From positions 1 through 40,047 of the forward strand of contig NZ_JPYA01000200.1 of NCBI RefSeq assembly GCF_000750005.1: a DNA stretch of 40,047 nt, given 5' to 3'. Positions 1-40,047 of the stretch are shown piece by piece. Each line of letters starts with the position of its first letter. Position 1 is the stretch's first letter. Below the pieces are notes generated by a model. The model saw only the letters and a program-made list of their open reading frames with translations. It searched no databases and was not told the origin of the DNA. This DNA is from Geobacillus icigianus. Lineage in GTDB: Bacteria > Bacillota > Bacilli > Bacillales > Anoxybacillaceae. The position numbers and the translations under genes were made by a program.

Positions 1-31
1 AAATGAAACCGGAGAAAGGGGAAAGGGACGA

Positions 32-1627
32 ATGAAGAGGGAAGAATTGGTCGCCCCCGAGCGCTACAACTTGACGTCAGAAGTCGAGCGGCACGCGGCT
101 TTTCATCCAACCCGCATCGCGCTAAAATGGGAGAGCGAACAAGGCGAGACAAAAGAGATTACATACGGCCGCCTGATGGCGCGCGCCAACCAAATTGGAA
201 ACGTTTTCTTATCGCGTGGACTGCAAAAAGGAGACAAAGTGCTCATCATGGTGCCCCGTCTCATTGAAGCCTATGAAGTGTACTTAGGGGCGCTGAAAGC
301 GGGACTTGTCGTCATCCCGAGCTCGGAGATGCTGCGGACGAAAGATCTGGAATACCGACTCACCCATAGCGAGGCCAAAGCGGTCGTCGCCTACGCACCG
401 TATCTTGACGAGTTTGCGCCGATCGCAGGCATTGACCGCCTCACCAAGTTCGTCATCGGAAACGAGGGACAAGACGGATGGATCTCACTGGAAACCGCCA
501 TGGCGAACGAGAGCGAGACGCTTGAGGCGGCGGACACCGGGCGCGATGACATGGCGTTTTTGTCCTACACCTCTGGGACGACTGGCAATCCGAAAGGGGT
601 TGTCCATTGCCACGGCTGGGCGTACGCTCACTTGCGGACAGCGGCCAAAAATTGGCTCTGCATTGAGGAAGGCGACCTTGTTTGGGCGACGGCCGGACCG
701 GGGTGGCAAAAATGGATTTGGAGCCCGTTTTTATCGGTGCTCGGCTCGGGGGCGACCGGGTTCGTCTATTATGGCCGTTTTGAGCCGGAAAAATATTTGC
801 AGCTACTAGAAAAATACAACATCAATGTGCTGTGCTGTACGCCGACGGAGTATCGCTTGATGGCGAAAGTGACGGATATCGGCCGCTACCGTTTGCCGCA
901 TCTGCACAGCGCCGTATCGGCCGGCGAGCCGCTCAATCGCGAAGTAATCGATACGTTCGCCAAGCATTTTGGCGTCCACGTGCGCGACGGCTATGGGCAG
1001 ACGGAAAACACGCTGCTTGTCGGCGTCATGAAGGGGATGGAAATTAAACCGGGATCAATGGGGAAACCAACGCCGGGCAATCTTGTCGAGATCATCGACG
1101 AAAACGGCGAACCGTGCCCTGTGGGCGTCGTCGGGGATATCGCCGTCCATGTCGACACGCCGGCGCTGTTTAAGTATTACTACAAAGACCCGGAGCGGAC
1201 GGCGATACAGTTCCGCGGCGACTATTACATCACCGGCGACAAAGCGCGCAAAGACGAGGATGGCTACTTCTGGTTTGAAGGCCGCGGCGATGACATCATC
1301 GTCAGCTCCGGCTATACGATCGGCCCGTTTGAAGTTGAAGACGCGCTCGTCAAGCATCCGGCGGTGAAAGAATGCGCTGTCGTCGCCAGCCCGGATGAAG
1401 TGCGCGGCCATGTCGTCAAAGCGTTCGTCGTTCTCCGCGATGGGGTCGACAAAAACGATCCATCGCTCATTCCGGCGTTGCAGGAGCATGTCAAACAATT
1501 GACCGCTCCGTACAAATACCCGCGCAAAATCGAGTTCGTCGATGACTTGCCGAAAACGGCGTCTGGGAAAATTCGCCGCGTCGAGCTGCGCGAGCGGGAA
1601 GCGCGCTTGGCCGGCCGGTCATCGTAA
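32..1627 (+). CDS. AMP-forming acyl-CoA synthetase (MbcS/YtcI-like)
   Basis: A 531-residue member of the ANL (acyl/aryl-CoA synthetase) superfamily, which activates a carboxylic acid with ATP and joins it to coenzyme A in the cytoplasm. The P-loop YTSGTTGNPKG lies near residue 180, the A5 motif GYGQTE near 323, the TGDKARKDEDGYFWFEGR hinge near 405, and the C-terminal catalytic lysine in PKTASGK near 513, so the enzyme looks complete. The start has a purine-rich site (GGGGAAAGGG) just upstream. In Bacillus subtilis the gene at this position before nadK2 is ytcI (mbcS), reported to act on short branched-chain acids; that substrate is inferred from position and family resemblance. A paralogue lies at 37624-39282. 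Only 31 bases precede it, so its operon cannot be judged. Confidence 0.88.
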   Translation: MKREELVAPERYNLTSEVERHAAFHPTRIALKWESEQGETKEITYGRLMARANQIGNVFLSRGLQKGDKVLIMVPRLIEAYEVYLGALKAGLVVIPSSEMLRTKDLEYRLTHSEAKAVVAYAPYLDEFAPIAGIDRLTKFVIGNEGQDGWISLETAMANESETLEAADTGRDDMAFLSYTSGTTGNPKGVVHCHGWAYAHLRTAAKNWLCIEEGDLVWATAGPGWQKWIWSPFLSVLGSGATGFVYYGRFEPEKYLQLLEKYNINVLCCTPTEYRLMAKVTDIGRYRLPHLHSAVSAGEPLNREVIDTFAKHFGVHVRDGYGQTENTLLVGVMKGMEIKPGSMGKPTPGNLVEIIDENGEPCPVGVVGDIAVHVDTPALFKYYYKDPERTAIQFRGDYYITGDKARKDEDGYFWFEGRGDDIIVSSGYTIGPFEVEDALVKHPAVKECAVVASPDEVRGHVVKAFVVLRDGVDKNDPSLIPALQEHVKQLTAPYKYPRKIEFVDDLPKTASGKIRRVELREREARLAGRSS

Positions 1628-1740
1628 GCGCGGGATATGGAAACGCGAGGGCAATGAAAGGCCGCAAAACAGCCCGCCTCCTTAACATGAACCCGCCTGA
1701 AGGCCACCCGTTTCGGGAGGGGGCGAGCCGTTCATAAAAC

Positions 1741-1780
1741 GAAAGAGGGTGTCCCGAAAGGATCGGGATCCCTTCTTTCG
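1741..1780 (+). terminator. Imperfect hairpin after the acyl-CoA synthetase
   Basis: CGAAAGAGGGTGTCCCGA faces a near-complementary arm ending CCCTTCTTTCG, with a short loop. The long U-tract of a textbook terminator is missing, but the placement between two convergent genes and the TGTCCC core shared with three other terminators in the window support a terminator role. Confidence 0.5.
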
Positions 1781-1795
1781 TTGCTATCTATACGT

Positions 1796-1860
1796 GCTGA
1801 CTGCTTCTGCCGCACGATCGGTTGTGCCGATCTTGAAGGCAGACCGCCTTTTGGGTCAGC
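1796..1860. other. Three-tier imperfect hairpin between convergent genes
   Basis: Three nested pairs are visible in order: GCTGAC with GTCAGC, TCTGCC with GGCAGA, and GATCGG with CCGATC around a 5-base loop. It lies between the end of the acyl-CoA synthetase and the end of nadK2. It could be a bidirectional terminator or a structured RNA; no known riboswitch is recognised. Confidence 0.4.
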
Positions 1861-1936
1861 CCCTCTTCCATCCATACGCACCAAATATTCCCACACACCT
1901 TGTCGTCTCGTGAAGAACGGCGGCCTTGCGCGCCGT

Positions 1937-2740
1937 TTATAAAAAGACGCGTTTCACCTTATCCCAGAACGAATTGTCTTTCAGCCGCACCGTTTTGACG
2001 ACCCGATCGCTCAGGCGGATGTCGATTCGTTCGATATGCTGGATGCTGAGCGCCTCGTTGTCGAGGCCGATGATCGGAAAATGGCTTGCTTCTTCCGACA
2101 TTTTTAGCGTCAGCTTCCGCGCTCCGCTTAAAATGAACGGCGAGCCGAGCGTTCGGTAACGGTTGTTGTTAAGGGAAGCGAGCTCGCTCACTTGGAAGCA
2201 CGGCAAAAGCGGATCGACGACCGCCCCGTGCACCGATTTATTGTAGCCGGTGCTGCCGGTCGGCGTGGAGACGATCAAGCCGTCGCCGCGGAACGTTTCA
2301 AAATGAAGGTCGTCAATAAAGACATCGACCGCCATCGTTTTTATGATTTGCGAGCGAATCGAGCATTCGTTTAAACAAAAGAACGAGGTCGTGCCATCGA
2401 TCGTCACTTCAATGATCGGATAACGCCGCACTTCAAGTCGCCAATTTTTGGCCGCTTCCACCATATGATCGATATCGTTGATATGGAAATCGCAGTAGAA
2501 TCCGCGCGTCGGCAGCACGGACACACCGACATACAGACTGTCGGGACGGAACCCGGTTTGTCGGACCGCTTGTAAAAATGCCCCATCATCGCCGATGCTG
2601 ACGATAATATTCGCCTCGCGAAAGTCATCGACCACGACGAACGGCCCGCGTTTCGTTCTTTCGATGAGCGGTTTTACTCGTTCAACAAGACCGTCATCAT
2701 AATTGTAAAAAAAGTAGAGGTGATTGCGTTCTGTGTTCAT
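1937..2740 (-). CDS. nadK2: NAD kinase 2 (PpnKB/NadK2)
   Basis: Cytoplasmic enzyme that phosphorylates NAD to NADP. The 267-residue product matches the usual length and shows the family landmarks: an N-terminal SIGDDGAFLQAVR segment (residues 48-60), FCLNECSIRS, and the STPTGSTGYNKS glycine-rich nucleotide loop. The ATG at 2740 was chosen because it follows AGGAGGT with good spacing; an upstream in-frame ATG at 2776 has no such site. The hallmark GGDGT motif is GDDGA here; the aspartate aligned with the catalytic one is kept at residue 52. It is transcribed away from sppA, and the sppA promoter overlaps its ribosome-binding region. Gene order nadK2-sppA matches B. subtilis. Confidence 0.93.
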   Translation of the reverse strand: MNTERNHLYFFYNYDDGLVERVKPLIERTKRGPFVVVDDFREANIIVSIGDDGAFLQAVRQTGFRPDSLYVGVSVLPTRGFYCDFHINDIDHMVEAAKNWRLEVRRYPIIEVTIDGTTSFFCLNECSIRSQIIKTMAVDVFIDDLHFETFRGDGLIVSTPTGSTGYNKSVHGAVVDPLLPCFQVSELASLNNNRYRTLGSPFILSGARKLTLKMSEEASHFPIIGLDNEALSIQHIERIDIRLSDRVVKTVRLKDNSFWDKVKRVFL

Positions 2741-2743
2741 TTT

Positions 2744-2772
2744 TTGACCTCCTACTAGCATTCTTGTATAAT
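2744..2772 (+). promoter_or_regulatory. SigA-type promoter for sppA
   Basis: TTGACC at 2744-2749 and a perfect TATAAT at 2767-2772 are separated by 17 bases. Transcription would begin near 2779, giving a leader of about 70 bases. The -35 box overlaps the translation start region of the divergent nadK2. Confidence 0.75.
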
Positions 2773-2847
2773 CCAATGTACAATATCTATCGTACCATAT
2801 TTTCCATCAGTTCTAAAAACAGGAGAACTACGACGGGAGGAAGACGA

Positions 2848-3855
2848 ATGAATCGGAAACGATGGGTGGCATTGGCCATCGCTGCAGTTCTGTTCATCAT
2901 TTCAGTGTTGGTGCAAGCGGTCAGTGCGTTGTTATCCGACAAGGCAGGTGGATGGTCTGAAAAATGGATGGCGCTCATGGATTCGCCATTCAGTGAGGAA
3001 GTCATTGCTGATGGCAATCCAACCAAAAAAATTGCCGTACTAGAAGTTGATGGTGTCATCCAAGACAGCGGTGAAGGAGGGACGGTGCTGTCGTCCTCTT
3101 CCTACAATCATCAGGCATTTTTACAGATGATCCAGCAAGCACAGGAAGACCATGATGTCAAGGCAATCATTCTACATATCAATTCGCCGGGGGGCGGCGT
3201 CATGGAAAGTGCCGAAATTCATGATCAGCTCTTGAAGCTGAAAAAGAAAACGAACAAGCCGATTTACGTGTCGATGGGGGCGATGGCCGCTTCCGGCGGC
3301 TACTACATCGCGACCGCCGGGGATAAAATTTTCGCCAGTCCAGAGACGATCACTGGTTCGATTGGTGTCATCATGCAAAGCGTTAATTATGAAAAGCTGG
3401 CGAAAAAGTACGGGGTAGAATGGGTGACGATCAAAAGCGGCCCATATAAAGATATTATGAATCCTGCTCGCCCTATGACAGAAGCGGAGCGTACCTTGCT
3501 GCAACGGCTCATCAACAACTCCTATGAACAGTTTGTCAATGTGGTTGCCAGTGGGCGAAAGATGCCAAAAGATGTGGTCCGCAGACTGGCCGACGGTCGC
3601 ATTTATGACGGTCGCCAAGCGAAATCGCTTCGTTTGATTGATGAGTTTGGCTATCTCGATGATGTGATCGAGGCGCTAAAGAAAGAACACCATCTCAAAG
3701 GAGCGCAAGTGGTCAAATATGTGTCCGATAAGCCGTGGAGCTCACTGTTGCGTGCTGCCACCACCCAGCTAAAGCCAACCGACGAGACGGTGTTGTTCAT
3801 TCGCCAGTTGGCGCATCCGTCATCGCCGCGTCTGATGTATTTGTATGCTGAGTAA
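2848..3855 (+). CDS. sppA: Signal peptide peptidase SppA
   Basis: Membrane-anchored serine protease (clan SK, family S49) that degrades cleaved signal peptides and, in B. subtilis, contributes to resistance to lysozyme and lantibiotics. The 335-residue protein begins with a basic stretch and one membrane segment (about residues 6-28). The catalytic serine is S149 in MAASGGYY and the general-base lysine is K201 in GPYKDIM, each two residues from the B. subtilis positions S147 and K199. The ATG at 2848 follows GGGAGG at 7 bases; an upstream in-frame ATG at 2764 lies before the predicted transcription start. yteJ follows after 14 bases, so the two are probably co-transcribed. Confidence 0.95.
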   Translation: MNRKRWVALAIAAVLFIISVLVQAVSALLSDKAGGWSEKWMALMDSPFSEEVIADGNPTKKIAVLEVDGVIQDSGEGGTVLSSSSYNHQAFLQMIQQAQEDHDVKAIILHINSPGGGVMESAEIHDQLLKLKKKTNKPIYVSMGAMAASGGYYIATAGDKIFASPETITGSIGVIMQSVNYEKLAKKYGVEWVTIKSGPYKDIMNPARPMTEAERTLLQRLINNSYEQFVNVVASGRKMPKDVVRRLADGRIYDGRQAKSLRLIDEFGYLDDVIEALKKEHHLKGAQVVKYVSDKPWSSLLRAATTQLKPTDETVLFIRQLAHPSSPRLMYLYAE

Positions 3856-3869
3856 AGGAGGAACCCATC

Positions 3870-4340
3870 ATGACAGAGAGAGAAGCAGCGGCGTTGCTAG
3901 GAGAAGTTGTTCCGCCGACGGTGTGCTCTGTATATTACGGTGGATTTTGGCTCCGTTTCTGGGCTTATTGTCTGGATATCATCGTAGTCGCAAGCATCAA
4001 TCGCCTGATTGTATGGCCTTTGTTCCGTCTGTTTGACTGGCCGCTTGAGCAGGATGGGATGTTTGCACCGGCCACGATCGCCGCAGCGATCGTGTTTTAT
4101 GCGTACTTTGTGCTCATGACGAAAGCGTTCGGCCAAACGCTTGGCAAAATGGTGTTCGGCTTAAAAGTGGTTGACGAACGGGGCGGGCGGCTCACATGGC
4201 TGACGGTGCTGTTCCGCGAAGTCGTCGGCAAGTTTATTTCCAAAACGCTGTTGTTTGTCGGTTTTCTGTTCGTGGCGTTTTCCGAAAAGAAAAAAGGCAT
4301 GCACGATCAATTCGCCGATACGATCGTCATTCGCGAGTAG
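3870..4340 (+). CDS. yteJ: RDD-family membrane protein YteJ
   Basis: A 156-residue integral membrane protein with an RDD domain: the arginine in GFWLRFWAYCLD (about residues 26-37) and an aspartate following it, then hydrophobic segments near 30-52, 70-90 and 125-145. The ribosome site AAAGGAGGA lies just before the ATG. In B. subtilis YteJ is reported to restrain SppA, so the tight pairing with the upstream sppA (14-base gap) suggests the same regulator-protease relation here. The C-terminal half is basic and carries the usual GQTLGKMVFGLKVV motif of RDD proteins. A strong terminator follows. Confidence 0.88.
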   Translation: MTEREAAALLGEVVPPTVCSVYYGGFWLRFWAYCLDIIVVASINRLIVWPLFRLFDWPLEQDGMFAPATIAAAIVFYAYFVLMTKAFGQTLGKMVFGLKVVDERGGRLTWLTVLFREVVGKFISKTLLFVGFLFVAFSEKKKGMHDQFADTIVIRE

Positions 4341-4380
4341 TCCCCGGCAAAGGGCACCGGTCACTTCACCATCATCATCG

Positions 4381-4410
4381 ACCTGCCGAAACGGCAGGTT
4401 TATTTTTTTT
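4381..4410 (+). terminator. Rho-independent terminator after yteJ
   Basis: ACCTGCCG and CGGCAGGT form an 8-bp perfect stem with an AAA loop, followed by TTATTTTTTTTT. It separates the sppA-yteJ unit from ytfI. Confidence 0.9.
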
Positions 4411-4451
4411 TCCATATGGTGACAATGTATGGAGAAAGGAAGTGCGGACCG

Positions 4452-5135
4452 TTGAAAACAGGAATGGTAGTGATCATCATCGTTGGTTTTTTTCTGTTGC
4501 TGCTCGCCTCGATGAAAGTGTCGGTGGCCATCGCTTTCCGCCACGTACGGAATGATGAAGAATGCAAAATCGTAGTGCGCACGCTGTTTGGCCTTTTCCG
4601 TTATACGATCCGCATTCCGCTCCTCAAACCGGAATGGGACGGAAAAACGCCGCAGGTGGCGTTTGTCCAAAAGCAAGGTGTCGGCGGAACGAGGGACAAG
4701 GAGGAAAAAAAGGGGAAGTTGACCCCGGCGAAAGTGGCCCGCTTCATCCGGCAAGTAAAACGGTTTTTGCGGCAAGTTGTCGATTTGCACGAAATTATGA
4801 AACAATTTTATCGCCATGTAACGGTGACGCAATGGGAGTGGAAAACGAGAATCGGCACGGGCGACGCGGCGTCAACCGGCTTGCTTGTGGGGCTTGGCTG
4901 GTCATTGAAATACATGATCATCGGCGCGGTGAGCCGCTACATGAACATGAAAACCGTCCCGGTTGTTGCCGTTGTGCCCGCGTATGACCAAGCCGTGTCA
5001 GAAACGGCGTTTGCATGTATGATTCATTTTCGAATCGGGCATGCTATGGTAGCAGGATGGCGAGTGATTAAGCATTGGCGCGGGCGGCGGCCGGCGAAAT
5101 GGTCGACCGCACGGCAGGTAAACGAAGGCTACTAG
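4452..5135 (+). CDS. ytfI: YtfI-like membrane-anchored protein (DUF2953)
   Basis: A 227-residue protein with one N-terminal hydrophobic segment (about residues 5-24) followed by a basic, mostly soluble domain; the content and position before ytfJ match B. subtilis YtfI (DUF2953), whose function is not established. I chose the TTG at 4452 because GGAGAAAGGAAG precedes it at fair spacing and it gives a compact membrane anchor; an ATG at 4464 and an ATG at 4416 (inside the likely leader, close to the previous terminator) are alternatives. The next gene starts 11 bases after its stop with its own strong ribosome site, so the two form an operon. Confidence 0.8.
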   Translation: MKTGMVVIIIVGFFLLLLASMKVSVAIAFRHVRNDEECKIVVRTLFGLFRYTIRIPLLKPEWDGKTPQVAFVQKQGVGGTRDKEEKKGKLTPAKVARFIRQVKRFLRQVVDLHEIMKQFYRHVTVTQWEWKTRIGTGDAASTGLLVGLGWSLKYMIIGAVSRYMNMKTVPVVAVVPAYDQAVSETAFACMIHFRIGHAMVAGWRVIKHWRGRRPAKWSTARQVNEGY

Positions 5136-5146
5136 GAGGAATGAAC

Positions 5147-5611
5147 ATGACGAACCATCCGATTCAAGGGCTGATGACGACGGCGATGGAAAATTTAAAA
5201 CAAATGATCGACGTCAACACGATTATCGGCGACCCGGTCGAAACGCCGGACGGCAGCGTGATTTTGACCGTGTCGAAAGTCGGGTTTGGCTTTGCCGCGG
5301 GCGGCAGCGAGTTTATGGTTGACGGCCAACAACATGGCCAGCAAGGAACACAAGCGGGCGGAAACGGACAGGCACAAGGGAACGGACATCCGTTTGGCGG
5401 CGGCAGCGGTGGGGGCGTGTCGATTACGCCGATTGCGTTTCTCGTCGTCAACTCGTCCGGGGTGAAGCTGCTTCATCTGGACGAAAGCACGCACTTATAT
5501 GAAAAAATTCTCGATGTCGCTCCGCAGGCGCTTGAAAAAATTCAGGCGATGCTGAAGAAAAACAAGAAAGACGGCGGCGCCCGCGAACAGACGAACGACT
5601 TTGACATTTAG
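5147..5611 (+). CDS. ytfJ: Spore protein YtfJ (GerW family)
   Basis: A 154-residue sporulation protein of the YtfJ/GerW family, expressed in the forespore in B. subtilis. The N-terminal half carries the family signature: NHPIQGLMTTAM, the IIGDPVETPDG stretch, and SKVGFGFAAGGSEF (about residues 42-55). A Gly/Gln-rich linker (about 60-90, with HGQQGTQAGG) then leads to a conserved VSITPIAFLVV segment. The ATG at 5147 sits 6 bases after AGGAGGA; an ATG at 5141 directly touches that site and is less likely. It follows ytfI closely and ends on a terminator. Confidence 0.92.
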   Translation: MTNHPIQGLMTTAMENLKQMIDVNTIIGDPVETPDGSVILTVSKVGFGFAAGGSEFMVDGQQHGQQGTQAGGNGQAQGNGHPFGGGSGGGVSITPIAFLVVNSSGVKLLHLDESTHLYEKILDVAPQALEKIQAMLKKNKKDGGAREQTNDFDI

Positions 5612-5639
5612 CCGGACCGCTGGCGTCCGGCGTTTTTTT
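5611..5639 (+). terminator. Terminator after ytfJ
   Basis: GCCGGAC pairs with GTCCGGC across a short loop and is followed by GTTTTTTTG. The stem begins within the ytfJ stop codon. Confidence 0.88.
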
Positions 5640-5666
5640 GTTTGGCAACCGTATCGGACAAAATCG

Positions 5667-5695
5667 TTGAAAAATTCCGTGTTGCGCTTTAGTAT
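5667..5695 (+). promoter_or_regulatory. SigA-type promoter for tpx
   Basis: TTGAAA (5667-5672), a 17-base spacer and TAGTAT (5690-5695) lie 40 bases before the tpx start codon. Confidence 0.6.
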
Positions 5696-5734
5696 GGAAG
5701 TAGTACATATTTTTTCTAAAGGGGGAGAGAACCC

Positions 5735-6235
5735 ATGGCTCAGGTGACGTTTAAAGGGCAGCCGGTGACGCTTGTCGGCAACGAAGTGAAAGTCGGCGAC
5801 AAAGCGCCGGATTTCACCGTACTTGATCAAAACTTGCAGGAAGTGACGCTCGCCGACACGAAAGGGCACGTCCGGCTGATCAGCGTCGTTCCGTCGCTCG
5901 ATACCGGGGTTTGCGATGCGCAGACGCGCCGATTCAATGAGGAAGCGGCGAAGCTGGACAATGTGAAAGTGTTGACGATCAGCGTCGATTTGCCGTTTGC
6001 GCAAAAGCGGTGGTGCGGCGCCGCCGGCATTGAGAACGTGCAAATGTTGTCCGACCATCGCGATGTCTCGTTCGGACAGGCCTACGGCGTCTTGATCAAG
6101 GAGCTGCGCCTGCTTGCCCGCGCCGTGTTCGTCATCGATAGCAACGACACGGTGACGTATGTCGAACACGTGCCGGAAGTGACGAACCATCCGAACTACG
6201 AAGCGGCGATAGAAGCGGCAAAAGCGGCGAAATAA
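5735..6235 (+). CDS. tpx: Thiol peroxidase (atypical 2-Cys peroxiredoxin)
   Basis: A 166-residue cytoplasmic peroxiredoxin that reduces hydrogen peroxide and alkyl peroxides with electrons from thioredoxin. The peroxidatic cysteine is C60 in [10 protein letters not shown] and the resolving cysteine is C94 in [10 protein letters not shown], the spacing expected of the Tpx subfamily. The N terminus starts with [15 protein letters not shown], typical for Tpx. The start follows AAAGGGGGAGAG. It has its own promoter and terminator, so it is probably monocistronic. Position between ytfJ and ytxK matches B. subtilis. Confidence 0.97.
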
Positions 6236-6280
6236 CGATGAGCGGCGGACATCCGCCCGCATAGGATGCCCGACCATAGC

Positions 6281-6306
6281 GGCCCCGACTCGTTCGGGGC
6301 CTTTTC
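6281..6306 (+). terminator. Terminator after tpx
   Basis: GGCCCCGA (6281-6288) and TCGGGGCC (6294-6301) form an 8-bp stem with a 5-base loop, followed by TTTTC. Confidence 0.85.
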
Positions 6307-6328
6307 ATGTTTTCGATCGGCCCCTTTC

Positions 6329-6357
6329 TTGCGGTGTGAGGCGGACGGGCGTACAAT
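6329..6357 (+). promoter_or_regulatory. SigA-type promoter for ytxK
   Basis: TTGCGG (6329-6334), 17 bases, then TACAAT (6352-6357), which is 39 bases before the ytxK ATG. The -35 box is weak but the -10 box and spacing are good. Confidence 0.55.
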
Positions 6358-6396
6358 ATACAGAAGGGACGTTGGTAGAAAGGTGGGGACGGATAG

Positions 6397-7386
6397 ATGA
6401 TGGCGCCAGTTGAACGGTTGTTCACGGTCGTTGACGAGACGGCCCGGATTTTGCAAGAAGAATTGCAATGCACGTATTTGGAAGCTGTTGCCGAGACGGG
6501 GGAAAATTTGTTTCATGGCGACGTGTTGCAAGACGAAGTGAGCGAGCTGAACGCGAAACGGTTGAAAAAGCAGTATCGCGAACTGCTGCTGGAACGGTTT
6601 CAAAACGAAGACATCCGCAAAGCGTTCCAGCTCGCGGTGCTAAAAGGGATGCGAACGCATGTCCAGCCGCATCATCAAATGACCCCGGATGCGGTCAGCC
6701 TGTTTTTGGCCTATTTAGTCCGCGAGTTTACGCGCTCGCATTTGGCGGTGACGATTCTCGACCCGGCCGTCGGCACGGCGAATTTATTAACGGCGGTGTT
6801 AAACGGCCTGCGGGGCAAACAGGCGGCCAGCTACGGCAGCGATGTCGACGACCTGCTCATCAAATTGGCCTATGTCAACGCCAACTTGCAAAAGCATGCG
6901 GTGCAACTGTTTAACCAAGACAGTCTCAGGCCGCTGTTTGTCGAGCCGGTCGATGTTGTCGTCTGCGATCTGCCGGTCGGCTATTACCCGGATGACGACA
7001 ATGCCGCCCGCTTCGCCTTAAAAGCAACCGAAGGAAAGTCGTACGCCCACCATTTGTTCATCGAGCAAAGCTTGCGCTATACGAAAGAGGGGGGCTACTT
7101 GTTTTTCCTCATCCCGAATACGTTGTTTTCAAGCCCGCAGGCGGGGCAGCTGAACGAATTTTTAAAAGAGGCAGCCATCGTTCAAGGCGTCTTGCAGCTG
7201 CCGCTGTCGATGTTTAAAAACGATCAGGCGGCCAAAAGCGTGTTGATTTTGCAAAAGAAAGGGCCAAACGTCAAAAAGCCCAAACACGTGCTGCTTGTTG
7301 ATTTGCCTAGATTTTCCAATAAATCAGCGATGCAGGCGATGATGGCCAAAATCGACGCCTGGATCACTGCGGAAAAAGGACAGTGA
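6397..7386 (+). CDS. ytxK: YtxK, class I SAM-dependent methyltransferase-like protein
   Basis: A 329-residue protein related to N6-adenine DNA methylases of restriction-modification systems. The N-terminal 100 residues are helical. The SAM-binding motif I is ILDPAVGTANLL (about residues 120-131), and the position of the catalytic (N/D)PP(Y/F) motif is occupied by CDLPVGYYP (about 190-198), a non-standard form. Its target, if any, is unknown; no restriction endonuclease is near. It lies immediately upstream of ackA as in B. subtilis. Its start follows AAAGGTGGGG, with a second ATG one codon later. A GGTGTCCC-type terminator separates it from ackA, so co-transcription is unlikely to be complete. 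Confidence 0.87.
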   Translation: MMAPVERLFTVVDETARILQEELQCTYLEAVAETGENLFHGDVLQDEVSELNAKRLKKQYRELLLERFQNEDIRKAFQLAVLKGMRTHVQPHHQMTPDAVSLFLAYLVREFTRSHLAVTILDPAVGTANLLTAVLNGLRGKQAASYGSDVDDLLIKLAYVNANLQKHAVQLFNQDSLRPLFVEPVDVVVCDLPVGYYPDDDNAARFALKATEGKSYAHHLFIEQSLRYTKEGGYLFFLIPNTLFSSPQAGQLNEFLKEAAIVQGVLQLPLSMFKNDQAAKSVLILQKKGPNVKKPKHVLLVDLPRFSNKSAMQAMMAKIDAWITAEKGQ

Positions 7387-7388
7387 CA

Positions 7389-7424
7389 AGAGGGTGTCCC
7401 CAATGGCGATGGGACACCTTTTTT
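7389..7424 (+). terminator. GGTGTCCC-type terminator after ytxK
   Basis: GGTGTCCC (7393-7400) and GGGACACC (7411-7418) form a perfect 8-bp stem followed by six T residues. The same stem sequence recurs at 31082 and 33587 and, imperfectly, at 1741. Confidence 0.92.
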
Positions 7425-7490
7425 GATCACCGGCCCGCCAAGCCTCTCCGCCAAACGGGAAGTTGCCTCTTCCTCCCTCTTGCGCTCACG

Positions 7491-7629
7491 CCTAGGAGAC
7501 CGGTGATTTAAGCGGGCAAGCCGCTTATCAAGCCCGTTTTTCAAATAGAAAAGCCTCATCGCATCAGGATCACCTTTCAAACGATCCCCCCATTGCTCAA
7601 AAGAAACAACCGTTTTTCACCAGCCTTCT
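7491..7629 (-). repeat. 139-bp MITE-like interspersed repeat, copy 1
   Basis: Read on the minus strand this segment is almost the same as 39860-39996 over its full length, including GAGCAATGGGGGATCGTTTG and GAGGCTTTTCTATT. Its ends are imperfect inverted repeats: about 12 of 15 positions match between the outward-read ends, each with CTAG then GGTGA. No coding capacity is seen. It fills most of the spacer between ytxK and ackA. Degenerate copies are near 28468-28680. Confidence 0.75.
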
Positions 7630-7721
7630 AGAGGAGGGGCTTCTCGATGATCAAGGCTTGCTCTTGCCCCTCCCTTTGTAATCAGCATCGTTTTCATTTT
7701 TCGCAACATAAAAACTTTTTC

Positions 7722-7738
7722 TTGCAACCGGTTGCGAA
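7722..7738 (+). promoter_or_regulatory. Probable CcpA (cre) site upstream of ackA
   Basis: The dyad TTGCAACCGGTTGCGAA resembles the catabolite-responsive element with mismatches at two positions. Its centre is about 56 bases before the likely transcription start of the ackA promoter, the kind of upstream position used for CcpA activation of ackA in B. subtilis. Confidence 0.5.
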
Positions 7739-7750
7739 CCAAAACTGCGC

Positions 7751-7779
7751 TTGAAACGGGGAAACGGGGTGCATACAAT
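7751..7779 (+). promoter_or_regulatory. SigA-type promoter for ackA
   Basis: TTGAAA (7751-7756), 17 bases, TACAAT (7774-7779). The leader to the ackA ATG is about 80 bases. Confidence 0.7.
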
Positions 7780-7866
7780 GAAAAAGGCATAGTGAAACGG
7801 ACGCGCATCGCGCACACTAATGGCAAGCGCGAGCGGATTTTTGTCAAAAAGGAGCGGGATACGTCT

Positions 7867-9057
7867 ATGGCGAAAGTGCTAGCCATTAATGCAGGAAGTT
7901 CCTCGTTGAAGTTTCAGCTGTTTGAGATGCCGGCGGAAACGGTGCTGACCAAAGGGGTGGTCGAACGGATCGGTTTTGACGACGCGATTTTTACCATCGT
8001 CGTAAACGGCGAAAAGCATCAAGAAGTGACGGCGATTCCGGACCATGCCGCGGCGGTGAAAATGCTGCTGGATAAACTCATTCGCTACGGCATCATCCGT
8101 TCGTTTGCCGAGATCGATGGCATCGGGCACCGCGTCGTCCACGGCGGCGAAAAGTTCAGCGATTCGGTGCTGATTACCGATGAAGTGATCCGGCAAATCG
8201 AAGAGGTGTCCGAGCTCGCTCCCCTTCATAATCCGGCCAACCTCGTCGGCATTCGGGCGTTTCAGGAAGTGCTGCCGGACGTGCCGGCGGTGGCGGTATT
8301 TGATACGGCGTTTCACCAAACGATGCCGGAACAATCGTTTTTATACAGCTTGCCGTACGAGTATTACACGAAATATGGGATTCGCAAATACGGATTCCAC
8401 GGCACGTCGCACAAATACGTCACCCAGCGAGCGGCGGAGCTTCTCGGCCGACCGATCGAACAGCTGCGCCTCATCTCGTGCCATTTAGGCAACGGAGCGA
8501 GCATCGCGGCGGTGGAGGGCGGCAAGTCGATCGACACGTCCATGGGCTTCACCCCATTAGCCGGCGTGGCGATGGGGACGCGCTCCGGCAACATCGACCC
8601 GGCGCTCATCCCGTACATTATGGAAAAAACGGGAATGACCGCCGATGAAGTGATTGACGTGCTGAACAAAAAGAGCGGCATGCTCGGTATATCCGGCATC
8701 TCGAGCGATTTGCGCGACTTGGAAAAAGCGGCCGCCGAAGGCAATGCGCGCGCGGAACTCGCGCTTGAAGTGTTTGCGAACCGGATTCATAAATACATCG
8801 GCTCGTATGCGGCGCGCATGTGCGGGGTCGATGCCATCATCTTCACCGCCGGCATCGGCGAAAACAGCGACGTCGTGCGGGCGAAAGTCTTGCGCGGCCT
8901 CGAGTTCATGGGAGTGTACTGGGATCCGATCCTCAACAAAGTGCGCGGCAAGGAAGCGTTCATCAGCTATCCGCACTCGCCGGTCAAAGTGCTCGTCATT
9001 CCGACGAACGAAGAGGTGATGATCGCCCGCGATGTGATGCGGCTGGCGCATTTGTAA
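7867..9057 (+). CDS. ackA: Acetate kinase
   Basis: Cytoplasmic enzyme that converts acetyl phosphate and ADP to acetate and ATP (overflow metabolism, with phosphotransacetylase). The 396-residue length is standard. Landmarks are [12 protein letters not shown] near the N terminus, [31 protein letters not shown], the CHLGNGAS phosphate loop, [17 protein letters not shown] and FTAGIGENS near the C terminus. The ATG at 7867 was chosen because AAAAAGGAG precedes it and the product begins [12 protein letters not shown]; an in-frame start 135 bases upstream would lie before the promoter. Regulation by CcpA is suggested by the dyad at 7722-7738. Confidence 0.98.
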
Positions 9058-9091
9058 ACAAAGTGCCAAGGAGTTTCATAAATCAACAAAC

Positions 9092-9143
9092 AAAAGGCTG
9101 TTCACAAAAGATCGTATTTTGACCTTTTGGAACAGCCTTTTCA
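9092..9143 (+). terminator. Bidirectional terminator between ackA and tetR
   Basis: AAAAGGCTGTTC and GAACAGCCTTTT form a long stem extended by CAAAAG/CTTTTG pairs, with a T-rich end on one strand and an A-rich end on the other. The flanking genes are convergent. Confidence 0.85.
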
Positions 9144-9188
9144 TTATTGAGCAAGCCGAACAGAAAACATGTGAAAAAGGAACAGCCG

Positions 9189-9794
9189 CTAGGTTGGCAA
9201 AGCAAATCCTTTTTCTAAATATCCCAATGCTTCGTCGATTACCTTCATATAGTCCGTTTCATGATGCTGGACACAATAAAATTGCATTGATAATACTGCT
9301 CCCATTAATGCTCCAGTAAGAGTGAGCACAAAAATGTCATCATGCTTGCGGCTCATACGTTCGGCTAACAGTCGAGAAATCATTTCCGCGGTTGCGGTGA
9401 CTTGATGAAATGCCGCTGCCCGCAGTTCCCGCACTGTCAAAGCAAGTTCGATGCGCTCGCGAATGGCAGAACGCTCAGCTTCAGACAGACTGTTAAACAC
9501 TTCTTTCAGCGCCAGACGAAACGCTTGAATCGGATGAAGGTGATGTGGTTGTTTCCGGAATGCATCTATGATCAGCGGATCATAATCGTCATCTAACACA
9601 ACCGATTCTTTTGTTGGAAAATAACGAAAAAAGGTGCTGGGCGAGATTTCGGCCGCATTCGCGATTTGCTCGACTGTTGTTGCATGGTAGCCTTGCTCGC
9701 GAAAGAGGCGCAAGGCGCTTTGTTGAATGAGTGCTCTAGTCTTCGCTTTTTTTCGCTCTCTTAGCCCTGATTGAGATTGCTCCTGTGAAGACAT
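9189..9794 (-). CDS. TetR-family repressor
   Basis: A 201-residue regulator. Its N-terminal DNA-binding domain is plain: KTRALIQQSALRLFREQGYH, then TTVEQIANAAEISPSTFFRYF and PTKESVV (about residues 18-65). The C-terminal half is helical and would bind the inducer; no ligand can be named. The second ATG (9794) lies 7 bases after GGAGG and is preferred over the adjacent ATG at 9797. It lies 97 bases downstream of an EmrB/QacA-type exporter on the same strand, so it probably regulates that exporter. The spacer contains the imperfect dyad AGATATTGTCTTTATCT (about 9827-9843), and a second candidate operator sits at the exporter promoter. Confidence 0.9.
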   Translation of the reverse strand: MSSQEQSQSGLRERKKAKTRALIQQSALRLFREQGYHATTVEQIANAAEISPSTFFRYFPTKESVVLDDDYDPLIIDAFRKQPHHLHPIQAFRLALKEVFNSLSEAERSAIRERIELALTVRELRAAAFHQVTATAEMISRLLAERMSRKHDDIFVLTLTGALMGAVLSMQFYCVQHHETDYMKVIDEALGYLEKGFALPT

Positions 9795-9891
9795 CATTTC
9801 ACCTCCGCCCCATAGATTGTCTGAGGAAAATAAGAGATATTGTCTTTATCTATAGTGTACAGCTTTTTCATCAGGGGCACAAATCCGTCAT

Positions 9892-11403
9892 TTAATGGAC
9901 TGACATTCTTTGTTTTGATTTGCTAGAGAATTGGTTAGGCAAAAAGGCGAATGACAAAATTGCGCCCAATATCGCGATTCCGCAACACGTCCATAGCATG
10001 GCCTCCATTCCATGAACAAAAGCTTTGCGCACAGAAGAGAGTAGTTGCATCGATTGGATTTGATGTGCTGCTTCCACCCCTGTTGATACGCTTTGTTTTA
10101 CTATAGGTTTAAGCTGACTCGGCAACTGGATTGCTTCTATACGACTGCGATACTGTGAATTTACAATCGTGCCTAAAACGGCTACTCCAATCGACCCTCC
10201 GGCTTGCCGCAATGCCATAATGAGTGCTGAACCAACCCCGCTTCGTTCCGCCGACAGTTCTCCTAAAGCTGCATCCATGGCAGTGGGAAGCGCTAATCCT
10301 AAGCCGATCCCCACTATCGTGATCCAAAGAGCGATAAATTTGTATGGATGGTCGATCTGCGTCGTTCCGCCGATGCCTAACCCGATGGCAAGAAAGACAA
10401 AACCGATGAAGGCGTTGCTTTTGGGTCCAATTTTTTCCAAGAGGAAATCGGCCGACTTGGCTCCGACGATCAGCCCTCCAATGAGAGGGAGCAAACGCAA
10501 ACCTGTTTCCAGTGTATCGTTGCCTTCTACTGATTGGAAATATTGGGGCAACGTGAATAAGAGACCGAACAGCGCATATGTGGCCAATGTGGCTAATATC
10601 GCCCCGAAAGTAAAGCTGCGGGAACGAAAAAGGGAAAGATCAACAAGTGGATGTTTGACCTTTTTCTCCAATATGGCAAACACAGACAGCATGAAGCATC
10701 CAATGGCCAGAAAGAGAATGACTTCATTATGGCTCCATCCTTTTTCTCCAGCTTTAATGGCTCCATACGTGATCGATACAAGACCGGCGCTTGATGTCAA
10801 GACTCCGAGCCAGTCGAGTTTAGAATGATGAGGGCTGCGCGACTCCGGCATGAGCCAAGAGACCGCTGCAAGCGCGACAACAACAAAGGGAAGATTCAAT
10901 AAGAAGACCGATCCCCATTGGTAATGTTCAAGCAACCATCCACCGACAATGGGCCCAAGTGGAATCCCCAACATATTCGCTGTCGCCCAAATCATCATTG
11001 CCTTCGTGCGCTCCCGTTCGGAAAACAGCACAGGAAGAATGGAGATCGATAATGGGATCAGAAAAGCGGCTCCTAATCCAAGAAATGTCCTCATCCAGAT
11101 CAATATTTCCGGAGAATTCGAATAAGCGCAGCCTATAGAAGCCAATCCAAATAAACATAAGGCAAATAACAGCAGCCTTTTCCGACCGAAACGGTCACCT
11201 AGCATGCCGGCTGGAAGAAGGAAGGCGGCCATGGCCAAATTGTACGAATCTACAAACCATTGAAGATCGCTTGTTGACGCATGGAGTTCTGTGGCTAAAG
11301 TTGGCAACGCTACATTCAAAATTGTGATATCTAGCCCTACTGCAATCAAACCTAGTGATAATGAACCAAGAATCCACCATCTTTTCATATTGGTGTTTTG
11401 CAT
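9892..11403 (-). CDS. MFS drug exporter, DHA2 (EmrB/QacA) family
   Basis: A 503-residue, 14-helix proton-coupled exporter. It has motif A in AGMLGDRFGRKRLLL (after TM2), an arginine-containing motif B in RTFLGLGAAFLIP, and motif C in GIPLGPIVGGWLL, as in QacA/EmrB/LfrA-type multidrug exporters. The length fits the 14-TM group. The ATG at 11403 follows AGAGGG by 8 bases; 13 further in-frame codons upstream lie across the promoter. The TetR gene follows on the same strand. Substrates are unknown; hydrophobic cations or antibiotics are typical for the family. This pair interrupts the conserved ackA neighbourhood. Confidence 0.92.
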   Translation of the reverse strand: MQNTNMKRWWILGSLSLGLIAVGLDITILNVALPTLATELHASTSDLQWFVDSYNLAMAAFLLPAGMLGDRFGRKRLLLFALCLFGLASIGCAYSNSPEILIWMRTFLGLGAAFLIPLSISILPVLFSERERTKAMMIWATANMLGIPLGPIVGGWLLEHYQWGSVFLLNLPFVVVALAAVSWLMPESRSPHHSKLDWLGVLTSSAGLVSITYGAIKAGEKGWSHNEVILFLAIGCFMLSVFAILEKKVKHPLVDLSLFRSRSFTFGAILATLATYALFGLLFTLPQYFQSVEGNDTLETGLRLLPLIGGLIVGAKSADFLLEKIGPKSNAFIGFVFLAIGLGIGGTTQIDHPYKFIALWITIVGIGLGLALPTAMDAALGELSAERSGVGSALIMALRQAGGSIGVAVLGTIVNSQYRSRIEAIQLPSQLKPIVKQSVSTGVEAAHQIQSMQLLSSVRKAFVHGMEAMLWTCCGIAILGAILSFAFLPNQFSSKSKQRMSVH

Positions 11404-11435
11404 GTATAATCCCTCTCTTTCTGTAATAATATTAT

Positions 11436-11476
11436 ATTTCATTTGAAATTTTATATAAAATGAATGTAAATGTCAA
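11436..11476 (-). promoter_or_regulatory. Promoter and candidate TetR operator of the exporter
   Basis: On the minus strand TTGACA (11476-11471), a 17-base spacer and TAAAAT (11453-11448) form a strong SigA promoter. Directly at the -10/start region lies the palindrome ATTTCATTTGAAAT (11436-11449), well placed for repressor binding. The operator role is inferred. Confidence 0.65.
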
Positions 11477-11920
11477 TTTATATTTTATGTCTTTTTTTGG
11501 AGGTAGAATTCAGTGCCTTCCATGGAAGTCAGGCCACCATTGAAAAACAGTTTATCTTCAATCAAGAAAACTAGCTATAGAGGTGGTCGAAACTCGAAAG
11601 GAGAGGGGAAAAGAACCAACATGCTTGCAGCATACTTTAGATCTGCCTTCATTGTTTTGCCTAAGAACTGAAAGTATGGCGCAACCATAATCCGAACCTG
11701 GCCAAGCTCGCCGAATTGTGTGGCAACGGTTAGCAGGATGAATGATGTGAGGGATATTTCATATGTGCAGCAACATCGATTTTTCGCTTCTGGAGAGAGG
11801 GGGGCGGTGGCTATCCCGGTATCTTGGCTGGTTTGTTTCCCCCTCAAAATTCGGAATGGTGCATCGTTTTGTTTTGACTTATGGTGGAAGGGGAGAAAGG
11901 TATGGAAGGAGGGAATGAAC
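11477..11920. other. Spacer without a convincing gene
   Basis: This stretch separates the minus-strand exporter from the first SCP2-like gene. A 90-codon minus-strand open frame (11575-11847) has no recognisable domain and no good ribosome site, and may be a decayed gene end. Base composition is lower in GC than in the following cluster. No clear promoter for the downstream gene was found. Confidence 0.4.
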
Positions 11921-12433
11921 GTGCCTATTTTTCGTGATGATGTCCATTTTTATCGGGTTATCGGCGAATTCATGAATATTGCGACTCGTGAACGAACATG
12001 GGAAGAGCTGCGCGCATGGTGGGGCCATCATCCCGCCTATTATGAACAAGGGAACGAATTGGAGCAAATCAACCGCATCGGCGAGCAAATCCGCCGTTCC
12101 CGCGCCGCGTTCGTCTTTTACTTGACCGATCCGGAAGCGGTCATCAGCATCGATGCGAGGCGGCCAACGCCCGGCGAACATTACGAAGTGCTGTTCGGAC
12201 GGGGGCTCGATCAGCCTGACGTCGCCATTGTAACAACCGGGGACGTCGCCCATCAATTTTGGGGTGGCAATATTAGCGTCCCGTTAGCCCTCATAACGGG
12301 AAAAATGAGAGTCAAAGGGTCGAAAGCGAAGGCGCTCCAGCTGCTGCCGCGCATCGTGCCGGCGTTTCCGCTTTACCGGCGCTACTTGGAGCTCATCGAT
12401 GAGCCAGCGCTTCTGCGGGCGCTGCAGACGTAA
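11921..12433 (+). CDS. SCP2-like sterol-carrier-type protein
   Basis: A soluble protein of about 170 residues whose C-terminal two thirds resemble the SCP2 lipid-carrier fold. Visible elements are AFVFYLTDPEAVISID (about residues 62-77), the ligand-tunnel strand region HYEVLFGRGLDQPDVAIV, and the late TGKMRVKGSKAKALQLLPRI stretch, which matches the GKLKIKGN-type turn of SCP2 domains. AAGGAGG (11906-11912) lies only 2 bases before an ATG at 11915 but 8 bases before the GTG at 11921, so the GTG is the likely start. It is the first of three SCP2-like genes in the cluster and resembles the one at 24063. A lipid-binding role is inferred from fold resemblance. Confidence 0.7.
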   Translation: MPIFRDDVHFYRVIGEFMNIATRERTWEELRAWWGHHPAYYEQGNELEQINRIGEQIRRSRAAFVFYLTDPEAVISIDARRPTPGEHYEVLFGRGLDQPDVAIVTTGDVAHQFWGGNISVPLALITGKMRVKGSKAKALQLLPRIVPAFPLYRRYLELIDEPALLRALQT

Positions 12434-12568
12434 AAACATCGGGAAACGCCAAGGGCGAGAAGGGAAAGTCCCGACAAAGTTCGGGATAGGACGGCGGTGG
12501 GAAAGGCGATATAGTAAAAGTGCGGAAATAAATTTCAGATAGTTCAAAATTTTAGGGAGGATATGAAG

Positions 12569-12913
12569 ATGATAGCCGTAAAAGACATTTTTCAGCTGAT
12601 CGACTCGCAGTTGAAGGAAGACCCGTCCCGCGCTGATGGGATTGTCGCCGTGTACCAATTCAATTTGAGCGGAGCTGATGCGGGGGTGTATCAAGTCGTC
12701 CTGCGCCCGGATGCCGGATTTGTCGTTGAAGGAGAACAGGAGACGCCCGATTGCACGCTCAGCATGGACAGCGACGATTTCAAAAAAATGGTCGACGGCG
12801 AGCTCAACGGAACGGAAGCGTTCATGAGCGGGCGGCTTCTCATCGATGGGGATATGGGGTTGGCGCTGCGGCTGCAGGAAGTGTTGGCTGCCTACAACAG
12901 CGCCAACCAATGA
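12569..12913 (+). CDS. SCP2 sterol-binding domain protein
   Basis: A 114-residue stand-alone SCP2 domain. The pattern is canonical: GIVAVYQFNLSGADAGVYQVVL (about residues 26-47), then PDCTLSMDSDDFKKMVDGEL (about 69-88), then EAFMSGRLLIDGDMGLALRL near the end. SCP2 domains bind long-chain acyl-CoA, fatty acids or sterols and often accompany thiolases or acyl-CoA enzymes. The ATG at 12569 is 8 bases after AGGGAGG; the ATG at 12563 is too close. The acyl-CoA synthetase gene begins about 110 bases downstream in the same direction, consistent with a lipid-shuttling role in that pathway. Confidence 0.9.
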   Translation: MIAVKDIFQLIDSQLKEDPSRADGIVAVYQFNLSGADAGVYQVVLRPDAGFVVEGEQETPDCTLSMDSDDFKKMVDGELNGTEAFMSGRLLIDGDMGLALRLQEVLAAYNSANQ

Positions 12914-13025
12914 GCAAAGCGGGATGTTCCAAGAGCGGTGACAGCATAGAGCAACAGGCAAACAAAGACGGCGGGCTTGCCCTTTTCCATCAGCCCGCCC
13001 ATTTTGGCTAAAAGGAGACGAGGGC

Positions 13026-14570
13026 ATGGATTTGCGCACGATTTGGACAAAAAACATCGAGCAGTTCGGTCCTTACGCGGCGTTGATATTTGAAGGAAAA
13101 GAGTACACGAACGTCGAGTGCGACGCCCGTTCGTCCCAATTGGCTCACACGTTGATCGAGCTAGGGGTCAGGCCGGGCGACCGCGTTGTCGTGACGATGC
13201 CGAACAGCCCGGAAGTCGTGATCGCCTTCAGCGGTGTCGTGAAGGCCGGTGCAGTCGTTGTGCCGGTGTTGCCGCTATTGCAGGCGCAGGAACTCCATTA
13301 CATTTTTCAAGATTGCGAACCGAAAGTCGTGCTGACAGCGGAAATGTTGCTCGGGAAAGTGAGAGAAGCGGCGCGCGATTTGCTGCGCTCACCGTCCGTG
13401 TTGACGCTCGAGCCTTCTAACTCGCCTCACTCGCTGTGGGAGAGGATCAAGCAGGCCCTGGCCACTCTGCCGGAGGTGGAAATCACGGACAACGACGCGG
13501 CCGCCTTGCTTTATACATCAGGAACAACCGGCCAGCCGAAGGGGGTCGTGCTGACGCACCGCAACTTGTACGCCAATGCCGAAGCGGCGGCCGAAATGGC
13601 CAAGCTGCTGCAAATGAAGAGCGATCGTGTCGGCCTCGGGGTGTTGCCGATTTCTCATGCGTTCGGTTTTACGATGATGAATGTGGCGCTGCTGCTTGGT
13701 GAACGTGTCGTTCTTCTGCCGTATTTCGAGCCGAAAAAAGTGCTTGCAGCCATCGAAATGTACCGGGTCACGCACACCGCGATGGTGCCGGCCATGTTTC
13801 ACGCCTTGTGTCATGTTCCTGAGGCCGATCGGTATGACACCTCCAGCCTAGTGGCCTGCGTGTCCGGCTCCGCCTCGCTGCCGCCGGCGCTTGCCGAACG
13901 GTTTCAGCGCCAGTTTGGCTGCTTGATTTTGGAAGGCTACGGCCTGTCAGAAGCGGCGCCCATCGTTACAGCAACCGATCCGACGAAACCGATCAAGCCC
14001 GGATCGGTCGGGCTGCCGCTGCCGGGGGTGAAGGTCGCCGTTGTCGATGAACAAGGAAATCCTCTGCCGCCCAATGAGGTGGGGGAGCTGATTGTTTCTG
14101 GGCCGAACGTGTTTTGCGGCTACTATGGAAAAGACGAAGAAACGCGTCGAGCGCTGCGCGACGGTTGGCTGTACACCGGGGACATGGCGCGCATCGATGA
14201 AGACGGGTACGTGTTTATCGTCGACCGGAAAAAAGATGTCATCATCCGCGGCGGATTCAACATTTACCCGCGCGATCTTGAAGAGCTGCTCATGTCGCAT
14301 CCTGATGTGCTGGAAGCGGGCGTTGTCGGCGTTCCGTCGCCGAGGATGGGAGAAGAAGTCGCCGCTTACGTCGTCATCCGCCGCGGGGCGAGCGTGACGG
14401 AAGAGGAACTCATTCGCTTTTGCCAAGAGAAAGTGGCGAAATACAAAAGCCCGCGCTTTTTGAAGATCGTCGGTTATTTGCCAAAAAATTTGCTCGGGAA
14501 AACGGACAAGAAAACGTTGCGCGAGTGGGCGAACGAGTTCGTTCCCGCCGCTGTGGACGGGAATGAATAA
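13026..14570 (+). CDS. Long/medium-chain acyl-CoA synthetase (FadD-like)
   Basis: A 514-residue AMP-forming ligase that activates a fatty or related carboxylic acid to its acyl-CoA thioester. The P-loop is YTSGTTGQPKGV (about residues 162-173), followed by GYGLSEAAPIV (about 303-313), YTGDMARIDEDGYVFIVDRK with the DRKKDVIIRGGFNIYP hinge, and the catalytic lysine in the LLGKTDKKTL C terminus. The start follows AAAAGGAGACGAGGG. It precedes the acyl-CoA dehydrogenase pair by 45 bases and very probably supplies their substrate. The exact acid is not predictable; the RGGFNIYP hinge fits FadD-type fatty acid ligases more than acetyl-CoA synthetase. Confidence 0.92.
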   Translation: MDLRTIWTKNIEQFGPYAALIFEGKEYTNVECDARSSQLAHTLIELGVRPGDRVVVTMPNSPEVVIAFSGVVKAGAVVVPVLPLLQAQELHYIFQDCEPKVVLTAEMLLGKVREAARDLLRSPSVLTLEPSNSPHSLWERIKQALATLPEVEITDNDAAALLYTSGTTGQPKGVVLTHRNLYANAEAAAEMAKLLQMKSDRVGLGVLPISHAFGFTMMNVALLLGERVVLLPYFEPKKVLAAIEMYRVTHTAMVPAMFHALCHVPEADRYDTSSLVACVSGSASLPPALAERFQRQFGCLILEGYGLSEAAPIVTATDPTKPIKPGSVGLPLPGVKVAVVDEQGNPLPPNEVGELIVSGPNVFCGYYGKDEETRRALRDGWLYTGDMARIDEDGYVFIVDRKKDVIIRGGFNIYPRDLEELLMSHPDVLEAGVVGVPSPRMGEEVAAYVVIRRGASVTEEELIRFCQEKVAKYKSPRFLKIVGYLPKNLLGKTDKKTLREWANEFVPAAVDGNE

Positions 14571-14615
14571 GCGGAACGCGCCCCGTTGTGATTGGCATAA
14601 AAGGAGGGAGAAACG

Positions 14616-15740
14616 ATGATCTCATTTCGGCCGACCGAAGAGGAGCGGGCGTTTTGCGAAGTGGCGAAAACGATCGCCGTTGAAGAGATGCGGCCGAGCG
14701 CCCGCGACTGTGAACAGCGCCGTTCTGTAAGCGCATCCATCGCCAAACGCCTTCACGAGTTGGGATTTTTAGGGCTTGAACTTCCCGAAAGCTGGGGTGG
14801 GCTGGAACTTCCGCTCATATCCCAAGCGCAAATTTGGCAAGTGCTCAGCTATGGGGATTTAGGGATTGTTCAAGGGCTTCCCGGACCCGGGGAAGCTGCC
14901 TCGCTCATGCGTCAGGCGCCTGAGCATCCCGTTTGGCGACCGTATCGGGACGCGGGGCAAACGGGAATATGGCCGACGGTGGCCTTCATCGACGGTGAAG
15001 AAACGATCGAGGTCCGCCGCAGCCGCGACGGTTATCGGCTCAACGGGACATCCGCGCCAGTCCGGCGCGCCGCTTTTGCCGATTGGGTGGTTGCAGCCGG
15101 CAAGGATAACGAGGGGGAACCGGTCATTGTCGTTTTCGATGAGCGCACATGGGAGACAATCGAAGGCGATTTCCGCCTCGGGCTGCTGGCCGCGGGGCTT
15201 GGGCGCATTCGCTTTTCCGATGTGTTCGCGGGCAACGACCGCGTGCTTGCCCGCGGAGAGGAGGCGTCGGCCTTGCTTGGGCACGCCCGCGCCCGCCAGT
15301 GCGTGCTTGAAGCGGCGAAGGAAGTCGGGTTGATGGAAGCGGCGCTCGATTACACTATCGAATACACGGCTGGCCGCAAGGCGTTCGGACAGGAAATCGC
15401 CAAATTCCAAGGTGTATCGTTTACGGTTGCGGAAATGGCGTTTGAATGCCGCGGGGCCCGGAACATCGCTTGGGCCGCCGCTTGCCGCGTTGACGAGCAA
15501 GGAAGGGCGGCGGAAGGCTTCGCTTGGCGGGCGCTCGCCCGCGCCCATCGGTCGGTGCGCTACGTCACCGATCAAGCCGTGCAAATGCTGGGCGGGCATG
15601 GCTATGTGCAAGAATATCCGGCCGAAAAATGGATGCGCGACGCCCAAGCGCAAGTGCTGCTGTATGCCCGGGAAACGGACTGGTTCATCCGCCGCGGCGA
15701 ACAGCTGCTGGACGAACGGAAAGAGAGGGTTGCACCGTGA
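14616..15740 (+). CDS. Acyl-CoA dehydrogenase subunit lacking the usual catalytic glutamate
   Basis: A 374-residue acyl-CoA dehydrogenase fold protein. It keeps the C-terminal FAD-contact motifs GRKAFGQEIAKFQG (253-266) and MLGGHGYVQEYPAEKWMRD (324-342), but the segment aligned with IYEGT, which carries the catalytic base in most family members, reads VLLYARE (about 347-353) without the glutamate. The mid-domain TEPxxGSD/ITNG motifs are also missing. The start follows AAAGGAGGGAG. It overlaps the next gene by 4 bases; that gene has the missing motifs and lacks the ones kept here. The pair therefore probably forms a heteromeric enzyme with one active site per pair, as in mycobacterial FadE partners. 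Confidence 0.88.
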   Translation: MISFRPTEEERAFCEVAKTIAVEEMRPSARDCEQRRSVSASIAKRLHELGFLGLELPESWGGLELPLISQAQIWQVLSYGDLGIVQGLPGPGEAASLMRQAPEHPVWRPYRDAGQTGIWPTVAFIDGEETIEVRRSRDGYRLNGTSAPVRRAAFADWVVAAGKDNEGEPVIVVFDERTWETIEGDFRLGLLAAGLGRIRFSDVFAGNDRVLARGEEASALLGHARARQCVLEAAKEVGLMEAALDYTIEYTAGRKAFGQEIAKFQGVSFTVAEMAFECRGARNIAWAAACRVDEQGRAAEGFAWRALARAHRSVRYVTDQAVQMLGGHGYVQEYPAEKWMRDAQAQVLLYARETDWFIRRGEQLLDERKERVAP

Positions 15741-16951
15741 TTTCATTTGCGTTGTCACCGCAGCAAAAACAAATCAAAGAGCTCGTTCATTGGTTCGCCC
15801 AACACGAAGTGCGCCCGCTTGCCCTCGAGGCCGACCGGCTCGGACGGGTCCCGGAGGAGTGGCTGCAAAAAGTGAACAAAATGGGCATCCAGCTGAACAC
15901 ATCGTCATTCGGCGGCGGGCGGTCGGCGCCAGCGGCGGGGCAGAAACCGGACAAAAAAGAACGCGAAGGCAACCGCGTGGCGGTGATTGCCGCCGAGGAG
16001 CTCGCGTGGGGCTGCCCGGCCATTGCCTTATCCCTTCCCGGTCCCGGCCTTGGCGGGCCGCCGATCCAGTCAAGCGGCACTCCGGAACAGAAGCAGCGCT
16101 TTTTATCGATATTTACGAAAGACGAACCGCGCTGGGGGGCGTACGCGCTGACCGAACCGGAGGCCGGTTCGGATGCGTCCGGCATTCGGACGACAGCGAG
16201 AAAAGTTGACGGCGGCTATGTGTTGAACGGGCAAAAAATTTTCATTACCAACGGTGCTCGCGCTTCATGGGTCGTCGTGTTCGCCACGGTCGATCCGAAG
16301 CTCGGCCGCGCCGGACACCGGGCGTTTGTCGTCGAAAAAGGGACGCCGGGCTTTTTGGCAACGCGCACCGTCCATAAAATGGGGCTGCGCGCCAACGAGA
16401 CAGCGGAGCTCGTGTTTGAAGACTGCTTCGTCCCGGCGGAAAACTTGCTCGGTGGAGAGGAGTTGTACAGCGCCGCGGCCCATCAACCATCCGGATTTCA
16501 AGTGGCGATGAAAACGTTCGATAGCACGAGGCCGATCGTTGCCGCCATGGCGGTCGGCATCGCCCGCGCGGCTTACGAATATACGCTCGAGATCGTTCGC
16601 CGCGATTATCCGAAGCAAGGGCGGCTGTACTATGAAGCGGCTGAGCTGCTCGCCGAGGCGGAACAAGAGATCGATGCGGCGCGGCTGCTCACGTGGGAAG
16701 CGGCGTGGAAAGCGGACATCGGCGAAGCGAACGCGATGGAAGCGGCGATTTGCAAAGCGGTGGCTGGCAAAATGGCGCTGCGCGTATGCGCGATGTGCCT
16801 TGAGCTGCTCGGCCCGGTCGGTCTTGATGGGCATTTGGTGGAGAAACTGTATCGCGACGTGAAAGTGTTTGATATTTTTGAAGGCACACAGCAAATTCAG
16901 CGCCTTGTCACCGCCCGACGGTTGTATGCGCCATACGGCGTCCATGTATAA
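15737..16951 (+). CDS. Acyl-CoA dehydrogenase, catalytic subunit of a pair
   Basis: A 404-residue acyl-CoA dehydrogenase. The mid-domain motifs are intact: YALTEPEAGSD (136-146) and FITNGA (169-174), and the catalytic glutamate is present as E382 in FDIFEGTQQIQRL. The arginine/FG motif that normally contacts FAD of the neighbour subunit is replaced by YPKQGRLYYEAAEL, and the GGxGY loop is LGPVGLDGH. The GTG start at 15737 overlaps the stop of the upstream gene (GTGA) and follows GAGAGGG, so translation is coupled. Residues 56-80 carry a Gly/Lys-rich stretch (GGGRSAPAAGQKPDKK) that interrupts the usual N-terminal helices. Desaturation of an acyl-CoA is the expected reaction. Confidence 0.9.
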   Translation: MISFALSPQQKQIKELVHWFAQHEVRPLALEADRLGRVPEEWLQKVNKMGIQLNTSSFGGGRSAPAAGQKPDKKEREGNRVAVIAAEELAWGCPAIALSLPGPGLGGPPIQSSGTPEQKQRFLSIFTKDEPRWGAYALTEPEAGSDASGIRTTARKVDGGYVLNGQKIFITNGARASWVVVFATVDPKLGRAGHRAFVVEKGTPGFLATRTVHKMGLRANETAELVFEDCFVPAENLLGGEELYSAAAHQPSGFQVAMKTFDSTRPIVAAMAVGIARAAYEYTLEIVRRDYPKQGRLYYEAAELLAEAEQEIDAARLLTWEAAWKADIGEANAMEAAICKAVAGKMALRVCAMCLELLGPVGLDGHLVEKLYRDVKVFDIFEGTQQIQRLVTARRLYAPYGVHV

Positions 16952-16961
16952 CGTCTCCTAT

Positions 16962-16994
16962 GCCCAACTCGTTTCGGGCGGAACGAGCTTGGGC
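16962..16994. other. Hairpin in the spacer before enoyl-CoA hydratase
   Basis: GCCCAACTCGTT and AACGAGCTTGGGC can pair with one bulged base around an 8-base loop. There is no T-run, so it may attenuate or protect the operon message rather than end it. Confidence 0.45.
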
Positions 16995-17122
16995 GCTCTG
17001 ACTCGCAGTCGCCAAGGATATCCCCGCCCGATCGGCATCGGTTCCCGGTCGATTCGGTCGTCATCGGAGCGGCCAGCGCCGTTGGCGGGGGCATCGCAGC
17101 GAACGAAAGGAGAGAGTGTGAC

Positions 17123-17914
17123 TTGCCTTACGAAACGATTCGCATCGAACGGCGGGACAAAGGAGTCGCTTGGCTGATCATCGACCATCCGCCGGCCAAC
17201 GCCATTAGTGAAACGTTGATGAACGAATTGGAACAAGCGGCCGATGAGCTGGAAGCCGACAGCAAGGTGCGCGTGATCGTCATTGCGTCGGCCCATCCGA
17301 AAACGTTTCTCGCCGGCGCCGACTTAAAGGACATGATTCGGCGGGGAAGCCAGTTGGCCGGCAATAAGGCCGGCATCGTCGAACAGAGCGCCCGCATGCA
17401 GCGCTGCTTCGACCGCTTCGCCAAAATGCCGAAACCGGTGATCGCGGCCATCAACGGCTATGCGCTCGGCGGTGGCTGCGAATTGGCGCTCGCTTGCGAC
17501 TTCCGCATCATGGGCGGAGGCAAAATCGGCTTAACGGAAGTTTCCCTCGGCTTGATTCCAGGAGCAGGCGGGACGCAGCGGCTGACGCGCCTTGTCGGAC
17601 GGGCGAAAGCGACGGAGCTTATTTTTCTCGCCCGCCGGCTCGATCCGCAAGAAGCGCTCGCGCTCGGCCTCGTTCACCGCGTGACCGCTCCGGAACGGCT
17701 GAACGAAGACGTAGCATCGTTTGCCGAACAGTTGTCCGAAGGCGCGGTGCGGGCGATGGGGCTGGCCAAGCGGGCGATCGATGCCGCCGAGGAGTGCGCT
17801 GAGGATGGGTTCGCTGTTGAAGCGGCATCCTTTGCGGCCACGTTTCAAACAGGGGAGCCGGCCATCGGGCTAGCGGCGTTTTTCCAAAAGAAACAACCGC
17901 AATTTTTACGATAA
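17123..17914 (+). CDS. Enoyl-CoA hydratase (crotonase family)
   Basis: A 263-residue crotonase that hydrates trans-2-enoyl-CoA to 3-hydroxyacyl-CoA. Both catalytic glutamates are present, E120 in GGGCELALACD and E139 in GLTEVSLGLIPGAGGTQR, and the oxyanion-hole backbone positions lie in LAGADLK (63-69) and YALGGGCE. The TTG start at 17123 follows AAAGGAGAGA by about 8 bases and gives MPYETIRIERR. It follows the dehydrogenase pair by 171 bases and is followed by an SDR after 15 bases, the expected order of beta-oxidation steps. Confidence 0.93.
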   Translation: MPYETIRIERRDKGVAWLIIDHPPANAISETLMNELEQAADELEADSKVRVIVIASAHPKTFLAGADLKDMIRRGSQLAGNKAGIVEQSARMQRCFDRFAKMPKPVIAAINGYALGGGCELALACDFRIMGGGKIGLTEVSLGLIPGAGGTQRLTRLVGRAKATELIFLARRLDPQEALALGLVHRVTAPERLNEDVASFAEQLSEGAVRAMGLAKRAIDAAEECAEDGFAVEAASFAATFQTGEPAIGLAAFFQKKQPQFLR

Positions 17915-17929
17915 ACGGAGGGATCAGCG

Positions 17930-18772
17930 ATGTCATCGTGGGCGGAATTGTTGAAAGGAAAGGTGGCGGTCGTCACCGGTGCTTCGCGCGGCCTCGGGCG
18001 TGCGGACGCGCTCGCGCTGGCGGAAGCGGGGGCTGATGTCGTCATCACCGATATTTTGCTCGAATCGGATGAGGAAAGCAGGCAAACAGCGCAAAAATAC
18101 GGACCGCTCTCCCAAGTGATGCAAAGCACGAACGTCGTGTACGCGGAAAAAACAGCGGAAGAAATTCGCGCCATGGGGCGGCGGGCAATGGCGATCAAAA
18201 TGGACGTCACCGACCGCGAGCAAGTGAAGGACGTGTTCGCCCGCGTCAAAGAGGAGTTCGGATCGATCGACATTTTGGTCAATAACGCCGGCACGCTTGA
18301 CCACGTTTCACAAATCGAAAAGCAAAACGATGCGTTGTGGGAGCGCGATTTGCGGGTGAATTTGACCGGCACGTACAACTGCACGAAAGCCGTGTGGCCG
18401 TACATGAAAGAGCAAGGATGGGGGCGGATCATCAACATGTCGTCCGTCGCCGGCACGCTCGGCGGCTTCGGGCAGGCGAGCTACTCGGCGACGAAAGGAG
18501 CGGTGTTGAGCTTTACGAAAAGCATGGCGCTGGAAGGAGCGCGCTACGGCATTACGGTGAACGCCATCGTGCCGGGCATTATCAATACGGAAGCGTTCCG
18601 CATGGGCAACCCGAAAATGAACGAACGGATGATCCAGCGCACGGCGTTCCGCCGCCCGGGTGAGCCCGAAGACGTCGCCAACGCCATCGTCTTTCTTTGC
18701 TCCGATAAGGCGAAATATATTACCGGCATTGGGTTGAACGTATCGGGAGGCATAGAACTGTTTACGTTTTGA
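17930..18772 (+). CDS. SDR-family NAD(P)-dependent dehydrogenase with an N-terminal insert
   Basis: A 280-residue short-chain dehydrogenase. The nucleotide motif is TGASRGLG (16-23), followed by NNAG (118-121), the active-site serine in MSSVAG (170-175), Y185 and K189 in YSATK, and VPG after it. A likely role is oxidation of the 3-hydroxyacyl-CoA produced by the upstream hydratase. Between the second beta strand (VVITDI) and AEEIRAMG there are about 35 residues where ordinary FabG-like SDRs have about ten; the extra part includes SDEESRQTAQKYGPLSQVM. An insert at this place is known from mycofactocin-coupled SDRs, but no mycofactocin genes are in the window. Start follows ACGGAGGGA. Confidence 0.9.
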   Translation: MSSWAELLKGKVAVVTGASRGLGRADALALAEAGADVVITDILLESDEESRQTAQKYGPLSQVMQSTNVVYAEKTAEEIRAMGRRAMAIKMDVTDREQVKDVFARVKEEFGSIDILVNNAGTLDHVSQIEKQNDALWERDLRVNLTGTYNCTKAVWPYMKEQGWGRIINMSSVAGTLGGFGQASYSATKGAVLSFTKSMALEGARYGITVNAIVPGIINTEAFRMGNPKMNERMIQRTAFRRPGEPEDVANAIVFLCSDKAKYITGIGLNVSGGIELFTF

Positions 18773-19092
18773 GCCAAAAGCGCGGTGGTGGCCGAGCGCC
18801 AGCTGACCTTTGGGCTGTGGCGCAGCCTCGCGTTCTCACCGCGTCAGAAACGTTTGGCCAACCGGCTATCGGACTGTGAGCCTACACCCGAAGCGGGCAC
18901 CGCGGGGGAAATGTTGTTGGCTAAGGCCAGCAAGTGAAGGTGGGCTCGGATCGGAAGCGGCGCGGCTTCGGCGGCCCGCAGCAGCTCGCTAAGGGGAGAG
19001 CGGATCGATGATGATCCGAGCGTGAGAGGCACTCGCCAAATCGCTCAACGATTTCGAGCAGACCGATTTTCAGACAGAACAGGAGGAGCGGC
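18773..19092. other. Spacer between SDR and thiolase genes
   Basis: About 320 bases without a credible gene. A small hairpin (CGGATC and GATCCG, 19001-19018) is visible and the composition is GC-rich like the flanking genes. No promoter or terminator stands out; the thiolase ribosome site AGGAGGAG lies at its end. Confidence 0.5.
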
Positions 19093-20235
19093 ATGAGGGA
19101 AGTGGTCATTGTCGATGCCGTGCGCACGGCGATCGGCAAGAAAAAAGGAGCGTTCGCCAACGTCCATCCGGTTGACTTGCTTGTTCCGGTGCTGCGGGCG
19201 CTTGTCGAACGAAACGGATTGGACGCCGGCTTGGTGGAAGATATCGTTGTCGGCTGCGTGACGATGACCGGGGAGCAAGGCGGCAACATCGCCCGTCAAG
19301 CCGCGCTCGCTGCCGGCTTTCCGGTCGAAGTGCCGGCGTTTTCGTTAAACCGGATGTGCGGCTCGAGTCAGCAGGCCATCCATAACGCGGCGCAAGCGAT
19401 TTTGGCCGGCGACATGGACATCGTCATCGCTGCCGGCGTAGAAAGCATGACCCGCGTTCCGATGGGAAGCGATATGGGGCGATTCAGCCGCCAGCTGACA
19501 AGTCGGTACAACATCGTGCCGCAAGGGATTTCCGCCGAGATGATCGCGAAAAAATGGGGGTTGTCGCGCGACGAGTTGGACGCGTTTGCGCTCACCAGCC
19601 ATCAAAAAGCGGCGGCAGCCACCGATGGTGGAATGTTTGCGCGGGAAATCATCCCACTTGAAGTGCAGGGCGAAAACGGAACGATGACAGTTGCCCATGA
19701 TGAAGGAATCCGCCGCGATACATCGAGGGAAAAGTTGGCAGCGTTAACGCCATCATTTCAGCCCAAAGGCGGTGTCATCACGGCCGGCAACTCAAGCCAA
19801 GTGAGCGACGGAGCGGCCGGCGTGCTGCTCATGTCGGCGGAAAAAGCCCGGCAGCTCGGGTTGCGGCCGAGAGCCCGCATCATCGCCCGCGCGGTCGTCG
19901 GCGAAGACCCGATTCTGATGCTTACCGGCGTCATCCCGGCCACGCGCCGCGTGCTCGAAAAAGCGGGGCTGCGCCTGGACCAAATCGATGTCATCGAAAT
20001 CAATGAAGCGTTCGCTTCGGTCGTCAAAGCATGGGAGCGGGAGCTTGAGCCGGATATGGCGAAAGTGAATCCGCGCGGCGGAGCGATCGCCCTCGGACAC
20101 CCGCTTGGCGCGAGCGGGGCGCGGCTGCTGACGACGTTGCTGCATGAACTCGAAGACATGAACGGGACTTACGGTTTGCAAGTGATGTGCATCGGATTTG
20201 GCATGGCGACCGCCACCATGATTGAACGCTTGTAA
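19093..20235 (+). CDS. Thiolase (acetyl-CoA acyltransferase)
   Basis: A 380-residue thiolase that cleaves 3-ketoacyl-CoA with CoA (degradative) or condenses acetyl-CoA units. The nucleophilic cysteine is C89 in LNRMCGSSQQA, the NEAFAS motif is present, the histidine is H336 in IALGHPLGASGAR, and the second cysteine is C366 in MCIGFGMAT. All catalytic residues are therefore intact. The N terminus REVVIVDAVRTAIGK is typical. The context of dehydrogenase, hydratase and SDR genes points to the degradative direction. UbiB-like kinase begins 21 bases downstream, suggesting one transcript. Confidence 0.95.
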   Translation: MREVVIVDAVRTAIGKKKGAFANVHPVDLLVPVLRALVERNGLDAGLVEDIVVGCVTMTGEQGGNIARQAALAAGFPVEVPAFSLNRMCGSSQQAIHNAAQAILAGDMDIVIAAGVESMTRVPMGSDMGRFSRQLTSRYNIVPQGISAEMIAKKWGLSRDELDAFALTSHQKAAAATDGGMFAREIIPLEVQGENGTMTVAHDEGIRRDTSREKLAALTPSFQPKGGVITAGNSSQVSDGAAGVLLMSAEKARQLGLRPRARIIARAVVGEDPILMLTGVIPATRRVLEKAGLRLDQIDVIEINEAFASVVKAWERELEPDMAKVNPRGGAIALGHPLGASGARLLTTLLHELEDMNGTYGLQVMCIGFGMATATMIERL

Positions 20236-20256
20236 AGCGGAGAGGAGGGGAGCGGT

Positions 20257-22002
20257 TTGCACGCATCGATCGAAACAGCCAAACCGAAACAAAAGCGCGA
20301 TTTTACGGCGGTCAGCGCCGCCATTGAAGCCGAGCTGGCCGCCATCACGGCGGGAAGGCGACGGCGAAAAATCATGACAACGTTTGTCAAAAACGGACTT
20401 GGCGTAGTGTTTAGCGACATCATCGCCCATAAACTGCGAGGAAAAGAAGGAGATAGTACTTCGTTGCGCCAAATCGGCCGCCGGCTCCGCCTAGCGTTTG
20501 AGGAGCTCGGCCCAACGTTCATCAAGCTTGGGCAGGTGCTCGTCACCAGGCAAGATTTGCTGCCGGAGCCGATCACGCTCGAGCTCGAACGGTTGCTTGA
20601 CCGAGTGCCGCCGATCGAGTTTGCGAAAATCGAGTACATTCTCGAACGTGAGCTTCCGGACGGTCTTGAGACGTTTGAATGGATCGAAGAAACGCCGCTC
20701 GGTTCGGCGTCGCTTGCCCAAGTATACAAAGCCAAGCTGAAAGACGGGCCGGTCGTCGCGGTCAAAGTCGTGCGCCCGACGGTCGAAAAGCTGTTTCAAA
20801 CCGACATCGCTGTTATCAAAAAAATGGCCGCCCGTCTGCAGAAGCGGCTGCCCCCTGAACTGCAGGCCGCCCTCGATCTTGGGGGGCTCGTGCAAGATTA
20901 CTACAGCAGCGCCATGGATGAGCTGGATATGACGGAAGAAGCGCGAAAAATGCAAGAGATGAAGCAAAAATACGAAAGGAGGGCCGAACATGTCACGGTT
21001 CCGCACGTGTACGAAGCGACGAAAAGCGTCTTAATCATGGAATACATCGACGGCTGGCTCATAAAAGATTTCCCCGTTGATTTTCTCACCTTTGAAGAGC
21101 GGGTCAACATTATGATCGACCTCGTTCACCATTATGTGCAGATGATGCTCGATGGCCATTATCATGCCGACGCCCACGGTTCCAACATCATGATCGACAA
21201 GCGGACGAAAAAAGCGGTCATCATCGACTGGGGAATGACCGGGCGGATGGACAGCGTGATGGCGCAAATTTTGATGCGCGTCATTTTGCACATCCAGCTC
21301 AACCAAGCAGAAGACGCCGTCGAAGTGTTTATGGAGCTCATGTCGCCGACCATCTACACCGATGTCGTCAAATTGAAAGATGAACTGCGGACGCTGACGT
21401 TAAACTATGTGTCCGCCCACCAGGGAAGCAGCCGCTACAATTACGGCCGCCTCGTCCTTGAAGCGACGGCGATCGGGCTTCGCAATTATTGCAAAGTTCC
21501 AAACGGCTTGGCGCTTTGGGCGAAAGGGTTTTCCGCGACCGAAGGGACGGCGCGCTGGATTTGTCCGGAAATCTCGTACGGCGAAGTCATCGAGGCGTAT
21601 GAAATCCCGATTTTAAAAAGCATTCTCGGAAAGCGTTTTAATTTCCGCGCCAACGCCAGCCTCGTCGCTGAAACGGCCGAATTGGTCGCCACCTTGCCGC
21701 GCCGGTTCAACAAAGTGCTCGAGACGGTGGCGGAAAACAAATGGCGCCTGACCGTGCAGCTGCAAACCGACCCGGTGACGCGCAATACGCTCAACCAAAT
21801 TGCCAACCGGCTGGTGCTTTCCCTCCTCGCGTTTGCCATTATCGTCGCCACCGGATTGATTGTCGCCAGCATCCCGGGCGGAACGTTTTGGGGGATGGAC
21901 AAAACGACGATCGCCAACATCGGATTGGCTGTTTCGTTCCTCTTGGTGGTGTTTCTTGGTTGGCGGCTGTTCCGCACGCGCAAGCAACGGCCGCGGTTTT
22001 AA
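20257..22002 (+). CDS. UbiB/ABC1-family atypical kinase with C-terminal membrane segments
   Basis: A 581-residue protein of the UbiB (ABC1/ADCK) kinase-like family. Hallmarks are KLGQ (90-93), the alanine-containing nucleotide loop GSASLAQVY (149-157), K170 in VAVKVV, the ExD at 222-224, H303/D305/N310 in HADAHGSN and DWG (324-326) in place of DFG. Two hydrophobic segments near residues 512-535 and 548-568, with a basic C-terminal tail, anchor it in the membrane. Family members support quinone and other lipid metabolism; the target here is unknown. The TTG start follows GAGGAGGGG by 6 bases. Its place inside a beta-oxidation cluster, 21 bases after the thiolase, is informative. Confidence 0.9.
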   Translation: MHASIETAKPKQKRDFTAVSAAIEAELAAITAGRRRRKIMTTFVKNGLGVVFSDIIAHKLRGKEGDSTSLRQIGRRLRLAFEELGPTFIKLGQVLVTRQDLLPEPITLELERLLDRVPPIEFAKIEYILERELPDGLETFEWIEETPLGSASLAQVYKAKLKDGPVVAVKVVRPTVEKLFQTDIAVIKKMAARLQKRLPPELQAALDLGGLVQDYYSSAMDELDMTEEARKMQEMKQKYERRAEHVTVPHVYEATKSVLIMEYIDGWLIKDFPVDFLTFEERVNIMIDLVHHYVQMMLDGHYHADAHGSNIMIDKRTKKAVIIDWGMTGRMDSVMAQILMRVILHIQLNQAEDAVEVFMELMSPTIYTDVVKLKDELRTLTLNYVSAHQGSSRYNYGRLVLEATAIGLRNYCKVPNGLALWAKGFSATEGTARWICPEISYGEVIEAYEIPILKSILGKRFNFRANASLVAETAELVATLPRRFNKVLETVAENKWRLTVQLQTDPVTRNTLNQIANRLVLSLLAFAIIVATGLIVASIPGGTFWGMDKTTIANIGLAVSFLLVVFLGWRLFRTRKQRPRF

Positions 22003-22070
22003 CCTAGCTTGTTGAAAAAATCGGCATCAGGCGGTCGGCGCGGTTCTGGAAGGGAAAGCTTCCGCTACGG

Positions 22071-22173
22071 CAATCGAATCGATCCGCGATGAAGAGTGCT
22101 AGCCATGTTCGCTGGATAGGAACGCCATCCGATAATGGCCGCGATCGGATCGATCCGCAACGAAGAGTGCTGG
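22071..22173 (+). repeat. Pair of ~32-bp direct repeats
   Basis: Copies at 22071-22102 and 22142-22173 share ATCGATCCGC and GAAGAGTGCT with few differences, 71 bases apart start to start. They lie in the spacer after the UbiB gene. A small hairpin (GCACGA/TCGTGC, about 22181-22197) follows. Function unknown. Confidence 0.7.
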
Positions 22174-22223
22174 TCCCGGGCACGAGCGCATCGTGCCACA
22201 TTGTCGCTAAAGGAGGGAACGAT

Positions 22224-22556
22224 GTGCGCGACGAGCATGAGGAATGGACGATGTCCCAGCGTATCGAAGCGTTTTACCGCCAAAGTGGCGGACCGGGAAG
22301 CCCGGTAATTCGGCGCCTGTTGGAGAGGCATTTGCTGTATGGAAAAGACCATGGCATCCCCGGAAAACGGGAAGAATTCGCGGACGCGTTTCGCGAAGTG
22401 TTTTTGCATGACCATTCCACCCGCTCGCTCGTTCTTGGCCTGTTCAAGCTAAAAACCGCCTTGCAAGAGGAATGGAACACCTACTTGGAGGCGCTGCGAG
22501 GTCAAGGCGGCGCCCGTGAAGCAAACGCGGATTTCGCTGACAGGCGGGAGCGATAA
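22224..22556 (+). CDS. Small protein of unknown function
   Basis: A 110-residue, charged, mostly helical protein that I do not recognise. It has no signal peptide, membrane segment, cysteine motif or obvious cofactor site. The GTG at 22224 lies 7 bases after AAAGGAGGG, which makes it the likely start; an ATG at 22222 is in another frame and gives only a very short peptide. An internal ATG at 22251 is a weaker alternative. It is in the same orientation as its neighbours, 23 bases before the alcohol dehydrogenase, so it is probably translated from the same message. Confidence 0.65.
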   Translation: MRDEHEEWTMSQRIEAFYRQSGGPGSPVIRRLLERHLLYGKDHGIPGKREEFADAFREVFLHDHSTRSLVLGLFKLKTALQEEWNTYLEALRGQGGAREANADFADRRER

Positions 22557-22579
22557 GGCGGTGAAAGGGGAGAACAACG

Positions 22580-23686
22580 ATGGTGAAAGCGGCGGTGTTG
22601 CACCATTACGGGGAGCCGCTGGCGATCGAGGAGCTGGATTTAGCTGCCCCCCGGTTTGGGGAAGTAAAAGTGAAAATGAAAGCGGCCGGCCTCTGCCATA
22701 GCGATTGGCATGTCGTGCAAGGCCAGCTGCCGCTTCCTTTGCCGCTGGTGCTCGGCCATGAAGGGGCAGGCATCGTTGAGGAGGTGGGCGAGGGAGTGAC
22801 GAGCGTTCAAGCCGGCGACCACGTTGTGCTCAATTGGGTGCCGTCGTGCGGCCGCTGTCCTTATTGCCGCCTTGGCCGGCCCGACTTATGCGAAGCGGCG
22901 GCCCGGCTGACGGCGACCGGCACGCTGCCGGACGGGACGACGCGTTTTTCCCTTGGTGGAAAGCCAGTCTATCAATTTCTCACCGCCGGGGCGTTCAGCG
23001 AGCGCACGATCGTGCCGGAACAGGCAGCGATTCCGATTCGCCGCGATGTGCCGTTTGAATTGGCGGCCTTGATCAGCTGCAGCGTCATGACCGGGGTGGG
23101 GGCGGTCATCCATGCCGCGCGGGTGCGCCCCGGCAGCACGGTGGCCGTCATCGGCGCCGGTGGCGTCGGCTTCAACATCATCCAAGGAGCGGCGCTCGCC
23201 GGGGCCAAACAAATTATCGCCATCGACATTGTCGAGGAAAAATTGACGATGACGAAAACGTTCGGGGCGACGCATACGGTCAACGCCGGCGACGAAGATG
23301 CCGTCAGCGCGGTTCTCGACTTGACGGACGGCCTCGGCGTCGACTACGCGTTTGAAGCGATCGGCCGCCCGGAAACGATGGCGGACGCGTACAACATGAC
23401 GAGAAAGGCGGGGATGACGGTCATCGTCGGCATCGCCGCTCCGCATGAAACGGTGGAAATCAACGCCTTCTCCTTGCCGTCGCAGGCAAAGACGTTGACA
23501 GGGGTGTGGCTCGGCCAAGGCAATCCCCCGGTCGACTATCCGAAGCTGCTCGACTTGTACGCGGCGGGCAAGTTGAAGCTGGAACCGCTCATCAGCGCCG
23601 TCTATGCGCTCGAACAAATCAACGACGGCTTCGCCGCCTTAAAGAGCGGACAAAACATCCGCGGCCTGATCCGCTTTGAGGAATAA
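22580..23686 (+). CDS. Zinc-dependent alcohol dehydrogenase (MDR superfamily)
   Basis: A 368-residue medium-chain dehydrogenase. Catalytic zinc ligands are C39 (LCHSD), H60/E61 (GHEGAG) and C167 (ISCSVMTG). The structural zinc loop has C90, C93, C96 and C104 (CGRCPYCRLGRPDLC). The Rossmann motif is GAGGVG (192-197), and an acidic residue ends the second strand (IIAIDI), so NAD is the likely cofactor. It resembles class III/aryl- or long-chain-alcohol dehydrogenases. With the aldehyde dehydrogenase at 24549 it could carry an alcohol to a carboxylic acid for the cluster's CoA ligase. The start follows AAAGGGGAG. Confidence 0.93.
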   Translation: MVKAAVLHHYGEPLAIEELDLAAPRFGEVKVKMKAAGLCHSDWHVVQGQLPLPLPLVLGHEGAGIVEEVGEGVTSVQAGDHVVLNWVPSCGRCPYCRLGRPDLCEAAARLTATGTLPDGTTRFSLGGKPVYQFLTAGAFSERTIVPEQAAIPIRRDVPFELAALISCSVMTGVGAVIHAARVRPGSTVAVIGAGGVGFNIIQGAALAGAKQIIAIDIVEEKLTMTKTFGATHTVNAGDEDAVSAVLDLTDGLGVDYAFEAIGRPETMADAYNMTRKAGMTVIVGIAAPHETVEINAFSLPSQAKTLTGVWLGQGNPPVDYPKLLDLYAAGKLKLEPLISAVYALEQINDGFAALKSGQNIRGLIRFEE

Positions 23687-23820
23687 ACACGCACCAACAA
23701 GGAGGCGATGCCTCTCACGGCGAGCTTGGACCGCTGAGCTTGGGAATGCGGCCGGAAGCCGGATTTCGGAAGGCGGCCGCTCATTCGGCGCCATCACCGA
23801 TGTGCAAGGTATAGGGAGAA

Positions 23821-24056
23821 CGTCTTGAGGCGATATCGCCGACTTAGAAAGAACAAAGAGATCGTCTTGGCGATCACCGCCAACTTAGGAGGAACAGGAG
23901 AGGATCTTGCCGGTGACCGCAGCTTAGAAGGAACAAGGCAATCGTCTTGCTGGTGACCGTGGCTTAGAAAGAGCAAGGGCTCGTCTTGGCGGTCATCGCG
24001 ATTTAGAAGGAACAAGGCGATCGTCTTGACGATCATCACCGACTGGGAAAGGGGAA
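23821..24056 (+). repeat. 40-bp tandem repeat array, about 5.8 copies
   Basis: Units begin at 23821, 23863, 23903, 23943, 23982 and 24022, with lengths 42, 40, 40, 39, 40 and a partial. Each begins near CGTCTTG, has a dyad such as GGCGATCACCGCC, then a conserved ACTTAGAAGGAACAAGG-like part. The whole unit is conserved, with no unique spacers, so it is not a CRISPR array. It lies between the alcohol dehydrogenase and SCP2-like genes and ends just before the latter's ribosome site. Confidence 0.85.
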
Positions 24057-24062
24057 AACGAG

Positions 24063-24491
24063 ATGCCGGTGTTTCAAAGTGAGCAGGAGCTGTATGACGT
24101 TCTCGGCCGCTTTTTTGAAAAAGTGGCCGAGACGGACGAGTCGAAGGAATTGATCGCCTCGACAGAGTTAACCCCCGGCTATGACGCGTATGTCCAATAT
24201 ATTTTTCATAAGCCGGAAGCGAAAATTACGTGGACGCATGAAAACGGGAGACTGAAAATCGTCTGCGGCGAGACGGACTTGCGGCCGGAGCTCATCTTTG
24301 AACAGAGCGCCGATGTCGGACATAAATTTTGGCTCGGGCGGCTCGATTTGCAGCAGGCGCTTGCCCGCCAACAAATCAAAGTGCAAGGACCGCTCGTGAA
24401 CGCATTGAAAGTGCTGCCGCAACTTGACGCCATCTATCCGGCGTACCGCGACTATTTGCAAGAAATCGGCCGCAGCGATTTATTGCGATAG
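24063..24491 (+). CDS. SCP2-like sterol-carrier-type protein
   Basis: A 142-residue soluble protein that resembles the SCP2-like protein at 11921 more than the canonical domain at 12569. Shared elements are a HxxFWLGRLDLQQALARQQIKVQG-type segment near residues 80-105, in the position of the GKLKIKG turn, and a C-terminal YPAYRDYLQEIG helix comparable to PLYRRYLELID in the first protein. The start follows AAAGGGGAAAACG. It sits between alcohol and aldehyde dehydrogenases, directly after the tandem array. A role in binding hydrophobic substrates or acyl-CoA is inferred, not shown. Confidence 0.75.
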   Translation: MPVFQSEQELYDVLGRFFEKVAETDESKELIASTELTPGYDAYVQYIFHKPEAKITWTHENGRLKIVCGETDLRPELIFEQSADVGHKFWLGRLDLQQALARQQIKVQGPLVNALKVLPQLDAIYPAYRDYLQEIGRSDLLR

Positions 24492-24548
24492 CTTGGTTCA
24501 AAATCCGATCAATCGAGAACATGGAGCGATGGAAAGGAGGAGACGGCA

Positions 24549-26036
24549 ATGATTTCGATGCAAACGACGGAAGCCGATTTATGGATTGATGGAGAATGGC
24601 GGCCGGCCGCCAGCGGCAAACGGTTTGACGTCATCGACCCGGCGACGGGCGAAGTGACGGCCCGCGTCGCCGACGCTGGCGAGGACGATATCGACGCGGC
24701 GGTCACCGTCGCCGAAGAGGCGTTTTCGGATCGGCGCTGGCTGGCCATTTCCCCGCTTGAGCGCGGACGCATCTTGCGCCGCATCGCTGAACTGATCCGC
24801 CAGCATCACGATGAACTGGCCCGGCTGATGACAAGGGAAAACGGCATGCCGATCAACATGGCGCGGTTTATCGAAATTCCGCTCGCCGCCGACTGTTTCG
24901 ACTTTTTCGCCTCGCTTGTCGTCAAGCCGCAAGGAGAGGTGCTACCGTTTTCCGTCGCCGGCACCGCCCCTGACTATATGGCGTGGACGGTCAAGGAGCC
25001 GATCGGGGTGGCGGGACTGATTACGCCATGGAACTTCCCGCTTTTGATGCCGACATGGAAAATCGCTCCGGCGCTGGCGGCGGGCTGTACGATGGTGGTA
25101 AAACCGGCCCCGGAGACGCCGCTGACGGCGCTTAAACTCGCCGAACTTTGCCAAGAAGCCGGCGTGCCGGACGGCGTTGTCAACGTCCTGCCGGGGCGGG
25201 ATGAAGCGGGCAAAGCGCTCGTCCGCCATCCGCGCGTGCCGAAAATCGCGTTTACTGGCGAGACGGCAACGGGGCGCCACATCTTGCAGGCGGCCGCTCC
25301 CCACATTAAGCGGGTGACGCTTGAGCTCGGCGGCAAGTCGCCGAACATCATCTTTGCTGATGCGGATCTCGAACAGGCGGCCAAAAGCGCGCTGTTTGGC
25401 GTGTTCTACAACTCCGGGCAAGTATGCCAAGCGGGAAGCCGCATTTTAGTCGAACGGTCGGTGTATGAAACGTTCGTTCAGCTGTTGGCCGACCGGGCCA
25501 ACACATTGCGAATGGGCCCCGGGATGAGCGCCCGCACCGACATTGGCCCGGTCGTCAGCCGCGAGCAGTACGACAAAGTGCTGCGCTACATTGACATCGG
25601 CCGGCAGGAGGGAGCGAAACTGGTCGCTGGAGGAAACGCGCGGCCGGAGCTCGGCGGCTACTTTATCGAGCCGACGATTTTTGCCGATGTCAAGCCGTCG
25701 ATGCGCATCGCCCGTGAAGAAATTTTCGGTCCGGTGGCGGCCGTGATTCCGTTCGCCGATGAGGAAGAAGCGGTTCGCCTTGCCAACGATACGATCTACG
25801 GACTCGCTGCCGCTGTTTGGACGAACGATATCAAGCGGGCGCTCCGCTTGGCGCGCCGGGTGAAAAGCGGAACGGTATGGATCAACACGTATCAAGTGCT
25901 GTCGCCGACCGCCCCGTTTGGCGGCTATAAGCAGAGCGGCCTCGGCCGCGAGCTCGGGATGCAGGCGCTTGAACCGTATTTGGAGACGAAAACCGTCATT
26001 TGCGACGTAAACGACCGGCCGCTGACGTTGTTTTAA
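24549..26036 (+). CDS. NAD(P)-dependent aldehyde dehydrogenase
   Basis: A 495-residue aldehyde dehydrogenase that oxidises an aldehyde to a carboxylic acid. The catalytic cysteine is C293 in NSGQVCQAGSR, the general base is E259 in LELGGKSPN, N162 lies in TPWNFPL, and the cofactor loop is FTGETATGR. The late motif EEIFGPV and the C-terminal PFGGYKQSGLGRE are complete. The start has AAAGGAGGAG upstream. It is related to the betaine/phenylacetaldehyde-type group, but the natural aldehyde is not predictable. In context it would follow the alcohol dehydrogenase, with the acid then taken by the acyl-CoA synthetase. Confidence 0.95.
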   Translation: MISMQTTEADLWIDGEWRPAASGKRFDVIDPATGEVTARVADAGEDDIDAAVTVAEEAFSDRRWLAISPLERGRILRRIAELIRQHHDELARLMTRENGMPINMARFIEIPLAADCFDFFASLVVKPQGEVLPFSVAGTAPDYMAWTVKEPIGVAGLITPWNFPLLMPTWKIAPALAAGCTMVVKPAPETPLTALKLAELCQEAGVPDGVVNVLPGRDEAGKALVRHPRVPKIAFTGETATGRHILQAAAPHIKRVTLELGGKSPNIIFADADLEQAAKSALFGVFYNSGQVCQAGSRILVERSVYETFVQLLADRANTLRMGPGMSARTDIGPVVSREQYDKVLRYIDIGRQEGAKLVAGGNARPELGGYFIEPTIFADVKPSMRIAREEIFGPVAAVIPFADEEEAVRLANDTIYGLAAAVWTNDIKRALRLARRVKSGTVWINTYQVLSPTAPFGGYKQSGLGRELGMQALEPYLETKTVICDVNDRPLTLF

Positions 26037-26309
26037 GAGAGGGAAAAGGCTGGCGAAAAACAGCCGTTTCCCTTCCATGGATGGGGAAACGCGTGTAAAT
26101 GTGACAAAGCGTTTCGATGGGAAAACCAAGGCCGGAAAACGGGAGGTGCGATGCCATCACCAGCGTAGGAAAAGACCGGTGACAACCGGTCGGTTTGTGA
26201 GAAGCTGAAAAGAACGCGTGATGGTGCCGCGACATGTTTTCGCTTGAACAGCGCGGTTGGGAGCGCCTTGTTTCCTTACATTAACAACCTTAAAAGGAGG
26301 AGAAACGCG
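26037..26309. other. Spacer with degenerate repeat fragment before R2lox
   Basis: This 270-base spacer holds a dyad GACCGG/CCGGTC near 26174-26191 and a segment (about 26172-26205) that resembles the start of the interspersed repeat (GACTGGTGAAAACCGGTTG in the copy near 28470). An outer imperfect pair (ATCACCAGCGT with ACGCGTGATG) could enclose it. No gene was found; the R2lox ribosome site AAAAGGAGGAG lies at its end. Confidence 0.5.
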
Positions 26310-27218
26310 ATGACTCGCCACGATGGGTTTCAAACGGTGAAAGGCACGATCGATTGGGAGCATCCGATGTACAAATTGTATGAAAAAGCGAAGCGCAACG
26401 GGAAATGGAATCCGGCCGACATCGATTTCAGCCAAGACCAAACCGATTTTGCCAGCTTGACGAGCGAAGAAAAAATATCGGCTTTGCCGCTTGTCGCCGG
26501 GTTTTCCGCCGGCGAAGAGGCGGTGACGCTCGACATCTTGCCGATGACAAACGCCCTCGCGCGCCAAGGGCGGCTCGAGGACGTCCTGTTTTTGACGACG
26601 TTTATGCACGACGAAGCGAAGCATGTCGAGATGTTTTCCCGCTGGCAGCAAGCCGTCGGCATCGGGCAGATGGACTTGTCCGTCTTTCATAACGACCATT
26701 ACAAACGCATCTTTTACGAAGCGCTGCCGGAAGCGATGGACCGCCTGTATAGCGACGACTCGCCGGAAGCGATCATCCGCGCCGCCACGGTGTACAACAT
26801 GATTGTCGAAGGAACACTGGCCGAATCGGGATATTACACGTTCCGGCAAATTTACAAAAAAGCCGGGCTGTTCCCAGGGCTGCTCCAAGGCATCGATTAT
26901 TTGAACATGGACGAAGGCCGGCACATTCAGTTCGGCATTTATACGATCCAGCGGCTTGTCAATGAAAACGAACGATATTATGAGTTGTTCATCCGCTATA
27001 TGGACGAATTATGGCCGCACGTCTCCGGATATGTCGCCTATTTGACCGAGCTTGGCAAACGCCAGCAGCACCTCGCCCGCGCACGGAGTCTGGAAATTGA
27101 CTATGACATGCTAACCAACTATGTGGTCAAACAGTTTCACATCCGCAAAAAACAAATCAGCCGCACGAAGCGGTATGACAGCGTCGAGGAGCTAGAAAAA
27201 ACAGCGGCCGAATTTTAA
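26310..27218 (+). CDS. R2-like ligand-binding oxidase (R2lox), Mn/Fe protein
   Basis: A 302-residue ferritin-like protein related to the ribonucleotide reductase R2 subunit but belonging to R2lox, which holds a mixed Mn/Fe centre and a bound fatty-acid-like ligand. All six metal ligands are at the positions I recall for the G. kaustophilus protein: E69, E102, H105, E167, E202 and H205. V72 and Y162, which form the unusual valine-tyrosine ether link there, are also present. R2lox oxidises by oxygen activation; its physiological substrate is unknown. The ATG at 26310 follows AAAAGGAGGAG. Its place after aldehyde and alcohol dehydrogenases and a beta-oxidation set suggests a hydrophobic aliphatic substrate. 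Confidence 0.97.
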   Translation: MTRHDGFQTVKGTIDWEHPMYKLYEKAKRNGKWNPADIDFSQDQTDFASLTSEEKISALPLVAGFSAGEEAVTLDILPMTNALARQGRLEDVLFLTTFMHDEAKHVEMFSRWQQAVGIGQMDLSVFHNDHYKRIFYEALPEAMDRLYSDDSPEAIIRAATVYNMIVEGTLAESGYYTFRQIYKKAGLFPGLLQGIDYLNMDEGRHIQFGIYTIQRLVNENERYYELFIRYMDELWPHVSGYVAYLTELGKRQQHLARARSLEIDYDMLTNYVVKQFHIRKKQISRTKRYDSVEELEKTAAEF

Positions 27219-27230
27219 AAGGCTCGTGGA

Positions 27231-27266
27231 AAAGAGCGGTTTCTCTTTATCAGAAGCGCTTTTTTC
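27231..27266 (+). terminator. Probable terminator after R2lox
   Basis: AAAGAGCGGTTTCT and AGAAGCGCTTTTTT form an imperfect stem ending in a T-run, 13 bases after the R2lox stop. Confidence 0.55.
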
Positions 27267-27304
27267 GATTCGAGATCGAGAGCGAATATGCTTAATTCCG
27301 AGCA

Positions 27305-27331
27305 GACGGGCGGGTTTCGCCCGCCCGCGTC
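27305..27331. terminator. GC-rich hairpin between R2lox and the DUF6230-like gene
   Basis: GGGCGGG (27308-27314) and CCCGCCC (27320-27326) pair across TTTCG, with further GAC/GTC pairing outside. No T-run follows. It may back up the R2lox terminator. Confidence 0.45.
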
Positions 27332-27470
27332 TTGACAGAAGAAAAAAATCGCTTTCGATCGTTTTCTTTTGGAGGAAGCCAGAAAGCAACAAGAGAGCAA
27401 GGAATGGAACGGGCGTGAGAACGTCACATTCAATAATGGGAACCGACAGCAGGGGGAGAGAAAGGCTTTT

Positions 27471-27528
27471 GTGATCAAACATAGTTGGTTTTGTTAGGAA
27501 ACAAGGTATTTATTTTGGGGGGAATAGG
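27471..27528 (+). repeat. Left arm of a split inverted repeat
   Basis: This arm contains GTGATCA (27471-27477), GGAAACAAG (27497-27505) and a 22-base block (27507-27528). The same three blocks occur inverted at 28218-28277, the 22-base block with a single mismatch. It lies just upstream of the DUF6230-like gene and includes part of its leader. Confidence 0.75.
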
Positions 27529-27573
27529 AGGAAAATGATCATTTCATGGGAGAAAACGAGGGGGGCATGAAAA

Positions 27574-28179
27574 ATGGGGAACTTGTTTGCGGTCAATCCA
27601 AAACGATTTGCGATTGCGGGCGGAGCGGGATTTCTCGCGGTCATCGCTCTAGTGGCTATGTTGCTTTTGTCAGGCACGGCGTTTGCCGCGTTTCCGCTGT
27701 CAGGTGTTGGGGGATTTACGATCAGCGCCGATAAAATTACAGGAACCGGATTTAAACTGTATCCTGCCATCGGTGAAACGGAACAAAGAGGGGCTTGGGG
27801 GCAAGCAGCCATTGACTTGGCGTCAGCGAATATCACCAATTTGGTGCTGGCGAAAAACATTAACACCGAGTCAGCTCTCGGCGCTTACGGCATTAAAAGC
27901 ATCGATGTCGTTGTCACCGGCGGCAATGTAAGCGGACAAAATTTGAAACTGCGCGTCACTGGCATTCAAGCGGATAGCACGTCATTTGCCGGTTTGGAGA
28001 CGCAAGAGCATAAAACCGACAACCCGCTCAACGTCATCGACTTAAGCGCGCCGAACTTAACGCTTGATAAACCGAGCTTGAATACGCATTACATGTCGGC
28101 AGGTTCGATCACCATCCCGAACATGAAGCTGAAAGTGATCGCTAACATGAAAGATGGGAGCCGGATCGGCGACTTTTAA
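27574..28179 (+). CDS. DUF6230-like exported protein
   Basis: A 201-residue protein with an N-terminal signal or anchor (about residues 12-36, ending GTAFA) and a predicted beta-rich outside domain. The segment GGFTISADKITGTGFKLYP after the signal and repeated SANITNLVL, LSAPNLTL and MSAGSITIPNMKL motifs resemble DUF6230 proteins that I know mainly from Streptomyces and other actinobacteria. There are no cysteines, enzyme motifs or lipobox. The ATG at 27574 follows GAGGGGGG by 8 bases; an ATG at 27567 is in another frame. It begins a group with the membrane protein at 28767 and the related protein at 29927. Function is unknown. Confidence 0.8.
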   Translation: MGNLFAVNPKRFAIAGGAGFLAVIALVAMLLLSGTAFAAFPLSGVGGFTISADKITGTGFKLYPAIGETEQRGAWGQAAIDLASANITNLVLAKNINTESALGAYGIKSIDVVVTGGNVSGQNLKLRVTGIQADSTSFAGLETQEHKTDNPLNVIDLSAPNLTLDKPSLNTHYMSAGSITIPNMKLKVIANMKDGSRIGDF

Positions 28180-28217
28180 TTCGGTCTGATCATCATTGGG
28201 ACGCGAGTTGTCCATCC

Positions 28218-28277
28218 CCTATTCCTCCCAAAATAAATAAGAAGTTCGAGTTGTCATCTTGTTTCCTGTGTGATCAC
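28218..28277 (-). repeat. Right arm of a split inverted repeat
   Basis: Inverted counterpart of 27471-27528: the 22-base block is at 28218-28239, CTTGTTTCC at 28258-28266 and TGATCAC at 28271-28277. An extra 17 bases lie between the first two blocks, beside a short duplicated GAGTTGTC. Together the arms enclose the DUF6230-like gene. Confidence 0.75.
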
Positions 28278-28380
28278 GCATTTATGCTTAACGACTGTGC
28301 GCCGGTTTTTTCATGCTGGAAAATTTTCTTCTCTTCATCGCTTTTGGCAAATAAAGGGGAGAGGAAGAGGGAGCCAAGCG

Positions 28381-28680
28381 ACGAACGGTGGCGCGTTTAT
28401 AGATGATCAGTTGGTGTAAAACAGAACGATCGTTCTTGGTCAAGAAACAAACGGCGGCGCGTGTAGAAGACTGGTGAAAACCGGTTGTTTCACTCGAGAA
28501 ATGGGAAGGGTGTGAAAGGCGATGCCTTAGAGCTTTTCTATTTGAGAAACGAGGGGGGAAGCGGCTTGCTCCTGAAAAGGTTGGTGAAAAACCGCTGGTT
28601 GCCTTGATCGGCGCCTGAACATAAAGGATAATGCAGCCAGTTTTTTCTACTTGAGAAACGATCCCGAGAAGCGGTGGCGC
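28381..28680 (+). repeat. Degenerate array of the interspersed repeat
   Basis: The copy at 28468-28572 keeps GACTGGTGAAAACCGGTTG, GAGAAATGGG, GCTTTTCTATTTGAGAAAC and AAGCGGCTTGCTCC, all shared with the copies at 7491 and 39860. Flanking parts (28381-28467 and 28577-28680) repeat GGTGGCGCG, TTGGTGAAAAACCG and TTTCTACTTGAGAAACGA and look like older copies. No gene is seen in the 590 bases between the two flanking proteins. Confidence 0.65.
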
Positions 28681-28766
28681 GAGGTAATCGGACTCTTCAA
28701 TTGCCAGCCTTTTAGGCTAATGATGAGCCAAAAAGAACGAAAAAGAGGTAAAGGAGGCAAGATGGG

Positions 28767-29912
28767 ATGATGAGGAAGCTAGTTGAAATCGGGCAAATGA
28801 CGACCATCGGAGCACTGACGGGCGCGTTTATCGGCGGAATCGTCGTTGGCGGTGGAGGAAACGGAGCGCTGTTGGGGGGACTGCTGCTAGCAGTCGCTCT
28901 CTCCTTGCTTATCCCGTTTTTTTCGAACCGCCCAACGGCGATCGTCCGCGTGAAATACGGAGCGGCCGCTTTGTTGCCGGGGATGCTTGTAGGTGGGAGC
29001 CAATGGGTGTCGCTTGGAACGGTCGGCGCTGCGGCGGGAGGGATAGCTAGCAGTGTGCTTGCCGCTTTTTTTGCCCAAGACATCATCGAGAAACAAGAAA
29101 GGCAAGGACGATACATTCGTACACGGTTTCATTACGTGTGGTTGTTTTTTGGAGGATCCCTAGCCACATTTTGCGCGTTGAACGCCTTTTTTGCCGCCGA
29201 GCGGGCGGTACCGTGGCAAACATGGGTGCGCTCCATTCCAATGGTGGTGCAGACGACGGTCATTCTCGCCTTTGTGCTGCTTGGGGTTGTCATTGGCGTT
29301 GCTTGGAAAAAGAGAAACGCTGAAACTTGGCGGCAAGCATGGACGTCTGTCCGCCGCCCGGTACGGGGAGTCGTGGTCGGTGGAATCGTGGCTATCATCG
29401 TCGCTTCCTTTGTCCATTACGGCTTTTTGTCTGTCCGCACCGCCGCCCGCTTCGTCGGTCCTCTGTTATCCTATGCCTTCGGTTGGATATTGCCGTGTGC
29501 TGTCGGGTATTTGCTTGCTGTCAACCGCCGTCGCCCTGTTTTAGGATCGGTGTTGGCGATGATAGGGGCAGGGTTTGTCTTGATGGTAGGCATCAGTGTA
29601 TTCCCCATGCTTCTGCTTCCTGGAAGTGGGCTGATGTGGGCCGGATTGGTCACAGGCTTAGTAATGGTGGTTTTGGCGATTTTAAGCATCATCAAGCCGC
29701 AAAGCCATGTAGTATTCGGCAGTTTTCTCATCCTTGCTTCCATTCTGTCGTTTGTCGGTGCGGCCGGCGGCCTGATCATCGGAGGTGTCATCGGTCTGGT
29801 GGGCGGTGCATTGGTGGTGGCATGGAACGGACGGCAAGCGGGGGAGATGGACAGCGACTATCCTCCTCCCGTTTCCCCTCTTTCCAATCGCTCATCAACA
29901 ATGACAGGATAA
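28767..29912 (+). CDS. Multi-pass membrane protein with DUF6114-like C-terminal domain
   Basis: A 381-residue integral membrane protein. The first 110 residues have three or four glycine-rich hydrophobic segments (GALTGAFIGGIVVGGGG). A central part has further helices, and the last 120 residues resemble DUF6114: RRPVLGSVLAMIGAGFVL, then GLMWAGLVTGLVMVVLAIL, KPQSHVVFGSFLILASILS, and a final GGLIIGGVIGLVGGALVVAW. DUF6114 proteins in actinobacteria are, as I recall, encoded beside DUF6230 proteins, which is the arrangement here. The fusion of an extra N-terminal membrane part is unusual. The ATG at 28767 follows AAAGGAGG by 9 bases; the downstream gene starts 14 bases after its stop. Confidence 0.78.
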   Translation: MMRKLVEIGQMTTIGALTGAFIGGIVVGGGGNGALLGGLLLAVALSLLIPFFSNRPTAIVRVKYGAAALLPGMLVGGSQWVSLGTVGAAAGGIASSVLAAFFAQDIIEKQERQGRYIRTRFHYVWLFFGGSLATFCALNAFFAAERAVPWQTWVRSIPMVVQTTVILAFVLLGVVIGVAWKKRNAETWRQAWTSVRRPVRGVVVGGIVAIIVASFVHYGFLSVRTAARFVGPLLSYAFGWILPCAVGYLLAVNRRRPVLGSVLAMIGAGFVLMVGISVFPMLLLPGSGLMWAGLVTGLVMVVLAILSIIKPQSHVVFGSFLILASILSFVGAAGGLIIGGVIGLVGGALVVAWNGRQAGEMDSDYPPPVSPLSNRSSTMTG

Positions 29913-29926
29913 AAGGGGGGATGCAA

Positions 29927-31075
29927 ATGAAGGCAAGCAAATGGTGGAAAACCGCGCTTCTCGCTTTGGCGCTTTTTCTCTGCCTACCGCTTGGCGGGGC
30001 GCGTTCGCTCGCTGTGAGTGAAGAACAGGGATTTGTCATTCATGCCGATAAAGTGGTGGGCCTCTTGGACTTAGGTGGCATTGTTCTTGGGTCGCCGAAA
30101 GTGATCGTCGGCAAACTTCCCATTGCTTTCATCCAAACCGACATCAGCGGATTATCTATGGAACGGGCCATCGACACGCCGCAAGGAACGATTCGATTGT
30201 CCATTCAGTCGAAAGGAACGGCGCAAGCCAATTGGATGAAACTGGATGTAACGAAATTAAAGTTTGGCGGTCTTTGCTTCGACGGCTTCCCGATTAAGCA
30301 ATGTTTGAAAGACGTCACATTGGTGGCGACGAAAATGACGGCTTCGCGCCTCGCCCTTCCTGATATGTCGCTGTCAGCCTCGTTTTCCGGCGCCTCGATG
30401 ATGCAAGCGGAGCGAAGCGCACTCGAACAAACGGATCTCGCCCAAGAAGCCGAACGGCTCGTTTGGCAGCTTGATGAGCAAAAGCAAGGAACCGACAGCG
30501 CTGCCTACATGGTAAAGACGCTGCAGACGGATATCCCTACGCTTAGGAAGCGGGTTGAGTCGAGGACGGACGAATGGACGGCGATGGAAGAAAAACAAAC
30601 CGCCGTTTCCGCTTCCCTCCAATCGCTTGAACAAGCTATGGCGGGAGAGCAGAGAGCCGGGAGTGAAGAACAAAGACAATATGAAGCGGTGGTGATGCGC
30701 TTTCAAGAGTGGAAACAAATGCTCGAACAGCAAAGCGCTGCTCTTAGTGAAGACGTAGGAAAATGGAATGAACAAGATGGGTTATGGGAAAAAGCCGCTT
30801 CATACGTCGCAAAGCGACTGCGGCTTGGGGAACAATCGAACGCGATGAACATTCTTTCGGCTTTGCGCTCATCGCTCGACGACATGAAACAGCAGCTCGA
30901 CAAAGAGAGAAAAGCCCTAGCCGCTTGGAGCCAAACGGTGACCGAGTTCGAGAAGCGACTCAATGCGGTTGAGGAATGGGTGAAACGGAAACCGGCCACC
31001 CGGGAGGAGCGCGCAGCTGGGCGTTCCGACGTACCGCTTTCTTCGCCGAAAACAGATGGTGAAGTGACTCCATAG
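29927..31075 (+). CDS. Exported DUF6230-like protein with coiled-coil C terminus
   Basis: A 382-residue exported protein. A signal peptide occupies about residues 1-28 (KWWKTALLALALFLCLPLG). The domain from about 33 to 150 starts GFVIHADKVVGLL and resembles the DUF6230-like protein at 27574; it contains two cysteines in GGLCFDGFPIKQC. From about 165 to 355 the sequence is Gln/Glu/Lys/Ala-rich with heptads and should form long coiled coils (for example EQQSAALSEDVGKW). It lies 14 bases after the DUF6114-like gene, so the two are coupled; the ATG at 29927 lies 6 bases after a G6 run. It may reach across the cell wall or assemble into a surface complex. Function unknown. Confidence 0.78.
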   Translation: MKASKWWKTALLALALFLCLPLGGARSLAVSEEQGFVIHADKVVGLLDLGGIVLGSPKVIVGKLPIAFIQTDISGLSMERAIDTPQGTIRLSIQSKGTAQANWMKLDVTKLKFGGLCFDGFPIKQCLKDVTLVATKMTASRLALPDMSLSASFSGASMMQAERSALEQTDLAQEAERLVWQLDEQKQGTDSAAYMVKTLQTDIPTLRKRVESRTDEWTAMEEKQTAVSASLQSLEQAMAGEQRAGSEEQRQYEAVVMRFQEWKQMLEQQSAALSEDVGKWNEQDGLWEKAASYVAKRLRLGEQSNAMNILSALRSSLDDMKQQLDKERKALAAWSQTVTEFEKRLNAVEEWVKRKPATREERAAGRSDVPLSSPKTDGEVTP

Positions 31076-31081
31076 AAGAAG

Positions 31082-31114
31082 AAGGTGTCCCGGAAGGAGC
31101 GGGACACCTTGTTT
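31082..31114 (+). terminator. GGTGTCCC-type terminator
   Basis: AAGGTGTCCC (31082-31091) and GGGACACCTT (31101-31110) form a 10-bp perfect stem followed by GTTT. It ends the DUF6114/coiled-coil operon and faces the convergent regulator gene. Confidence 0.88.
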
Positions 31115-31228
31115 CATCAATATAGGCCATATCCGTTTGAATGTACGATGGGGATTGCCCCTGTCTTGAAGACGGATCGAAACGGGGCCGTAGGGAGTTC
31201 GTCACGCGTCTAAGGTGCCGCCGTTGCC

Positions 31229-32752
31229 TTAAATGATTCCGTCGCGGATGGCCTTGACGATGGCTTCCGTCCGGTTTTTGGCGTTCATTTTTTGCAAAAT
31301 CGCCGACACGTAGTCGCGCACCGTATACTCGCTCAAATGAAGACGTTTCGCCGCTTCATAGGTCGACGCCCCTTCGGCGACCAGTTTCAATACTTCGATT
31401 TCTCGCGGCGATAAGTGCGGGGTCGGTTGCACAAGCTCTGGGCGGCCGCCGCTGCATTTAGCTAAAATTTCCCCCGCGCTTTGGCCGAATTTCATTACCG
31501 CTGTGTAGAGGCCATTGGACAATTGAAAAGCGGTCTTCGGACCACAATCCAAAATGGCAGCACCGATGAGCCGATTTTCCGAGGGGGCATACATCGGGGC
31601 AATGACGATTGACTCAAGTTGAAACTGCTGAACGTATTTCATCGGCAATCCTTGTTCCGCATGGCGGACGTAAATCGGTGGTACGTTTGTCATTTGGCGA
31701 CCGAGCAGCTGTAGTCGTTGAATGTATTGTTTAATGAAAGGAAGATGATCAATGTGTTCATGAATGCTTTTGATTTCATGATTATCAAGCTGATAGCCGT
31801 ACAGTCCGAATCCGCTTTCATGAATGCTGGAATAGGCGAACAGCGCACATCGTTCAAATGGCAAGTAGGCGACAAACCCGGTTGAAATGTATTCAATGGC
31901 TTGATGCAGCGTTTTGGCTCGCATGATCCATTGGTCAAACAACAACACCGCGTCTTTCCAAAGCTGTTGCTCTTTCGTACGGATGGAAACCTTTTGAGCA
32001 GCATGAAACTGTTCGAGAGCGTGAAGCAGAAATGGAATGACGAACCGATCTTCCCCTTCGGTACAAACAAGCAAAAGATCGTCCCCCCATGGGAGTGGGA
32101 TCAATCGCGTTTCGCTGACATCCATGTGGCAAAGAATGCGTTCACATAAGGCGAAAATCGTCTCTCCGCACACCGTGTTGTCGATAAGGGCATCAGCCAC
32201 GCTTCCATACCATTTGGCGACGATGAAGCCGCCGTCGGCTGTTCTGGCCAGTTGGGCAATCCATGTGATCGGCAGCTGCTTGGATGAAACGGTTTGCTCA
32301 AGAAACTGCTCTAAATCGAACTCCGCACAATCAGGAGCGGTAACGGACTCATGAAGTTTCAAAAAAACGTACTGAATGGCTTGATGAACGCGAAAGTCCA
32401 TAACGTCCCCCGACTGAATGACTTCGTGAGCTGCGTTTTCCATCATCGATAAAATGACGGTCGACTGGTTGGACGACAGCTTCCCGTTTCGTTTTTCCCA
32501 TTCGCGGCGAAACGTCGCTAGCCATTCGGCGATATCACTTATCGGATGGTCCCATTGTGAAGAGAACGCCTCAATGGCAAGTCGCAAGGGGTGGGCGGCG
32601 GCGTGCAAGGGGTGGGCGGCGGCGTGCTGCTTGTCCTCCAGTTCCTCGCATTTGTCTAGCTAGGCTGAAAGAATGCTCTCGCGGTGATGTTCGAGCGTAT
32701 TCCACCCTTCTTTCAAAATGGCATCCAATCGGTTTGAAAGGCGCAAGTTCAT
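31229..32752 (-). pseudogene. LuxR-type regulator interrupted by an in-frame amber codon
   Basis: A gene with a good start (ATG at 32752, AAGGAGG 8 bases upstream) codes for MNLRLSNRLDAILKEG and 14 further residues, then meets TAG at 32662-32660. The same frame continues without another stop for about 475 codons to 31229. The downstream part ends in a clear LuxR/GerE DNA-binding domain (LSPREIEVLKLVAEGAS, then HLSEYTVRDYVSAILQKM) and has GAF-like central sequence. There is no strong ribosome site or ATG soon after the stop; a TTG at 32608 lies in a 21-bp duplication. The gene may be a recent nonsense mutant, be re-initiated, or reflect a sequence error. It may have regulated the neighbouring operons. 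Confidence 0.75.
32584..32625 (-). repeat. Perfect 21-bp tandem duplication in the LuxR-type gene
   Basis: Two identical 21-base units (32584-32604 and 32605-32625) code in frame for HAAAHPL twice. The duplication keeps the frame and lies 35 bases past the amber codon. Confidence 0.9.
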
Positions 32753-32968
32753 TCGGTTCCCCTCCTTAACTGGTTTCGGATAGGTTTTGCCTTGTTTTTG
32801 GTTTGAAAGATGAAATCGCTCTTTCTTGTCTATCCATCGTTTCGGACAAAACCAGGCTTGTTGGTCGAATAGGTCCGTGTCTGGAGAGAAAAACGGGTTC
32901 AATCATTTTGGCGATAAGAGAAATGGTTGTGGAGTGCCCCTTTTATTAAAACGTTCTTTATTAATAAT

Positions 32969-32998
32969 ATTATAACAATTCTGTCTATTATAATACAA
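32969..32998 (-). promoter_or_regulatory. Probable promoter of the LuxR-type gene
   Basis: On the minus strand TTGTAT (32998-32993), 18 bases and TATAAT (32974-32969) fit a SigA promoter, about 215 bases before the ATG. The ATTATAA/TTATAAT dyad around it could be an operator. Confidence 0.5.
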
Positions 32999-33003
32999 AT
33001 GGT

Positions 33004-33032
33004 TTGTCAATCGTATCTCTGTTGTGTACGAT
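33004..33032 (+). promoter_or_regulatory. SigA-type promoter for moaB
   Basis: TTGTCA (33004-33009), 17 bases and TACGAT (33027-33032), 33 bases before the moaB ATG. It is back-to-back with the regulator promoter. Confidence 0.6.
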
Positions 33033-33065
33033 AGAGGCAAAGAAAGGAAAGGGGATTGCGAACGG

Positions 33066-33578
33066 ATGAGCACGACCGAACATAAACGAGAAGCCCCGAA
33101 AACCGTCCGCTGCAAAGTCATCACCGTCAGCGACACGCGAACTGAGGAAACCGACCGGAGCGGCCGGCTGATGATCGAGCTGCTGACTGAGGCCGGTCAT
33201 GACGTTGTTGGCTATGAAATTGTAAAAGACGAGGAAGCGGCCATTCGCGCGGCGGTGCTCGACGGCTGCCGCCGCCTTGATGTCGACGCGGTGCTCACCA
33301 ACGGCGGCACCGGCATCGCCAAGCGCGATGTGACGATCGAAACGGTGAGCGCGCTGCTGGAGAAAGAACTCGTCGGCTTTGGCGAGCTGTTCCGCTTCCT
33401 CAGCTACACCGAAGACATTGGCGCCGCCGCCATGCTGTCGCGCGCCGTCGCCGGCGTGGCGATGGACACCGCCATCTTTTGCACCCCCGGCTCCACCGGA
33501 GCGGTACGCCTAGCGATGACGAAACTCATTTTGCCGGAACTCGGGCATGTTATAAGAGAGATTCGGAAAGACCGGTGA
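33066..33578 (+). CDS. moaB: MoaB/MogA-family molybdenum cofactor protein
   Basis: A 170-residue protein of the MoaB/MogA family, which adenylylates molybdopterin in molybdenum cofactor synthesis. Motifs are VSDTRTEETDRSG near residue 19, DAVLTNGGTGIAKRDVT (the GGTG site, about 75-91), FGELFRFLSY and FCTPGSTGAVRLAM near the C terminus. The ATG at 33066 is the first credible start; a G-rich site (AAAGGGG) is about 12 bases upstream, longer than ideal. In B. subtilis moaB is, as I recall, close to ackA; here about 24 kb separates them, so the intervening genes look inserted into an old neighbourhood. Confidence 0.92.
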   Translation: MSTTEHKREAPKTVRCKVITVSDTRTEETDRSGRLMIELLTEAGHDVVGYEIVKDEEAAIRAAVLDGCRRLDVDAVLTNGGTGIAKRDVTIETVSALLEKELVGFGELFRFLSYTEDIGAAAMLSRAVAGVAMDTAIFCTPGSTGAVRLAMTKLILPELGHVIREIRKDR

Positions 33579-33586
33579 GGGAAATG

Positions 33587-33618
33587 AAGGTGTCTCCGCA
33601 ACAACGGGACACCTTTTT
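33587..33618 (+). terminator. GGTGTC-type terminator after moaB
   Basis: AAGGTGTC (33587-33594) and GACACCTT (33608-33615) pair and are followed by TTTC. It is a member of the recurring family. Confidence 0.85.
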
Positions 33619-33908
33619 CATGTATATCGCTATGTAACACTTCCATTTTCGTAGTGTAAGATGGTCCCCTCCCTATGTTCGGATTGTATTCCTTATCCAG
33701 TCAACATGAAGAGTGAGTCTCCCTATGATCCTGTGCACCCTAAGGAGGCGGTGACGTAATGCATCCTGCCGCTTTCAGGCATCATTTCCCAAATAGAACC
33801 ACCTGTTCACATCGACCTTTTTTCAAATGTTTACTCATCGATCAAAGATAACATCTGTCTTTCACTGGCCTTATAGAGTGAATCTCACATACATCTTATT
33901 TTCGTCAG
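33619..33908. other. Spacer before the ATP-grasp cassette
   Basis: About 290 bases without a convincing gene. A 30-codon frame starting at 33761 follows AAGGAGG at loose spacing, but its product is not recognisable. Base composition falls from GC-rich to AT-rich across this spacer, which may mark the edge of an acquired segment. Confidence 0.4.
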
Positions 33909-33937
33909 TTGACAAAAAAATCGATTGGTAGTACTAT
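33909..33937 (+). promoter_or_regulatory. SigA-type promoter of the MFS/ATP-grasp cassette
   Basis: TTGACA (33909-33914), 17 bases and TACTAT (33932-33937) form a strong promoter 65 bases before the MFS start codon. Confidence 0.8.
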
Positions 33938-33946
33938 TTTTCATGA

Positions 33947-33974
33947 AATTACACAATTGCGCAATTACACAATT
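33947..33974 (+). promoter_or_regulatory. Candidate operator: direct repeat and palindrome
   Basis: AATTACACAATT occurs twice (33947-33958 and 33963-33974), and the perfect palindrome AATTGCGCAATT (33955-33966) bridges the two. It begins at the expected transcription start, so a bound protein would block transcription. The ArsR-type regulator encoded as third gene of the cassette is the likely binder (inference). Confidence 0.7.
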
Positions 33975-34001
33975 ATAAAATTAAGTAAGAGAGGGGTACA
34001 T

Positions 34002-35204
34002 ATGTTTCCTAAGGTGAATGAGGGAATTTTAACTTTTGGCATCAGGGTGTTCAATTCCATTGGCTTTTTTGTGTATGTTCCGCTGCTTTCATTATGGCTA
34101 GTGAAAATGAAAGACCTCGATATTACTGAAACCAGTTTCATCATGGCGGCGTTTACATTTGTATCGAAGGCAGGGAATATGTTGGTTGGGGGAATTGTCG
34201 ACAAGTTTGGGATTAAGAACAGTCTGGTCATTGGACTCTGGGGAGCGGCCCTGTTGTTAACGATGTTAACAATCGTTAATTCTTATCCATTGCTATTTTT
34301 GATCGCATTGGTATTGGGCATCTCGACTTCGCTTTACAATGTAAGTTTGAAAACACATATTTCCTTATTACAGGAAAATGAGAGACTGCGAGCGTTTGCC
34401 TTATTAAACATCGCTGTTAACGTTGGCGCTTCCATTGGTCCTTTTCTAGGCGGGTGGTTATTGGATTGGAATTCTTCTAGTACGATCATGGCGGCAATCG
34501 TTTGTTATGTTTTGGCTGGGGGGATTTCGTTGTTGTTGCCCCGCATCACCAGCGAGGATGCGGAGAAGGGAATCAATATCGTACAATTCGTTAAAAACAG
34601 CAGATCGGACCCGCATTTCTTTATCTTTATAAGATTTATTGCTTTTTCAGGGTTATTTTGGTTTTTGTACACACAACTATTTACAACTTTCCCTGTTGTC
34701 GTTTCTCAACATTTTTCAGGAAAAACGATTGGGTTGTTTTTTACCGTGAACGCGATGACGATTATTGTTTTTCAAGGTTTCTATCCAAAAATACAGCCAA
34801 AATGGAAAATGGAGTATTGGTACGCGCTGGCCTTGGTGCTCATCGTTGCTTCTTATTTCTTGTTGTGGATTTCCCATCATTTTTGGATCATCTTTGTTAG
34901 CGTGGTTTTGTTCAGCATGGCTGAAATCATTTGGGTTCCTATGATTGATCATCAGCTCATAGAAAAAAAGGGAATGTTAAGTTCTTCATGGGCCTTCGGA
35001 ATATCCGGTGTACTTTGGGGAGTATGGGAATCGATCGGTGGATTCGTTGGTTTGAATTTGTATCAGTACGTCGGACAGCAAACCTTTTTTTACTTAGCCA
35101 TCATAGGCATTGTGATTTTGGGCGGTTATTTGTTTCGCCTGCTATATAGAAACATGTCTTTCTTCACAAGTAAAAATCAAGTAGGGAGAAAGGACTGGAG
35201 ATAA
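34002..35204 (+). CDS. MFS transporter
   Basis: A 400-residue major facilitator with about 12 hydrophobic segments. Motif A is GGIVDKFGIKNSLVIGLWG between TM2 and TM3, and GASIGPFLGGWLLDW is a motif-C-like stretch in TM5, as in drug/metabolite exporters. The ATG at 34002 follows GAGAGGGG; in-frame codons upstream cover the promoter and operator. It is first in a cassette with an ATP-grasp ligase and an ArsR-type regulator. By analogy with bacilysin, where an amino-acid ligase is paired with an MFS exporter, it may export the ligase product. AT-rich codon use differs from the lipid cluster. Confidence 0.88.
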   Translation: MFPKVNEGILTFGIRVFNSIGFFVYVPLLSLWLVKMKDLDITETSFIMAAFTFVSKAGNMLVGGIVDKFGIKNSLVIGLWGAALLLTMLTIVNSYPLLFLIALVLGISTSLYNVSLKTHISLLQENERLRAFALLNIAVNVGASIGPFLGGWLLDWNSSSTIMAAIVCYVLAGGISLLLPRITSEDAEKGINIVQFVKNSRSDPHFFIFIRFIAFSGLFWFLYTQLFTTFPVVVSQHFSGKTIGLFFTVNAMTIIVFQGFYPKIQPKWKMEYWYALALVLIVASYFLLWISHHFWIIFVSVVLFSMAEIIWVPMIDHQLIEKKGMLSSSWAFGISGVLWGVWESIGGFVGLNLYQYVGQQTFFYLAIIGIVILGGYLFRLLYRNMSFFTSKNQVGRKDWR

Positions 35205-35252
35205 TGGATTTGTTATTTGTTGAGACAAATACAACGGAATGGGGGATTGTAT

Positions 35253-36449
35253 ATGGATAAATATATCATCATTTTAGGGGCAAGCCGTTATGGAGCAGAA
35301 GCAGCGTTTCAATGTGGACTCAAACCTATTATTGTGACAGATCGGCACTCAAGCATTGATAAGGAAATAGCGCAGCTGACTGAGGCCGTATTTTATGTTC
35401 GTGATATTGCGGAGAAAACAGAGGTGTTTTACGCTGTAGAGAAAATCATGAGTTTCTATCAGACCGTAGAGCTTGTCGTAAGTTTTACAGAATTAGGGTT
35501 AGAGACAGCTGCTTATATTAGTGAAAGGATGAAATTACCAACCAATTCGCTTGAAACGGTGGTAAATACGAGGGATAAAGGAAGGATGCGTCGGATTTTG
35601 TCGAAAGATCCAGAATTGCGATTAGACGTTGTAAGTGGTAAGGGATCTGCTCTTCCTAAACAGTTTCCGTATTCAAGGCCAGCCATCATCAAACCGCTTG
35701 ACGGATTTGGAAGTAAAGCGGTCGATTATATTTCCAATCAACAGGAGTGGGAAAAATGGTTAAAGAGAAATCAAGACCATTCTCACGAGTGGATTTTGGA
35801 GCCTTATATTGACGGTCCGGAATATAGTGTGGAGACGGTATCTTGGAGAGGAACGCACTTTATTTTAGGAATCACCGAAAAACAAACGACTGGGAAACCT
35901 CACTTTATTGAGACTGGGCATATGGTGCCAGCGAGACTGGGACAACAGGAAGTCGAGCGGATTGAACAAGTAGTGATGAAAGCGTTACATTTGTTGAATG
36001 TTCAGTATGGACCGGGGCATATTGAGATTAAATGGGATGTGGAAGAGGACAGGCCCGTGGTAATTGAAATGCACACGAGACCAGGAGGTGATTTTATCCC
36101 TTATTTACATCAATTAACCTCTGGTTTCAACCAGTATGAGCTAGGTATTTTATCCTATATGAACGAGATGCCACCTGTTGAAAAACCGATTTATCAAAAG
36201 GCAAGCCTTGTTAAGTTTTTGATGTTTCCAGAAGGGGTGTTGCGACAACTTTCTCTTGGTACAGAGGTCAATCGAGAATATATTCAAGATTGGGCCATCT
36301 ATTATCGAGTCGGGGATCGGATAAGGAAAACGGTGGACTCGTATACTCGCTCGGGCCATGTTATTGTTTGCTCATCAACAGTTGAAGAATGCCAACGGTT
36401 ATGCGACAATTTTGTTGATCAGTTGAAGTGTGAAATTGTTCATGAATAA
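35253..36449 (+). CDS. ATP-grasp ligase (BacD/carboxylate-amine ligase-like)
   Basis: A 398-residue ATP-grasp enzyme, a family that joins a carboxylate to an amine or thiol through an acyl phosphate. The N-terminal fold starts KYIIILGASRYGAEAAF. The ATP-grasp part has the lysine in PAIIKPLDGFGSKAV (about residues 149-163), WILEPYIDGPEYSVE with the adenine-contact region, and the metal-binding EIKWD and VIEMHTRPGG (about 280-290). It resembles L-amino acid ligases and biotin-carboxylase-like enzymes; the product is not predictable. The ATG at 35253 follows TGGGGGA. It starts 48 bases after the transporter gene and is followed 12 bases on by the regulator, forming a three-gene operon. Confidence 0.9.
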   Translation: MDKYIIILGASRYGAEAAFQCGLKPIIVTDRHSSIDKEIAQLTEAVFYVRDIAEKTEVFYAVEKIMSFYQTVELVVSFTELGLETAAYISERMKLPTNSLETVVNTRDKGRMRRILSKDPELRLDVVSGKGSALPKQFPYSRPAIIKPLDGFGSKAVDYISNQQEWEKWLKRNQDHSHEWILEPYIDGPEYSVETVSWRGTHFILGITEKQTTGKPHFIETGHMVPARLGQQEVERIEQVVMKALHLLNVQYGPGHIEIKWDVEEDRPVVIEMHTRPGGDFIPYLHQLTSGFNQYELGILSYMNEMPPVEKPIYQKASLVKFLMFPEGVLRQLSLGTEVNREYIQDWAIYYRVGDRIRKTVDSYTRSGHVIVCSSTVEECQRLCDNFVDQLKCEIVHE

Positions 36450-36461
36450 AAAACAGAAGGC

Positions 36462-37580
36462 ATGGGATGTCGAATGGCTGTATACACAATAGAGGAAGTC
36501 AACCATCGTTGTAAAGTTGAACTCTCGATCTCGTCCTTATTTGAAATGATGGCGTGTTTAAGAAAGTGCTACATTTCATCGGGAAAAATGGATGGTGCCC
36601 CTCCTTTTCCTGTTGCTCGTTTTGAGGAGTTTTTTCGCGAAAATGCATCGTTGCTGCAGAAGTTTTACGGTCGGTATGAGTACGGAGCACAGCTCGCCGA
36701 ATTTTTGGTTGATTTGCCTGCTCCTCATACCTTTTCTCAACTCATGGCGTATATCGATCGCGTGTCTCGATATGAGTTTTTGTATTATTTATTTGGTCGA
36801 TACTTGTCTGAAAAAGAGATCGAGATGTATCTGACGCAATTTGCTTCTCCGTTCGATGACATTCGCTCAAAAATCACGTCGTTGGGTGGGGTTGTGAATG
36901 ATGAACAGTTGGAATTTGCACAGAACTATGAGCAATATTTGCAGGAGTTAACTTCTCTTTGGGAACGTTTTTATCAGCAATGTTACGCTCATATTGAATC
37001 GATCCTGTCCCCTCTCTGGGATCAAGCGAATGAACGATTGAGAGCGGAACTCAGGCAGTCTGGGATTGATAAAATAGTTCGAAAATTATTGTACGATTAT
37101 CCAATCCCGGAACAGTTTCCAACAAAAGAAACAAAGTTGATCAAATTGTATCCATCCTATTTTGTGTCACCGAAATTTATTATCGTTTGGGGACTTGGTG
37201 AACTTCATATTGTTTATGATATCAAGCATTATCTAGACGGGAAAGAGATTTCTTTCAACGAACAGCGGCTGGAGATCCGATACGATGAGAGACAGCTGCA
37301 GTATGTTGCTGATATTGCGAAATCATTGTCTGAAATTGTTCGGGTGAAAATATTGTCATTGATTGCGAATGAAGAAAAAATAAGGTCACAAGAGATGGCC
37401 AATCAGTTAAATATTACCGTTCCTACTGTTTCACGACATTTAAACATCCTGAAACAATCCAATCTGATCATAGAGCGAAAAGAAAACGGTTATCACCTCT
37501 ATGAGATCAACGAAAAGGAAGTGAGGAGCTATTGCTCCGCTGTAAAGAAAATTTTGGGCATCGAAAACGATGAGAGATAA
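36462..37580 (+). CDS. ArsR-type winged-helix regulator with large N-terminal domain
   Basis: A 372-residue protein. Residues about 285-350 form an ArsR-like winged helix: IVRVKILSLIANEEKIRSQE, then MANQLNITVPTVSRHLNILKQ (recognition helix) and NLIIERKENGYHLYEI (wing). The first 280 residues are helical and of unrecognised fold; they may sense the cassette's metabolite. There is no metal-binding CxC motif of classical ArsR sensors. The ATG at 36462 is very near AGAAGG; an ATG at 36474 has a longer spacing, so the start is uncertain by four codons. It lies last in the operon and probably binds the operator at 33947-33974. Codon use is AT-rich like its neighbours. Confidence 0.85.
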   Translation: MGCRMAVYTIEEVNHRCKVELSISSLFEMMACLRKCYISSGKMDGAPPFPVARFEEFFRENASLLQKFYGRYEYGAQLAEFLVDLPAPHTFSQLMAYIDRVSRYEFLYYLFGRYLSEKEIEMYLTQFASPFDDIRSKITSLGGVVNDEQLEFAQNYEQYLQELTSLWERFYQQCYAHIESILSPLWDQANERLRAELRQSGIDKIVRKLLYDYPIPEQFPTKETKLIKLYPSYFVSPKFIIVWGLGELHIVYDIKHYLDGKEISFNEQRLEIRYDERQLQYVADIAKSLSEIVRVKILSLIANEEKIRSQEMANQLNITVPTVSRHLNILKQSNLIIERKENGYHLYEINEKEVRSYCSAVKKILGIENDER

Positions 37581-37583
37581 CGG

Positions 37584-37619
37584 CCAAGAGGATGCTCCGT
37601 TGCCGGGGCATCCTCTTGG
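37584..37619. terminator. Bidirectional hairpin between convergent genes
   Basis: CCAAGAGGATGC (37584-37595) and GCATCCTCTTGG (37608-37619) form a perfect 12-bp stem with a 12-base loop. It separates the regulator gene from the acyl-CoA synthetase on the other strand. Confidence 0.75.
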
Positions 37620-37623
37620 TCGG

Positions 37624-39282
37624 TTAGGCCTTGATGGACTTTTCCCTTTCTTGATTGCGAAGGATGAAGCGTTGGATTTTGCCGCTTGGCGTTTTCGGGA
37701 GTTCGGCGACAAATTCGACTTCGCGCGGGTATTCATGTTTAGATAAGCGCGTTTTGACGAACAAAGACAGCTCTTCGGCCAGCTCGTCCGACGGCGCAAA
37801 GCCTTCTTTCAGCACGACAAACGCTTTGACGATCTCTCCTTTGATGGGATCCGGCTTCCCGACGGCGGCCGCTTCGACGACGGCCGGATGCTCAAGGAGG
37901 CAGCTTTCGATTTCAAATGGTCCGATGCGGTAGCCGGCGCTTGAAATGATGTCATCCGCCCGCCCTTGAAACCAGAAATACCCGTCTTCGTCTTTGGTTG
38001 CTAAATCGCCGGTCAAAAACCAATGGCGGACAAGCCGTTCGGCTGTTTTTTCAGGATCTTTCCAATACCCCTTAAAGACGTTTGGAATCGAGTTGGTGTT
38101 AAAGGCAATTTGTCCGACTTCGCCGTCGGCGACCGGACGCCCATTCTCGTCGAGCAAGGCGATGTCAAAGCCCGGAAGCGGCCATCCCATCGAGCCTAGA
38201 CGGATGTCCATCGCGGCGGCGTTGAGGTTTCCAATCAGCATCAACGTTTCCGATAAGCCATAATGGTCGTGGATCGTGACCCCCACGTGCTCTTGGAAAA
38301 AGCGAATGACTTCCGGATTGAGCGGTTCGCCGGCTGAGCTCATGGCGCGCACGTTCAGCTGATAGCGGCGAATGACGTTCGCGCCGGCCGCCGCCATCGC
38401 TCGGTACGCGGTCGGGGCGGACGCGAAATTGGTCACCCGGTATTTTTCCATCAAGGAATAGCACGTTTCCGGTTGAAACGGCCCTTCATAAAAGACGATC
38501 GGCACGCCGAACGCCATCGGCGCAAAGGTGCAAAAGATCAACCCGTACGCCCAGCCTGGATCCGCCCCGCCGAAAAAGACATCCTCATCGCGCAGGCCGA
38601 TCGCATAGCGCATATATGGATAAATGTTGATGAGCACGTTGTGCGACCACATGGCGCCTTTGGGCATTCCTGTGGAGCCGGACGTATACTGAATCGCAAG
38701 CAGATCGTCGACCGTCGTTTCTTCGATCGAATGCTCAGTTGACTCTTTTGAAAGCGTTTTCCAAAACAGCTGGTCTTGATCATGAGACGGCTCATCAATG
38801 ACAAAAATGTGTTCGAGCGTCGGCATTTTTTCCTTTTCCGGCAGTTTGGCGCGCTGTTCGTTGTTCGTCAAGAGGACTTTCGCCTCGGAATGGTTGATGC
38901 GATATTCGATTGCCTGCGGACCAAACGCGGTAAAGAGCGGCACATATACGGCGCCGACTTTCCAAGCCGCCAAAATGTAGATGACAAGAGCCGGGTTTTT
39001 CGGCATGAGCGCGCAGACGCGATCCCCTTTTTTCACTCCGAGTTTGCGGAACACGTTCGCCATTTGGTTGGACCAATCGCGCAATTGCCGATAAGTGATC
39101 GTTTTTTGCTCTCCTAAAGCGTTTTCATAAACGAGCGCAATGCGGTTCGGATCCTTGGCATACCGGTCGCATACTTCATGAGCGGCGTTGAACCCGCTGC
39201 GGGAGTCCCAGTCGTAATGAGCAAATGCATAATCCCAAGAAAACGATTGAATGATTGAAACAGGTGCTGGATGGTTGGTCAT
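37624..39282 (-). CDS. AMP-forming acyl-CoA synthetase
   Basis: A 552-residue ANL ligase. The P-loop is YTSGSTGMPKGAMWSH (about residues 200-215), followed by HYGLSETLMLIG, the hinge LTGDLATKDEDGYFWFQGR with RADDIISSAGYRIGPFEIE, and the C-terminal catalytic lysine in PKTPSGKIQRF. It is clearly a paralogue of the 32-1627 enzyme (same FWFxGRxDDII and GPFE motifs) and belongs to the medium-chain acyl-CoA/acetyl-CoA synthetase group; its substrate is unknown. The ATG follows GAGGGGGA. It is convergent with the ATP-grasp cassette and has its own promoter, so it is not part of the lipid cluster operon. Confidence 0.92.
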   Translation of the reverse strand: MTNHPAPVSIIQSFSWDYAFAHYDWDSRSGFNAAHEVCDRYAKDPNRIALVYENALGEQKTITYRQLRDWSNQMANVFRKLGVKKGDRVCALMPKNPALVIYILAAWKVGAVYVPLFTAFGPQAIEYRINHSEAKVLLTNNEQRAKLPEKEKMPTLEHIFVIDEPSHDQDQLFWKTLSKESTEHSIEETTVDDLLAIQYTSGSTGMPKGAMWSHNVLINIYPYMRYAIGLRDEDVFFGGADPGWAYGLIFCTFAPMAFGVPIVFYEGPFQPETCYSLMEKYRVTNFASAPTAYRAMAAAGANVIRRYQLNVRAMSSAGEPLNPEVIRFFQEHVGVTIHDHYGLSETLMLIGNLNAAAMDIRLGSMGWPLPGFDIALLDENGRPVADGEVGQIAFNTNSIPNVFKGYWKDPEKTAERLVRHWFLTGDLATKDEDGYFWFQGRADDIISSAGYRIGPFEIESCLLEHPAVVEAAAVGKPDPIKGEIVKAFVVLKEGFAPSDELAEELSLFVKTRLSKHEYPREVEFVAELPKTPSGKIQRFILRNQEREKSIKA

Positions 39283-39322
39283 GTCTGATCCCCCTCATTC
39301 TGTTCGAAAAGTAGTTAAATTA

Positions 39323-39351
39323 ATAATAATTAAAATAAAAATAAAATTCAA
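39323..39351 (-). promoter_or_regulatory. SigA-type promoter for the acyl-CoA synthetase
   Basis: On the minus strand TTGAAT (39351-39346), 17 bases and TATTAT (39328-39323) lie about 40 bases upstream of the start codon, in a very AT-rich stretch. Confidence 0.6.
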
Positions 39352-39481
39352 TACATTGTTAAAGAACAGTGTTAGAGCAAGTAAATCTGTTTGTACACAG
39401 CACTGGTAAAGCAGATGGTCTCGAAAGTCCCGGCAACGACGGCAGGCGAGGCCATGGACAAAAAAGAGGCGGCCGGTTTCG

Positions 39482-39817
39482 TCAGCGTGTTTTGCTTTTT
39501 ACCACCGCTGTCTTTTTAAAGGAAATCGTAGGACTGATCCGATACCAAATCCACAAATCATTAATGATGGAAGCGAGTTCGGCGATGTCGGCGTTGAGTT
39601 GGCACGAGCGCGCAAAATCGGCTTCGCGGCCAAGCGCGTCTTGCTTCTCATTGATTTGCCGCTCCAGCGTCGCGATGCGGTCAGGGATCAAGCCGCGGAT
39701 CGCTTCCCACTCGAGCAAAATCGCCTCCTGTTCCTCGGCGCTGTAGTCGTCCCAATGTTTATCCAACTGCGGCACGCGGATGCCGAGTCGCTTGTCTTCG
39801 ATGAAGATGTCCCTCAT
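39482..39817 (-). CDS. Small helical protein of unknown function
   Basis: A 111-residue protein that I do not recognise. It is acidic and helical with a likely coiled coil (about residues 25-70, with RIATLERQINEKQDALGRE), and ends with a basic tail (FKKTAVVKSKTR). It has no signal peptide or membrane segment. The ATG at 39817 is 8 bases after AAGGAGG; the ATG at 39823 is too near that site. It is upstream of the acyl-CoA synthetase on the same strand, but 200 bases and a promoter separate them. It may be a small Bacillaceae-specific protein. Confidence 0.7.
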   Translation of the reverse strand: MRDIFIEDKRLGIRVPQLDKHWDDYSAEEQEAILLEWEAIRGLIPDRIATLERQINEKQDALGREADFARSCQLNADIAELASIINDLWIWYRISPTISFKKTAVVKSKTR

Positions 39818-39859
39818 TCTCATATCCTCCTTTTCCTCTATTATACAAAACGTCTCCCT

Positions 39860-39996
39860 GGAAGGCTGGTGAAAAACGATTGTTTCTGTTGAGCAATGGG
39901 GGATCGTTTGAAAGGAGATCCTGATGCGACGAGGCTTTTCTATTGGAGAAACGGACTTGACAAGCGGCTTGCTCCCTTCAATCACCGGCCTCCTAG
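39860..39996 (+). repeat. 137-bp MITE-like interspersed repeat, copy 2
   Basis: Nearly the same as the reverse complement of 7491-7629, with shared blocks GAGCAATGGGGGATCGTTTG, GATCCTGATGCGA and AAGCGGCTTGC. The ends GGCTGGTGA and TCACCGGCC are inverted relative to each other. It lies just upstream of the small protein gene, near the window edge. Confidence 0.75.
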
Positions 39997-40047
39997 AGCA
40001 CGGTGGAATTTTTATGCTTTTTCATGAATACGTATTGAAAAATGAGA

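Follow-up and report, generated by a model that had tools for sequence, protein, structure and literature searches.

What an R2-like ligand-binding oxidase (R2lox) does in the cell, and whether the lipid-oxidation genes standing beside it reveal its reaction, is the question raised by the 40,047 nucleotides of Geobacillus icigianus DNA analysed here (the window, in what follows). The studied R2lox homologue carries a Mn/Fe site, and the metal site is related to that of the soluble di-iron monooxygenases. The first-pass annotation, in which R2lox opened a catabolic route by oxidising a hydrophobic chain, held that the protein had no known physiological substrate; its role was still termed unknown in the available portions of papers from 2014 and 2019, and a 2024 paper claiming n-alkanes has since superseded that statement. 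Indeed, the cluster and the pathway reading are not new, since the same cluster (GK2769-GK2782) and the same proposed route, with R2lox as GkR2loxI (GK2771), are in print for G. kaustophilus HTA426 (PMC10867098). That account stands on thin biochemistry: alkane loss, reported with GkR2loxI lysate and in itself a point for the proposed route, was the only quantity measured, and the activity loss of a double ligand mutant was "slight" by the authors' own word (PMC10867098), two limits that count against the route. The two loci are alike in gene kinds, in R2lox (89-91% identical) and in an adjoining P21 orthologue, and the paper does not discuss the three SCP2-type carriers or the Glu-less acyl-CoA dehydrogenase described below. 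The genome of the window also carries, on a separate contig, a gene for a LadA-like protein that 3b9n matches best in the PDB (521 bits), a further point against the route, whereas HTA426 is stated to have none; no P450 was found in the genome of the window.

Every gene that the first-pass annotation had named as a one-strand lipid-oxidation set with R2lox was found on the plus strand, at 11921-27218. The set comprises a long-chain acyl-CoA ligase (13026..14570; NF004837, 496.5 bits, cut-off 476), two acyl-CoA dehydrogenases, an enoyl-CoA hydratase (17123..17914; NF004475/NF005802, ~204 bits, both under their own cut-offs), an SDR dehydrogenase (17930..18772; NF009466, 226.3 bits, cut-off 222), a thiolase of the acetyl-CoA C-acyltransferase type (19093..20235; TIGR01930, 457.6 bits, cut-off 240.55), an ABC1/UbiB-type atypical kinase (20257..22002; PF03109, 170.9 bits; TIGR01982, 254.5 bits, under its cut-off), a zinc alcohol dehydrogenase (22580..23686), an aldehyde dehydrogenase (24549..26036; TIGR01804, 573.6 bits, under its cut-off; 48% identity to the R2lox-linked enzyme of Rhodococcus) and R2lox itself. 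The second PDB match of the SDR protein is the (3R)-hydroxyacyl-CoA dehydrogenase 2et6, and it is possible that this enzyme performs the 3-hydroxyacyl-CoA dehydrogenase step. Adjoining the kinase, as in other R2lox-I loci, is a small conserved protein (22089..22556, plus strand) without family match, with relatives there at 49-73% identity. PDB class I alcohol dehydrogenases match the zinc enzyme at ~290 bits; assignment as a mycofactocin-dependent enzyme was rejected, with TIGR03989 at 406.6 bits where 440 are required, and the best match of the genome to the MftC model at 120.8 against 265. The gene content is thus that of an alkane-oxidation cluster, with a candidate oxygenase, alcohol and aldehyde dehydrogenases, an acyl-CoA ligase and beta-oxidation genes.

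The SCP2-like carriers noted earlier are present as well and number three, all on the plus strand, the clearest being a 116-aa SCP2 sterol-transfer-family protein (12563..12913; PF02036, 80.7 bits, cut-off 21.3) that lies beneath an antisense ORF taken as spurious. A family matching it in size and place is found again in other R2lox-I loci (cluster c21), to which the copy in the window would belong on these two grounds. Carrier A (11921..12433), with no Pfam match, was recognised by kinship only: it shows 30% identity (E 2e-14) to an R2lox-linked SCP2 of Rhodococcus pROB01 and aligns with carrier B. Its ORF opens at 11720, the start being likely GTG 11921 and possibly ATG 11915. Carrier B (24063..24491), also without an SCP2 match in Pfam, was assigned by fold and kinship, its AlphaFold model (pLDDT 88.3) having alkylsulfatases and SCP2 proteins as best Foldseek matches (E ~1e-5) and its sequence being 35% identical to a Rhodococcus protein annotated as SCP2.

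Between the ligase and hydratase genes stand the two members of the acyl-CoA dehydrogenase family, acad1 (14616..15740) and acad2 (15737..16951), the latter with a probable GTG start, judging from the translation, that overlaps the acad1 stop. Tyr occupies the place of the usual catalytic Glu in 9/9 aligned copies of acad1, and Glu is kept in 10/10 copies of acad2, the window being included in both alignments. Adjacent genes of which one lacks the usual Glu are the pattern of a two-subunit enzyme, although certain acyl-CoA dehydrogenase families carry the catalytic Glu at another place. Actinobacterial sterol breakdown employs two-subunit acyl-CoA dehydrogenases of just this Glu-less and Glu-bearing kind. 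If R2lox is a hydroxylase, this resemblance and the SCP2-type carriers hint that its natural substrate could be a branched, cyclic or isoprenoid lipid instead of an n-alkane; however, acad1 has no special likeness to the sterol enzymes in the PDB among the best 60 of 79 matches.

R2lox (26310..27218, 302 aa) matches NF006200 at 490.7 bits (cut-off 194), and among solved structures it comes closest to those of G. kaustophilus R2lox (4hr0 and others, 625 bits). The start is most likely ATG 26310, which has the ribosome-binding site AAAGGAGG upstream, and not the alternative TTG 26244. In the numbering of PMC10867098, all six metal ligands (E69, E102, H105, E167, E202 and H205) and the Val/Tyr cross-link pair (V72, Y162) are kept. 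In line with a proposal built on this tyrosine-valine cross-link chemistry, R2lox could instead desaturate a bound fatty acid, or oxidise it in some other way, in a side branch of lipid metabolism. A desaturase role is on record as a proposal in the available part of PMC4118035, together with the conservation of Tyr175 in the ligand cavity; Y175 is conserved in the window copy, and fatty acids co-purify with R2lox (PMC10867098). We nevertheless consider this role unlikely, as it leaves unexplained the repeated presence of alcohol dehydrogenases next to R2lox in different clades.

R2lox does not close the cluster, as had been supposed at first, since it is followed on the same strand by genes for a P21-like protein (DUF6230; 27574..28179; PF19741, 40.7 bits), a DUF6114 protein (28767..29912; PF19609, 55.5 bits) and a coiled-coil-like protein (29327..31075; weak SMC-like match), the last with relatives near R2lox-I in other genomes and a true start that probably lies downstream of the ORF opening at 29327. 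Of three published P21 peptides, as given in the available part of the source, one is identical to the window protein and two differ by one residue. According to the accessible text of PMC2676291, alkanes induce P21 of G. thermoleovorans B23 whereas palmitic acid does not, and the P21 transcript of ~700 bases is a short mRNA of its own. The first of these observations, like the n-alkane loss in lysate (PMC10867098), favours the proposed route and argues against a branched, cyclic or isoprenoid substrate, and the second speaks against the route.

Taken as a gene set that degrades a hydrophobic chain, with medium to long n-alkanes or a similar lipid as the most likely substrate, the cluster would operate as follows, a reading that we regard as reasonably probable. 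SCP2-type carriers would hold the chain, and R2lox would place a hydroxyl on it at the Mn/Fe site, consuming O2 and two electrons; alcohol and then aldehyde dehydrogenase would yield the carboxylic acid, the ligase its CoA thioester, and the acyl-CoA dehydrogenase pair (one subunit catalytic, the other apparently not), hydratase, SDR and thiolase would carry out beta-oxidation. Hydroxylation by R2lox is likely on this reasoning, and the substrate, the step order and the source of electrons in Geobacillus belong to the same proposal. The AlkB, LadA and CYP153 routes share this succession from oxygenase through alcohol and aldehyde dehydrogenases to ligase and beta-oxidation, the difference being that R2lox would be the oxygenase here. 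O2-dependent hydroxylation is thereby proposed for R2lox as for the soluble di-iron monooxygenases of the methane and alkane type; unlike those, R2lox is a single R2-like protein, and no partner-subunit or dedicated electron-transfer genes were seen beside it in the window, so R2lox is better said to work like such a system than to be one. If the proposal is true, the Mn/Fe family becomes one of the few enzyme families in biology that hydroxylate C-H bonds.

The route outlined at first pass remains the best fit, and three results of the genome comparison strengthen it: R2lox and the catabolic genes are present or absent jointly across the genus, alcohol dehydrogenases of different ancestry are repeatedly paired with R2lox, and some relatives have genes for ferredoxin and a reductase next to it. 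This support for hydroxylation is independent of the thin published enzyme evidence. Within the genus, R2lox-I occurs in 11 of 14 genomes, and these 11 hold the complete cluster, carrier A through R2lox, in identical order (one split over two contig ends). In the remaining three, the cluster is also gone and ackA adjoins moaB; one of these genomes (G005) retains short adh, sdr and ech remnants at the site, a deletion scar from which we conclude that the genes were lost there in one block. Across the genus, R2lox-I and the catabolic genes are gained or lost jointly.

R2lox might also be a passenger in ordinary lipid-oxidation operons, with a separate role such as metal or oxygen handling. In favour of this, a gap of 273 bases separates the aldehyde dehydrogenase gene from R2lox, and in four genus genomes the R2lox-II core is lost while the iron alcohol dehydrogenase matches at full length (the aldehyde dehydrogenase likewise in 3 of 4), which also weighs against the proposed route. 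Against a passenger, marker genes (one or more per locus) lay within 10 kb in all 10 distant R2lox-I loci of the order, compared with 2 of 20 random 20-kb stretches from the same order. None of the random stretches (0/20) held an alcohol dehydrogenase, a baseline for the counts of this enzyme near R2lox given below. Together with the separate descent of the paired alcohol dehydrogenases, this makes a mere passenger improbable in our judgement. An eleventh distant R2lox-I locus, its R2lox gene incomplete, has relatives of the thiolase, ligase and SDR genes.

Among the R2lox-II loci of Bacillales, an iron alcohol dehydrogenase lies within 5 kb in 25/31 and an aldehyde dehydrogenase in 21/31, and both enzymes are within 5 kb in 6/6 group III loci. 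To the latter group belongs the GkR2loxII locus of pHTA426 (R2lox 30% identical; PMC10867098), which resembles the window in its alcohol and aldehyde dehydrogenases and ligase but differs in its UbiD decarboxylase and iron alcohol dehydrogenase, and whose gene content suggests a route acting on ring compounds. In actinobacteria, 30 of 80 loci carry a zinc alcohol dehydrogenase no more than 5 kb from R2lox, and in 28 of the 30 this gene ends 10-98 bases before R2lox. The iron enzyme is of another family than the zinc enzyme, and a single clade of zinc enzymes from Bacillota and Actinobacteria is rejected (AU p 2.1e-6); the R2lox-associated alcohol dehydrogenases are of at least three descents.

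The recurrence of pathway genes near R2lox, which the first-pass annotation had suggested examining, is thus borne out, but in part: no marker gene lies within 10 kb in 27/80 actinobacterial loci (17 among the 52 with full 10-kb flanks), which favours a passenger, nor at 3/31 R2lox-II loci, and only 11/80 actinobacterial loci have an aldehyde dehydrogenase no farther than 5 kb away, all three figures weighing against the route. The contrary pattern named at the outset, R2lox in most relatives without any such neighbour, was not seen in the loci examined. Other clades retain the alcohol step and mostly the aldehyde step, and not always beta-oxidation.

Ferredoxin and reductase genes adjoin R2lox in 9/80 actinobacterial loci and on all three Rhodococcus plasmids opened, of six listed, where they are probably its redox partners and could allow the reaction to be rebuilt in the test tube. 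Rhodococcus-like ferredoxin and reductase genes are absent from the window and from 53/54 Bacillales loci searched, another point against the route, and in the single positive locus a P450 adjoins the pair. Mce/YrbE genes occur within 10 kb of R2lox in 18/80 actinobacterial loci and near it on two Rhodococcus plasmids, in favour of a branched, cyclic or isoprenoid substrate, which on balance we hold possible but doubtful. More broadly, we tentatively suggest, as something short of an even chance, that R2lox proteins are widespread single-component Mn/Fe hydroxylases that receive their electrons from ferredoxin and a ferredoxin reductase, and that each clade has its own hydrophobic substrate: alkanes for Geobacillus, lipids imported through Mce systems for actinobacteria, and ring compounds for group III with its UbiD link. 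On this view R2lox would have repeatedly recruited unrelated alcohol dehydrogenases as the first downstream step.

On the minus strand of the window, a LuxR-type regulator (31229..32608; PF00196, 62.8 bits) has relatives at 35-48% identity in 9/10 distant R2lox-I stretches, in 8/10 within 10 kb, and is a candidate regulator of the R2lox cluster; regulators of this type were found with two R2lox clades, to which they are pointed out here as companions.

The window spans one complete contig (40 kb) from a draft assembly of 3.46 Mb, and its protein matches point to Geobacillus. All cluster genes from 11921 to 27218 lie on its + strand; the set of catabolic genes plus R2lox described in the first-pass annotation is indeed present and well conserved. 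The series opens with an SCP2-type carrier (carrier A, 11921-12433) and a second one (12563-12913; PF02036, 80.7 bits) lying beneath a spurious-looking antisense ORF, and continues with an acyl-CoA ligase, two acyl-CoA dehydrogenases (acad1 and acad2), an enoyl-CoA hydratase, an SDR (17930-18772), a thiolase, a UbiB/ABC1-type kinase, a small conserved protein, a zinc alcohol dehydrogenase (22580-23686), a third SCP2-type carrier (24063-24491), an aldehyde dehydrogenase and R2lox, which runs from an ATG at 26310 to 27218 after a good ribosome-binding site. The metal ligands, the cross-link Val and Tyr, and Tyr175 are all kept in this R2lox, at the positions given in PMC10867098 and PMC4118035. 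R2lox had been placed at the end of the cluster; it is followed by genes for a DUF6230 protein (27574-28179), a DUF6114 protein and a coiled-coil-like protein, and a LuxR-type regulator of 459 aa (31229-32608) is encoded on the opposite strand. Further on, 33909-37580 holds a small separate group of consecutive genes, encoding an MFS transporter, an ATP-grasp protein and an ArsR-type regulator.

Three published peptides of protein P21 from Geobacillus thermoleovorans B23 recur in the DUF6230 product, one unchanged and the other two each differing by one residue. Long-chain alkanes, but not palmitic acid, are reported to induce P21, whose mRNA measures about 700 bases (PMC2676291); consequently, for the neighbour of R2lox there is published evidence, from a relative, of induction by alkanes and of a separate transcript. 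Furthermore, the same cluster was described in 2024 as GK2769-GK2782 of G. kaustophilus HTA426, with the same proposed route and a P21 orthologue, and GkR2loxI was claimed as an alkane hydroxylase (PMC10867098). The evidence was alkane loss by cells and in crude Escherichia coli lysates containing R2lox; in an E202A/H205A mutant the activity was "slightly but apparently decreased", the remaining alkane differing by 11-21%, and the text mentions no hydroxylated product (PMC10867098). In view of this description, the earlier observation, and the inference that R2lox provides the first step of the pathway, were sound and correctly read, the main point being already known.

Within the genus, R2lox-I was detected in 11 of 14 genomes, and within the family in 13 of 41, five of these also having a second R2lox that passes the cut-off (NF006200 profile search). 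Searching with window DNA 11600-31100, we found, among the matches listed, the same order from carrier A to R2lox in all 11 genomes, one cluster being split across two contig ends, and the P21 block absent from some genomes. The three genomes lacking R2lox-I also lack the cluster. Thus, the neighbourhood comparison proposed in the first-pass annotation returned R2lox-I and the catabolic genes jointly present (11) or jointly absent (three). In two of these three genomes ackA directly adjoins moaB; in the third, G005, the two genes still enclose pieces of adh, sdr and ech, the cluster having been lost there as a block. Counting against the pathway reading, four genomes of the genus (loci L052, L053, L232, and L233) have an R2lox-II with an internal deletion, next to an iron alcohol dehydrogenase that still aligns along its entire length; the aldehyde dehydrogenase does so in three of them and is split between frames in the fourth.

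Across the order, taken as Bacillales from protein names, R2lox was found in 71 of 397 genomes and 26 of 135 genera (E 1e-30 or better), at 86 places. Seventeen are clear R2lox-I, seven in the genus of the window and ten outside, the latter all read, up to 20 kb on either side, and all outside the family; of the other 69 places, 40 were examined, at least one per genus seen. Three loci were excluded from the context counts, namely L093 (a 3-kb contig with ligase, R2lox and aldehyde dehydrogenase), L106 and L119 (more distant R2-like proteins). Among the ten distant R2lox-I loci, thiolase, SDR, hydratase and acyl-CoA dehydrogenases adjoin R2lox in six, and a group of alcohol dehydrogenase, SCP2, aldehyde dehydrogenase and UbiB does so in three. 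One of the six, in genome G047, has this second group as well, with alcohol and aldehyde dehydrogenases 12-15 kb off. Genome G249 has weaker relatives only (thiolase, 59%; ligase, 35%; SDR), and is resembled by G312, an eleventh distant R2lox-I locus with an incomplete R2lox gene, kept outside the counts. At two loci of a second R2lox, L099 and L101, relatives of the beta-oxidation half lie 4-10 kb away, and R2lox-I of these genomes has the alcohol/aldehyde dehydrogenase group only.

A relative of the window LuxR regulator occurs in nine of the ten distant stretches, and a divergent LuxR-type protein of 223-233 aa stands beside R2lox-II in 17 loci (L088, L089, L092, L094-L097, L099, L101, L103-L105, L109-L111, L121, and L122); in the five compared, its region resembles the C-terminal half of the 459-aa protein at 25-32%. 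All six loci fetched of the third R2lox group, group III or GkR2loxII type (L100, L102, and L115-L118), carry a UbiD-type decarboxylase, an iron alcohol dehydrogenase and an aldehyde dehydrogenase within 5 kb, as if belonging to a pathway for ring compounds, and the same gene kinds surround the GkR2loxII-type R2lox of plasmid pHTA426 (L127). On a plasmid of Halostagnicola larsenii (L129), a haloarchaeal R2lox relative lies amid ligase, acyl-CoA dehydrogenase, hydratase, hydroxyacyl-CoA dehydrogenase and thiolase genes.

These neighbourhoods were compared with 20 random stretches from 11 genomes of the order, a control with no actinobacterial counterpart; for Actinobacteria, the 80 best of 570 loci were used, 52 with full flanks, a set biased towards the query listed first, the R2lox of a Rhodococcus plasmid. 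At least one marker gene (alcohol or aldehyde dehydrogenase, SCP2, ligase, acyl-CoA dehydrogenase, hydratase or thiolase) was present within 10 kb in 10/10 R2lox-I, 28/31 R2lox-II, 6/6 group III and 53/80 of the best actinobacterial loci, against 2/20 random stretches. Within 5 kb, alcohol dehydrogenase accompanied 3/10, 25/31, 6/6 and 30/80, respectively, against 0/20, and aldehyde dehydrogenase 3/10, 21/31, 6/6 and 11/80, against 1/20. For alcohol dehydrogenase and R2lox-II, the difference from random gave a Fisher p of 4e-9, with related loci treated as independent although they are not; counted by genus, the association holds in 12 of 14. In 28 of the 30 cases among the best 80 actinobacterial loci, 10-98 bases separate the end of the alcohol dehydrogenase match from the R2lox that follows. 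Against the reading, 27 of these 80 lack any marker gene within 10 kb (17 with full flanks, the rest on shorter stretches), of which 16 are Rhodococcus or Prescottella by sequence titles.

The alcohol dehydrogenases themselves are of separate descent. R2lox-II and group III loci have an iron enzyme (PF00465/PF25137), a family other than that of the window zinc enzyme, and the zinc enzymes of R2lox loci form one group in Bacillota (n = 8) and another in Actinobacteria (n = 11, those called as ORFs rather than all 30). A single clade of both was rejected (AU p 2.1e-6) in a set that also held 34 of 120 further proteins, whose gene context is not known, with one long-branch join flagged and four rows dropped beforehand (one mis-clustered ORF, three distant). 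One ancestral R2lox-alcohol dehydrogenase operon for both phyla is thereby rejected for the zinc enzymes. Taken together, the two families and this rejection suggest that the alcohol dehydrogenase step was joined to R2lox at least three times; of our arguments for an alcohol as the R2lox product, such repeated separate recruitment is the strongest.

Nevertheless, R2lox is not the sole candidate for the first step, since the same genome encodes a LadA-like protein on another contig (best PDB match 3b9n) and a fatty-acid-desaturase-family protein. The LadA-like protein is one of two FMN-dependent monooxygenases of contig C33 (L235 and L236), the other being closer to nitrilotriacetate monooxygenase; no P450 was found in this genome. 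On balance, we consider hydroxylation by R2lox likely, and n-alkanes a plausible true substrate; the comparison adds independent support for the former and a concrete route to testing it.

Regarding electron supply, the three Rhodococcus plasmids opened (of six listed) carry R2lox with an FAD-dependent reductase, a ferredoxin and an NDMA-type alcohol dehydrogenase, followed in pROB01 and pRB11 by aldehyde dehydrogenase, SCP2, ligase and Mce genes; in the third, aldehyde dehydrogenase, SCP2 and ligase lie 8-11 kb further on. We found no paper on this arrangement by title or abstract in the open-licence literature. Reductase and ferredoxin occur within 5 kb in nine of the best 80 actinobacterial loci and in one of 54 Bacillales loci searched (G047); the window and 52 others have no such pair, and the electron donor of the window R2lox would have to be encoded elsewhere. 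A P450 as the true user of these proteins is not favoured: in eight of the nine actinobacterial loci we saw no match to a P450 heme motif, a weak ground for rejection because the scan also missed the annotated P450 genes of locus L123. In G047, a P450 (PF00067, 138 bits) lies between reductase and R2lox.

As for the substrate, the thiolase, the SCP2 carriers and the acyl-CoA dehydrogenase pair hinted at steroid catabolism, dropped as the main reading: acad1 does not particularly resemble sterol enzymes, and among the proteins scanned we saw none for ring cleavage. Likewise, a TetR regulator (9189-9797, - strand), the SDR and the alcohol dehydrogenase match mycofactocin-linked models; the mycofactocin pathway was dropped because all three fall below the cut-off and no protein of this genome exceeds that for MftC. 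In acad1, Tyr replaces the usual catalytic Glu in all nine copies aligned, acad2 keeps Glu in 10/10, and its likely GTG start, read from the translation, overlaps the acad1 stop; this pattern fits one two-subunit acyl-CoA dehydrogenase. The second PDB match of the SDR is a (3R)-hydroxyacyl-CoA dehydrogenase, and the SDR could serve as the 3-hydroxyacyl-CoA dehydrogenase step.
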